Source: Perkinsus chesapeaki
Lineage: Eukaryota > Perkinsozoa > Perkinsida > Perkinsidae
Assembly: GCA_013115145.1 (NCBI GenBank)
Contig: JAAPAO010000038.1
Span: 1 to 64,000 of the forward strand
Direction: 5' to 3'
Length of the DNA: 64,000 bases
The notes under the pieces: generated by a model
Seen by the model: the letters and a program-made list of their open reading frames with translations, nothing else
What the model was told of the DNA's origin: nothing
Database searches by the model: none
Position numbers and translations under genes: made by a program
Shown: positions 1 through 64,000 of the stretch, in pieces
Position numbering within the stretch: position 1 is the stretch's first letter
Layout of the letters: every line of letters starts with the position of its first letter

Positions 1-402
1 TGTTGTACTGTATTTATGGCAACGCTTGTCCGTCTAACTGATCTGAGTTAAAATGGGTAAAAAGACGGCACAACTTTTTCAAAGTTAATCCGTTTCCCGT
101 GAGAGATGGAATTCTTCCGAAAATCGGAGGAAGGACTTTTCCCACAAACGCACCACTGCGATAAGTTACGAGCTTTTGAAAAGTCAACCAACAGGGAGAT
201 TTGAACTCTCGAAGACCAAGTTAGTTTTGCCTTCAGAAACGGGACGGTGGCCGCGACGATGAACGAGAGAAAACGTCCGACATAATCGTTCGAAACTAAG
301 TGGGTAAAAACATCAGTCTCGCTCGCCACAATCGCTATTAGATACCCCGCCTTAAAACGTCTAGCGCATAAACGTTCATCGTCTTGTTGTTTAAACCTAC
401 TA
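1..402. other. Upstream flank of Ran, no gene seen
   Basis: No convincing coding exon was found. The open frame on the minus strand (329 to 48) has no recognisable motif. The stretch presumably holds the Ran promoter and 5' UTR; no TATA box or trans-splice acceptor could be assigned with confidence. Confidence 0.4.
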
Positions 403-1330
403 ATGGCTCAGCAATCTGGTGTGCCCGAGTTTAAGCTCTTGTTGGTTGGTGATGGTGGTGTTGGGAAAACCACTTTGGTGAAACGTCATCTTACTGGAGA
501 ATTTGAGAAGAAGTATATCCCCACTCTTGGCGTCGAGGTACTTAATCGATTTTTTATGTTGGTCATCAAGTTGACCTATTTTGTATCCTACCTGCTTCTC
601 GGAAAGATTCCACCTTTAGGTACACCCGCTGAAGTTCATGACCAACTGTGGTGAGATTATCTTCAACGTCTGGGATACCGCTGGCCAAGAGAAGTTCGGC
701 GGTCTTCGAGATGGCTACTACATCCAAGCAAGTGTCGTCTCCCCGACTAACTTGTCATTTCCGCATCTTTCAGGGCCAATGCGCTATTATCATGTTTGAT
801 GTCACTTCTCGTATCACTTATAAGAACGTTCCCAACTGGCATAGGGACATTGTTAGGGTCTGCGAGAATATCCCAATTGTTCTGGTGGGAAACAAGGTCG
901 ACGTTAAAGACAGACAAGTAGGTGGATGATTCTCGATATAGTGCGTTGTTACTGTATCTTACTTGCTCAGGTCAAGGCACGTAACATTCAGTTCCACCGC
1001 AAGCGTAATCTACAATATTATGATTTATCCGCTCGTTCGAACTACAACTTCGAGAAGCCCTTCCTTTGGCTTGCAAGGAGACTAACGAACCAGCCCCAGC
1101 TCGTTTTCCAGGTTAGTTTGGGGTGGTGGTTATACATGTTGTTTTGCACTCGAGAGGTCCTAGGGTCGATCCCCGTATGCGGTATTTCTGTAAACGTTTG
1201 TCGTTTCCTTTAGGGAGAGTTTGCCAAGGCACCCGAGTTCCAGATCAACCCCGAGCTTGTTGCCCAACACGAGAGAGAGCTCCAGGCTGCCCAAGACCAG
1301 GCAATTGACGATGATGATGACGACTTGTAA
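403..1330 (+). CDS. RAN: GTP-binding nuclear protein Ran
   Basis: Small GTPase that drives nucleocytoplasmic transport and spindle assembly. Exons 403-537, 620-727, 774-917, 971-1111 and 1214-1330 join in phase to a 214-aa protein, close to the usual 216. Visible motifs: P-loop GDGGVGKTT, switch [17 protein letters not shown] for guanine recognition, the Ran-specific stretch [20 protein letters not shown], and the acidic tail DDDDDL that contacts transport receptors. Start chosen at the first ATG, which aligns with Ran N-termini. Intron 2 starts with GC (GCAAGT), not GT. Intron 1 (538-619) holds family B repeat in reverse; intron 4 (1112-1213) holds a tRNA T-arm-like stretch. Function is very secure. 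Confidence 0.97.
728..773 (+). other. GC-AG intron 2 of Ran
   Basis: Only a donor GCAAGT at 728 keeps the reading frame from DGYYIQ to [10 protein letters not shown]; all nearby GT donors shift the frame. GCAAGT is the usual strong context for GC-AG introns. A second example is intron 1 of the ammonium transporter. Confidence 0.8.
1150..1178 (+). repeat. tRNA T-arm-like stretch in Ran intron 4
   Basis: The intron contains GAGAGGTCCTAGGGTCGATC, which reads like a tRNA variable region plus T-stem and T-loop (GGTCGATCC resembles a B box). Same type of insert as in TIM44, AMT, MAPK and LARP introns in this window. Confidence 0.55.
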
Positions 1331-1765
1331 CTGCTAAGTCGTTCGGTTGTCCCACAGATGACAGATGCATCGCGGGTGACAGTAACATTTCTTTCTCTTA
1401 CTTGTTATTGTGTTTGATGGCACAGAGTTGGATGGGGCAAACTGCTTGCCATTGAGATTAGTTCCCTCCGCTGGGGTTGGGTAGATTGATTACACTTTAA
1501 GGTGGTATAGATATCCTTAGCAACTCGTTTTTCGGGGTCTAGGAGCAACTAGGCTGGGCTGATGGAGTATCTTAGATATAGCTCCCCTATGCACAAACAG
1601 ATACATGCTTTAAAAGTTGGTCCTTACATTTCTACTAAGTGCCCGAGATTCACCTCAATGGGACGAGTTTGTTAAAGGGCAAGGGTCATCCGAGGACTCA
1701 TTTCTAATTGTAAAAGTACAGTACGAGAATATGTGGTTGGGTGTAGTTATTGTCCGTTCCGAGTT
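1331..1765. other. Intergenic, nothing recognised
   Basis: Downstream of Ran and upstream of the first kinase-like gene. No coding exon, RNA gene or repeat was recognised. Confidence 0.4.
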
Positions 1766-2785
1766 ATGGATGAAGTATATACTCCAATAAATACTAAGTC
1801 ATCAGCGCCGTCGTCGTCGTCCAACAAAACATTACGGCTGCCTTCAGAGGCCTTTTTAGCCACCCCAAGTGAATCTGGTATAAGCAGTATGGGTAGTTTG
1901 TCGCCATATGGCACACCGACTCCAATGACCACGAGTACACCAGGAAGCGCTCTTTCAGCTTTACAAGAAAGTTATGATATGAGATGTGGAGATCGTATAG
2001 CGATTGGTGGTTATGGTTTTATATACACTGCAAGATGTCGAGATTCTGGTCAAACTGTTGTGGTTAAACATGTTATAAAACCACCTTATGAAGGAAGATT
2101 CACGGATACACCAAAATGTGATGTTGAAGCTGAACTTCTTCATAAATGTAAAAATCTTGGTTTGAATAATATCAAGTCTTGTTCTGGTGGAGTTACAACT
2201 ATATTTGATGCTTATTCGGATATCGATTCACTTTATATGGTTTGCAAATATGAAGGTAATGACCTCCAGAGAATCATAGAATCTACTTACTGTGGTGGTG
2301 AAGATTCTACCAGCAGCCCTTCTACATTAGACTGGTATACAATTCGTGATTCAGTTCTGGGAACTCTGACGGCCCTTCATCATTGTGGTATATTACATAA
2401 TGATATCCGACCAGAGAACATTACCTACTATACCGACCAGGACTTCAACAATAGGTCAACTACTGCCAAGTCAACGAACCCCACTGTAAAACTCATAGAT
2501 TTTGGTTTATCCACCACATGCCATTGTCCTGCTCACTGTAAGCTTTTATCCCATTCACACGAGTATGCTAACGCTACAAATGGTATTCGGCAAAGTGCCA
2601 TTCGGCAGGCTTGGTTGAACTGTACTGATGATGAATTCAAATTATGCAGCGAGATTGAGTGTACCAACGCGATCGAAATGATCGAAGATTTATCCGGCAT
2701 AGACAACGATGAAGCTGAGTGGGTCGGCGATGCAACAGAAGATGTTGCCGCCATTTTCACCCCGTCTGTGACTCACAGTTTGTGA
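1766..2785 (+). CDS. Truncated protein-kinase-like protein, copy 1
   Basis: Single-exon frame of 339 aa from the ATG at 1766 (the open frame extends to 1733 but begins there with GTG). The N-terminal 70 aa is Ser/Thr/Pro rich. The kinase-like part shows a glycine-rich stretch (IAIGGYGFIYTA), a lysine in VVVKHVIK, a catalytic loop variant HNDIRPEN (HRD has become HND) and DFG in LIDFGLS. After DFG there is no activation segment ending in APE and no C-lobe; the protein ends about 105 residues later. It may be a pseudokinase or regulatory fragment; catalysis is doubtful. Residues 59-270 are encoded by a tract almost identical to the neighbour at 3960-5066, while both ends have diverged. Confidence 0.7.
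   Translation: MDEVYTPINTKSSAPSSSSNKTLRLPSEAFLATPSESGISSMGSLSPYGTPTPMTTSTPGSALSALQESYDMRCGDRIAIGGYGFIYTARCRDSGQTVVVKHVIKPPYEGRFTDTPKCDVEAELLHKCKNLGLNNIKSCSGGVTTIFDAYSDIDSLYMVCKYEGNDLQRIIESTYCGGEDSTSSPSTLDWYTIRDSVLGTLTALHHCGILHNDIRPENITYYTDQDFNNRSTTAKSTNPTVKLIDFGLSTTCHCPAHCKLLSHSHEYANATNGIRQSAIRQAWLNCTDDEFKLCSEIECTNAIEMIEDLSGIDNDEAEWVGDATEDVAAIFTPSVTHSL
1940..2575 (+). repeat. Near-identical kinase tract, copy 1
   Basis: 636 bp that match 4290-4925 at a constant offset of 2350. By eye there are six substitutions and no indels. Both edges are abrupt. The tract is AT-rich in codon choice compared with the flanking coding DNA. This fits recent gene conversion or a partial duplication. Confidence 0.9.
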
Positions 2786-3959
2786 GTGTCACTTCGCCGT
2801 GATATAAGTCGTTTTGTACTGATTTGTACGAAAGCTGCTGAACTGTTGTACATCATTACTGCAGCAGCTTATATAATTTTCCCAGATATTAACAGCCAAC
2901 GGTCGCCGGGTATAATAAATTATGAAAATCCACTAAAGCCTTTTATCTCAAATTTGCGGCATTATCAATCACTGCCCAGCATGATCGCCAGAGCGGCTCG
3001 TGACCAACACTTTTCTCATTTATGTACTTGCCACATTATAAACCTATCACCATAGTCTTTGCGACGTGCTGCTGCATTTCTTTGCAGTGGAGGTGCTGCT
3101 GCTGGCAACTTATTGGTGATGGCGTTGTCATTGATCCTAACCATTTTGTGTAAAGGAAGGTGATTGCCGCGACCAATTTGAGTTTTGCCGTACCTGTATC
3201 ATTTTGGACCAATGAAAAGCACAAGTTGCGCTGAGATGATCGCATCATGGTTACACAAATATATTCAATCGTAATCGATTAAGCTGATGATAAGTTTCAT
3301 ACCTGAACAGGGTTGTGTTCCTTATGAGAGGATATCATTGGAAAGTAGCGACCTGTGTGTCACGCCTCCTCTTCTTGCCTGTGACATTTACTTCCTCTTA
3401 AAGCATACCAGCGTTCGCTCATGCTATAATCCCATTTCCCGTTGATCATTCTCCCCAAGTTGACCTTTTGAGGTGACCAATCCATCGTGGGTTGCACCGC
3501 GACCGTCGTAGACTGCATCGGTCTGATTTTAAACTATCTCGTTCATTGAGGCCTCTATAAGGATTCGCTTTACGAGACAGCAACTGTTTAGGCAACGGTG
3601 GTTTCATCTTTAGCTTAGCGTAAGTTACCCATGATTCAGATGGCCGCCAGTTAGGGAGCCATTGATGAGCGCCAGATGTCAGGCCCAGAAGAAATGCATT
3701 CGACATAGGTCTCTTTCGGTCTAGTTATGTATCCTCTAGCTACACTTTAATTTTGTCTCCTAGTAAAGAACATTTTTCGATCCCCAATGAACACATTTAT
3801 TGAGGCTATATGAATCCGTGCTTGTGCACGTTCGGCGTTCCATAGTTTCTTTTCTCGTGTCATCTGTGATCTCGAAATGCTCTCCCGTGGAGAGCCTTCA
3901 CGTCCATATCTGCTGCATGAATCTATTCACGTCACCACGTGCAATAGCTTTGAGTTACC
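2786..3959. other. Intergenic between kinase copies
   Basis: About 1.2 kb with no recognised gene. The open frames here (for example minus 3706-3446) lack motifs and good codon structure. A short piece near 3453 resembles family B (AAGTTGACCTTTTG). Confidence 0.4.
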
Positions 3960-5066
3960 ATGCGTATGAAGAATTCGGCACTTTCTTGTTCGAGTTGCCT
4001 CGTCCTCGAGGGCAGTTCACTGGCCTTCCTCCATTTTCCTATGATTCGCTGCAGTATTTTAGTTATTTCGTTAATGTCAGCGTCAAGCGTTAGATTGGTC
4101 TCTGAGACCGCGGAGTCTCCTACTCGACGACCCAGTCCTGCAAAGAACATTATACAACTAGATTTGAATGACAATGGGATAGCAGAAATGCAAATCGTGT
4201 CCAGTCCTCGCTCGGTCGAAACCATAAAGGTCGACGATGACGACCTCTGCTGTTCGCCGCTCATGCTCACTCCCCGCCTAACCTACGTGCCAGGAAGCGC
4301 TCTTTCAGCTTTACAAGAAAGTTATGATATGAGATGTGGAGATCGTATAGCGATTGGTGGTTATGGTTTTATATACACTGCAAGATGTCGAGATTCTGGT
4401 CAAACTGTTGTGGTTAAACATGTTATAAAACCACCTTATGAAGGAAGATTCACGGATACACCAAAATGTGATGTTGAAGCTGAACTTCTTCATAAATGTA
4501 AAAATCTTGGTTTGAATAATATCAAGTCTTGTTCTGGTGGAGTTACCACTATATTTGATACTTATTCGGATATTGATTCACTTTATATGGTTTGCAAATA
4601 TGAAGGTAATGACCTCCAGAGAATCATAGAATCTACTTACTGTGGTGGTGAAGATTCTACCAGCAGCCCTTCTCCATTAGACTGGTATACAATTCGTGAT
4701 TCAGTTCTGGGAACTCTGACGGCCCTTCATCATTGTGGTATATTACATAATGATATCCGACCAGAGAACATTACCTACTATACAGACCAGGACTTCAACA
4801 ATAGGTCAACTACTGCCAAGCCAACGAACCCCACTGTAAAACTCATAGATTTTGGTTTATCCACCACATGCCATTGTCCTGCTCACTGTAAGCTTTTATC
4901 CCATTCACACGAGTATGCTAACGCTCCGAGTGATATTCAAAAAAACGCCATTCAGCAGACGTGGTCAAGTTGCACTAATAGTGAGTTCAAGCGGCGCTGT
5001 CTGATTGAGTTAATGAACGCTTCTACTCAACTTTCATCGCTGGAAGCTCTGTTCTTCCGCAAATAG
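3960..5066 (+). CDS. Truncated protein-kinase-like protein, copy 2
   Basis: Open frame of 368 aa from an ATG at 3960, though the true start may lie at one of the later ATGs since the first 100 residues look unlike copy 1. The kinase-like core is shared almost exactly: Gly-rich stretch, VVVKHVIK, HNDIRPEN and IDFGLS. The tail is related only at protein level (AIQQTWSSCTNSEFK against AIRQAWLNCTDDEFK), so the pair is older than the identical core. It ends shortly after DFG, without the kinase C-lobe. Function unknown. Confidence 0.65.
   Translation: MRMKNSALSCSSCLVLEGSSLAFLHFPMIRCSILVISLMSASSVRLVSETAESPTRRPSPAKNIIQLDLNDNGIAEMQIVSSPRSVETIKVDDDDLCCSPLMLTPRLTYVPGSALSALQESYDMRCGDRIAIGGYGFIYTARCRDSGQTVVVKHVIKPPYEGRFTDTPKCDVEAELLHKCKNLGLNNIKSCSGGVTTIFDTYSDIDSLYMVCKYEGNDLQRIIESTYCGGEDSTSSPSPLDWYTIRDSVLGTLTALHHCGILHNDIRPENITYYTDQDFNNRSTTAKPTNPTVKLIDFGLSTTCHCPAHCKLLSHSHEYANAPSDIQKNAIQQTWSSCTNSEFKRRCLIELMNASTQLSSLEALFFRK
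4290..4925 (+). repeat. Near-identical kinase tract, copy 2
   Basis: Partner of 1940-2575. Flanks outside the tract do not align well as DNA. Confidence 0.9.
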
Positions 5067-6196
5067 ATTTGTGTAACTCAACTCGGGACCCAAGTCTTGG
5101 GTTTCGAGCAATCTTCTCTCGGACTTCGGTCAGCCACGGATGGGCTAGTAGCGCAGCGCTATTAGCTTACCATCCATTCTATTTCGCTATTTCGCTTCAC
5201 TGTATCTTTAGAGTAGGAGAGTCCTCATTGACCATCTACTAGATGCCATTTAGTAACATCGGCTCACCTGAGATTCCTTGCACCAGCGTTGGAGTCTATT
5301 TATCATATGAATTACGCTTTTGAGTTTAGTAGTAGCAGTACGAAAGTTCTGCCATTGACCTAGACAAGTGTCCGGGGTCTACCAAACCAAATTCAGTTGC
5401 AGCGTCGATCACAAGCGACTGGAATCTGTAAGCTCCCGCGTGGAAGCTTGTAGCATATAACTTTGGGGTCGGTTACCGAGCCTTGGTGGTTCTCTGACAA
5501 TGCGCCGCACCGGGTGCGGGTGCATTGCACGATTCGACACAATTTGTGATAGCTGTCGAATAGACAGTGTCTTTCGTGTGTGCGGATCATTCGTAGTTAC
5601 TCGAGCGTCCCCAGAAGGAGGATAAAAGAGATCCATGCTTCGTGTACATATTCTTCGTTCACGTCCGTAATACAGACTCTGTATCATACAGTTTTCCTTC
5701 GTACACAATACGCTCGTACACTTCTTTATCGTACACCTTTGAGTAATACTCAACAAGGTCATAGACTGTACTACATTCGTTTTTGGTAAACCCTACAGTG
5801 ACAATAACAGTATAGGTATTAAACTCTCGCTCTGAAGCTGCACATAGAATGGACAGTCTAACTAGGCTAATTTTCGGCGTTGGACTATAAACTCACACAC
5901 ACACACAACAAGCGTACACATGCATTTCGTATGCAACGATCACACGAAAATAAACTAGACAACTGTTGAAGGTGGATAGACTTCCAGAAGTAGCTACATC
6001 GGGCGGGATCTTAAGTTACCAAACCAGCACCCATTAGCCGTTAATCCCCGGACATGGTGCGACTTTGCTCTTTATAAACATCTCAGTTCCATAGCTGCAT
6101 TGCATTCACTCCCTGATACTCTTCATTAACACAACAGGATAGCAATATACAACTGTTAATAGACATACATCATCACGACATTCCTAATAACATCAT
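5067..6196. other. Intergenic, nothing recognised
   Basis: No convincing exon. A short (CA)n run lies near 5892-5907. The two overlapping minus-strand frames at 5393-5762 have no recognisable motif. Confidence 0.4.
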
Positions 6197-7368
6197 TTAT
6201 AAGCTGGTGGGCATGATATAACCCATAACATGCACCTCTGGCGTCAAACGCTGACCATGTATGTCCTTAGACTTAGACCTCTTATCGGCTTTCTTATCAT
6301 TCTTCACCCTTGTCTTGTCATGTTCAAACCACATCAGGTAGCCCATGCCCTCACTCTGTCCATGGCCGCCACCTGCTTTGGTCGTCTCGCATGGAGTCAT
6401 CTTTATGGAATCTCTTAGCAGTAGTCTTAGTTGCCAGTCGGTGTACTTGATGAAAAGCTTGCACGAGCTGTCGGGAAGGACGAAATCTGGCACCGTCTCG
6501 GTTGTAACCACATGCTTTCCGTCATATAAATCAGAATGAAGTCGACTTCTCTTCGCGCCATCCTTGAACAAATTTTTCCTGAAAGCAATATGAAGGTCAA
6601 TTGCTGCCCCTTACTTCTCACCCTTTGGCATTGAGAGACAGCAACCTAAACTGGTCGAGCCCCGGCACCCAGCTGGCGTCGACGCTGAAGCTTTTCTTCT
6701 TTTGTTTGGTCTTTGTTCCTTTCCTCAACGTCCTTTTTACTTCTTTATTGTAGCAGACATCGAACTCGATATCGCATGCCTACACTGAGCATCCTATTTT
6801 ATTGCCTTTCATCCTACATTTTCCTCGGTGAAACGATCAGTAAATGCTTTCTCCAGTTTAAGGTTGTAAATGCTCCACGCCACAAATGAATCACTCGGGT
6901 TTGAAATACCCAATAACCTAGCATCTCGCTGGAACACAGGCGACTTTTCACCAAGGAATTTCCCAAGGTCCCTCAGCATGCCTCCACAACGAGCGGCATT
7001 ATCCTTGAAAACTTTGGCAGGTTCAACTTTCAGCATTCGAGCTATGTCTAGATCGAGCAGCCCCCTCACTTCTTCACCATTATAAGTTATCACTTCACCC
7101 CTGACAGAGTAACGTCTTATATGTCGACCGATGTATCCTACTCGGCTGTCGTCTCTTCCATCTCTAGTATGCGTGGAACTGTCATTTTGTGTATGTCCAT
7201 AGGGTTGCGAGTCTCCTCTACGACAGCCTTTATTTTGACGCCCCTCTTGTCCATCAAGTTGGCCCACAAGAATTCACAGTCAAAGTGTTGATGCTCATTA
7301 TCCTCGCCAGCAGAGGCCGAGGCGCGTTCAACGAGTAGGAGGGTGACAGCGACAGCTTTATATAACAT
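6197..7368 (-). CDS. Secreted family protein, copy 1
   Basis: Exons (minus strand) 7368-7142, 7100-6818, 6779-6622 and 6578-6197 join in phase to 349 aa. The start at 7368 gives a typical signal peptide (MLYKAVAVTLLLVERASASA). No known domain was recognised. Features: HFDCEF and CYNKEVKRTL cysteines, a basic KTKQKKKSF stretch, a conserved C-terminal block (KHVVTTETVPDF, FIKYTDWQLRLLL, GGGHGQSEGMGYLMW). The neighbour at 7786-8971 has the same four-exon layout. Probably a lineage-specific exported protein; role unknown. Confidence 0.75.
6697..6860 (-). repeat. Conserved tract shared by secreted copies
   Basis: About 160 bp spanning the start of exon 3, intron 2 and the end of exon 2 are much more alike between the two copies (with 8290-8455) than the rest of the genes, including intron sequence. 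This suggests local conversion. Edges are approximate. Confidence 0.55.
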
Positions 7369-7785
7369 CAGGAAATCTATCCACAAAGACGCGGGTGGAA
7401 ACGTTTCTGTCAAGCTGGGCGAGCGAGAATAATTCGAACACGTGATTTTTAGCTAATGGCAAGTTCTAGTGCTATAGCTTGCTGCTGATCCACTTAGTCG
7501 CATTAGCGGATAAGTCGACCATGCCAGCCGTAAACCTTCACGTAGGTAATGTAAGTGGCACAAATGAGTTAGTGTAAGATTTATGGTTTCACACGAGTTG
7601 ACAGTGTACGGGTTTTCGGTGTACGAGACATGATACACTCGCTGCCTTCCTCGCCCATTGTTGATCTCGAACGCTGCGGAATGTGATTCTCCGTCGTTTC
7701 GCTGACCACTAGTAGCACAACAGGAGGAGCACAACACACATCTGTTGATAAACATATACAGCGAAAACATAAATCATAACATCAT
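7369..7785. other. Spacer between secreted paralogues
   Basis: About 420 bp with no recognised exon. It must hold the promoter and 5' UTR of copy 1 and the 3' end of copy 2. Confidence 0.4.
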
Positions 7786-8971
7786 CTATAAGTCAGTGGG
7801 CATGTACCCCAGCACAACAGCCGCAGGCAACGCGTTCCTGCTATAGATAGTGTGGCGAACACTCTCTTCGATTTGCTTATTTCTTTTCACTCTTGCCTCG
7901 TCATGCTCAAGCCACATCAAGTAGCCCATACCCTCACTCTGTCCATGGCCGCCACCTGTCTTGCTCGTCTCGCATGGGGTCATCTTTATGGAACTTCCCA
8001 GCAGTAGTCTTAGTTGCCAGTCGGTATACTTGATGAAATATTCGCACGAGCTGTCGGGAATGTCGAAATCTGGCACCGTCTCCGTTGTAACCACATGCTT
8101 TCTGTTATATAAATCGTGAACGAGTCGTACACTTTTCTTATCTTCGTTCAATAGATTTCCCCTGAGAAACCACTCCAATGGCCCCCTCTTACCCTCTCTG
8201 CCGAGTACGACATTTCTCACCTGGTGCTGTTGAGAGCGAGTATACGAAATTCCGAGTAACCCGACTGCCAGCTGGCCCCGACTTTGATATTCTTCTTCTT
8301 TTGTTTGGTCTTTGTTCCCTTCCCCAACGTCCTTTTTACTTCTTTATTGTAGCAGACATCGAACTCGATATCGCATGCCTACACTGAGCATCCGACTTAA
8401 TTGCCTTTCATCCTACATTTTCCTCGGTGAAACGATCAGTAAATGCTTTCTCCAATTTAAGGTTGAGAATGCTCCACGCCACGAATGAATCGCTCGGAAA
8501 CGTGATGCCAAGTGATGTCGCATCTCGCTTGTACACAGGTGATTCACGATAAAGGAACTTGGAAAGTTCCTCCATTAGATCTCTACATCTGGTGGTCCGA
8601 TTCGAGGTGAGAGAAAAAAATTGCCTGGACACTTTGAAAAATAGCTCCGAGTCGAACAGACCTTCCAATTCTTCGCTCGTGTATGTCGTCACCACCCCCC
8701 TGACAGAACCAAGCTGTGAACAGTCTGATTAAGCCGCCATTGTATCTCACTTGGCCGTCGTTTCTTCCATCCATAACCGTGGGACTGTTTTGATACGTAT
8801 GGGTAGGGAGTCGGGAACCTCCTCTACGAAAGCCTTTATTTTAACGCCTCTCTGGTCCACCGAGTTATCCCACGAGAATTCACAGTCAAAGTGTTCAGCC
8901 TTGTGACCCTTAGCCGATGCCGACGCGCACTCGGCAACGAGTACTAAGAAGCCAACAGTTTTACACAACAT
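7786..8971 (-). CDS. Secreted family protein, copy 2
   Basis: Exons (minus) 8971-8751, 8699-8417, 8378-8221 and 8161-7786 join in phase to 345 aa. The start at 8971 gives a signal peptide (MLCKTVGFLVLVAECASASA). Exon sizes of 283 and 158 nt are identical to copy 1. Shared blocks are FDCEFSWDN, SFVAWSILNLKLEKAFTDRF, KHVVTTETVPDF and GGGHGQSEGMGYLMW. Unknown function; exported or surface protein is the likely role. Together with copy 1 this is a tandem head-to-tail pair. Confidence 0.75.
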
Positions 8972-10044
8972 CAGGGAAGTTTTCAGTCTGAAACGGAAAA
9001 ATACAAAAAAATCTCGAGAGAAGGTTTTATAGGACAAACTCAATAGCGTTCCTGTGTCCAATTCTTTGACAGCTGCTGAGAGCCATCTATTCAACACCTT
9101 TTGTCCAGCTTAGTTCCTTCGCGTTCCTAGGAACATCCCGCTTGCTCGAGAGGGGGCGAGCGAGAATCTTTCGAGTTGAACGGGCTTTTGTGAAATATTA
9201 TGGTCGGATAGCAAACAGGCTAGGGGATGTTGTTGTATGTTATTCCTTGTCGATCTGCCTTATCGAGGCCGAACACTCTCGCGGCAGTCGGACAACAACG
9301 ATGGGTATCTAAGTTGAGCCATAAATATTCTAGGGAGGTAGTATCTATAGGTTGACCATGCAAGATACAAAACAGGTCAACTTGACACCCTTCATGTCAG
9401 TTTAAAATGGAGTATCCTCCGAAGAACCGGTCAAAATTATGGCTTCTACAGCCCTATAGAAAACTGTTCTTTGTTGCCAACGGCTGGTGGTATCCCGAGC
9501 TTCTCACTCGCCGGTAATATCATCTGGACAGTGCCAACGAACTGCGTCTTAGGCGCTCCCGAGACCCGCCGGAAAAAGTCGATCTCACTTTAATTTGCTT
9601 CAGCAAAGGCGGTCAGAATAAGATACTTGAATACTTTACCAAGGAGGAGATGCAGTTTATATGGGAAAACGGTGAATAGTGGAATGGCATCCGGCGTCAA
9701 AAAAGATTCCCAGGAGGTTGATTGGTGAACCAAATTCACAACTCAAAATCGATTTGAATACCTAGTATCGTTTAGACGGGGACATGTCTTCCTACACAGC
9801 TGATGGCATCCACAGGTGATAAAATAAGGAAGATGTTTGATGAACAAGAAGCCTTGCGAGAGTCCTTAGAAGATAGGGACAAGGCCAGAGAGCATGAATG
9901 CCGATGAGTTTCTGACACCTCTAGCTGTACTGTGTTTAATTTGCCCTCTACTTTCACCTGTAGCTTTCTGGCAATGTCCTCGCCGGTAACCTCCTCTTCT
10001 GAAGGAGTCTCTAGTAGCATTACAAGCTTTCCCTGGTGGACGTA
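8972..10044. other. Mostly non-coding; possible exon fragments
   Basis: A family B repeat sits at 9362-9386 and a family D repeat at 9908-9928. A minus-strand stretch 9586-9446 reads as a plausible terminal exon (…GAPKTQFVGTVQMILPASEK…) but could not be linked in frame to any upstream exon. A 34-codon plus frame starts at an ATG at 9802. Neither was assigned to a gene. Confidence 0.3.
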
Positions 10045-11573
10045 ATGGAACGAGAACGAAAAGTATTAGAAAATATTCTTTCCAGCTTATTCGTAGTTTT
10101 CGGCATCACGAAATTCATCACTGGACCATCGGGCCGACGAGCAGCTCGGCGTGTTGCTCGCTTTCTTGGCAAAGATACGCAGGTGCCAATTGCAGCTCTC
10201 TCCAAAAGTCACGCATCGAGCTTAGATACCTCCTAGAGTAGACGGTCGACAGAGAGTGCCGAGCAGCAGTTCTAGTGAGGCCAGTGAGGCCTCATCGAGC
10301 TACAGTGATGGTGAAGAATTGAAAATGGTTATCGCTGTTAGAATGGACTTGCAAATGGGAAAAGGAAAGGTAATAGGAGGGCATCGGTGAGCTTCATCGC
10401 TTTTCCGAAGGGGGGGGATTCGACCGTTTGCAGCGTCGGTTCTCGGTGGTATAGGGATGTCTGTCGGCTACTTCCTTCGAGGTGTCCCACGTCATTTGAT
10501 CGAGTTCGAGGAGCGCGAAAATTTGGCCGGAATCCAATGAAATATTTTTCAAGTTGTCTTTGCTCGTCGGCGCATCTTCCACTAAGATACGCTCATCGTT
10601 CTAGCTGCTCTATTTATCGTTCGCTGTTCAATACTGGACTCGGCCATAAGTACGGCCGGCATTGAATGAGTTTTTTTCGTCGTTGTGTCCTCAAATATAC
10701 TTGCATTCACCTTTTCCTTCTGATCTTTGCCTATTTCCAGTTTCTCAGATAGCGGCTCAATGTTGCCATGCTGCCGTCAGAAGCTACCAGAAGCTCTCCG
10801 CTCCAAGTGCGTCTATTGTCTTTCCTAAAATTCATAACTATTATCATTTTCAGCTGGTGATCCTGTGAGCGATGCTTATTGGCAACGAGTTAAGGAAGCA
10901 TGGGAGAATGGAGGACAAAGAAAAGTCGTTGTTAAGGTGATATGGCTGCTAGAGTGGGATCTGGGTCGGATGCGGCCTCGTGGGAGTGGAGCGGAGACAT
11001 AGCGAACTCGGACTTACAGTAGCACTGGTTACCGACGGTATATTAAACTATGCTGTACCGCACACTGTATAGGAAGCTCGTGGGAGATCCGTTTCCGCAA
11101 TTAAGCAGAAGCAGACACATCTTATCCGAGATGGCGATGCCCCTTAGCAGTTTCCATCGCCGCCGCCCGCGTATCTTTTTACTCCTTTCATTTCAACATC
11201 CCACGGAAGCAAGTTCATATTTAATATATTATATTAGATTAATATACAATATTATCATAAGATGATTAATAAATATTTATTACTTTATAACCTATATTTA
11301 TCTTATTAATAGTAATCTATTATCTATTTATATTAACTTATTATTATTAAATATCTCGTTCACAGTTGTGTCATTCAAGCTTGGTTTTAGGTGCCCAATG
11401 AGGAGGCGCTCAATGATGTGGTTGCTGCCGGCCGGGAAGCGGGGATTCTCGTCAGTACGATCCGTGACGCTGGGAGGACTCAGATAGCCGCCGGCTCCAA
11501 GACAGTGGCGGCGTTCGGTCCGGGACCGGAGAGCGAAATCGATAAAGTTACGGGCCATCTAAAACTACTGTAG
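10045..11573 (+). CDS. PTRH2: Peptidyl-tRNA hydrolase 2, membrane-anchored
   Basis: Releases tRNA from prematurely dropped peptidyl-tRNA. Exons 10045-10182, 10253-10369, 10749-10806, 10854-10936 and 11391-11573 give 192 aa. Visible PTH2 motifs: [10 protein letters not shown] (catalytic region), [46 protein letters not shown] at the C-terminus. Ahead of the domain lies a hydrophobic segment ([17 protein letters not shown]) and a Ser-rich linker, as in human PTRH2, suggesting a membrane-anchored (mitochondrial or ER) form. Start at the ATG 10045, since the in-frame upstream codon is GTG. Intron 4 (454 nt) contains a strongly AT-rich run. Confidence 0.93.
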
Positions 11574-11602
11574 TTCCTTATGACGTGTTTATTGTAAATA
11601 GA

Positions 11603-11632
11603 TGGAGGTTTCCAAGTTGACCTGTTTTGTAT
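11603..11632 (-). repeat. Family B repeat after PTRH2
   Basis: On the minus strand it reads AGATACAAAACAGGTCAACT followed by TGG, matching the family B consensus seen in introns of Ran, the 75-aa gene and the cofactor-A-like gene. Here it is in the 3' flank. Confidence 0.6.
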
Positions 11633-11665
11633 CTAAGTATTAATTTGGGATGAGAAAGTGGTCAG

Positions 11666-12240
11666 ATGTCGAGTGAGTCAAATGACGCGGCCTTCTCGAG
11701 CAGGGCGGTCTCGTCTCTGGAGGATAGGTCGTTGGACCAGGTAAGTGAGGACGGTGGGGCATCACGTTCCAAAGCTCTGGGAATCGGGGATGAGTCAGGA
11801 GGCTCGTCGGAATCTGCTCCGTAACAGTGGTCGGTGATTATACAATGGCAGGATCGTATGTTTGGAATCACTCTTTAATATAAGAGTTGCTTGGAGGTTC
11901 TTGCGAGCTTCCTCTTCTTATTCCTCGGGCACGGCACGGTCTATAAGGCCCTACAGCCGCCTTTGCGATCTCTACGAATGGCGATGCCGTGTTCACCAGC
12001 TGAACCTCAGCTACTACAACTTACAGGAGCTTGGCTCGCCATCTTCGGTTATTTCAGGTACTGTCCATGGCTAAGAACTATCTCTCTGCCGCGAAGCATT
12101 CCTCCACCACCAGCACCACCAGCGGTATTGGCGATCCTTTGATGCTCTTGGGTCCGGTAACTGCTCTCGACGATGCATTCGGATGGTTGGTGGATCACTT
12201 GCCTACTATGAGACCTTTGCTGTGCTTGATAAAGAGGTGA
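11666..12240 (+). CDS. 5' exons of an unidentified gene
   Basis: A good first exon (11666-11740) begins MSSESNDAAFSSRAVSSLED and ends at GTAAGT. Further coding-looking DNA follows at 11880-12240 (for example RVHQLNLSYYNLQELG in one frame and GDPLMLLGPVTALDDAFGWL in another) but the splicing was not resolved. It may belong to the same gene as the coiled coil that follows. No family recognised. Confidence 0.4.
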
Positions 12241-12627
12241 GCTGCGGAGTCGAGCCATAGGGCCAGACTTGTAGATCTAAAAACAGTATATTTAATGATC
12301 TGATTAATGCAACGTTGATTGGCAGCAGGCTGATGTCACTCAACAAGAAGAGCACTATAGGATTTCACTACCGATAGCTACTTCTAGTGTTATTAGGAGC
12401 TCATTATGAGTAATCGCAGAAATTTGATTACTTCCATAGGAGTACCATTACAAATATACTAACTTGACACATAGTTAGTTATTGCTGATCCTGGTGAGCG
12501 CCAATGTTATTAGCAGTACTGTCCACGGAAGGGAAGGCCTCACTTCCCGCAACATTGGCGCCATGTGGGAAGGTTTCCTGACTCTCCTCTGCTTCGAAAA
12601 GCCCGCTCTTCGGGAGTAACCCTCTGT

Positions 12628-13595
12628 CAGCGAGTATGACTCCTGTCTACGCGGTCTTTGCCGTGCATTGGAGGCGGCAACTCTGAAGACTCATCGACTG
12701 GATATGATTGAAGTCGAGATGGCGGTTAAGTGGGAACACATGGAAGCTTTGCAGAGGAAATTGGAGGTAGGTTTCGACGAGGTGAGCTTGGGGACGCCGG
12801 TGGGCCAGGAGGAACACAAGAATGAAATTGAGCAACTTAATTACGAGCAAAACGAACTCAAAGAAGCACTCAACTACCAAACGAAGGACATGAAAATACG
12901 AACGGCTGAACTGGAACGAATCCGACATGAGAGACACGAGCAACACAGGTGCGGAGGGGACGGGAAGGGAAGATTAGCTGTCATCAGACAAAACCAGGAC
13001 CTGGTAAAAAGTCATAATAGGCTCCTGGCGGAGTTGACCATCATCGCCGAGAGGGAGGAAAGGGCCTCGGCTGAGTGTACGTTGGTGGGCTGAGACAGAG
13101 AGGATTGGGTGGCAGGTGTCAGACTGGGCCAAGATCTGAAAGAGCGGGAGCATTTGAATAGTGCTCTAGAACAACAGCTAGCTGCTCTCAGCGAAAAGAT
13201 ATCTAGTGAGTAAAGATACTTGGAAGGTTGGATTGGTGACTACTAGTCTAGTCGTGCTACCCAGAAGGTATGGGAAAAGATTCCTTGTATAGAAGAGGTG
13301 CTTTATCTCTGAGAAACCTCACAAGGTTTGTTGAGATTTTACCTAGCAAACGTGATCATACTCCTTGCGCTTGTCCCACAGTGAGACCATGTCACGGTCT
13401 AGGCCCGTGTAGGGCTAAATGACTTTGAATTGATCAGCATGTAGGAGCTCGGTGGTAGCCTAGGTTACATGCTTTTGTTCGATGATGGCCGGTTTGCCTA
13501 GATATGGTAGAGCCGGAGATACATCGAGACGTAGTTGGGATGAAGGAAAAGGCTGAAGAGGAGCTAGAAATAACGAAGCAGAAGTGGGTAACTTG
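12628..13595 (+). CDS. Coiled-coil protein exons
   Basis: Consecutive exons encode charged heptad-rich sequence: LEAATLKTHRLDMIEVEM, EEHKNEIEQLNYEQNELKEA, KSHNRLLAELTIIAEREERA, VRLGQDLKEREHLNSALEQQ and MKEKAEEELEITKQK. Clear introns include 12767-12809 and a family-B intron beginning at 13207; a 24-nt intron at 13074-13097 restores the frame. Likely a structural or centrosomal-type coiled coil; no family was identified and the ends are unresolved. Confidence 0.5.
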
Positions 13596-13602
13596 GAGAC
13601 TT

Positions 13603-13654
13603 TGTGACACAACTTGTGTCACAACAGTTACTGGTTACTGTAGTCACTACAGTA
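13603..13654. repeat. Twin perfect palindromes with single-base centre
   Basis: 13603-13623 is TGTGACACAA, C, TTGTGTCACA (10+1+10). 13636-13654 is TACTGTAGT, C, ACTACAGTA (9+1+9). They lie in non-coding DNA just after a coiled-coil exon. Same architecture as the pair at 60707-60751. Confidence 0.85.
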
Positions 13655-13689
13655 CTCGTACTAGTGCATTCTGTTAGAGGCGGATTGTT

Positions 13690-14456
13690 GGGTAATCATG
13701 CGCGCAGGCTTCGACGGAAAACAAATCGGAGCAAAATTCTCCCTTGTTGTTGAGAAAATTTCCCGACAAGTTTGCGCATATCTATATGGTACTGTACCAA
13801 CTGTTTGAAGAAATGCCGTAAATGGCGTCGAAAATGAGGGGCTTTAGTTGATATTCTTTGGTACAAACGTAGATGGATTCCTTTATATAACTCACGATCA
13901 AGTAGAAATGACCGACTGGATAATGCTATTACATAGTTCAAGTCAGCGATTTCTAGTCGCGCTTGCCCGTATCTTCTCGGCGCTTTCGGAAGTGGAATAG
14001 ATAATTTCCCGATTCTAAGAACCTGTGTTGTCATGCGGGTTGGAAGGCTAGCTATTCGAAAGGTACACGAGCCTCTCTGCGGAGTACAAAAACCTATCTC
14101 GACTGTACACAGCATTGACGGCACATCGACGAGGGCGCAAGACGAATGCCGTAGATGGCACCGAAGAGGAGAGCGTAGACTGCGAGGAGCCTCCAGTCGG
14201 AGACTACATGTACCAGGTGTTTCGACCGCTCACACCCCGACCAACTTGGGGCGATGCTGGTGGTGCCGCAGACTGGCAAGTGGAAGTCGATGACAAACAA
14301 GCACATCCCGATCACACCGACTCAGCTAGGGCAAATGGAATGCTCTCTACTCTCGTTGATGGGATAACCCGGGCATCGAGTGTGGGGCTTGCTAAGGCTG
14401 TTGTAGAAGAGATAAAGTTGAAGCAAATAGAAGGATTGGCCACTCTATTCGCGTGA
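13690..14456 (+). CDS. Unidentified exons, C-terminal part
   Basis: Open stretches on the plus strand read as exons: LLLRKFPDKFAHIYMVLYQL (about 13730-13808), DILWYKRRWIPLYN (about 13851-13935) and a last exon ending at the TGA at 14454-14456 with YMYQVFRPLTPRPTWGDAG and KAVVEEIKLKQIEGLATLFA. They may end the coiled-coil gene above. The joins were not resolved and no family was recognised. Confidence 0.4.
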
Positions 14457-15764
14457 GTCACAGGCTAAGCCTCCCAGGAGCATGTATCGGATAATACGCG
14501 TGGAGCCCGAGATGATTTTACCGAACGCTTGGGGCATATCTCCGACGTGGGTCGTATATACCGGCCTGGTTCGCCCATCTACTCCTCCAACTCAACGAAC
14601 TCTGCTCCTTCCTGAGGAAGTGACATGCGTGCATGACCGGACTGAGGCCGCCGGGCTTACGGCTTGGTCGATGCACGTATATATTGGGCAATGGCTGATT
14701 TAAATGTCGCAAGCATTAACACGACAACTCTATCGGCACCCTCGCCGGGAACTCCTTAGATACGGCGGAAATGCTGCATTAAGCAAATCTAGGACCTTGA
14801 AAGATTGTATTGCCATTTTTGGAGTAAGTCTGGCAAATTGGCGACCGAGAATTGACCCACAGAAGTTTTCAGGGTTCGGGTATGACCAGCAGCACATTGA
14901 ATCGATTATCGTCGTTCGGTGACATAACAGCAGAACTTGAGCCATGGAAGAATGTAGAAAAGCTTTTGGCCGACGGCCCCTATGACAGACTTGCTAGGCC
15001 TTCACAGTGGCATCCGTCAACTCGGCAGTGATGACTCTGAGTCAAGAACTTGCCGAGGACGGGAATCTGCCTCTTTCCGATGCGGACGTGGTGAGAAAAG
15101 ATTCCGAGACTGGGGACATGCGGGATACAGGCGGTTATGGTTCGGGAGCACAGTGACGAGGGCGCGCCCCGAGGATGCGACAACTTGTGCTTGTCGGTGG
15201 CGACCGTATGGGAATTCCTGTTTGCTATTGCCGACATCTACGCGACCAATCATGGAGCGCAGCGGGCTGATTCTTCATTCGCAGCCGCGGTTCTTAGAGC
15301 TATCGCGAATCCATCATCCGTCTACACTGGTGATGCAACAGAATCGATTACCATTCCTGGGACCGGCTCAGGGTCTAGTCGATTGTTGAAGCGATGGAGT
15401 GTCGCTGTTGCGGATGCGCTTCGACAGGCATCGAGTGCGTGGACCACTTCAACAAATAAAAAGGAAGCTACCTGGAAAATTCTACAAGTAAGGCGGTCTT
15501 GGCGTCCTGTCTATGCAGCTGTGGTCAGTATTCAGTATGGAGCCTTCTCTTGTCGATGCTGGCAGTTTTACGGCGAGGAGCCCTCGAGCGCACAGAAACC
15601 ACGCCCGTGATGCTGGCAATGGTGCTTCTGATACGAGCCGAGGTATTAGCGATTCCGATCTGTCGCCGCTCTGAGCTCCGCGCAGATTCCTGCATGGGCT
15701 GTACTCGACAACTGTGGCATCGCTCGTGACATATCGAAGTCCTTCGACGAGAAAAACAGCTTAG
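14457..15764 (+). other. GC-rich region with unresolved exons
   Basis: Several plus-strand stretches look coding, for example AIADIYATNHGAQRADSS (about 15220-15280) continuing to a donor at 15488, and LWSVFSMEPSLVDAGSF after an acceptor at 15518. High GC keeps frames open on both strands, so frame length alone is weak evidence. No gene was named. Confidence 0.3.
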
Positions 15765-16391
15765 ATGTCGGGGAACATGAAATCGGCCGGGGGCATGGAT
15801 CCCGTTCAGAGCGCTCGATCTGCCCAACCTGGCACGGTCTCGAAGGGGAATCTTTTCTTCGACCTGCAAGCGTTGATGCCGTGGAAGAACAAAAATCGAT
15901 GGCAAGAGCTCCAGCAATACGTACCAGCCGGTAAGCATCTCCGAGTATCTTTGAATCGCACCATGAATATTTGTGCTGCTGCATCATCATCATTAGGTGG
16001 AGCTGACACCATCATAGATTACCATTGTCTGCTTCACACTCATCCCACCAATGCTTCCCGGGCCCGAGTGTCATCGTCGCCACTGGTACTCGGCCTGCGC
16101 TTGCAGCACTTAGATGAGCACCGAGAACGAGTTGACTTTCTTCGTAATTGTCTTCTCCGTCTTTCCACTGATGGTCGCGTAACCTTTGGCGACACGGCGG
16201 CCATAGTGTCAGCCAACCCAGCATTCGCCTTCATAACAGCTTCGCTGGTTCGAGCTGCTTTCCTGGAAGAAGTCGAAGAGCCCGCTCCGACGACTCTGCC
16301 CGCTAGCACTGCAGTCGGACTAGAGCCTCTCCTGGAGCGGTTATTATCCCATCGTATTTTTCCTTCCTTAACGTCCCGACCTCCCATATAG
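15765..16391 (+). other. Open region, exon structure unresolved
   Basis: An ATG at 15765 opens MSGNMKSAGGMDPVQSARSA, with a good donor near 15931. Further on, hydrophobic stretches in other frames (ITIVCFTLIPPML; FFVIVFSVFPLMVA) suggest membrane-spanning exons. I could not find one splice path that keeps all of these. The overlapping 196-aa minus frame looks like a GC-rich shadow. Confidence 0.25.
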
Positions 16392-16477
16392 CTGCGTGTG
16401 TGCGTGCATGTTCGATTGTCTCTGATATCACGGCGCTGCGTTTCCCACACCTGAGTAGGAGTCTTCCCATTCGCCTC

Positions 16478-16993
16478 ATGAGCTCGGCGACCGCCCTTCG
16501 CAGTGCGCGGCCGAATGACGAAGAACTTGAGTTGAAATTGTGGCGTTACTCGGTCGGGATTATCCCCATTGGCATCTTCTTCTGGTCGTGGTAAGCCACT
16601 TGGTACCTGCCAACCTGCCAGAGTGTTCACTCAGGGCTCTCCTCAACATGGTATCCGGCAAGGTGCCATTCGATTTGGGAATTGTCAGCTTCGCGCTGAT
16701 AGTCTACACCGGTTTCGTTGGCATGCTGAATAAAGATGGCGGGTGACGTTCTATCATCCGTTGCTTTTAACTTTTCTTCCGGCAGGTCGTACCAAACCGC
16801 CAGACGTTTTCGCCAGCTGGTCTACTTCTCCCATGGATTCCTTTCATTCAACTATCTCTTGGGGGCGATAGTCGGACGGGCTCGTCTCGGCTTTGCGATT
16901 TACTGCGGCACCTTCACGGCTATCTGGTTCATTCTCATGATAGTTGTTGGTAGGGCAGCTCGGCGATATGAGCTGGCATTCAGTCAGTTATAA
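16478..16993 (+). CDS. Small multi-pass membrane protein
   Basis: Exons 16478-16590, 16635-16742 and 16786-16993 splice in phase to 142 aa. After a short acidic N-terminus (RPNDEELELK) four hydrophobic segments follow: YSVGIIPIGIFFWSWALL, LGIVSFALIVYTGFVGML, LVYFSHGFLSFNYLLGAIV and FAIYCGTFTAIWFILMIVV, with basic residues between. The start is the last ATG before the conserved-looking segment; an upstream exon is possible. Family not recognised; a small tetraspanning protein of an endomembrane is the safest statement. Confidence 0.65.
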
Positions 16994-17191
16994 CTTGTCA
17001 TTATTGAGTCTACGAAATGGTGGGTGTGAGTGTTGAACCGAGGAAAGAACGCAGTGAGGAGTTGTGAAATTCTCTCAGCATCCGATGGTCCAGTTTTCAT
17101 ACTTGAGCGTACTCCTATTAGATCCTATCACCGGTTTTATATCTGACTGAATCCTATTACGCATTGCAGCCGTTGTTTGTGGCCTGTGGGA

Positions 17192-18854
17192 ATGGCAACC
17201 ACAACAGACTCCTCGTCTATCTCCTCTGAAGATCCCTCGGCTGTACCGTTTTTCTCGCTAGCTGATGAAGACTTCACCAGCAAGCTGCTGGAAGTCGCCG
17301 CAGACCAGGGCATTCAAGACCAAATGCTTCAGTAGCTGTGCTGGCAGAATGATGTGCATCACTTCTATCAGGTACAAGTGGGTGCTTTGGGAGCAACTTC
17401 AGGCTAATCAGAAAACGAGTCCGGCCGACTGGAAGGATCTTTCGCGCTCCGTAAGTGCTGGCTTCGCCGGTGGCCAATTCTGAGGCTGATGTTGGAAAAT
17501 TTCTGTTGAATTTAAGATAACTGGAGATTAGATAGTAAGTGGAAAGAGATTTTCGATAATTTCTTGTAAGCCGAGCACTAAGCGGGCAAATGTCGAGCCC
17601 ACTTTAGAAAGGAACCCGGGCAGTATAATAGGTATTCGAGGTATTGTTGTCAGATTTGCTCCTTTGAAACTGTGGGCGAGTTCTGGCGTTACTGGCGTCA
17701 CGTTCCCCAGCCAAGCGAGCTCTTCTCGGAGCCTGGCGGTTGTCGCTTCGTTCGCGAAGGGCCCAGCGGCGGCCTCAGAGTCGTGGAAAGTATGTCCGAT
17801 GATATATGCCATTAGTGGTACCCGATTATTATCAGGTATGATGATATTCCGTGACGGCGTGACGCCTGAATGGGAGCATCCTCTCAATGCTGTTGGTGGA
17901 CATCTTCAGTTCTCGTTATCCCCAAACGTGGGAGCTAAACAAATAGACGAGTAAGAATGTTTGAGACAAGCGGTCGAACCTGACTGGGACTTTACCAATG
18001 ACAGTGTGCTTTCCAAAGTATGTTCACACTGAAGGAACGTTGACATGACGGTGTGACATACATATCCCGAATCTCCGTAGTGTCCTCCATCGGATAGTGC
18101 AATTAGTTTTCTCATCACTTCAGCCCGCGAATACCCATGTGAGATGTCTAAGCATTCGGCTCTGCTTACCCAAAATGCAGTAAATATTACCCTCAGCCGA
18201 GGGGCCAGGTCCCCTCAAATCGGTGTGCTTGAGCTCACGTCCTTCAGCATCTCGGAACTTAGTGCTACTAAGCGAGCCCTTCCACTTTTGTAGATCTAGG
18301 ATCTACAAAAAAATATAAGTGTATAAATGTCTGTAGATCACCGTTAGGTTGATAGTGTTGTCGAATTTATATTATAACATAAATTATTACTTATATATAT
18401 TTTATTATTTATATAGTACGATATCTATTTACTCCTCTTCTTTAATGATGTATTCTGTTCTACAATCAGTTCGTCCTCGGTAGGTACTGGAATAATCTGG
18501 TCCTGGCAGTTGTTGGTGGATCTCTAGATCCACCTGATATGGTAACTGGGCTCCGTCTATGTGACAAGTTGTAAGCCTCCCCTTTTCTTATCGTCAATGA
18601 GTTCCCCTCGCAGATTCTCCAAGCGTGGCGGTCCTAGCCATCAGGGGTGCGTTCGTATTGAACTGTGGTTTACCGACGCTTCTGACCAAGAGAAGGTCGA
18701 AGCTCTGTGCAGCTCCGTCGAGAAATGCCTGATCACTCGCCTCGATGGTATCTTCTTCTCGCCATGTTCGCAGCTCTACTGTTTCGTCGTTTTAGGCACT
18801 GTAGTGGACCCTTGCCCGAAGTATGATGTAAAGTATCATGGTGGCAAACATTGA
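17192..18854 (+). CDS. EIF4E: Translation initiation factor eIF4E
   Basis: Cap-binding protein. Seven exons (17192-17331, 17372-17450, 17654-17789, 17836-17950, 18484-18570, 18614-18747, 18796-18854) give 176 aa in one frame. Cap-pocket landmarks: YKWVLWEQL (first Trp), FETVGEFWRYWRHV, FRDGVTPEWEHP (second Trp with its Glu), VVGGSLDPPDMVTGLRLCDK and ELWFTDASD. The order and wording GGHLQFSLSPNVGAKQIDEY match the dinoflagellate/perkinsid eIF4E clade rather than animal eIF4E. Intron 4 is long (533 nt), AT-rich, and contains a 25-bp near-palindrome at 18284-18308. Function secure. Confidence 0.95.
18284..18308. repeat. 25-bp inverted repeat in eIF4E intron
   Basis: TTTTGTAGATC, TAG, GATCTACAAAA: 11-bp arms with a 3-base centre, at the edge of the AT-rich part of intron 4. 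It could be a remnant of an element end or a hairpin. Confidence 0.8.
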
Positions 18855-19583
18855 GATGCTATCTTTATTCACACATTCACGATAAGCATCGTTGTTTTCA
18901 ATAGACTCACTAGATCTCATTTCTCACGCTGTCTTTGTGTTTTACCATTACCGTCCACATCCACTACGAAAAACTGAGGAGAAAGTCAGATGTGTTCAAT
19001 TCACGCTCTTACCGCACGGTGTATAGTAAGATCGGCGCGACTGCCTAGTGATTCAAATGCACATACACAACCTAGCTCGCACAGACAATTGTGTGGCAAC
19101 ACAAATAGACAGATGAGGAACCGACTCCCGCTCGAGCTTTCCAAGAGGCCTCCTGACCCAAAGGATTGCTGACATTCACGTGAGTTCCTCCTTTTGATTC
19201 CTCCACTAGTTTCACCGAATATCGTATTGAATTACAACTCCTCAGTTCTGCATAAGGAATTCAAATCTAGCAATCGGCAAGTAAGGGATCTAACCTGCAG
19301 GGTTCCCCTTACAAGTGTTATTGGGTTTATAAACAGTAGGATGGCTATCGTCCATCACTAGCTATTAAAGATACAACACAACTGAGCATGTCCACTTCTC
19401 TAGGTGTTCTTTTCGACGTCACTTTTCTCGTTGTATGGAGATGACGTAGGTTCGTTGAACTTTTAACGCAACACTTTGCAGCTTTAAGATCCTTTGCTAC
19501 GTTTACTAATAGTACTGAATCCGGGACTAGATCGTCGTCGCCTAGATAATAAAGAGACATTTATGCCCCCAACGAAGAACAAC
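18855..19583. other. Intergenic, convergent 3' ends
   Basis: Lies between the ends of eIF4E (+) and the coiled-coil gene (-). No gene recognised. Confidence 0.4.
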
Positions 19584-20478
19584 TCACTTTCCGCGTTTCC
19601 TTCCTGGTCCACTGCTACGGAGCCTACCAGCGATTTTGCCATGATTCGCCCTAAAATCAAAGCCACTAGGCTTGTGAAGAAAATCGTTGTTAGCAGAACT
19701 CAGCTCACGGACATATGGTCCTTCACGGTCGGAATGTCTTACGGGTACATTGGAAAGGACCGAAGAGGCACTCACAGCGAAGCAGCCGAATTGATGTCGG
19801 TGGGTCTACGAACAGCGCTGTCGAGTTTGGTGTTGATGAGCTCGATCAACTGTTCAGTTTTAACAAGGTACTGAGAAGCCTCATCCCGCGCCTTGGCGGC
19901 TTTCTCAGCCTTCTTCTGCTGATTCTCCAAGCAACTGCGAGCGCACCGTCAACAACGTAACGCAGCGGTATCATTTACGTATGGAAGTCCTCGCGGGCAT
20001 CAGCCACCCCGTTGAGGAGTTTCGTCAACTTCTTCGCTCGGCTCTCCGAGATATACTCCTTCCCACTTGTTCCGCTTTTTGCCATCCTGGAAGCGAAAAA
20101 TGAAACCCATTTCAGAAGGGCATAACGCACTCTTCAATTTCCCCTACCAACAGCTGATAGCGCGCTTCCGCCCTCTCCAGCGATTCCCTCGCGCTGTCGG
20201 CTAAGTCCTTCATCTCACTCAGCGGTCGAATGAAACCTGAAAGAGGCATCGAAGACCACCAAGCACCTTTGTTTCACTTGTTGGGTGACATGGTATCTCA
20301 ACTTCGCGGTCGGACGGCGCCCCGGCGGGGAACTCCGTCGTCACAACCGATCTCGCTAAGGCATTGATACGATTGACATCCTCCGGACTGAAAGGTAACA
20401 AGGTGCACTGAAAGATTCCCTGGGCTGAGCTTACGTGAAGTTGACATAAGCGTTCAAGACAGGCTGGGTTCGCTGCAT
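19584..20478 (-). CDS. Coiled-coil protein of unknown function
   Basis: Exons (minus) 20478-20435, 20387-20278, 20236-20131, 20086-19979, 19934-19776 and 19737-19584 splice in phase to 226 aa; introns are 38-47 nt. N-terminus MQRTQPVLNAYVNFTPEDV. The middle is strongly helical and charged (SEMKDLADSARESLERAEAR, NQQKKAEKAAKARDEASQYL, KTEQLIELINTKLDSAV). The tail is basic and Gly-rich (GRLRSSGPGRKRGK). The consistent phases make the model secure, but no family was recognised. Confidence 0.75.
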
Positions 20479-20887
20479 AGGGGTTATTAACCTGGGCTGG
20501 CCTCGAGGGAATTGGTAATGACAGCAGTTGACAAAAATAAGGCGGAGCGAAGCTGATGGGCGATATGGTTAATTGAAGAAATTCAACAAGAGTTCAAATG
20601 GAAATGAATGGTTTTATTGGGTGAACAGCATAGACAGTAGAAAACACAACGGTGGTGGTAGTTAAGTGTTGTAAGGTAAGAATCACAGAAAGTGTACGAT
20701 GCGATAGATGAGCAGGAACAAGGCGTTCGCCTAAGACCATCATACTCAAGGTTCCGGGTTCTATCCCACCACTCGTCATTTTACTAATCAACATATTTAT
20801 CAAACTTATCAACGAGGACAGCATTACTCAACTAGAACATCATAAACTAACGTTGGGTGTTTTTGTGACGCCATGACGTCCGACTCC
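20479..20887. other. Spacer with tRNA-like element
   Basis: Between TIM44 and the coiled-coil gene, both on the minus strand. It carries a plus-strand tRNA-like 3' half at about 20700-20775 (…AAGGTTCCGGGTTCTATCCC…). No coding exon seen. Confidence 0.45.
20700..20775 (+). repeat. tRNA-derived (SINE-like) element
   Basis: Contains GGTTCCGGGTTCTATCCCAC, which looks like a T-arm with a B-box-like GGTTCTATCC. The upstream part does not fold into a full tRNA cloverleaf by eye, so it is a relic or SINE rather than a tRNA gene. Confidence 0.5.
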
Positions 20888-23800
20888 TTACCAGCAGGGC
20901 TGGTTACCTAGGATGGCTATTTCTTGTACTCGCCACGGGAACTTCAATCCCTGATTAATAAACACCTTACTAACAACCACCACCATTATCAACAACAACT
21001 CACCACTGTGTTCGGCTCGGGATGTCTCTGAACAGCTAACGCATAGAACACTTGTCGAATGTCATCGATCGCCCCCTCGACAACTTCCCCTAAATTAAAA
21101 ATGCAATGCCACAATGTGAGGCACGATTTACCCTTTTCGTTGCGAAGGCAGTTGATCTGCTGCGTGCTGAAGGTGAAAATGAAACACGGAGAATCGACTT
21201 CGCCGCCCGACTTGGCGCCCTTCAGCTCGAGGTCCTCGGGGCCCTGTAATAAAATAGGCAAAGGTAAGGTATTGCTGACTTCACCTGTAGAATGGTCGGG
21301 TCCAAGGAGAGTCTCTGATTCTTTCGCGCCGCAATTGATGCATTGACAGCTGCAAAGGCGGCCTCTCCGCAGTGGAGCTTCAGGTCCTCCGCGTCACCCT
21401 AACACGCGGAATCAGCATGAACGCGGCAGCAAGAGTCACAAGAATTTCAGGCAAAACCATCAGGAGTTAACACGTGACCGGAAACCAATAAATTTGATAT
21501 ATTTGAAGTTGAGTGACTGGAACGACTGGAACAATGAAGCCTGCTGTCGGATGCATTTCTATCCACCTGCCACCAGGAACTAACAGGACTGCTTTTAGAC
21601 TGCTGATGGTCGAAAAGGCATAATAATGCGGCAGAGGCTGGAATTTATATTTTAGGTTATGTACATATATTTATTTTTCTATAATGGCTTTATTATATAA
21701 TTATTCTAGATCACCTAGTTGAAGTCTAGAGCCCTACCTCGAGGAACCAAGTTATGATACTGGGCGCCACAACAGCCTCGACATCCTCAACTAGCTGTGA
21801 GAGGCGGAAATGAGGATCGATCTCCTTCATTTCACGGATAGATTGGGAGATCTCCGTCTCACCGAAAACTCTGAAATTAAAAACAAATGGTCAGATCCGT
21901 TTTATGCAGTGTTTTTACTAGTGACCGGATCCTAACGCAAAGCAGCGAAGGCTAAGGCCGGTCCGAGGTGAGAGAGGCATGCCGTACGGAAGACTTTCAG
22001 TGAAGGATGTATTTCAAAGCCTCCTATCATAGGAAGTCTTGGAGTAAATAAAAGTGAACAGACGAAAACGAAGGCTTGGGCGAGGTTACAGGCCAACGAA
22101 GGGAAGTAGTCGAATAGCCGTTCTATGAGCAGCTTATGGATATCGGAAACATACTTAATGAGCCTATCGACAAGGTCAGCCGATTTAGTACTGTTGTTAA
22201 CAGAGACGGACAAAGTATTGATGATAACAGAGAGAGACTCTCATGAAAGAGAAGCCTTCTTGGAAGGAAAGATACGTTTGATAGGTCAGAGCGTGTGTTA
22301 ACTAATGTCTGTGATAGAGGAAATGCTAAAAACAGGCTGTTTTAAACAGCAGTGAACAGGCAGTCCGAGAGGGAAAGGAATGCTTCACCCTTGCCGTGGA
22401 AAGAATAGAACTGGGCTACCAGCTGCCAGCTGCGATACGGTATCTTTAACTTTATAAAATGCACGCTCTAACCTCCAAACACTTTCTAAGGTTCTATTCT
22501 TACCTATCGAGCATCGGATTGTCGAAGAAGCCTCCGAGGAATTTGGAGTCGCCAGAATCGCTGGTGTTGAATCCGAATCTTTCCCAAGTGGACTTTTGCT
22601 TATCAGAGACCACCAAGGCGTTCGCGTGGGGATGCTCCGGTATAGGTTCGGCCTGGAGACAATTAACGTGGCTTCACTGCTGACCGATGATACCACAAAA
22701 TACTCTATATAAAGAAGGTAGTTCCTTTGCCTAGCGCAAGGATAAATACTTGCACCATATAAGCGAATCAACTTCACCGAAAAAAAGTCGCGGGAGATGT
22801 CGCGCCCCACCGAGCATAAGCAAACTCCATACCACTACTTGCAGAGCTGCTGAGGAGCTGGGCAGTCGGAGGACATTCTAAATGCTAATCCAATCTATAC
22901 GAAATTTGCCCACAGCATTGTCGTGAGGTGAATAGAGAGATAAGTAAACATCTCCATCGTGGCTTACGTTAGGATCCTCCTCGGCGGCCTCCCTCAATTC
23001 CTCATCCTTAGCAGCTTGTCGGGCCGCCTGAACAATCGCTCTACCACACCGATGGTGAGCTGCTTTACCTCCTGTGAGCGTTGGAAGTCCTGTTGCCTCT
23101 TCTGAGTTGCCTCCTTGCTCTCTTTAGTCATCATATTTACAAATGCAGTGGTGCGGTCAAGAGCCTGATAAAAATGCGGGATGCCGGGATAGAACCCGGG
23201 ACCTTTCGACATAGGCATACCTTCACCCCAACCTTCTTAGCACTTTCTCCTGCCGACTTCATCCAATCAGGAACATGAACTGAACAAATAACATACAAAT
23301 ACAGCTTTTCCGGACAAATTCTAAACTTTCACCATGCACGCCAAATGTGGAGTTAGCGGATGTAATACGGAGGATAAGCATTTCGCTACCCTATCAAAAT
23401 TGGATTCCAGTATGGAGCCTCCATCCATTTCACTATCAAAGATAAATTCCAGGAAATATTGAAATGTCTTAGCCAGGGATCGAACCCACGACCGCCCATA
23501 CCTTGACTCAATCTAGATTGTTGCTTCCCCTCCTCTCCCGTGCTCTCCGAGTGAGGCATCTGTTTCCGAAGCTCCTCGAAAAGATGCTTCGTTCGTTGCC
23601 TGATATCACCGCCGCCATAATTTAGGTAATTTTCGTCCTATTCGAAAATCTTTACTGTGCGTTGGACATTTGCTGTCTCATTGCGCGCATCTTCGCCTCC
23701 TGAGCCTCCGCACGCGTGCGCAGCTGTTCGCCGGTATCCGACACCTACATATAAAGTCAGTTTCACGCGCCATGAAATACGAGAAACCAATCCAATTAAT

Positions 23801-24148
23801 CGCCAACCAATTCTCGAAATTGCATGGAAGGTAAACAGTCACGCGCCACGAAATTCCCACCCTCGTTTTCTTCTTTTCCATATCATCCAGAGCCTTTTTC
23901 AGTTCCGGATCGTCTTCAGCGTCCTTTCGTACTTGTTCCATTACCTACATTAAAAATGCCCCTCCCGCGGATCGAACCCACGCCCTTCCGATGCTTACTT
24001 GTCGGATAAATGACGATTCATTCCTCCGTGGCATAACAAAGACCGGCGGTGCTCGTGCAGCTCGAGACGCCATTGCACCTGTTGCTGCCAGCTGATTGGC
24101 AAATACCGAACTGCTGCAGCCGATGCAGCGACTTGCTTTACTGAGCAT
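20888..24148 (-). CDS. TIMM44: Mitochondrial import translocase subunit TIM44
   Basis: Tethers mtHsp70 to the TIM23 channel on the matrix side. Fourteen exons on the minus strand: 24148-23999, 23944-23861, 23744-23656, 23599-23502, 23279-23221, 23164-23069, 23027-22968, 22652-22504, 22481-22420, 21868-21738, 21398-21285, 21243-21132, 21089-21004, 20941-20888; total 447 aa, the usual size. The N-terminus (MLSKASRCIGCSSSVFANQL) is a matrix-targeting type, followed by a helical Hsp70-binding region and the Tim44 fold (VFGETEISQSIREMKEIDPHF, SPCFIFTFSTQQINCLRNEKG, EVVEGAIDDIRQVFYALAVQ, WRVQEIAILGNQPCW). Introns 1, 4 and 5 carry tRNA T-arm sequence; intron 2 carries two family A copies. The joins of exons 7-8 and 8-9 are the least certain. 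Confidence 0.93.
23165..23220 (-). repeat. tRNA T-arm-derived intron 5 of TIM44
   Basis: The whole 56-nt intron is little more than AAGGTCCCGGGTTCTATCCC with a donor and an acceptor attached. GGTCCC plus GGGTTCTATCCC resembles a tRNA variable region, T-stem and B box. Confidence 0.7.
23462..23502 (-). repeat. tRNA T-arm in TIM44 intron 4
   Basis: Right at the donor the intron reads GGCGGTCGTGGGTTCGATCC, a very good tRNA T-arm with canonical B box. The rest of the 222-nt intron is AT-rich. Coordinates given from donor to the end of the tRNA-like part. Confidence 0.7.
23745..23860 (-). repeat. TIM44 intron 2 with two family A copies
   Basis: On the minus strand the intron begins GTGGG followed by AATTTCGTGGCGCGTGAC and carries a second copy (ATTTCATGGCGCGTGA) about 60 nt on, near the 3' end. 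The motif recurs near the donor of introns elsewhere in the window. Confidence 0.75.
23945..23998 (-). repeat. tRNA T-arm-derived intron 1 of TIM44
   Basis: The 54-nt intron contains GGGCGTGGGTTCGATCCGCG, a T-arm with B box, starting about 15 nt from the donor. Confidence 0.7.
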
Positions 24149-24602
24149 GGTGGATGGAAGGAAAGAGGAGGAAGTAAAAAACAACTGAACTCGATAATAT
24201 TCATTATTATTGCCGGCAAACTGCCAAGTCATAAATATTAATTCAATTGATCCACTTGATGGTACATGTGCTCTTGGGACAAAAACGTCGAGTATCGACA
24301 TTGAAGGAGAAGGGCTCCCTAAACGTGTCTCTATATCATATACTATATGACAGATGGAGTAATGATATAGACTATACGAGAGCTGTCTAAATGAACCTAT
24401 CACTCGAACAACGTACCGTTATAGTAGCCGCCCTCCACACTATAAAGGATGCCTACAAATAGACAGTATAAGATTCATGTATGTGTTCTGCGCAGCGTGC
24501 TGAAGTTTCAAGAGTTCACCTTCGTTTTTCAAAAGGATGCGTAAAAAGTTAAACAACCTGTACAATTGTCATCATAAACGCAGATCCAAGTGAGGCAGGG
24601 TA
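24149..24602. other. Upstream flank of TIM44
   Basis: No coding exon recognised. It should contain the TIM44 promoter. Confidence 0.4.
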
Positions 24603-25840
24603 TCAAACACTTGTCACTTCGCCATGAAATTCAGCACTTCGCTCAGCACGTGTCGTGTTATTTTCTGACACTTCTAGCTGTGCTTTACGAACAAGTAATA
24701 TCCACTCGAATATCACCGCAGCAGCCGGATGAATGCACACCACATCCGAGGGACTTTCAATTCCCCTCGCTTCAAGATTCTTCAGAACTTCCCGGAGCGC
24801 CCGAGCCGACCTTTTGGGAATCTTTCCAGGCGAGAAGACTGCCATTTCCAGAACTAGCTCATCCCCGAGGCTGAGCACGTCTTGCCTAAGCGCGTGCCAT
24901 GGGTGCGGCCGATCGACCTCAAAAAGAATCATAGGCAGACAAGATACGATCATTTGGACAACTGGGTGAGGTCTCGGCAACGACTTCAATTCTCGCAAAT
25001 GGTGCCCCTTCACCTTGCAGCACACCGGAGGAATTCCTGCGCGCCACGAAATATGGTCTTCAACTGAATAGTCCCGACCAAGCGATAGAGATATTCCTCC
25101 CCTCGTTGGCCGCTCAACTTTAACTGGGGGATCTGCCTGGATACTTCCGATGCATTTCCGAGCCAATGAAGCTCCAACGAAAGATATCTCAGAAACCTCC
25201 CATGACGAAATCACCGTCGCCGAGCTCCACCGGGAAGACAGACAAGGCTCGACTGAAAAGATACTTTTTAGGTCAACCTGGAAACTACCGGGCAACTTAC
25301 TCCTGGTCATTACTGTACAGAGAACACCTGTGACATTCATTTTCCCTAGCAACCTCGTGAGCCGTTTTCTGTAGACATCCAGGAGGTCCTCTATCGCGCT
25401 CGGAATGATATAAGATACGTTCTCCGCACCGACCAGAGGGTACGGGAAGCAATGCTTGCAAAATAGTTGCTCCTCATTTACTATGGCGCATCCGAAAACT
25501 ACCGTTAGACAACTGAAAAAAGCGAAAACGAGCTTATATAATTTAGCCGGGTTCCGACCAAGATATTGATATTGTAATTTGCAACGTCTAAATCAAACAA
25601 ATCAACGAATGGCAAAACTTGCGCACGGCTTCAAGTGATGCACTCGTTCTTCCCTTTGGCGGTGTAGGGGCTTGGTAGGGATGTCTCGTCGATCTCGGAA
25701 CATGGAGGGTCCGTGGCCGGGATACCAAGGTAAAAGGTTTACAAATATAATAACGCAACCAAGGAGTGTATACAGTGAGCCTCCAAGACATAAAATATGG
25801 CTCGGCTTCAAGGTGGTGCGTAGAGTGACACGCACGAATT
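24603..25840 (-). CDS. Unidentified multi-exon gene
   Basis: Minus-strand coding-looking exons: HPYQAPTPPKGRTSASLEAV near 25700-25620, EEQLFCKHCFPYPLVGAENV with a CxxC pair near 25470-25410, RALSVFPVELGDGDFVMG near 25240-25190 and a long open stretch 25000-24650 (PVVQMIVSCLPMILFEVD, EVLKNLEARGIESPSDVV). A family B intron (25284-25256) and family A and D motifs (about 24625-24605, 24663-24684) lie between exons. A complete model was not reached. The CxxC pair loosely recalls MYND/SET proteins, but this is a guess. Confidence 0.4.
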
Positions 25841-27109
25841 CTCGGTCTGTCTCGGACGGTGATAAGGCTTGGAGTCTATGAAGGGACTCAGAAGATAGCT
25901 TAAATACAAACTATAGTCTAGAGTCTATAGGCTGTAGCTATTGTACAGCCTACTATCTCTGTTATATACGGCCACAGAGTCAGTGACACAGAGAAAGCGC
26001 ATTCAGTGCACCTCCAAAAATATAGACTGTTCGCTCGCAACGTAAATACGGAGTTGGATTCCGTGCATAGGATAGAATTCGCTCCTTGCGAGCTTGGCAA
26101 GAGCTCGTTTTGGATCCTAGGGGCAAGATGTGCTTCTTTCCAGATAGAAGTTACGCAGCGTCCGTGTGAGCTGGCGAGCAAGCTCCATAATTCCGAAGAA
26201 ATTGCCGGGATTCTTCGAGTCAATGCTTTCCCAATGGCCCCGCAAGGCGATTCCCCGACAGCTGCAGAAGAGCATGACCGACACTACAGCCTACTGCCGA
26301 TCAGTCTGAATCTGTAAATATATGGCAGATATTTCCCAAGAGCGCGAGGGGTTCCTCAGCACTCCGAATCACCTCTCGACGTCGCCTTCAAAAGGCGATA
26401 TGCACATACTTCAACCCTAACATCCACCAAGGTTCCGACGGAGCCGGCGGGTGAAGGAATCCTGGTCTTCGGACGTGCAGATGTCTAGAATTTTCATTGT
26501 AGACACGGGGAGGAGCTGCTTGGGCATAATGACATTTCTATTATAGAGACGGAACTCCTTAGAGGGTGGGTGACCTTGAAGCGGCGGCACTGACCCAGAT
26601 ATGAGACCTCCTGATGAATCTCGTCAGTAGGTATAGTTCCCTCAAGCCGCTTGTTGTTCCTGGAAGTATATTAGCAGAAGATTTTCCCTTGAACATCCAA
26701 AATAGGAAATTAGGTTGACAAATTACTACAAAAATCTCGGGTGGAAATAGTGCTTCCAACGAAACTATCACGAGTGTGCATCTGCCGAACCGTAACCGTG
26801 TACACAAGTTACACTCTATATCATTTCACACAGACGTTCTCTACACGTCTTATGTCGCCGATGTACGGAATTGGCGAGGTCATGCAACTTCGTACCGCAC
26901 AATCTACCCAATCTCATAGGAAAACGCTCAATATAACTTTTCAGCGTCTACGATGAGCGTTTACGATTAGAAGTAAACTCGGCAAAGACTGTCACGGCTA
27001 TCAGAACTCAGATATTCTACAGATAATGGTGAAAATGATCATTGAACTTCACATATTGGAAGAAACAACGTATTGAATGTTATTCAGATTTTCCTGCTTG
27101 CCGGTAAAT
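25841..27109. other. No gene recognised
   Basis: About 1.3 kb. Open frames are short on both strands and show no motif or convincing splice pattern. A gene on the minus strand cannot be excluded. Confidence 0.35.
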
Positions 27110-27555
27110 ATGGATTTGGAAAATCACGAATGTTGCCACATCGCCGAAATTAACCAAGTTCGTTCGGTAACGCAAGCACTTACCCTACTGGGGCATCTAG
27201 TTCACCGTCTCCGAGCATAGTCTCGACAATATAATCGAACAGGCAATCACCAAGTGGGAACGCACTCAACTGGAGGATCCATTGCGGACGAGGTTCGAAG
27301 ACAGCTTACTGCGCACAGTGAAGATTTAAAAAATACTTTGCACTGGCCAATGTCAGCCGCGGCTGGCTCGATCGAGTAATATGTCCGGAGCAGCGCAGCT
27401 ATAGAAGAATCTAAGGAGATTAAAAATTCACTGGATTCAATTCGAGGGCTGAATCAAGACTATAGACCTGGAGAGTAACATTTTTCGAAGAAATCGCTGA
27501 ACTCTCTGCTCGAAGAGGAGCAGCATTCCTCGATTCTTTCGTTCCGACTGTCCTA
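27110..27555 (+). pseudogene. Possible decayed coding stretch
   Basis: From the ATG at 27110 one frame reads sensible helical sequence (EINQVRSVTQALTLLGHLVH, ADEVRRQLTAHSEDLKNTL, EESKEIKNSLDSIRGLN, SLNSLLEEEQHSS) but is cut by three in-frame stops (TAG, TAA, TAA). Introns could remove some of these, but no GT-AG pair was found that removes all. Either a pseudogene or exons of an unresolved gene. Confidence 0.3.
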
Positions 27556-27940
27556 AATTTCTAGCTGTATCTCCGCATTACGAGTAAAAGATGAGCCTCG
27601 ATGGCTGTTTGAGGGAAGAATTGTGTTTGCCTATCTTTGTAATGAGTCTCTCTCTCGCACACGGATACGTTTTCCAAACCTCTACATTTGGCCACACGCA
27701 TGAAGTAAGACGAATCCCATTTACCTGGCGGAGGCAGCTTCCCTATAGAGGCTGACGCAGTTATAAACGGTGACGAAGATACCATCAACAACAAACAGCT
27801 GTGGAACTCAAATCGATCACATAATCGATCATTACTCACTAAAACTCGAGTCACTTTTTCTCGGACATCAAATGGAACACATCAGAACATGCCACGGAGG
27901 TCTCATTCAGTATACTAGTAACATCGATTAGTTAAAATCA

Positions 27941-30372
27941 CCTACTCCTCCCTTTATCGATTATCTCCGCCACTGGCCCCAGCTCCTTGTTGCCTCCCAC
28001 ACCCAGTGCCCAGTTGCCACCCACACAAGCATCATCTAGATACTTACCTGCGGAACCCATCTCAAAAACTAACCCGAGCAGACATTTGGGAGAATAATTC
28101 CCGCACGGTACAACGCAATGGACACGCTCCAACCTGAGATTCATTTTTCCGAAATAATAATTAATTCTTTGGATTGATCTGTGCACCGCCACACAAAATT
28201 TTCCCGAAAATTTCGGAATTTCACCGGCTCACATTTTTCCAGAATTCTACATAACAGTTCCCCTCCTCTTTGACCAACAGCACCGACAGCTCTCGCCTGA
28301 ACAGATCATATCAAAATCGTCACGCGCCCGGAAAATACCGATATTGAAGATCGCTCTCCTTTCTCCAAAGCCGCGACAAGTCTGTCGTATCCGACGTGAT
28401 TAAGAAAGTTTTGAAGCCCCTCATTCCCAAACTGATTGTTATCGATCCGCAGCTTCTCCAAAGCCCCCTTCTCTAACATAAGATATCGTACCTGATACTC
28501 ACCGTGTCACATTGCGCTAAAATCCACATTGAACTGACCATACGGACACATCTAGGATCGCGTGCAGCAGATTCAGACCGCCCTGAGATGCGCGTTAGGG
28601 ACTGGTGATTTCCTATCGAAGCTACTGGAGCCCAAATCTCGATTTAGTGTATAAGTGCGTACACCGAAGGCTAACGAGTATCGAATCATTGCTATACTAT
28701 TTTCAACACCAAGTGTCCCTCACCATCTTCCCGAGTATCCCTCCACCTTCCGCTCCCATCAGACCACACCTGCCGACGTTGAGGTAACTTAATGCTGGCA
28801 GCGTGGGATGGCATCTCGAAGATCGCACGGTGCTCTGCCGTTTAAAGGAAGGCTTCAATCGACCTGAAAGATTCCCGTTCGGAAATACCGGTACATGACA
28901 AAGAAATCAGATGGTTCTCTCAGCTAGTCCGGGATAGCAGACTAATTGATACATGTCTAAATTTTCCGATTCCATTTTCCCAGAAAATATTCTGAGGCGC
29001 TTCACAGAGAACTGTGAAGCTACTAACTCTCTGGTCTACATACCATAATCATCGTCTGACCATCTTAACATGGACGTACAAAAGAGCCTCCGGTACGTAA
29101 TTAATTCTCTTCACCGAAATGCAAGGCAGCCTAGCGGTAAAATACCCGACCATCAACCAGAAGGTCCCAAGTTCTATCCCACCCATTATATCTTTAAATG
29201 CATTATTTCCAAGCTCGCTATTATCACTCAAATCCAACCTCTTCAACTTTTCGCATCTTCCAGCCAATAAATCACCCAAGATCCGCCCACTGTCCAGACC
29301 CCTGAAAATGTGAAACAAAAATCGCTTCGCTCCGCTAGGTCATTCCATTCCTTACACGCCAGCCAGGTGCAGCACTTGCAAATTCGCAAATGTGCACCCC
29401 AACCACATCGACTGGCTTCCACTGCCGGCAACCGCACTTGGACCACACACGTCTATCAGCTCCAAATTAGCATCTTGCAGAAGAATCATAATCGATCAGG
29501 TGATCGATTTGGACTCCACATTATTACAATTAGCTTTCCCCACCAACAACATCACATTTTCTGGCGGTAAGCCACTCACTCTGAGCTTCCTCAAATTTAT
29601 CTTAGGTTCAACCGTGCATGTACCATCCGGAAAAGATTCCCCGACACCATCGGCCGCCAAATCGCTTGCTTTTCTTCCTCTAATATCCAACTAAGCCCAA
29701 AAGAACCATGCTGGGCGAGCGAAATTGTTTCGAGCCAAAACGAAATTAGCCGAATCCTCGCGGGCAGCCCTACCTCTTCAAGATTTGGGGATCTACCCAA
29801 TACTTCCCTCACCAATCCCGCAAACTCTTTCCGATCAAACGTCACTGCGCCACAAAAATCCCTTGCCGTCACGTCCACAATCAACCTGGCCAACTTCGGC
29901 AGGGAATCTTTTGCCGAGGTCAAAATATGATGCAAACCTTCCAAAGTCTGAAAATACCGAATCATTGCTACAAAAAAAATAAAGCTCTTGCGAGTATATT
30001 AAGAATAATTTGTCATCACCTTAAACTTCAGAAGAACCTCTGCGCAAAATAACAGCTGTGGTTCATACCAGAAAAACCAGATGCGCGCCCAAAATGAGTT
30101 TCGCCGCACACCTTGATCCTTCCGCTATACAGAACACTCCAATCCAGCACCATCTCACTACATTCTTCATCCTCAACGAAATGGTACACTTTCCATCGCC
30201 GACCTAAAAAGAAAAGTTGAGGAAACGCGAGAATGGCCAAGATTGCAAGATTTCCCATATTACCTTCCATACATAATCTCCTACAAGATGGACTTGCCCC
30301 TCCAAATCTTAGAATATCTTTCGAGTCCAAAAACTGCGCCAAAACCTGACCATCCGACCCTGACTCAGACAT
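27941..30372 (-). CDS. F-box-like / leucine-rich-repeat protein
   Basis: Starts at 30372 with MSESGSDGQVLAQFLDSKDI, an F-box-like opening (LDSKDILRFGGASPSCRRLC). Later minus-strand exons carry ribonuclease-inhibitor-type LRRs: SLPKLARLIVDVTARDFC, NLEEVGLPARIRLISF, INLRKLRVSGLPPENVML, CEKLKRLDLSDNSELGNNAF and ALEKLRIDNNQFGNEGLQNF. F-box/LRR proteins select substrates for SCF ubiquitin ligases. Some introns are clear, including one starting with family A at 28342-28300 and one with an antisense tRNA-like piece near 29182-29119. Exact exon borders and the 3' end are approximate; two genes are possible. Confidence 0.6.
29119..29182 (+). repeat. tRNA-like element in LRR-gene intron, antisense to gene
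   Basis: On the plus strand: an A-box-like CAGCCTAGCGGTAAAA, an anticodon-arm-sized middle, then AAGGTCCCAAGTTCTATCCC (T-arm/B box). This is the most complete tRNA-like layout in the window, and lies opposite in sense to the host gene. Confidence 0.6.
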
Positions 30373-31690
30373 TTATTAAACATCCATTTTACCCTATATT
30401 AGAGTGCGGATTTTAATACAGTCTATATACCCAACGCAACATCTAGAAATATCCGGTCAGGACAGGTAAAAAAATTTCCTGAGGAGAATTCCGAGCTGAT
30501 TCCTTTTCTGTTGAGTTCTCCGTAAACGATTACCATCATATCGAGCTTGCCCGATTCTGATACAAAGTACGTGGCCCTAAAATCTCCCTCGAAACCGGGA
30601 ACCGGACACGTTCTCCTCACTGAGACATTTTCTATTGGTAAAAAACTACCTTCAACAATCTTACAAAGACTCTCACAATTAAATGTATGCCCCCCGCTGA
30701 AATTCGAATCCTCTTTTGATGGTAAGTACTGTACACACCTACCGAGTCCGGACTAACTAGTGGGAGAGGTACCGGCCATCTACTTCATACAAATGGGAGA
30801 CTCGGAAGAGTAAGTGATGTGTTATAGCCCATAGCACTCCTCGCTACCTCATAAGCCCCTCTTAGAGCTTGATTGAGCAATCCATCTCCAAACCTGCACG
30901 ACCACTCTGACTTTGCCTGAGGTGCCGATACCTCAACAACAACATCTTTGATAATTCCTATCCGGAGCTCTAAGAGACTGACAAGAGCATTTCCTGAATC
31001 TGCTTCTCAGTAGCGAAATATTTTATCACCATCGGAAAACATGAGCCATTCAAGCAACATTAGCGGCGAATGTAGTCTCCTCTTCTATTACCCGCCGTCC
31101 TTCCTTTATTACCAGTTTAACCGCGCCTTCAAGCGCTACAACGTCCCTTTTCTGCCAAGCCACTCTCTTTAATAATTCATCCAATTGTTGCTTGGCGTTA
31201 ACCAGTAACTACATGACAAAGAATAACGAAAAGTTGAATCAAGTAAATTCACGATCAAAACTTCAAGCGATACTATAGAATAACTCATATAGTAGACGAT
31301 AAAGTTGTAAGGGCCGACTCGATGTTATCACACGCGCGGAGCTCGAAAAAGAACCACTGGAGACGATAGGAAATTACACTACATCAAATGATGATGAATT
31401 GATCGAGAGAAAGTACCGTTATACAATATTGCTGGGTTATCGACGAAAGTCCTCTTGCTCGGTGTCCTAACTATTATCCTAACTCTACCCCCTCCCAGTC
31501 CCCTCACTACCTTCTCCTTCCTTATTATAAACTCCCCCAAATCCTCATCACTAATAGTTCGTATTGGATGCCTATCATCCATCAACTCCAACATTGCATC
31601 TCCTTCATACGCTCTAACAGCAGCCGGTAAGCAACCACCTATCCGACTTCCACCCTGCCGTAGCCGCTGCTGCTGCTGACGTAGCTTCAT
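30373..31690 (-). CDS. Unidentified gene, possibly coiled coil
   Basis: Minus-strand exons: a first one from 31690 (MKLRQQQQRLRQGG…) with RHPIRTISDEDLGEFIIRKE, a helical one near 31200-31060 (NAKQQLDELLKRVAWQKRDV, GAVKLVIKEGRRVIEEETTF), one near 30990-30840 (LRIGIIKDVVVEVSAPQ, LNQALRGAYEVARSAMG) and one ending at 30423. No family recognised; order and joins are tentative. Confidence 0.4.
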
Positions 31691-33121
31691 TTAAACAGAT
31701 GACTAACAACTGAGCAATAACCCTGCTCGCTAGACACGGTGATCGATAAGGAATAACGACAACTACAATCTCCGACTAAGAGTGTCCCTGCCAGCGACTC
31801 GCTGGACGCTTGGTGGCTGCTGCCCCCAGATCAGATCCGATGGCCTGTCCTTCCTACTTCACTCCTTACAACCCAAGCATCTTCCTTCACTTACTTCCTT
31901 ATTATGTTTTCGAACGATGGCTCGGCGATAAAAGCACCCCTAACAAATTTCATCCGGTATCGTTTTGAAAACAACCATGATTATCACTTGGATCCCACTT
32001 CTCAGAGATAGACTACAAATAATATCCTACAAATCCCGACCTCTCCCACCAAACGCAAGCTTCAACCTAAGATACCATCTATCCAGAAATAGCCTCCAAT
32101 GGTGGCACATCACTCTCATCATAGTCACCATGTGTTCCCCTCTCAACTTCCTTTAATAAATCATCATCATCGTTATTAACTATCCCCAAAGATACGCTCT
32201 TACTCAACGGCAGCTGCTTCGCTCCGCTAGAAATGACACACTTCTCTTCCTTCTCAACTTTAGACGATCTAGTCGGCGGGAAATTCTAAACACAAGTAGA
32301 ATAATAAGCACCACTCGCCTCTTTATATTTTACTAATTTAACTACTTCCCCATATGAATCCAGAAAGAGCTCCCTTTCAGCACTAGAAGCTCCCCTCGGC
32401 ATCCAAACAGGCAAACACACATTGCCATCGTTCCAATCGCCCCCTAGTAGGTCTATCAGTTTGCTGAATTTGAAGCTGTAGAACTGTACCACCGAGCTCG
32501 AGAGGTCCTCCCGAGACACGCGCTATCATTTCGAATTCTTCGGAGCGTATAATATTCTGACAAACATTATCACCTTCGCTCCGTCTTTTTCAGCTTTCTG
32601 CTCGGCGGCCACTCGTAACAGGCCAGCCCTGTCCGCCCGGGGCATTTCGATTCTAAGTAAAACGTGACGGGATCGAACTCACGACCTTCCGCTTTAGGAG
32701 CAAGAATACTAACCTACTGCTCTATCCTTACCTTAATGCACCAGTTGTCTTACTTCGCTTTACCGACGATGCATCCACAAGAACTTCACAAGGCGTTCTC
32801 AACTGAGTTAACTTATCCTTTATTATACACCTGCGATGATACCGTCATATCAGGTGTCGAGTCACTAGCCTTCCACCTAACTTTTTCAGTCAAAGAAGAA
32901 AATTAGAACAGAAAATTACCCACAGTAAAAACACGATATTTTTTTCACCCCTAACATTACCAAACGTTAAGCAATATACCTCCGTAAAGGAGAGCGTGCA
33001 GCCTCTACCAGAGCCGAAGAGCTCTCTACGCCTTAGAACCCTAGTTGAACACAGACCACACTTCTTCCAACCCAAAGCCGCTCCACGCTCCATGTTAACA
33101 TTTCCCTCCTTCGACCCGCAC
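31691..33121. other. Unresolved; includes tRNA-like element
   Basis: A minus-strand open stretch 32519-32286 (SKLIDLLGGDWNDGNVCLPV…) may be an exon of an unknown gene or of the downstream end of the DNAAF11-like gene. A tRNA-like element lies at 32660-32735. Nothing else recognised. Confidence 0.3.
32660..32735 (-). repeat. tRNA-derived element
   Basis: On the minus strand it has a D-arm-like GATAGAGCAGTAGG, an anticodon-arm-sized segment around TTGCTCCTAAAGCGG and the T-arm AAGGTCGTGAGTTCGATCCC. The anticodon stem does not pair well, so it is more likely a SINE head or tRNA pseudogene than a working tRNA. Confidence 0.55.
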
Positions 33122-35662
33122 CTTATATAATTAGGTTGAACATCCACATCTATTAAACTGGTATCCAAGTAAGCCGGCACATCGATCTCAATCACCACCA
33201 TACCGGGACTTCCAAACTCGTCAATATGGAAATTATACTTTCCTTCATTGCACTGCCGTATCTGATCCCAAAGGTCCCAGGTTCGATCCCCGGTGCCGGC
33301 GTTTTTATATATTATTCTCATTCCACAATTCTAATGTTCCCATCCGTCTAAAGCCATAAGTAGTATACCAAACTCTTCAACATAAATCTTCGGAATCGAC
33401 GATATCGATCAACCGTTTCATGCCACTATTTGTCCGACAGCCACCAAGATGGTTCTCGCTAATTCGCTTGGAAGTAAACAAGACAATACAGAAGACATAC
33501 CACTGGTCAGCCATAAAATAGACCGTCACGCGCCACAAAATTACCCCTACCTCCCCTCTATGATTCAATGCCTCCGGTATCACTCGTGGTGGCTTCGGTT
33601 CAATTCCTATACAGCCACTACAGCGGAGCGAAGCGATTCACGTTTGCCATTTTTATTACCCAGCCTTTTCTTTTCCCTTTTATCCTTCTCCTCTTTAACA
33701 GCCGCCTGCTCCCTATACATCTCCAACCGTGACTCTTTCGTGTACGCATCTGATAGCTATAATGGAGAGATAACCAAACATCGACATATGGGAGCCCCAA
33801 CCAGAGCCAGCAATTCATTCTTCACAATTTAGAAAATCAATTTCACCATACAACGCCGCAATGTTAACACAAGTAGCAATAAATACTATCCCCAAATTCC
33901 CACTTTAACGGGATCGTCGGATCGAGTATAATGAAGAGTTTTCAAACAGTGAGATTGACACTGTAGATGCTACGGGCATTAACATCAAGCCCATCCTCTT
34001 TGATAAGTCTCGAGCGCTACTTGTGTACACTGCCCCTCAATCCCCCTCTCTGTTATAACCTTTGCTCGGTTTAATATTATTCTCCATTTCATATTTCTTC
34101 CGCTTTATTGAAACATCTGCGAGCTTTTCCAACTCCTTCTCCAACTTACTGATAACTCTGTTCGCCTAATAAATCCTTCTTCGACCTAAGATACCCTTGC
34201 GCATGCGTGCAGATACCTCGATCCTTTCAGTGGGAGTGATCAACGTTCCATCAAGCTGCAACAAGCTCGGCAGCCTCGCTACTATATACTGCCTGCCAAA
34301 GCCCTTATCAGCTCGAGATTTGGGAGAAATATGGTGTAATTAATTCGCACCTCGCTTTCGGCCAATCCATACATGGGTTCCCCAACATATACAAATCCTC
34401 TAAATTATAATTGCACTGAAAATCAAACTCCCGCTTGCGCATGCGTGCAAGCTACCTCCAAATTAGTGATGGAGTCCTTTAGATTTTCGATGTCAATAAA
34501 ATTAACCGTCAAGTCCAACTTCCTCAAACTCTCGCAACGATCCAAGCCTGAAGCAACCAGCTCAACGACAATGATACTACTGCTACTCCGCAGCGGTAGG
34601 TTCTCAAAACAAAGCCCGAGAATAGTAATAACGACTGCGAAACTGCATAAAACGCATCACGTTTATATTACAGCTCGCATGCCACTATACTGTTTTACTA
34701 CGCACAGGCTATCACAGTGGCCGAGTCTCTATGGAAAGTGCTTACTATATCACACAAAGCCATAAATTAATAAAAACTACGCTTGTCACAATTTCAAAAA
34801 TAACGAATACGATTTCTTAACAGTCCAGCACGATAAAACCCAAAACCCAAAACCCGTTATTATTACGGCGAACCTGGCTAACCGACTTCTATCCCGATCC
34901 CCGCCATTATTACCTTCGATCTTGTCTATATTGTTTAAGGCAACATTAAGATATTCCAGTTCCTTCAATTTATTAAGATTCTCCAGCTTACCAATAACAT
35001 TATTTTGAAGTAACAATATTCTTATTCTTCGACATCTTTCTCCCAAGCATTTATCTATACTTTCAATCTCTTCTTGATGGAGAGCTACCTAACACAGCCT
35101 GCGGAACCTTACTAAGGACGGCGATAGGAGCCCCATCACAGCACAAGGTCTTGTCCCCAATAACAACAACAACATATTGCACGATTCGTTCTGACGCAAA
35201 AATTACTATTGCAAAGAAATCTAATTAATTCGCCTCGCACGTAACTACTACTTTAGGGATGCACCCTGACTAAGCAGCAAAGCCCAAACTGTGGGTTCTC
35301 AGAGGTTACCCAGCTAACCTCGAGTGTTTTCGGCCCCTTTCATACCCACCCAGGGCAATCTCACAATCAACGCCCCTGCACTCGTTAAGTCGGCAGAGTA
35401 ATTCAAGAACACTGCTGATTCAGCAGTGCTGAAATGCATGTCACAGCTAGGGTCACCTTCACAGCTCAAATAGTGGAGAAACCAGTTCATAATAAGAATT
35501 AAATAACAAGCAATAGCCTCGAACTCCAATCTCCAGAATTCCATATTATAGACTACAACTAGGTTACTCGGTTAACCGATAGCATACCTCTTCTAGATCA
35601 GCCAGAATCCCCTCGTTATGCTCCGCTCGTTTACGAATAAGCTCCTCAGTCAAAGGAGGCAT
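33122..35662 (-). CDS. DNAAF11: Dynein axonemal assembly factor 11 (LRRC6/TILB)-like
   Basis: Cytoplasmic factor for preassembly of axonemal dynein arms. Exon 1 (35662-35588) MPPLTEELIRKRAEHNEGIL is the typical LRRC6 start. Exons 35088-34914, 34547-34456 and 34415-34351 carry the LRRs (RIRILLLQNNVIGKLENLNK, LEYLNVALNNIDKIEG, LRKLDLTVNFID, DLYMLGNPCMDWP). A helical region follows (NRVISKLEKELEKLADV; ESRLEMYREQAAVKEEKDKR). The last recognised exon, 33242-33122, is a CS domain with the diagnostic YLDTSLIDVDVQPNYIR. The exon 4-5 junction and the 3' end are unresolved. Its presence implies motile flagella, as in zoospores. Confidence 0.85.
33262..33300 (+). repeat. tRNA T-arm in DNAAF11 intron, antisense to gene
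   Basis: Plus strand CCCAGGTTCGATCCCCGGTG is a textbook T-arm/B box with AAAGGTC ahead of it. It lies in the intron before the CS-domain exon of a minus-strand gene. Confidence 0.65.
33430..33550 (-). repeat. Family A intron in DNAAF11
   Basis: The intron after …EALNHRGE starts GTAGGGGTAATTTTGTGGCG followed by CGTGACGG, with family A ten bases from the donor. Edges approximate. Confidence 0.65.
34835..34855. repeat. Three AAAACCC units
   Basis: Three perfect copies of AAAACCC (TTTTGGG on the minus strand) in DNAAF11 intron 2. The unit resembles a telomere repeat, but the array is very short. Confidence 0.7.
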
Positions 35663-36993
35663 TATCAAAAATACTAAACTGACAGGACCTCTATACCCTG
35701 TAAAGTTAACATCGTAGAGGAGGAAACGGTATGAGAATCAATCAAAATTTACATGCCGAAAACTCTGTATAAAAGAGCGAAGAACATAGCGGCGCCTGCA
35801 CCAAACATCGCACTATTACCTAAAAGAGAAACAGTGAGAACGCCGTCGTTGAACAGGAAAAATATATCACGAAATATTCGAGCGAAAATTGTTATGGAAA
35901 AGGACCACGCGCAACCAGCTACTACCAAGGGCCCTCATGAGGGTCTCTGGCCTGCCACTTCCAACGGGAGTAGTTGCATTGGATTTAGGATGCCACCAAT
36001 ACCTAATAATACACCCCCTGGGATTCGAACCATAAACCATAGGGTGCAGAGCCAGTAGTACTATCCAACTAGACTAAAGTCCCTCTCATATTACACTCCT
36101 CCAGAATCAGCATCCTTGATAGGCAGCCATGCATCCTCTTCCTTCGCCCTCTCAACAACCTCCTCAGGCACCTTATCCGCCTCATATAGCTTATTCATCT
36201 CATCAGGCGTCCACTATTCAAGAGCCATTTGCACCCATGCACACGATAGCATAATTACCGGACGATTGGCTTCTGGCGGCGATTTGTATACCAATGACCG
36301 CTTCCTATTTTCCGTACAGAAATACCTCCCGCTGGCCACATTGCGAACCACCCAGGCTCTGCTGCTGCTCCTCCGAAATGCACTGAGCCCCACAACACCT
36401 ATGACGAGGTATGTTACTCATTACCACGATGGCTGATATGGCTACACCGGCAGCTCGATAGAGAGTAGGCTATCGTTGATAAGTTTATACTGTCGGTCCC
36501 AAAAGAATTATGGACGTGAAGATATCTCACAGAAACAGTATTAAAAGATACCCTCTTCCTCGCCAAGAGAGCCGTCATAGTAAATCATCACACATAAATA
36601 TATATTATTTTCCACATTATTACATTCCCACCACAATGCTTGGAGGCGGAGGAATTGGTATCAGGAAGCCTACTGAAGAGAAAGCCAACAAACCCCGTCA
36701 CCACTTTTCCCAGCATCGCCCTCTTTTACGTATTAGACTCAGAAAGATACTAGTGTTTAGACGCAGAAATAGATGAAGTCTGAAATATCGAGAGTTCGTA
36801 GTAAACATCAATCATAACAATTTCATCGATAATAACTATCCCAACCTACCTGCCTTTCTCCGCAGCATGGTGAATAGAGAAAAACAAAAATTTAAAACAT
36901 AAAACGCTTCGCCCCGCCTAAAGAATTATCAAGTTACAGCAAATGCGCAAGATAGATATCGGTATTTTCCGTCTTCGTAGCGTCGCTTTGAAA
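35663..36993. other. Intergenic between divergent genes
   Basis: Between DNAAF11-like (-) and the 75-aa gene (+). Apart from the tRNA-like element at 36005-36080 nothing was recognised; open frames here lack motifs. Confidence 0.4.
36005..36080 (-). repeat. tRNA-derived element
   Basis: On the minus strand: CTTTAGTCTAGTTGGATAG (A-box-like D-arm), an anticodon-sized middle, and TTTATGGTTCGAATCCCAGG (T-arm/B box). The anticodon stem is degenerate, so I call it tRNA-derived rather than a tRNA gene. Confidence 0.55.
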
Positions 36994-37301
36994 ATGAGGG
37001 GACGGCTAATAGTATACTGTGGAGGAATATCATTGGGTGGGGTTATATCAGCTGACACAGCAGGTGACCTTCCGAGTATCCTTCCTGAATCAACGTAAGA
37101 TACTTTTGAGCTCAACTTGGATACGCCGTTCTAGGAACGATAATCGATTAGAAGAAGCAATAAGCAATTTAGTTGACTATAAAATAGCGAAGGAATTGAA
37201 GGTAAGATACTCTATTCAAAATATTAATAGTGCGCTGGCAGGGGTTGATGGAAGAGAACATGCGATTACGAGAAAAGGTGGAGGATTTAGATAGGAGGTA
37301 G
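36994..37301 (+). CDS. Small 75-aa helical protein
   Basis: Exons 36994-37094, 37135-37201 and 37242-37301 splice in phase to 75 aa. It begins MRGRLIVYCGGISLGGVISA and ends in a charged helix (AKELKGLMEENMRLREKVED). Intron 1 is a family B intron (GTAAGATACTTTTGAGCTCA…) and intron 2 also begins GTAAGATACT. No family recognised. Both introns have good borders, which supports a real gene despite its size. Confidence 0.6.
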
Positions 37302-37446
37302 CACAAGAATCTTTGCTCGAACCGTGCATGATACACAAGAGGTCGAGCAGCGCGGCATCATCATTATTAGATCACTTCAAGACACGTCCAATCGTCGAAA
37401 ACTGGCGTATCTCACAGATGCCATCAGAACAGATGAAACCACCGGC

Positions 37447-40400
37447 ATGCTGACGAGCACAATGTGGAGGATCCTTACCGGTGCGATGATAATGTTCATG
37501 CAGGCAAGTTCCCTCCCTCCCTCCGAACAAGGGGGGTCTTCTATTATATCTTGCCATGAGATCTACAGAACACTTCTGGCCTCTCGCTTTAGCATTAGTA
37601 TGCTCGAGATTCAAAAGTTCGATGTCGTGCCTGCCGCTCGTCCAACTGCCACCGCAGCGGCCGATACTTTCGTAGGTGTTAATTACCCTCTCCTTAGGCC
37701 GGTTTTGCTATGCTAGAGGCAGGCTCAGTAAGAGTGTTCAATGTTCAAGCCATCCTGATGAAGAATCTACTGGACGTTTGCATCAGTAATAACTTCATCA
37801 TATCCTACTACTAACATCATCATCATTAGGTCCGCTGGTCTGGTGGCTCATGGGATGGGGCATTGCTCTCGGATATACTACCGATCCCACAACTGGTGAT
37901 CTAACAAGTGGATCACAGTTCGCTGGTAAGCAAAAGGTCCCCGGTTCAAACCCGAGCCATGACATATTTTCTACCGTTAGGATTGCTACTTCAGTTTCAA
38001 CCTCAAATTCGCCAACCTATGAATTCCCAGGCTTCTATAGCTTATCTAAACAATTTAAGACTCACTGAAACCAACCCACTCGGATCTCTCGCGAATTTGT
38101 GTCTCATGGAATCTAGTGACTTAGAATTGTTTATTAATAATTTATCAACCTCAGGTGGCAGTGGTTTCGCTGGCACTGGCCTCACTGAATACTGTGTTGA
38201 ATTCGACTCAACCACTGGTGACTGTATCGATGAATCACCAACCCCTATCGGAATGCCCAAGTTCCACCCCGATGAGTTCTTCTTCTTCTGGACCTTCTCA
38301 GCAACAGCTTCGACAATCGTCAGTGGTGGTGTGGCTGAACGAGTACATTGTACTTGATAATTTCCTGGCGCGTGACGCTTCCTTGTTCAGGTCCGTTGCT
38401 CTTCCTACTTTTTATTCTCTTCGCTTATGTCTGGTTTTATCTATCCCATTCTGGTGGCGTGGCTCTGGAGCGGTCACGGTTGGCTCAGCAAACCCGCTGA
38501 TGGCATCGATGCGGCCTACTACGACTTTGCTGGTGAGAATAAATGATAAATCCCTCTTCGTTAAATATTCCTCAATGATTCTCTCTGACATGCGCCCGTC
38601 CAGTTGAACACCTCCTAACGCAGTCACTTGAGATTTGATTCCCCAATCGTTAAATGTGGGGCTTGTGTCGGGTTTTTGAAACATGCGGACAAAACCGGTA
38701 TTATCACCTTCAGGTTCTGGAGTGGTACATTTGACAGGAGGTGTAGCAGCCTTGGTTGGAGCTAAGATTCTCGGACCTCGAAAGGGACGCTTCGATGAGA
38801 TGGTCGATCAGACGGAGTTTGTCCCACATTCAATTCCACAGATTGTATTGGGTAATGCAACAATCCCGGGTTCGATTCCCACGCCCTCCGCTTTTAGGTA
38901 CATTAATTCTCTGGTTTGGATGGATTGGCTTCAACGCTGGTTCTACCAGTAGTATGGTATCCATAAGCGATGCCAACAAGGCAGCACGCTCCGCTATGAA
39001 CACTGTTCTGTCGGGAGCCTCGGGTAAGCACCTTGAACTGATTTTGAGAATGGCAGATTCGTCGAATTCGTTTATATTCTTCAACTTGCACCGTGTCTTT
39101 CTATCACAACAGTAGTGTCCCTGATGAGTCGTCATTGTAGACTAGTATGACGTAACCAGGTTACTACGCGACTCACTGCAATTTGTATTGAGCCGGATTC
39201 GTCATGGATACTACATCCTCACGAAATAGGAGACTGTCGCTGTAGCCGAGTGTGTTGCGAGCTCTAAACTGAAGTACCACCGAGTAGAATCCAAAAGAGC
39301 AAGAGATAATCTCAGTTGTACTGTTTGCTTGAGAGATTCGTGTATCTAAAGGAGTGGTACATAAAGATGCTTGTAACAACTTTATTGATATATAACATAT
39401 ATAGAAATGTGAAGAGATTATATTATATATAACGTATGATAAAGTAATCTCTTCGTATTCCTAACTCGACGATCGTCACTGTAATCTATCGACTCCTATC
39501 CCCTCAGGTGGCTTCACCCTCTTTGTCATCCGTCTGGTATTCTTCAATATGTACGACGTTGCTGGAGTCTGCAATGGATGCCTCGCTGGATTGGTAGAAG
39601 CTATCCCTCTTCATTACCGAACATATCGATATGATCAACTTGTCAGGTGTCCGTCACTGCCGGATCGGCTAATGTCACGTCATTCAGCGCCATAATCATT
39701 GGCATCATCGGAGGATGTCTGTAAGATCAACTAACTCGATTGTCATAGTAGATGAGGCATGGGTGGACTATAAATGATCATGGGCGCAACAGGAACCCTT
39801 GAATCGATCACTGGTTGACTGCTTGATCCAGATGCGCAACTTCTGTGGTCAACTTCGGGGTTGAATATACGTGACACTAATTGCGGAGCAAGCGGAGCTT
39901 ATTATCTGGAAACGGATCATTTCGCCGTGCCGTGCGTACGAATTATTTCCCGATAACCAGAGCGAACTAGCTGACAGTCTATACACGAAAAGATTTCCCT
40001 TTGTCTGAGAATACCTAGAAAATTTGCAAACTTTGAAAACTACGGTGTGTTGAGTAGAAGCGGAAAAGCCTTTTTTGCGGAAAATGCAGCCTGTGGGATT
40101 CGAACCCACGACTTCTTCTCTAAATCGTTTCCATGCGATTTGATCACTCGCTCGCACCATCAAAGCGATAGGCGACTGATGACGAAGAAACAATGAGCAA
40201 ACTAACCGCTAAGCGAGCTCCGTCATCACGAAGCCTAGTATATATCGTCTGATTAGTATACAATTCTCGCGCAGCACTCCTCCTTTCACCGGGCAACAGC
40301 TACAAGCCAGTGTAGGAGTTCAGCTATGCCGGGGGGGGGGGCTGACTCACTCGTAAAAGGCCACTGAGCAGCAGCAGCCCTATGGAGTGTTATGCCCCCA

Positions 40401-41513
40401 TAACGATACGAAGAGAAAAGATATAAAACGATTTATACTATTTTGATAAGATAATATATCTCCTCTGTATAGTGTACAGCGGTATATAGTATTATGATAG
40501 CAATCATAATACATCTCCTGCCTCCTGAGCACTACATTTGGACCTCAGTTACCAGACTGCTTCTCGATTCCTTGCCAAGCATCACATCGATGATCCAATT
40601 GACGCCTTTGCCGTTCATGGTATGAGCGGTCTGTGGGGCACCATCGCTTGTGTCCTGTTCGACTATGGCAGTGGATTCAGGTGAGGTCATTCCTTATCTT
40701 TCCACATCCTCTTCAATACTCCCTTTCAGTGTCTTCAGTCAAGCCGAGGTCACAAGAATCGGCCCTAGTAATTACGAGGCAGCCGTCAATGTTGGCACAC
40801 AACTCGGGGTAAGCTTGTGTGAGCCATCTTCGAAGATATTAAGTTAATATTTTACACACAGCATTATATCACTAGCTGATTTCTTATTCTTCATGTGGAT
40901 TTCGATATCGCTCAACAGACTTCGCCTAGTGAACGTAGAACTTTTCCACGTTGCAGGATTTTGCATACAGAAGCACTTCTCTTGTTCGCAAAGGATTCCC
41001 AGCTCCCAAGATAACATCAGCTGTCGTTGGCTTTGTGGCTCGAACCAAACTCGCTCCGCCGGATGTCAAGCTCTCGTAGATCTATGTGGCTCGTCGAAGA
41101 GAATCCTTCTTGCTTGTCTTCCTCATTGACGGCGAGCATCGATCCCTAGACTCCAGTTGGGTGGTAACTTTTCAGGTTAACCTTCTCGGTGCATTGATGA
41201 TCATATTGTGGTCCGGTTTTTGGAGCACGCTGGTCTTCCTTATATTCCGCAGAGTGAGTGATCCTTCGTTTTTACGGTTTTTCTATCAAATTCTCTCCAG
41301 TTTGACCTCCTCCACGCCAACGAGGAAAACGAAGTCTTCGCGCCCGACGATTACATGCAGTTCTCTTCGAGGAGGAAACTGAATGACGTTTATCCAGATG
41401 ATGAATCAGAATATTCAGAAGGCAAATCTAATCGATCGAAGGTATCTGGGTCGAATAGGAGCAGACTTAAAGCTGCAATTAATGAAACAAAGGATGATAC
41501 CGAAGCTGATTAA
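37447..41513 (+). CDS. AMT: Ammonium transporter (AMT/Rh superfamily)
   Basis: Moves ammonium across the plasma or vacuolar membrane. Thirteen exons: 37447-37503, 37698-37785, 37830-37925, 38155-38342, 38391-38532, 38714-38851, 38898-39023, 39508-39593, 39647-39720, 40549-40680, 40730-40808, 41176-41253, 41301-41513; 498 aa in one frame. AMT signatures: [22 protein letters not shown]-type [20 protein letters not shown] with [62 protein letters not shown] and a cytosolic acidic/Ser-rich tail. The twin pore histidines appear in VVHLTGG and DAFAVHG. Intron 1 is GC-AG. Introns 3, 6 and 9 contain tRNA-like sequence and intron 4 is a family A intron. The start ATG is inferred; an upstream exon is possible. 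Confidence 0.95.
37926..37960 (+). repeat. tRNA T-arm at AMT intron 3 donor
   Basis: The intron starts GTAAGCAAAAGGTCCCCGGT and continues TCAAACCCGAGCC: donor, variable region, T-stem and T-loop (GGTTCAAACC) in the gene's sense. Confidence 0.7.
38343..38390 (+). repeat. Family A intron 4 of AMT
   Basis: The 48-nt intron contains AATTTCCTGGCGCGTGACGC in the gene's sense. Family A copies in the minus-strand genes TIM44, DNAAF11 and LRR have the same position and orientation relative to transcription. Confidence 0.75.
38852..38897 (+). repeat. tRNA T-arm-derived intron 6 of AMT
   Basis: The 46-nt intron is almost wholly AATCCCGGGTTCGATTCCCA plus CGCCCTCCG between donor and acceptor. GGTTCGATTCC is a perfect B box. 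Confidence 0.75.
39411..39454. repeat. Inverted repeat in AMT intron 7
   Basis: GAAGAGATTA at 39411-39420 pairs with TAATCTCTTC at 39445-39454 across an AT-rich 24-nt loop. Confidence 0.7.
40085..40180 (-). repeat. tRNA-like element (Leu/Ser type) in AMT intron 9
   Basis: On the minus strand: A-box-like GCGAGCGAGTGATCAAATCG, a longer middle region, then AAGTCGTGGGTTCGAATCCC and ACAGGCTG. The layout recalls class II tRNAs. It is antisense to AMT and could be a SINE or a decayed tRNA gene. Intron 9 (828 nt) is the longest in this gene and also has a G11 run near 40331. Confidence 0.55.
40489..40512. repeat. Hairpin before AMT exon 10
   Basis: GTATTATGAT, AGCA, ATCATAATAC: 10-bp perfect arms and a 4-nt loop, ending about 36 nt upstream of the exon 10 acceptor. 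Confidence 0.8.
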
Positions 41514-42072
41514 TGTTTTACCATGATAATAACAATTGATGTGCGGTGTACACCAAAATAACGGAATTGAGTTGAGTGGACCGAATAGGTGTCACTCTAT
41601 GGAACGATAGCTCAACCCGCAAATTTCAGATACTATTTCTGGAATAAGTCCCTCTGCCAATTTTTGTAGATGCCGCAAACCTATTGGCGCGTCTCGGTCG
41701 ACTTCGCGTGCTTGTCACTTGAGCGTGCGAGGGGACAGCGGCTACTTCCAGGCATTGTGTGACACTCTCAGCAGCGAAGGTGACAAGGTGATCATTGTCC
41801 AGCCACGTCGAGCCGCTACGAGCTCAGCGGAGCAGCAGATTGACCAGTATTTATCAACAAGTGGTTCCGGTTGTGATTTCCCATATCCAACAGAACCGGT
41901 ACAAAGGCGTGCTTGGCAGCAGCTGCATCTATCTGTTATATTCGATGACCTCAGTGAACTAACTTCGTTCTTGTCGCCGCGATCTACATGACATCTCTAC
42001 ATCCGTCTCATTTCGAAGATTGACTCCTCATCACTCAACATTCCATCAATTACAGCAGTACGTTTGAATAAC
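41514..42072. other. Intergenic, convergent ends
   Basis: A plus-strand open stretch (about 41719-41991) and a short frame from the ATG at 41671 (MPQTYWRVSVDFACLSLERA) are present but show no motif or clear introns. No gene called. Confidence 0.35.
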
Positions 42073-43199
42073 CTATTTTTTAGATTGCTTCCCTCCACCA
42101 CTTTTCTTCTTCTGCCCTCCTCCGCCCTTCCTCTTCATTGCCTTCGCCGATCCCAATAGTTGCTTATCAACTTTAACAACACTCACTCGGCCGCCTCCAC
42201 CCAACCCAAGATCCGTGTTGCCCTGAGCAGCCTGAGTCTGAGTGGCCTCGGCTGCCAGCTGGGACTCCATCACGCGCTGGCGAGTCCCTCCGATCCTCTG
42301 AAAAATCATCATCTGTCTTCATTTTTCCAGTCCCTTTTTACATGCATGATTTTCTCAGCAACTGACTTTGCTTTTCCCTGCTTTGGTTTATTAACCCTCT
42401 GCGTCGCCGCCTTGCCGGACTTCTTCTTACCGAGGGGCTTCTGGACCATTATAGAGGAGGACCGAACAACTGCAGCAACGGAAAGCCCAGGCACCGTGAA
42501 CGCAAACAGCGTTAAAGCAGGAAACAGTTGAACCAGGTATCGCAGCTACAGGAGATGTTGCACTAGTGGAGTCTGATGGCCCCTCATCATCGCTGTCATC
42601 ATCATCAACACTTGGACCGAATACCACAAAACGAATGATTCTTACCAGCAAATAAATGTACCTACCAACCCCACCCCAAATCGATCACTTCTCCCCAATC
42701 TCCCCTTACTCCAACTGCATATTAGTCGCCACACATGTCGCTCGACAGATGGCAGCATAACCGAGGTACTCCCCCTCGGTCGGGTCCAAATAATTAAGTA
42801 TCCGAAGATTGGCCGACAGCGGTAACTAATCGAAGCGGCCATTCCATCCACCTTGCCTCGGCTTCGGCTCACCACCTCCGAGAAAAAGCCATCGTGGCAA
42901 TATCCTTGGTCGCCATCCTTCCCCGCAGTCTCCTCCTCTTCGTTTCGTTGTCGTCCAGCCGACTTTTCCAACTTCTTCTGAACTGCTCCCGCCACTTCAG
43001 CCGTCATCACGTCCTTCTGTGAGCTCGCTAAGTTCCCCGCTAGAACGGACAGGCATTTCCCTACCAGAAAAGTCACTGCGCCCAGAAATTGCCTTCTACT
43101 ACGTTTTTCCACTTGCCCATCCTCATCGCTCTCCGCCCCTTGATCGAGAACATCTATCACTTGCTCCGCTAAAGCATCGATTCTGTCGCCATCTTTCAT
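42073..43199 (-). CDS. Acidic-linker, basic-tail protein of unknown function
   Basis: Exons (minus) 43199-42852, 42825-42710, 42640-42534, 42469-42342 and 42297-42073 join in phase to 307 aa; the first intron would be only 26 nt. The N-terminal part is helical (DGDRIDALAEQVIDVLDQG) with a hydrophobic patch (FLGAVTFLVGKCLSVLAGNL). The middle reads LPLSANLRILNYLDPTEGEY…YAAICRATCV, which has some F-box feel. Then come an acidic run (GPSVDDDDSDDEG) and a Lys/Gly-rich tail (MKRKGGGGQKKKSGGGKQSK). Possibly nuclear or nucleolar; no family recognised. Confidence 0.65.
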
Positions 43200-43594
43200 C
43201 GAATAAAAATATCCTTTCCAACTTCACCCCTCTCATCAACACAACCAGTCAGTAGAGAGAACAACATATACATTGGCACGCATGCGCAACATCACAACAG
43301 TAGCAGCTTCATTGTTGATCGGCACCGAAGCACTCTCCAGGCTCCAAGAGAGGGTACTGGGCCGCCACTTTTCTGTCATCCAGGAAGCCAGGCGCCGATA
43401 TGTAGGCTTCGTATCGATCCGGATAATACCTATTGAATCACCACATAGGGAAATCCTTTGACCGCTAATATTTCCCAAAGCCTACGGAATCTCCACAGCC
43501 TTATGGAGGTTAAGAGGAAGGATTCAGTGAACCTCAGAGATACGATAGGAACACATTTACAATACGGTATGAATCCCACTCCTCCTCCTCCTCA

Positions 43595-46697
<3,103 letters not shown>

Positions 46698-47335
46698 CAA
46701 AAGTAAAAAGCTGACCAAGCACACGACGTTTCTAAAGTCCACGGTTTTCCCTTCACCAAGGGCCATCTCATCCCGTCATACCGCCAGGAGACTCTTTAGG
46801 AAGCGGTCGCTTTGCGGTGCCAGCTATAATAAAATTGATGATTCACTCGGCAATCACCTATGTCATAACACACAGTGTGGACATATACTGCCTTTCATCA
46901 ATTGTTGGTGAGGATGGAAAATTTTCGAAAAAAAATTATCGAACAAGTTACATTTTCTACAGCCATTCGAGTGACTTTACCGCGAACAGATATTTCGAAA
47001 GTATTATTCCGTAATTGAACCACTGTAAACACTGAAGGCTCTATCAGCTTGAAATGGTTATTACTTCTCTTCTCCTTTTTATTGAAGCTCTGGTAGTACT
47101 GTTATCAATACTGCATATCATCTACTATTATTATTATCAACCACTACTCCTCGGTCGCCCTAGGGACCCTCCATCAGACAGCAGCGAGTTATGTAAAAAG
47201 AAGAATAACAAAATAAAGCTCTTTAACGGCGGCGGCGGTTCAGCCGATAACAGCAAAGTACAAGGAAGCCAGCAAAAAGGGGAAGGAACACACACAGGAG
47301 CCGCCTGTCGAGTAGCCGACTATTCACAGCGGTTC
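46698..47335. other. Intergenic, nothing recognised
   Basis: Upstream of the kinase and downstream of the first LARP-like gene. An in-frame ATG upstream of the kinase start exists at 46766; the region may include a 5' exon. Confidence 0.35.
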
Positions 47336-49396
47336 TTATTTCGCCGCAACCGCGGGAGCTGCGGTCGCCGGCGCCTCCTCCTCAGCCTTAGGCTTCTTCT
47401 GAGTGGCGGCATGGAACCACTCCCGATTAGGGGTCTTGCGGAAGACTCCTTCGCCAAGTTGCTTCTCGATCTGATTGCTTATTAATGCTACTCCGCCATT
47501 ATTAACCGTATTTTTATTACCTTCACCATACCATCCGGCTTATACAAGGCTGCCGACTTCATCCCATTACAGATATCCTCTATCTCCTTCCGAGAGTACT
47601 TACGATACTTATAACTGTACTTGGTCTCGTCACCAGTGATTTCCGGATACTTCTCCTGAGGCAGCGGAAGTAATCCAAGTACACCGTCGAAACGCTTGAA
47701 AGGGCCAGTTTGGTCGAACATTTTGCGCTTCGGAGAGCCTATGTAACTCTTAACGGTGGGTCTAGTGTAGAACAAAGAGTTCGTCGTAAGGGAGTAAAAC
47801 TATACAATATACGACGACGATAACTGAATAACTCACGCTGAAGCCTGACTAACTCACTGAACGATAAGCCTCCCCTCGAACTAATATTTCCGAACCGCCG
47901 CTTACTAACCTTAATCTCCTTCTCTGTTTCCGGTACACTAGCTGGCGCCACAGCAGCAGGGCTCTTGTGCTCCTGAGGCGGTGGGCTACTAAGACTGTAG
48001 GACACCACAGCAGAATCCATCTCAACAGCTGGCACTCCAGCGGCGGCCATCTGATGAATCCAACAACAATACTAACAGCAAGAATGCCTATATGTATCTA
48101 CCTGAGGCATCATCTCCGACTCAGGGTACTTAAGACCATAGGACACCACCGCGGAGTCTACCTCAACCACGGAGATCCTACTGCCGTACTAAATCAATAC
48201 AACAGTCACGACCGCCGCGACACAAAGAGCTGTCCCCACCTGCTCGACAGGGCCGCCATTCATCCTCCTGCCCTTCCCCTTGCCTTTGCCCTTACCCTTG
48301 CCTACCAAAACTCATACCAAACTTTCCACAACTTTATTACCTTTTCCCTTGCCACCCTTTCCCTTCCCGTGATAGAAGCCGAACTCGTCCATACCGGCAT
48401 AAGGGTTGTAATTGTTATTGTTATACCTGACAGAGCCATCTCCGACGGCAACGCCCCCGCTACTACCCTTGAGGATTGCTTGCTTGAGGCTTGCCGTATC
48501 CAAGAGCACCTGATCCAAAGATTCTCACTGCGCCACGAAATTCATGGACTAGTACTGGTAGGAGTGCGAGTTGTTGCTGTGGGTTTCTGGGCTTTGTCGA
48601 GATCAGGGAAAAGTGTAAGCATGAAATGCTCAGCCTTGACCGCTGTATGGATTGGGTTGCCATTATATTTCTGATTTCTTAGCCAAAGTGCAACATTCTC
48701 ACATTTATCTTCAGTAGTAAATCTAACATACCTATTATTAAATAATAATAAAGATACTAAATAGGTTAATAATGTTACCAATGATCATTAACATCTGGAC
48801 GAATATCAACTATATCTTTATCCATATCACATGGAGCATCTTTCAATACACAATTCTTGAAATCATCTACTGTTAATGACTTCGAATCGACATCTCTAAA
48901 AATACATAACCAAGAATCGAACCCACGACCTTTACATTACAAGACCGCCGCTCTACCACTACCTCACAATTAGAGTTGTTCTCTGCTGGAATTCAGGTAA
49001 GCAAGGCTTCACCATGGTCTTCGTAGCATCCAATGCCACCTTATCCGACGGGACAGCCGACAACACATTGGCGACTTCCTCAGGGGTAGTGTTGAGCTCG
49101 GATATAGTGCCGAGGCTGATCGACGGAAGCTTGTGATCCACCAGCTTCAATAGACCACTTACTTGAATAGATCGGCGATGGGCAAATACATCTGTGAGTT
49201 CATGCTCGACACCAGAGACGGCTCTTTCTGACACCTCTAGCCATACAATATAACCAATAGTATGCCGACCTACCCGAAGATTGTCCTTGGATAGAACACG
49301 TTCTACTGTTGATTTAATAAGGTCATTCCTTTTAGCCTTCTCCTCTGCCCCCTCCTGAGCGGTGGTGGCGGTGGTGGTCTTGTTATTATCTTCCAT
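47336..49396 (-). CDS. La-related protein, LARP4-like, copy 1
   Basis: RNA-binding protein, probably of mRNA poly(A)/stability function. Minus-strand exons in phase: 49396-49274, 49227-49163, 49115-48963, 48895-48779, 48731-48550, 48509-48467, then further ones to the stop at 47336. The La motif is NDLIKSTVERVLSKDNLR / KEPSLVSSMNSQMYLPIADL / LGTISELNTTPEEVANVLSA. The RRM follows: RTTLIVRDVDSKSLTVDDF … WYVRFTTEDKCENVALWLRN … YNGNPIHTAVKAEHF, like the LARP4 pair of domains. The tail has NPYAGMDEFGFYHGKGKGGK, Lys/Gly repeats, VEVDSAVVSYGLKYPESEM and a conserved GDETKYSYKYRKYSRKEIED block. Intron 1 ends with family D; intron 3 is tRNA-derived; the intron at 48549-48510 has family A. Confidence 0.85.
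48594..48967 (-). repeat. Near-identical LARP tract, copy 1
   Basis: 374 bp matching 51059-51432 at a constant offset of 2465 with about five substitutions by eye. It spans the RRM exons, two introns and the tRNA-like element. Flanking exons of the two genes are clearly diverged. Codons in the tract are AT-rich. Confidence 0.9.
48896..48962 (-). repeat. tRNA-Thr-like intron 3 of LARP copy 1
   Basis: The donor lies inside a tRNA: GTAGTGGTAGAGCGGCGGTC is a D-arm with A box, CTTGTAA is a Thr(UGU)-type anticodon loop, and AAGGTCGTGGGTTCGATTCT is the T-arm. The 3' side of the anticodon stem (TGTAA) no longer pairs with GCGGT, so this is a relic that now works as an intron. Confidence 0.75.
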
Positions 49397-49860
49397 TATT
49401 ATATTATCTCAGTTTGATAAAAGCAGTACAACGGCGGTATTGAAAACCTCAAATTCGGAGAAAGAGGAAGAAGCTCCGGGATGTACAAGTTACTGAAGCA
49501 TATACAACATTCTCACATAACCTTCCACGCATCTTGCACGCTCAACCTAAAGATACCTCCCACACCACCATCCAGCCCACACCTCGAAGCCAACGACAAT
49601 CGCGCGCGCCCAGTTGATCGATTTGTTCCGCGCGACCGACTGCAACGCAAATCTGCCTCCAGCTGGTTGAAAATTTTAGTTATTGTTGTATATGAATCAT
49701 TATTGATAATATAAAACCGTTAGGACTATTTCATTATCGCCGCCGCCACCGCCGCCGCCATCATAAAGGTATTATTCCTTTTACCCGAAGGGGTGGACGA
49801 CGGCGGCTGGGGGGGCGATGTACAGTAGAGGTTGTTATTAACTATACAAACTGATAATGT
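49397..49860. other. Spacer between LARP copies
   Basis: No coding exon recognised; low-complexity (CCGCCG)-type sequence near 49740-49760. Confidence 0.4.
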
Positions 49861-51851
49861 TTAGGAAGCTGCCGACACCTTAGGTGCTTCTGGCTTCACT
49901 GCCGGAGAGGCGGTGGCTGCTGCTGACGATGATGCCTTGCGGCCTCCTCCGCCACCAGTCGCAACTGGACTGCCTTCGACAATCCACTCCCTGAGAAAAG
50001 CAATCAACAGCGTAGCTGACAGCTCTCATCTACCTGTTCGGTTTGTCCCGAATCAAACCTTCACCCACTTGCTTTTCGGCCTACAAACGTTGGATAAACT
50101 ACCATCGAATGAGGGCCTTACTTTGACCATTCCCTCCGGCTTGTAGACCGCTTCGGCTGGCATGCTTTCGCAAATCGATTCGATCTCCTCTTTAGTATAC
50201 TTTCTGTAATCGTACTTGTACTTCGTCTCATCACCAGCGAACTCGGAAGGATCAATGATCTAAGACCGAAACTGCCAGTGATGAGTCCATCATCCTCGGA
50301 TGGTCACCTGTTCGACGGGTTCATGGGGAGCCCCACTGCTGCTCATGCGCCTCCTGCCTCGACCACCTTTACCTATACAGCAGATATCCAGCAGGTCTTT
50401 AGGATAAATGCTATGAAATTTCAAGCCGCTAGTAGAGACTGAAGTTCCACTAATCCTTCCAATACAATCGTCGAGCGGCACACAGTTATCAGCGAATTAG
50501 AAGTGTGGGAGAGTTGTGTTATTATTATTGTCAAAGCTTAGTAGATCAATTTGCTGAGCAACCACTCGCGTTTTCGTATACCACTAGATAGATCCTGATA
50601 AACGCCCTATGTTGGAGAGACATCTATATGGATGATTTGAAGGAAATTTGGTATTATTGTTAAAAGCTACGAGTCCTACGCCTGTAATACAGGAAATGAC
50701 GGGAATTGGGTATTATTAAACTAAATATTGAACAACCACCGTACACAAAGGGCTATATTTCAAATAGGAAGGATTAGCTTATGGATGATTACCTTTTCCC
50801 TTTCCCTTGCCCTTAGTTGCTGATGGATGGTAATAACCGTACTGGTCCACACCGGCATAGGGGTTATACGAGCTATATCTGAGCAGGACTAACTGTGCTC
50901 AGCGATGAAGCCGTCCCTATTACCCCTGATATGGTGTAGTCGCCGGCGAACTCGGTGTAAAGGCTGGACTGCCGTAATCTATTGAAAAGGAGTGGGAGAG
51001 AGGCGTGTCGGAAATAGGATGGCTACTCAGGGCAGGCGAGGGGTATGCTTCAGAGTTCTTGTCGAGATCAGGGAAAAGTGTAAGCATGAAATGCTCAGCC
51101 TTGACCGCTGTATGGATTGGGTTGCCATTATATTTTTGATTTCTTAGCCAAAGTGCAACATTCTCACATTTATCTTCAGTAGTAAATCTAACATACCTAT
51201 TATTAAATAATAATAAAGATACTAAATAGGTTAATATTATTACCAATGATCATTAACATCTGGACGAATATCAACTATATCTTTATCCATATCACATGGA
51301 GCATCTTTCAATACACAATTCTTGAAATCATCTACTGTTAATGACTTCGAATCGACATCTCTGAAAATACATAACCAAAAATCGAACCCACGACCTTTAC
51401 ATTACAAGACCGCCGCTCTACCACTACCTCACGATGACTGTTGTCCTCAACTGTAGATCGGGAATAATGGGTTTGATCTGTGTTTTAGTAGAATCCAAGG
51501 CCACCTTAGACGACCCCAATGTCGTTATCGCATTGGCTATCTCTTCCGCTGTGGTATTGAGATCTTCTATAACCTTCGAGCTGCGCATCATAATAATTCA
51601 TACCACTCTTCCCCCAAATAATTACTTGAAAAGGCTGTCCAAACTCATGTACATCTGCGCGTTCATACGGGCAGCAAATGTCTGGTTGGACTAACATAAC
51701 CCCAACTTAACCTTCTCTGTATCATGCACCCTTCTACCTTAAGATACTCCTTCGACAGCACTCCCTCCACCGCTGTCTTAACAGCTTCCAACTTATCCTT
51801 ACCAACCTCTTCCGTCGGCTTCACCTTTTCGTTCTCTTCGTTCTTATTCAT
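49861..51851 (-). CDS. La-related protein, LARP4-like, copy 2
   Basis: Tandem paralogue of 47336-49396. Starts at 51851 (MNKNEENEKVKPTEEVGKDK), has a La motif (KLEAVKTAVEGVLSKEYLK…), then the RRM encoded by the near-identical tract (WYVRFTTEDKCENVALWLRN), and the C-terminal block GDETKYKYDYRKYTKEEIES with YKPEGMVK, ending SAAS at 49861. Exons outside the tract are diverged, and the exact splice pattern between 50900 and 50260 was not fully resolved. Confidence 0.8.
51059..51432 (-). repeat. Near-identical LARP tract, copy 2
   Basis: Partner of 48594-48967, including a second copy of the tRNA-Thr-like intron at about 51361-51427. Confidence 0.9.
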
Positions 51852-52063
51852 AATTGTATATCCAAATAAAATCTACCAATAATCAGTGTCCCCTTCTTCT
51901 CCCGTCACATCCCCCCTCCACTTCCTCCATATACCCCGCCCACTGTCTTATTACTTCGCGCTATGCTTCCCCATGCACATCGAGGCCGAGTCTATGTCAT
52001 TAGCGTGCGCCCGAGTGATCGATTTATTGACTTCGACATTTACGGTGAGGGTTGATGGTAAAT

Positions 52064-52899
52064 ATGACAGTTGAGCAGAAGAGACCGTGTGGGCCTCCTA
52101 AAGATCCGAAGGTTAAGAAGCTGTATGTGGCAGCTAACGCACTGCGAAGAATTATAAAAGACGCAAAGTATATAAGATATTTTAGAGGTTGAATTGGTAA
52201 GATACGTTCGAGGTTAGATACTACCGCGAAGAGGAAGATCGCTTAAGAGCTAAACGGCGAGAAAGGCTAGAAAAAGGGGGTGATGCTGATCTTCTAGCCG
52301 CCGACTTAAAGCAAATGGATGAGGTTATCAAAGAAACCCAAGCCATGAGCCCTGTGGTAAGGCAGTCTAGAAAATGCCGAACTGCTCCTCTGGTCATGAT
52401 ACCAACTCTCTAGCGTTAAGATTTGTGGATGCTTGAATTGGAAGCGCGAAAGTCGCGGCAGAGCCCTCGGGAGTGCTTTGCTCTATGATGTTGAAAAGAT
52501 ACTAAATAGGTCGACTTGGGCAACAGGGTGGGAAAGTAGTCCTTGTAGGTCCACGATCAGTTCGTAGCAGCATATAAAGTTCTGTTCACAATGCTAAGTG
52601 ATGGTACGTATCCGGACGCTCCTGTACGATAGTCCAACAGCAACCCGCTCATCCTGCCAATGCTGCAGGCTGAAGGAGATAACAGCGACGAACCGACTGA
52701 GGAGCAAAAACAAATATTACTAGCTCGATTGGAGCTAGAGAACGCCGAGAAGGTGAGGCTAGGTTGACGCGTGCTTTTAGTAATATAAAAGATACTTTTG
52801 GCTGGTAACCAGGAAGATCTGCTACGTGATGTCCAGGGGGAGATCAAAGCAGCTAGAGATCGGAGGACAGTGGAAGTTGATGATGATGAGGAATATTAA
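52064..52899 (+). CDS. Tubulin-binding-cofactor-A-like helical protein
   Basis: Exons 52064-52167 and 52218-52356 join in phase; later exons are near 52540-52610, 52678-52755 and 52812-52899. The sequence is an almost continuous helix: DPKVKKLYVAANALRRIIKD, YYREEEDRLRAKRRERLEKG, AADLKQMDEVIKETQAM, DEPTEEQKQILLARLELENA and an acidic end VEVDDDEEY. The layout resembles tubulin cofactor A, which holds beta-tubulin during dimer assembly; similarity is partial so the name is tentative. Two or three of its introns are family B. Confidence 0.5.
52168..52217 (+). repeat. Family B intron 1 of cofactor-A-like gene
   Basis: Contains AAGATATTTTAGAGGTTGAA and ends with AGGTTAG; a second AAGATAC lies near the 3' end. 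Another copy (AAGATACTAAATAGGTCGAC) is at 52496-52525, in the next intron. Confidence 0.65.
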
Positions 52900-52981
52900 T
52901 TTGTTATAAAAACTTTCATGACATTACAATCGTGTGGTTTGGTTTGCACCGTATGTCTGTTTTGTACAGCTTTTTGACATA

Positions 52982-54808
52982 ATGTTATCTCCTTTTGTCC
53001 TCCTCTTCGTTCACCTATTCGCATTAGCATTCTCAGCCTCCACATCTCAAGATGATATATTACTCAGGCAGTGGCCGATGGTAAGTTGGAAGGGCTTACT
53101 ATCGAAGGAGGGGTCCGGTCATTTAAATAGTTTTCGTATCTTAAAAAGTCTGTAGTGCGCCGAGGCTTTCTCCGGTAGTATCTTTGATGGCAACTACTGC
53201 CGCACTGGTGTGTTATTATGGTCATCTTCGGCCATCAAGTGGCATCATTCTAATCAAAGTCATCATCATTCCGTCGATCACTACTCCCCACGTTTTTGCA
53301 ATTCTTCTTCGGAGGGGCCTTAGACACTGGTAAGGATACCTAGTGGAAGAGTAGGACCTTTCCGGGCTTCATATCGACATGAAATGGTACCAATAATTAG
53401 TATCTTGTATGCTACAGTTAATTGGTAAACTACATTATCGCAACATTATGTAGATCGATAGCCCCGTCCAGTATCCACATTATTACTATTATCTCACCGA
53501 TTGAGTGTAATGATGATATTATATGATTCGAATCCTTAATCTATTCAAACTCTAACCGTCATGCCGCTCATGCATCTCTCCCTCCCTCCCCCGCCTCGTG
53601 AGTTTTTAAAAGTGCTGTGTCATTTTGTAAAGAGGATCGGTATGAGTCTGCTTAAACTACTCAGTGCTCGGCTGGATCTATTCATGTATCTAATTTGAAG
53701 TCATGAATCTGCCTATTCTGAAGTTCAGAAAAGACAGTCTTTCAACACCCCAAATCTGAAGCATTTAATAACATAGGCCAATTTCACTGGAATGCTAAGC
53801 CCCAATACAATCCTTCAAACTCTTCGTGGCAGTGTGCCTGCCACTCTCACCACTTCCACTGTATCTTATCAGGTTATGACCCATGACTCAGCAACTGGCT
53901 ACCTCAACGCCTCCCTAGACTTTTTTACCAAGATGGCCAAGACTCAAGTTGGCGGTTTCGCCAAGCAACTTGGCTGCGGTGCTCGAGCGTTCGATCTTCG
54001 TCCAGAATGCCATCCTAATCGTCAAGGCGATCTGAAGCTAACAATGCATCACGCTGAGATGGAAATCAAGTATCCTCTTAAGACCGCACTACAGGACATT
54101 ATTTCCTGGGCAAACGCCAATCCGTCCGAGCTTATCTTGGTTGGATTGAGCCATTACTCGCCCAATAACACTGATTGCCGTGAAGCCGTCTGGCAGCTCA
54201 CCGAGGAGCTTGGACTGATGAAATCGATTGGCAGCGGTTCCTGCCCGTCGTGTGGTGCGGTGACTGACATGTCGGTCGGTGAGGCGAAGAAGGCTTCGGC
54301 GATCGATGGAGGTGGACATGTGTTTGTCATTGAGGCAGATGATAACGCGTGTGTTGCTGAGAACTATGTACCGGCAATCACTTGCTACAACGAGAGCTCC
54401 TTCGCTGGTAACAAACCAGACGATTTCGGCGTGTGCTACCCTAGCGATGCGAAAGGAGGGTACAGTGAGTACGCTAATAAGCAGCTGTTCGACTATATAC
54501 AGAAAATGGCGGCATCGACGGCGGAGCGAAACAACAGTAAGCTGCAGATGAACCAAGCTCACTGGCAGTACAGTATACCTCTTTACACTGGTGTCGATGC
54601 TAAACATTCTAGCATTATCATGGACGAGTACTTCAGCGAAGTAAATAAGAGAGTTGTGGATCTCGTTGGCGATATGGAATTCTTGAACCTCCTTGAAGTT
54701 GACAATGTCTGCAACTACGGCCCACAGCTGCAAGATGCTGTTAACTCACGGATAGGTCGATTGACCTCAACCGCCGCCGAAGAGGATCATCGAGCTCTGC
54801 GACATTAA
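52982..54808 (+). CDS. Secreted PI-PLC X-domain-like protein
   Basis: Phosphatidylinositol-specific phospholipase C X-like fold. Exon 1 (52982-53080) encodes a signal peptide (MLSPFVLLFVHLFALAFSAS). A probable exon 53156-53209 (CAEAFSGSIFDGNYCRTG) and the long exon 53777-54808 complete 394 aa. Landmarks: catalytic-type MTHDSATG histidine, GARAFDLRPE, the second histidine in MHHAEMEIKYPL and LILVGLSHY. Cysteines in SGSCPSC and VCNYG fit an exported protein. The lack of introns across 1 kb is unusual for this window. Substrate and activity are not shown by the sequence. Confidence 0.8.
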
Positions 54809-54938
54809 GATTCCCTAATTTCGGTATTGACTAATCTATCTTGACCCTTGAACAGCCGCATTTATATTTTTCCGAGATAGCAAATCTTGTTGTGTTTCAA
54901 GAGTAAGTCACAAGGGCTCGTCATCATCACCATCTTGG

Positions 54939-55316
54939 ATGCCCGTGTTTGAACCACCTTCCGAGAGTAGCAGCAGTGGATATGGCACACAGGGCTCAAG
55001 GCGACCTAGTCAGCATCAACAGAGTATCTTGTATCGCACTCTAAAGAAAATAAAAAGGTCTCTTGAATGTCCGGTGAATAATAATAACAACAAACTGGTG
55101 TGTAGATTTTTGAAATCGGCTTATAAGATACTTCTTACGTGCCTGGCGGCCACCGGCGATGCTTTGGATGCTGCCTTAGAGTAAGTCGAAGGGCGACCTA
55201 TTCCGTATCTTGCAGGGTTCAAGCTAAAATATCGCCTCAGGTATCTTGGAATACTAATGGTGGAGCTAGTGAAAGCAGTGGCTTGGCCATTCAAATGGAT
55301 CTGCCCGACTCCAGAG
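54939..55316 (+). CDS. 5' exons, possibly of the DHHC gene
   Basis: Exons 54939-55180 and 55216-55316 join in phase. The protein begins MPVFEPPSESSSSGYGTQGS (Ser-rich, phospho-site-like), then a basic stretch TLKKIKRSLECPV and SAYKILLTCLAATGDALDAA. It could be the cytosolic N-terminus of the palmitoyltransferase downstream or a separate gene. More unresolved exons follow at 55.6-55.95 kb (SSWSSIGFHLSSLLAMVSYY). Confidence 0.45.
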
Positions 55317-56651
55317 GTGCCTTTCTCTTAGCCATCTGTCCGTATGAAATATAATCCGGTTTTTCTATCAGATCTTACTCACCTTTAAAGATCGTCCCCT
55401 GGCCATGGTCCTTCCTATATTATTTGTATGTAACATCATAATGCTCCTTTACATTGTGTAAGTTCCTCTTTACATTCTCCCAGCTTGGAATATTATAATT
55501 CCAGTCGGCAGTGGAGTAACTTCTCGAGAATCGAGTCCACACAATATTTCAACCGAATCTCAGTGTAGTGAAGGACGTATACAAAATTTATAGGCTATGG
55601 TAATTGCTATGATTAGCAGTTGTGGAACCGGAGCAGCATCTGCAACTGGGTCTCCACGTTGTGCGTACTGTGGGCATGTTCTCCTATACGTTGGCAAAGG
55701 GGAGCAATTTCGGGGAATTAGGAAGCATCAGAGAGGCCACTTCCTACGGCGATTCGGAAAGGGAGTTCCTGAAGCCGAGCGTCAATACTTATCACATCGA
55801 ATCGGATGACGTTCCTTCCATTTTAGTTACGTCTTCTGTGTTATGCCCATATTAGGCATATCCCTATCAAGTTGGTCATCGATAGGCTTCCACCTTTCAT
55901 CCCTACTGGCTATGGTCTCGTATTACAGGGTGAGTTCTACGCTCTCTTCGTATGGTCTCAGTGAGGTCAGGTTGATACCGAATAGTTTTACTTCTCTTTT
56001 CGTTTCGTATTGTTACCGCTCTGACTGGCAAATTACGTAGCAGAAGGGTTCGTAGTTTTTTTGCTCACAGTATTGACAAGCTTTGCAAAGGATCGACTGT
56101 TAAACCACAAGCTTTCGGGGGATCAAACCGCCGCTAAGACTCGATCCTGTTAGGACGGCTGTCATCCGCTGCCGTCGCTGATTGGCTTAGTTTCCTATCA
56201 AACTGATTCATCCAATAGTCCTTCCGGCAGCCTCCCGTCGAGCCAAGCCAGAGTTCATGCAGAATTAATAGACTTGGCTAGTTCGTGATGATCCGATATC
56301 ATTCAGTTCCACTTCTGCGCTACTCAGCAGTTCTATAACCGTTTTCTCAGTGTGAATCATTAAGCGTACACTTCACCGGGAAGAGTCTACCCAATTATAT
56401 TGTTTATTTTTTCTTGTGGCAGCAGTACTCCTTTTACCGCGTAGACAGTAGCGCCGTACAGGAGTAAAGCTGTACACATGTTATATATAACATATAGTAT
56501 ATGTCATATACTGTATACAGCGTCAGTCCTTCGTAAAAGGGCGGAGAAGTGTGGTAACAAAATCATATTATATAGGAGTGTCCGTAATATAATACTGATG
56601 TTATTCACTTTTATTGCTGTCTAGTTCTATTGTGTCATCTGTCTCCCTTAG
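55317..56651. other. Unresolved exons and AT-rich DNA
   Basis: A coding-looking stretch at about 55620-55920 is followed by 700 bp without a recognised exon. A palindromic AT-rich patch lies near 56475-56515. Confidence 0.3.
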
Positions 56652-57958
56652 GGTGTGGTGACAGACCCGGGCAAGATACCCGAGGGTGGTCTCTGGTCAT
56701 CTTCTCCAGGAGGGCCATCACCGCCCAACATGTATGAAAGGAAGGCGAAAGACGGTAGCGTGAGGTACGATATCTCCGAAGCACACTTACGTACCGCTTC
56801 TTCGCTTTAGGTACTGTAATAAGGAGCACAAGTTCAAACCAGACCGAGCGCATTTCTGTTCCCCTATGGGAAGGAATGTTCTCAAAATGGACCACTACTG
56901 TCCGTGGCTTGCCAATAGTGTTGGATTCTACAATCATAAGTATACACATGTCTTCTTATATGATGTTGTGCAACACGTTTTCGATTGTGGTCTTTTCGAT
57001 ATAACTTAATTGTTACTAAGTAGGTACTTCTACCTTTTCCTACTTTACGTCGTTCTCGCCTGCAACACCGTGACCTGTCAAATCCTGCACGCTCTAGCCC
57101 ACCTTGCCTCGACAGGTGCATATGCATCCCAGCCAGGTAGCGAGCAGCTTATCAATGCTTTCACAACTACTCCCGCCTTGCACTTCTTACTTCATCCTTA
57201 CTCGGTCTGTTAACATCCGAGTCGGATGTCTCACACTACCACTACATATGGGTCTCAGTCACAGCTTCTTCAGACTACACCATACAGGCTACCACTAAGC
57301 CCTTGCCGCTATTTATGGCACGCCTGTGTATCTCTAACTTGATGTTTTGTTCCTCCGGAACGCTCTACCGAATCATCTACCCCCTTTATCATCCTTTCAG
57401 GGCAGCTCCTTTTCCTATTAGAAGGCCTGAGTATCTCCGGTCTCCTATCCGTCATAGTAACTCCCTTCTTCGCTTTCCACACATGGCTTATATCTAAGAA
57501 TGTCACCACGGTCGAGTAATGTTGTCATTTCAGAATGTTCGCTTTTCTGACACCTCTAGCTGTCCAGGTATTGTGAAAAGCGGCGTGATATTGGTGGTGA
57601 AAGTGGTAGCATCTCTAAGAATATAGTATCGAGGATGCCTGAGAGGTCTCCGTACGATATGGGTATCATTAAGAACTGGCAATCTGTGATGGGTGAGCCG
57701 TCCCTCATAGCACAACTGGTCTCAAAAAGCAATGTGCTTTTACTAGCTAATAATTTGCCCTTCTTCTGCAACTCTATCACGAATGAAGCAAGACCACTGA
57801 TACAGGATACGAACCGCAACGTGTCCCAAACTAATGGAGGGGTACAGTTTACAAAAATGCATACCGGACCAATTGTCTTCCAATTCCGATTCCTTGATAA
57901 TCAGTCATATCTTCTCGCGTCTTCGGAGCTTCCAAACCTCGGACTCTCCAACCTGTAG
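56652..57958 (+). CDS. DHHC-type palmitoyltransferase (DHYC variant)
   Basis: Transfers palmitate to protein cysteines. Exons 56652-56764, 56811-56939, 57024-57115 (or longer), 57401-57515 and 57568 onward join in phase. The Cys-rich domain reads [20 protein letters not shown], then [16 protein letters not shown]: the catalytic motif is DHYC. TM segments are [15 protein letters not shown] and [20 protein letters not shown], followed by the signature TTVEYCEKR and [13 protein letters not shown]. Also [11 protein letters not shown] ahead of the CRD. The first CRD cysteine pair is partly altered (CSPMGRNV where CxxC is usual). The N-terminus and the last exons are approximate. Confidence 0.85.
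57516..57567 (+). repeat. Family D intron of palmitoyltransferase
   Basis: The 52-nt intron ends with TTTCTGACACCTCTAGCTGT and CCAG. On the plus strand the motif supplies branch-site-like CTGAC plus a CTCTAG. In minus-strand genes (LARP copy 1) the reverse complement ends in GTGTCAG and serves as acceptor. Confidence 0.75.
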
Positions 57959-58219
57959 GCACCAATAGAACTGTTCGTGAGCTCCGCTCGCTGAACTTTC
58001 ACATCACATTTTGCCGAGCTTTATGCCTCGTAGAAGTATTTGAACTTCTGCATGTTAACCTCTATATAACTGTTCGTATTAACATGATTGTCTTACTGGT
58101 CGCGCAGGTAAGAACGTGATAACTTGGTTCATTCCGACCAGACCTCGAGGCCTCGGCAAAGGCCTTACTTTCCCGATTAATAAGGAGGCCCGAGAAATAC
58201 TCGAGAAAGGTTCGACAAA

Positions 58220-58886
58220 ATCTTCTAGCATTCATTAAGTCGATGTAGATCTTGGCATCTCTGTGGCGATCCGGGGAGGCGACTTGGAGAGCGGTGGAAG
58301 CTCGCAAGGATCTGGGAGAGTTCAGCAAGCCACACTGATGGATAGCGAAGAGGATGATACAGATGCTGAGGTGGGTAGTTCGTAGCAGTACGTGGTGTGT
58401 GACCTAACTTGAACACAGTACAGAATTATAATAAATATAGAGTGAGCCACAGAGCTCGCATGGTGAGTGCAATTGCGCCGCTGAGAGGACTGTGCCACTC
58501 TGGCTGTTCATTTCCACTATCATGATCTCTCTGTGGCTTATTGTAGATGATTATGGTATGTCAGATGAAAAGGGCATTGGAACGTAGACAGCGGCAGCTC
58601 CAGGAGACGGTCTCTGAGCCCGAGGCTCCTCCCTCTCCTTCGTCTGTTCTACATCAACACGCAGCTTCTGGGAAAGGCTGTTGTGCCGGAAAAGGTGGAG
58701 AAACTCTTGTGGAGTATGGTCTGGCTAAAAGCAATGAATTCGCAGACTTCATATCGGTAAGAGTTTGTGCGTATAAGTCCGAGATAGCTGCACTCATCAG
58801 GGGCTCTATATTGGGGCGTGGAAAATCCTGTCCGAACCGAGCAAGCCAAAAAGGACGAAGACGCGCCGCCGGGGAAGCTCAGATGA
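58220..58886 (+). CDS. Unidentified small protein
   Basis: Plus-strand exons: about 58240-58370 (GGDLESGGSSQGSGRVQQAT, MDSEEDDTDAE before a GTGGGT donor), about 58547-58758 (MKRALERRQRQLQETVSEPE, LVEYGLAKSNEFADFIS) and 58788-58886 (ALYWGVENPVRTEQAKKDED, ending KLR). The last junction is in phase. No family recognised. The overlapping minus frames lack motifs. Confidence 0.45.
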
Positions 58887-60290
58887 GCGAAGGTCTCCAA
58901 TTCAGCCGGTAGGGTGATTTCATCAGTTTTTGTGGACTCGGATTCAACTTGCCCTTCAGAGATCCCCTCCGTCCTCTCCAGGGCTCGTGGAGACCGGCAG
59001 CCCGATCAACGTGGGGGAGCCCGACGCTGCTGCGTGACACACCTTCGATTACACGACTGATTTGCTATTGATAATCTCACCATTTCAAGAATTGCTTATT
59101 GTGTTAGCAGTTAGCGGCGACTGAACTAGGCAACGTACTCCACAAACACCGCTCTACGACAGGGAGAACTTTCTACTGAAAAGCGAACCCGCAATATGAC
59201 AGCTTGAGAGTACCTTGGAGAACCCCAAAGTTACCAGGGCGGAGGGATGATTGCGAAGCACGCTCGTACGGTAATGGCCATACCACGTTCCCTATGAAGT
59301 CTTCAACGAAGTCAGTGGATGAGACTATACCATTGTATCACTCATGCTCCTAATGCACGCTCAAAAGACATTTCCCGGCGAGTGCGAAGGTACCGCAGAG
59401 GTAGCTTAAATAATGAACCCGATGATGCACATCTGTGTCAGCTAAGGCCGGGGGTTCATCCAATGACTGTCAACTCTAATAACAAGGTCGCTCTCGGTGA
59501 AGCCAGTTCCCACGAAACGCACTGAAAGGTAGTTGCGTTTTCTTCTTGTCCCTCACGGTGGTAACAGCACCCCGATTGCGTGCATCCTTGCGGAAGGCTC
59601 GACCAGCCATTCTCACCCACGAGCAAATACAAAAGCATTTCGTTTTACGAGCAATACACTCATCTTCTCAAGCGCGGCTATTGGCCAAATGTACCTTGCG
59701 CCACATGGTTCACATGGCTTGTGATATCCTAAATTCTTTTATGGAGATACCGTGATACCTTTTCAAAGTGGGTGAGTCTTGCGTCGTAACCCGTTCACCA
59801 TGAAAGTTACGAGAAATGAGAACCCTGTATGTTTTTGGTCACCCACAGCAGCGTTTGTATCATGACGTTGTGTTAACAGTCAAGATCGTGACACTGTGAC
59901 GGTGACAGCAAATCTGTCACGACTGCAGTCAGAGATAACTGGCGTCAGGGCAAGTAAAATCACTTGGAGCCTCTAGGTGCTTTCTGGCTAGAGGTACCTT
60001 GAGTTTAAAAGTACCAGACGGTGAACTACGAGTTCGTTTGAATCCCAGCCGCTTGATCCGTTACTCTTTACTGTTATTGCTCGCGCTCCTAATTAAGCAT
60101 AACTGATGTCGTTCGCGAGTGTGTTAGGGTCGACTGTAGGCCCCTAGCCGACTCCGGCGGCCCGAGATATGGACTTTCGATAATGTGCCTTTGTCTGTTT
60201 TTTTACTCAGTTGTCTCATCCCAATTTTCTCCGGAAAGCCATTCCGGGAGAGTTCGACCTCCGCAGAACAGCAGCTACAACAAGCCCTAC
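58887..60290. other. Intergenic; upstream inverted repeat of secreted gene
   Basis: No gene recognised with confidence, though a short plus frame at 59546-59755 is open. Contains the inverted repeat at 59902-59920. Confidence 0.35.
59902..59920. promoter_or_regulatory. Conserved inverted repeat upstream of secreted gene 1
   Basis: GTGACAG, CAAAT, CTGTCAC. The same element (one base different) stands at 61655-61673 upstream of the paralogue, 230-390 bp from each start. Possible regulatory site or hairpin; it may also just be retained homology. Confidence 0.5.
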
Positions 60291-60716
60291 ATGTTGGTGA
60301 TATCTATATTCATTTTCGTAACTTCGTGCTGGTTCATCCAAGCTGATGACATTGAAGAATTCTATTACAAAGAAATCGATAATAAGTACTGTGTGGAGAC
60401 CAAATTTGTGGCTCTCGATGTGCCTGGTGACATACCCAAGTTGACTCTGGTTATCTGGTCTGATGGGGTCAAATTGTATGAGTCGCCAGCCATGGACGTT
60501 GTGCCCAGTGGAGAGCACAGCTATATCATTCAGAGCGGCAACAGCCTGAAAATCTACAAAGAGTTCATGAATAAAGTGATCCCCAAATGTGAGGGTAAAA
60601 TAAAAGCTGGTGATTTGTCGTGGTTTGACAACACTCCTGACGATTTCACCATCAACAGCAAGGTTGGTGGTAATCCAGCGACGCTGATATGGGGATTCTG
60701 TCATGACGATGACTAA
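60291..60716 (+). CDS. Small secreted protein, copy 1
   Basis: Single-exon 141-aa protein. The start at 60291 gives a signal peptide (MLVISIFIFVTSCWFIQA). Mature part is acidic: DIEEFYYKEIDNKYCVETKF, LVIWSDGVKLYESPAMDVVP, KIYKEFMNKVIPKCEGKIKA. An upstream in-frame ATG (60183) would give a longer, also hydrophobic start. No known domain. The paralogue at 61885-62248 shares MDVV…Y.I, KEFMNKVIPKC and the acidic end. Confidence 0.75.
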   Translation: MLVISIFIFVTSCWFIQADDIEEFYYKEIDNKYCVETKFVALDVPGDIPKLTLVIWSDGVKLYESPAMDVVPSGEHSYIIQSGNSLKIYKEFMNKVIPKCEGKIKAGDLSWFDNTPDDFTINSKVGGNPATLIWGFCHDDD

Positions 60717-60751
60717 TGATTAGTCATCGATCAGGATTAGTCACTAATCCT
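60707..60751. repeat. Two adjacent perfect odd palindromes at a stop codon
   Basis: 60707-60729: CGATGACTAAT, G, ATTAGTCATCG (11+1+11), which includes the TAA stop. 60733-60751: AGGATTAGT, C, ACTAATCCT (9+1+9). As RNA they could form tandem hairpins at the start of the 3' UTR. Confidence 0.9.
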
Positions 60752-61654
60752 CAATCGTCTAGAGTCATTGCCGATTTATCGGTGTATCAGCCTAGCATCT
60801 CATTGAGCAAGGAATAGTCTCGTCGAGTACCAATCTATTACGGCGTTAAGGCCTGTGAAGATCCTTAGTCATTAGCCCTTATCAGTTTACTTATTTATGT
60901 GTTGCGCTACTACTATAGAGTACAATAATATGCAATTACACGGATAATAACAGCAAGTACTATTAACGCCGAGCAAATAATGAGGAATAATTATGAGATA
61001 TGATGTATCGATTCAATACTACTGTTTCTCGATTTAGCAAGGAAGTTGCCAAAGATTAGTTATCTCACCACTTAGGGATGTTTGCGATGCCACTATGAGA
61101 GGGTCAATAGAACATTTCTCGAAGAACTTACCGGGATATCGTTCAATTGTATTTGGCACCGTGGCACAAGGTCCTTGCGTCCCGACCGGATTGTCTTGTG
61201 TTGCCGCTTCCAAGTTGACAGCTTCAACAACCATCCGAGGCGGAACAAGAATCCCATCTCGCAGGCAGTAATACGGTGACGTTGTCGGTGACAACTAGGT
61301 GTAGTGAGGACTTGTCACTACACCTTCGGTAGTAAGGTGAACAGATTGAGACTTTATCCTCAAGCCGAGGTTACATATATTGTACAAGCGACAGAAGTGT
61401 GAGGCGAAGTCGGGCGAAGCCGACTGGCCAGTCGATGGTTTTAATACTCTGAATATTCAGACATATATAATACTTCCATCCGGGGTCGGCCAGTGTTTGA
61501 CACCACAGCTCTTAGTTGATTGCCACCACATAAATTGAGAACTAAAACTGGTGCTGTTAGGCCCGACCTGTCAGTAAAAAAGCGAAAGACTCCTCATCCT
61601 TTCGGCCAGTAGTGGAAAAGTTGGAATATAGACTGTGCCCCCGTCATCGTCAAA

Positions 61655-61673
61655 GTGACAGCAGATCTGTCAC
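61655..61673. promoter_or_regulatory. Conserved inverted repeat upstream of secreted gene 2
   Basis: GTGACAG, CAGAT, CTGTCAC; partner of 59902-59920. Confidence 0.5.
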
Positions 61674-61831
61674 AACAACAGCTTTACGTTTTAGGTATAT
61701 CTCACAGAAACCCGCCAAGGGTGCTTTAAACTCGAATTGAAGGGCTTTCGGCGATTTCCTCATCTCAGTCGTTTTTTCTCCCCTCAGTTGTCTTCCCTCA
61801 CTTTGAGAACTGACCCGTGCTACCCCACCAT

Positions 61832-61858
61832 TGTTTATTGGTGGGCCACCAATAAACA
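61832..61858. repeat. 27-bp perfect odd palindrome before secreted gene 2
   Basis: TGTTTATTGGTGG, G, CCACCAATAAACA: 13-bp arms around one base, ending 26 bp before the ATG at 61885. In RNA it could form a strong 5' UTR hairpin; in DNA it could be a dimeric protein site. Confidence 0.9.
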
Positions 61859-61884
61859 GATCCTTGCATCACAGTCACTCCAAC

Positions 61885-62248
61885 ATGTCGATCATATCTA
61901 CTTTCCTTTTAATGACTTTTTACTGGTCTACTCAAGCCCAAGAACTGCCTGTGACCTTCTTCGCCAGTGCCAATGACAAATACCGCGTCGAAATTAGGTT
62001 TGCTCCAGGGTTGGTAAAAAAAACTGGCGCTGGCTGTCTAGTGCAACTCGGTCCCTTACTCATCAGAACAAATGGATGTTGTATTTACTGAACAGACAGC
62101 CTATGTCATTGCCGAAGGTGGTAGTAAGAAATGGTACGAAGAGTTCATGAAGGTTGTGGTTCCGGCGTGCAATGGCTTCGTAGTGGACGACGACTTATGG
62201 TCCTTTGAGCCTGGTGAAGATCAAGTCTCGATGTGGACGACCCGTTGA
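61885..62248 (+). CDS. Small secreted protein, copy 2
   Basis: Exons 61885-62013 and 62042-62248 join in phase to 111 aa; the intron is only 28 nt. Signal peptide MSIISTFLLMTFYWSTQA. Mature part: NDKYRVEIRF, EQMDVVFTEQTAYVIAEG, KWYEEFMKVVVPACNGFV and an acidic tail. Related to copy 1 (EFMNKVIPKC). Shorter than copy 1 in the middle. No known domain. Confidence 0.65.
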
Positions 62249-62707
62249 GGCTTAGAAGACAAACTAACGCGTGAGTTTTGCCAACCAAGGCAACCTTTTC
62301 TGGTATGGTGTTGCCGTTTTGCTTCCTTAAATTCTACATGTCGTAGATCTGTCTATCGGGTGCCTATCTGTTACCGTCGTTTAGACTCCATTCAGGTCCT
62401 TAGCTGTCACCCCTCATCGGTATACTAATGCATGTATTGCGTCATTATAGTGCAGCTCTCAAATGTCATAGCAATCAGTAACTTATAACGCGGACCAACG
62501 ATGGGAGAGATGCTGATTAATGACGTATCAGTTAGTAGACCGCGATGATGATGATGATTTAAATTACTTCATACTTTATCAATTGTCGAGTACAAAAATA
62601 GCTGTATAGATGCTTTTTCAGCACAAAGTGAGGGCTAAAGGGAGGCCAGATACTCTCCCATAAATTTTATTGTCGATAGGATTGAATCTGCGCAGGAAAA
62701 GTCCTCG
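62249..62707. other. Intergenic, convergent ends
   Basis: No gene recognised; a (GAT)n-like run lies near 62545-62560. Confidence 0.4.
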
Positions 62708-63774
62708 TCACGAAGCAGCAAAAAGTTGCGTTACAATATCTCGATCATTCTGGTTTGGAGGTATCCCAACTTCTTGACAGCTTCGGGATAGAAGGGATCG
62801 AGAATTATATCTGTGCCATGCTTGGATAGTCTCGTCATAAACCTGTTATAGATCGCTCGTCAACTGGATCAATCATGTAAACCGAAACTCACGGTATAGC
62901 ATCAATAGGAGAAAATTCGGGGCTTGCCAAATCCACTGTGTTCCCTCTAAAATGGAGGACCTGAACATAATTTGAAGTGAGTGTACTTGACGTAAGCTCA
63001 CCAATGGTAACATCAGTCCAACAGTTCCGCAATAGCTTCCTTTAGGGGTTGGCAGACCACCCTCGGCCGCCGCAACTGCCGGCCCCATATTTACAATTGA
63101 AGAGCGTTGATCCGTCAGTGGGGGAGTTGCCTGGATGTCCTCCGGAGTGCTTGCACCAAAAGACTCCCGTTTCTCTACCATACTGACTGTTGCAGGCAGA
63201 ATTTGCCCATTCGCTGATGGGGAGTTCGACTCAGTCGTTTGAGGCTCGCTTGTCGCTCCGAGAGCAGTTGAACTCGTACGTTCAAGAGTAGTCAATTCCG
63301 TAGGCTCGGGAGTAGTCCAAGAGATGAACTCAGTAACAGTTGGAGTGACATCGGTGAGACTGGGGCTTCTACCCGTATCTGATCAACGAATACAACTTTG
63401 TGAAACGGCTAGTAGAGATCTGACCTTCAATGGTAGAACTGCAGCGAATTGGCTCCTTTTCGGGGCAAGTTTCGTCGCGGGGACGGAAACAGGCTTCTCC
63501 AGATTTCATCCGATACCTGAATAAAGCGCTGATCAGATCGGCTGCAACCAACAAGTAACATCACAGTCCGAAACAGACCGGCTCCTCTTGCCACCATTTG
63601 CAGTATGATACGAAACCGTCACGACAGGCTGGAGTATTCTGACAGACCTCCTCACACTTCAACTGAAAAGAATACCGGTAACAACGGTGCAGTATTGGCA
63701 CCTACATCTATAGGATCTACGATAGCTGCTGCCAAGTGAATGAAGAAAGCACACCAATAGGCGATAAAATGCAT
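62708..63774 (-). CDS. Secreted Cys-rich protein with mucin-like stalk
   Basis: Exons (minus) 63774-63706, 63662-63565, 63516-63425, 63378-63002, 62960-62893 and 62810-62708 join in phase to 268 aa. Signal peptide MHFIAYWCAFFIHLAAA. Next a cysteine-rich region (LKCEEVCQNTPACRDGFVSY, YCKWWQEEPVCFGLYRMKSG, CFRPRDETCPEKEPIRCSS) whose spacing recalls PAN/apple domains. Then a Ser/Thr/Pro-rich stretch of about 110 residues, likely O-glycosylated. PAN-type proteins often bind sugars or proteins, so an attachment or surface role is possible but inferred. Confidence 0.7.
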
Positions 63775-64000
63775 TATAGTAAACGGAAATAAGATACTAA
63801 AGCGAAGGTAGGAACACATGATTTCAAACTAAACAAATCCTACGGAAAAGACCGTCTTTACCATAACAATGGCGATGATGAATAGATGAATGAATTGCAG
63901 CGGTAAAAACTTCATACTGTTACGGGCAACATATATATCGTCAAAAAGTTGGGAAAGAGCATCAGCACGATGTCGCGGTGATCTTCCCACCAGCCACGGT
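63775..64000. other. Upstream flank, nothing recognised
   Basis: Should contain the promoter of the minus-strand secreted gene. No exon seen before the window ends. Confidence 0.4.

Follow-up and report, generated by a model that had tools for sequence, protein, structure and literature searches.

Short predicted introns of Perkinsus chesapeaki resembling the 3' half of a tRNA gene

In a 64-kb stretch of Perkinsus chesapeaki DNA (the window), introns of unrelated genes carry sequence resembling the T-arm of a tRNA, which raises the question of whether such introns were built from the 3' halves of tRNAs. The original prediction was that this T-arm/B-box sequence recurs more often than in shuffled DNA. 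Indeed, a position-weight scan recovers 14-15 tRNA 3'-half elements in the window, where dinucleotide shuffles yield 0-0.4, and the B-box/T-arm motif (up to 3 mismatches) has 10 matches where 0.02 are expected. The elements consist of a variable loop, the T-arm/B-box, a 7-nt acceptor strand, a discriminator A and a T-run, at fixed spacing. Across the genome a single 18-mer is present in 388 copies, with none for its reversed control. A set of 144 kb, sampled non-randomly (the window, which came with the finding, C168:60-100k, which contains one listed 18-mer place, and C1:100-140k, which contains none of those listed), holds 27 elements by a score model trained on copies chosen by motif, while shuffles at the same score (9) give 0.00.

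The wider sample comprises 84 copies, that is, 106 sites (up to 3 mismatches) minus 22 called tRNA by ARAGORN. It was drawn as 60 regions and 8 loci from 100 listed places of the 18-mer (388 counted), leaving out six listed tRNA-gene places, nearly all places after contig C306 and the window copies L045-L048, and it leans toward well-kept T-arms. The profile reads T-arm, four nucleotides at 0.03-0.15 bit, GG[CT]A and T-run, again at fixed spacing. When the T-arm was left free in a search for GTC-N21-GGCATTTTTAG, it was contained in all five matches. The copies preserve the tRNA register in full: variable loop AGGTC, an acceptor of 7 nt, A73 and the T-run. This retention, together with the existence of a long tRNA-Thr copy, speaks against the view that GGTTCGANYCC reflects conservation without mobility, either as a splicing or branch-site motif in the introns of perkinsids or as a selected TFIIIC site. 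Such a motif would agree with a kept B box beside a variable T-stem and acceptor, and with the shortest introns, where in the sequences listed the T-loop supplies the sole well-placed adenosine; other TIM44 and AMT introns, however, lack the block, and some of them have, by eye, ordinary branch motifs. We consider this explanation very unlikely.

Nothing in the window reads as a tRNA gene with a cloverleaf and paired T-stem and acceptor. No tRNA was found in it by cmscan with Rfam, even at E<=10, or by ARAGORN without introns allowed, and the outer T-stem pairs show no covariation above permutation (p 0.15-0.21 overall). The lack of covariation indicates that the elements are not tRNA arms under functional retention. 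Acceptor heptamers appear random among copies, and these together with the non-covarying T-stem are not accounted for by a single master copy. With introns allowed, ARAGORN makes one chimeric tRNA-Pro spanning an element of the window, which is a caution for annotation. Introns from 5' tRNA halves were dropped as a candidate, A-box motifs being at most weakly enriched (GGT[AT]?AGAGC, 12 against 5.4).

A 5' splice-site pentamer lies within 20 nt upstream in the sense orientation in 47 of the 84 non-tRNA copies, against 4 on the opposite strand and 5 in a control interval; the corresponding counts for the 27 elements are 11, 2 and 3. Donors peak at -10 from the T-arm (14 observed, 0.5 expected) and YAG at +36 (11 observed, 2.6 expected), and these commonest offsets together define a 46-nt GT..AG unit. 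The offsets are preferred, not fixed: both occur together in only 4 of 41 junctions, GT is also preferred at -3/-4 and -13, and -32 and -45 occur as well. For one copy (L106) the -10 donor is unsupported by the reading frame. Between loci, 870 of 958 matches fall inside -12..+38, and one pair of elements from two different genes is 95% identical over 40 nt. Similar predicted introns are found at non-homologous positions in many genes. In the short class the ends of the unit are also the ends of the predicted intron; other copies recruit a nearby GT or AG.

A YTNAY branch motif is present in only 7 of 38 T-arm introns, and folding of the 38 (two LARP rows of which had an internal GT instead of the frame-supported donor) showed nothing special, with a mean z of -0.2. 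Frames were open on both sides in 59 of 76 cases; this is not counted as evidence because the splice pair was selected by openness. The output of a home-made gene finder, which predicted far too many introns, was set aside.

Table 1. Elements and predicted introns of the window, with positions in the window and element scores
Feature	Position	Strand	Details
Ran intron, tRNA 3'-half element	1112..1213	+	102 nt; T-arm from 1156; score 24.6
TIM44 intron 1, nearly all element	23945..23998	-	54 nt; score 28.4
TIM44 intron 4 (predicted)	23280..23501	-	222 nt; T-arm element near 5' end; exact 18-mer 23476-23493
TIM44 intron 5, tRNA 3'-half element	23165..23220	-	56 nt; score 26.9
AMT intron 6, tRNA 3'-half element	38852..38897	+	46 nt; donor -10, acceptor +36
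AMT intron 3 region, tRNA 3'-half element	37926..37980	+	GTAAG at -10; score 21.6
LARP intron, long tRNA-Thr-like element, D-arm to T-arm	48896..48962	-	67 nt; frame open across junction
Second LARP copy, same intron	51361..51427	-	67 nt; supported by an open frame
MAPK-like gene, sense tRNA 3'-half element	44100..44140	-	candidate 41-nt GT..AG; score 20.4
tRNA 3'-half element antisense to DNAAF11-like gene	33263..33308	+	score 29.9; gene strand by eye
tRNA 3'-half element antisense in long AMT intron (intron 9)	40078..40123	-	score 26.1
Weak tRNA-like element antisense to LRR gene	29153..29198	+	score 6.9; gene strand by eye
Element outside assigned genes	20740..20785	+	score 17.7
Element with GTAAG at -45 and AG at +34	32653..32731	-	79 nt GT..AG; score 19.7
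Long tRNA-like element	36003..36083	-	score 14.8; best 5' match in the tRNA comparison set is tRNA-Gln

At the sites in Ran, TIM44 (introns 1 and 5) and AMT (intron 6) the element is in sense (Table 1). The Ran element is in an intron supported by homology, since the exons join over it in PDB Ran homologs with one 1-residue gap close by. Exact removal of TIM44 introns 1 and 5 is backed by P. olseni TIM44, which runs uninterrupted over both junctions (SSFIRQVMEQVR in P0027 and SAKKVGVKALDRTTAF in P0025). The spliced peptide of AMT intron 6 matches Ammonium_transp (182-234, 54.3 bits) and MEP2, which aligns gap-free across the junction. Both LARP introns are in sense, and an open frame is what supports them; over 239 nt their loci share 87% identity. 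The TIM44 site at 23465-23501 is confirmed, within a predicted intron of about 222 nt instead of 37 nt, whose 3' end comes from the frame and from P. olseni homologs. The AMT element from 37926 is in sense, but its intron would be either 55 nt or 229 nt (to 38154), the reading frame favouring the latter. The MAPK element (44115-44141) is also in sense, with candidate boundaries. The elements given for AMT (40085-40180), DNAAF11 (33262-33300) and the LRR gene (29119-29182) are present but antisense to the gene, with strands judged by eye, and no donor-like pentamer lies upstream of the AMT one. A further DNAAF11 stretch (33588-33610) is not among the places scoring at least 6.5. Elements noted near 20700, 32660 and 36005 were all recovered.

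At the protein level, 20 spliced peptides were tested, and 6 have a Pfam domain across the junction: kinase, DnaJ, FkbM, topoisomerase I and AMT above the cut-off, XPG_N below it. The peptide of L070 holds two prenyltransferase repeats, and 13 of the 20 yielded no usable domain. Precise removal fits the protein comparisons in the TIM44, AMT, Ran, kinase, DnaJ and topoisomerase genes. In a kinase, the motif NIVHRDIKPS is interrupted after NI by a 40-nt predicted intron, which is too small to be an older intron carrying an insert. More generally, predicted introns of 40-56 nt consist almost wholly of element, as had been proposed for the smallest ones, and there is therefore no space for an older intron. 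For this short class, the idea that tRNA-like SINE copies landed in pre-existing introns, the likeness of intron and element being incidental, is contradicted; it also leaves the preferred offsets of donors and acceptors from the T-arm unexplained. Some elements do occur antisense or in longer introns (TIM44 intron 4, AMT intron 9), and one or two sense elements of the original prediction sit inside introns of more than 200 nt. Overall, this explanation is very unlikely.

It is probable, from motif statistics, splice offsets and junction checks, that many short predicted introns in unrelated genes represent tRNA-gene 3' halves, which likely inserted as 5'-truncated retrocopies and would be spliced by signals of the tRNA half itself. 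To this extent the original prediction stands, with the exception of the three antisense places, which are not introners.

GT at -10 coincides with anticodon bases 35-36, and tRNA-Thr has GTAA at the matching position. The long LARP copy is identical to tRNA-Thr(UGU) at 39 of 46 positions without gaps, and its 5' part scores 42 for Thr and 32 for the runner-up amino acid, with none of 100 shuffles as good. In a comparison covering 12 real tRNA classes, the 8 best of 41 tRNA sequences for the -10 class are all Thr, a ranking that is partly circular because the class was selected on GT at -10; with the first five bases dropped, Thr(AGU) and Val tie (24/34). The donor GTAAG of this class would be anticodon G35-U36 followed by A37-A38-N39, native to tRNA-Thr with NGU anticodons. 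The branch point may be T-loop A58/A59, about 23 nt from the AG in the 46-nt unit, and the T-run of the Pol III terminator may act as polypyrimidine tract, with AG shortly downstream. Pol III transcripts of tRNA-Thr-like and further tRNA-like elements would be the templates, with a LINE-type enzyme starting reverse transcription at their 3' end. Insertions into coding exons would persist if they are sense and start at or beside a GT, and are so spliced; antisense and intergenic copies would be the unspliced remainder. We tentatively suggest, with somewhat less than even confidence, that a tRNA-Thr half is a ready-made intron (anticodon plus A37-A38 as 5' splice site GUAAG, T-loop adenosine as branch point, terminator as polypyrimidine tract), and that its retrocopies gave rise to introns in the thousands. 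These would be the first introners to stem from an RNA polymerase III retroposon.

A LINE-type EN and RT are encoded in one 1150-aa open frame on contig C843. As for target-site duplications, a check proposed with the original prediction, direct repeats show no excess at 41 junctions (three of which, both LARP copies and 32686, were taken with a donor that is not the likely one) or in looser flank tests, and one copy, L059, has a 7-nt direct repeat where 0.06 are expected. A weak hint that acceptor 7-mers are copied from or complementary to the flanks (10 against 4.2) was no longer conspicuous under a stricter test. As to empty sites, none was found for 31 junctions: when joined (one of them a base too early), their flanks matched nothing else in their own genome than their own locus or, for LARP, its twin. 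AMT paralogs on C113 and C757 are stop-free through most of the domain. Absence of excess duplication is what would follow if excised intron RNA of tRNA ancestry reverse-spliced into other transcripts and was then copied back into genes, since reverse splicing lands precisely with GT and AG and leaves no target-site duplication. The predominance of sense donors and the ending of most between-locus homology near -12 and +38 agree with this route. Antisense and D-arm-bearing copies nonetheless occur, donor offsets vary (-3/-4, -10, -13, -32, -45) in the manner of 5'-truncated retrocopies, and exon flanks have, by eye, no strong proto-splice sequence; the route is unlikely, and retrocopying is preferred.

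tRNA-derived SINEs are dispersed in high copy and carry tRNA-related sequence with a B box. The present elements share the B box and the high-copy dispersal, and the genome encodes LINE-type EN/RT enzymes as a candidate partner, but the SINE origin first proposed is only partly supported. The A and B boxes of a Pol III promoter are not found together in most copies, a tRNA-like 5' half being present in 7 of 84 (about 2 by chance) and lacking in the other 77. The end is a T-run where SINEs have an A-rich or LINE-like tail, and there is no excess of target-site duplications.

The origin of introns is a long-open question, and most known introners have been attributed to DNA transposons. If the present reading is right, a tRNA half that brings along its splice signals would add a new mode of intron gain, a simple retroposon route with a tiny unit (40-46 nt), which could account for intron gain in perkinsids. 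In the sections considered here of the papers cited below, the introner elements of Amoebophrya carry repeats, both inverted and direct, and are spliced at non-canonical sites (Farhat et al. 2021, PMC7789003); these short invasive introns of an alveolate relative resemble those described here, which differ in being GT-AG with junctions free of repeat excess. Hypoxylaceae stwintrons (PMC9024468, PMC8469720) are likewise introns similar in sequence, and Alternaria introners are so without target-site duplications or TIRs (PMC9860276); for neither is a tRNA relation reported in those sections, unlike here. The survey of introners in 175 genomes (Gozashti et al. 2022, PMC9860276) finds most families consistent with DNA transposition, in part with target-site duplications and TIRs, and its text, in the same sections, makes no mention of tRNA, SINE or Perkinsus. 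The elements of P. chesapeaki differ from those families in that the unit is a tRNA 3' half bearing Pol III signals and target-site duplications are not in excess. They share with them similar introns in unrelated genes, a unit that equals the intron, and splice sites of which some come with the element and others are taken from the target.

The recurrence of the T-arm/B-box motif claimed in the original prediction is real. Its 18-mer has 10 matches in the window at up to 3 mismatches (0.02 expected), and a position-weight scan finds 14-15 elements there; 40-kb stretches of contigs C168 and C1 add 9-11 and 3 respectively, and shuffled DNA yields 0-0.4. Throughout the 35.4 Mb assembly (884 contigs), to which the genome counts refer, the same 18-mer occurs in 388 copies at up to 2 mismatches and the reversed control in 0. 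At a score of 9, the window and the C168 and C1 stretches (144 kb) hold 27 elements; extrapolation gives ~6,600 elements in the genome from this sample, whose window and C168 stretch were not randomly chosen, and ~2,700 from the C1 stretch alone. The total is likely in the thousands, a figure not to be read more finely.

The 84 non-tRNA copies (motif matches with at most 3 mismatches) share one order: A-GGTC of the variable loop, the T-arm, a 7-nt stretch and, at a fixed distance, a T-run. The 7-nt stretch stands where a tRNA gene has its acceptor 3' strand, with 0.03-0.15 bit in its first four bases and then GG[CT]A. This layout is that of the 3' end of a tRNA gene with discriminator A73 and a Pol III terminator. 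The anatomy is not merely a search artefact, given that a pattern fixing only GTC and GGCATTTTTAG finds five places and the T-arm is present in all five. A pattern fixing AAAGGTC, TTCGA, C61 and ATTT finds 51 places (control 0), at which the free positions G52 (50/51), G53 (51/51) and C62 (40/51) are kept, and T-stem bases 49-51 and 63-65 are variable and pair no more than by chance (p 0.15-0.21 overall, 0.06 for the best single pair), which argues that the B box and the ends are preserved, not a working tRNA arm. The acceptor heptamers look random between two conserved blocks, which one master copy does not explain; the best account is several subfamilies, of which CCCTGGTRRRGGTA, CCCGGCACNYGTCA and CCCGGGGAGGGGCA are discernible by eye. 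cmscan reports no tRNA for the window, even with the cut-off relaxed to E<=10, and a tRNA-Pro called by ARAGORN with introns allowed was rejected as a chimera of an AMT exon and a T-arm element. Elsewhere, tRNA-Arg(TCT) genes are clustered at sampled loci L012 and L015-L017 (contigs C328 and C440), in units of ~300 nt on C328.

Splice signals lie at preferred offsets from the T-arm. Of the 84 copies, 47 carry a donor pentamer in the 20 nt upstream, against 4 on the opposite strand and 5 in a control interval; for the 27-element set the counts are 11, 2 and 3. Donors peak at -10 (14 copies versus 0.5 expected per position), with lesser groups at -13, -4 and -3, and YAG peaks at +36 (11 versus 2.6). 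Together these two positions delimit a 46-nt unit, GTAAGSGAAAGGTCGTGGGTTCGATCCC-YGG-NNNN-GGCATTTTTAG, and the exact pair is found in 4 of 41 paired copies and in window AMT intron 6. Similarity between loci is mostly confined to -12..+38 (870/958 matches), reaching 95% over 40 nt for L057 versus L077 and 87% over 45 nt for L063 versus L076.

The GT at -10 coincides with bases 35-36 of the anticodon and is followed by A37 and A38, and therefore a tRNA with an NGU anticodon natively has GUAA there. When the 14 copies of this class were compared with 41 tRNA sequences (12 real tRNA classes only, plus one chimeric tRNA-Pro), threonine tRNAs in the same register took all eight top places, a ranking favoured by the choice of copies by their GT; with the five leading bases dropped, Thr(AGU) and Val are level at 24/34. 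Independent support for a tRNA-Thr parent comes from the long copy in a LARP intron, which matches tRNA-Thr(UGU) at 39/46 positions, gap-free. This copy includes the D-arm and an anticodon loop reading CTTGTAA, and its 5' part scores 42 for Thr versus 32 for the next amino acid. The LARP reading frame favours a donor within the D-arm (-32), not the anticodon. Other long copies look closer to Gln or Val, and therefore more than one parent tRNA is likely.

A tRNA-like 5' half is retained in 7 of the 84 copies (~2 expected by chance), so the family is strongly 5'-truncated, a trace commonly left by reverse transcription that starts at the 3' end. A Pol III transcript with terminal U's would be reverse transcribed starting at its 3' end, most products ending inside the anticodon arm or variable loop. 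Sense exon copies starting at GTAAG (anticodon) or beside a GT would be removed by the ordinary spliceosome, for which the T-run would serve as the pyrimidine tract, with AG directly after; antisense and non-exonic copies would be those not selected for splicing. In the window three copies are antisense and three are not assigned to genes. A LINE-like open 1150-aa frame combining endonuclease and reverse transcriptase domains (contig C843) could supply the copying enzyme. In the shortest units, T-loop A58/A59 is the sole adenosine at a usual branch distance (read by eye); YTNAY occurs in only 7 of 38 units, and folding these 38 as RNA revealed no special folding.

Features with coordinates in the window and on other contigs
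Feature	Location	Strand	Length
TIM44 intron 6	window 23028-23068	-	41 nt
AMT, apparent GC-AG intron (CATGCAG|GCAAGTT), read by eye	window ~37504		
tRNA-Pro called by ARAGORN (rejected)	window 37836-37965		
LINE-like open frame	C843:4724-6595		1150 aa
Ammonium transporter paralog	C113:18815-20023		
Ammonium transporter paralog	C757:7740-8879		

Joining the flanks restores conserved proteins, which suggests that the units act as introns at the protein level. Among 20 spliced peptides searched for domains, 6 have a domain spanning the junction, 1 has repeats beside it (L070, two prenyltransferase repeats, the best one ahead of the junction) and 13 have no usable spanning domain. With a 40-nt unit removed, a kinase regains NI|VHRDIKPS, its 40 residues aligning to 40 positions of the profile, and a DnaJ protein regains EAYA|VLRDPDKR; topoisomerase I (71.4 bits), FkbM methyltransferase and ammonium transporter domains span their predicted junctions, as does XPG_N, under its cut-off. 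P. olseni, source of the nearest named proteins (PI-PLC-like, 62%; partial TIM44, 80% over 131 residues), has a TIM44 that is gap-free across window introns 1 and 5. Ran homology continues over its 102-nt intron apart from a single-residue gap close by, and the AMT intron 6 junction is consistent with MEP2. The window AMT copy is intron-rich, unlike the paralogs on C113 and C757, which are open without introns over most of the domain. Removal of TIM44 intron 6 is backed by P. olseni RSQE|AARQ. This intron holds the D-arm-like GGTGTGGTAGAGCG and is possibly a tRNA 5'-half case; A-box motifs are at most weakly enriched in the 144 kb.

The units of 40-56 nt are nearly all element and too small to have held both an older intron and an insert. 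In the available text of PMC3101222, intron lengths in P. marinus run from 39 to 1622 bp, most <100, and therefore the unit lengths are normal for the group.

It is repetition alone, in one genome, that suggests gain by insertion; the main rival would have the intron itself move by reverse splicing. The target-site duplications named as a check in the original prediction show no excess over the junctions tested, where one copy, L059, carries a direct repeat of 7 nt. A search of the species' own genome turned up no empty site.

By anatomy the T-arm introns are classed as introners, their gain by insertion being the favoured reading. The proposal of a tRNA/SINE-derived family is supported for introners from a tRNA 3' half and only partly for the SINE: the family is not classed as one because two defining features, a promoter with both A and B boxes and an excess of target-site duplications, were looked for and not found. 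A tRNA-derived introner is absent from the titles, abstract openings and text passages surveyed on introners, intron gain, tRNA, SINE, Perkinsus and retrotransposons, and the terms 'tRNA' and 'SINE' are absent from the available text of Gozashti et al. 2022 (PMC9860276), in which most introners are described as consistent with DNA transposition. Whereas the T-arm introns show no excess of target-site duplications, the introners of Amoebophrya, in the available part of that report, carry inverted and direct repeats (PMC7789003).
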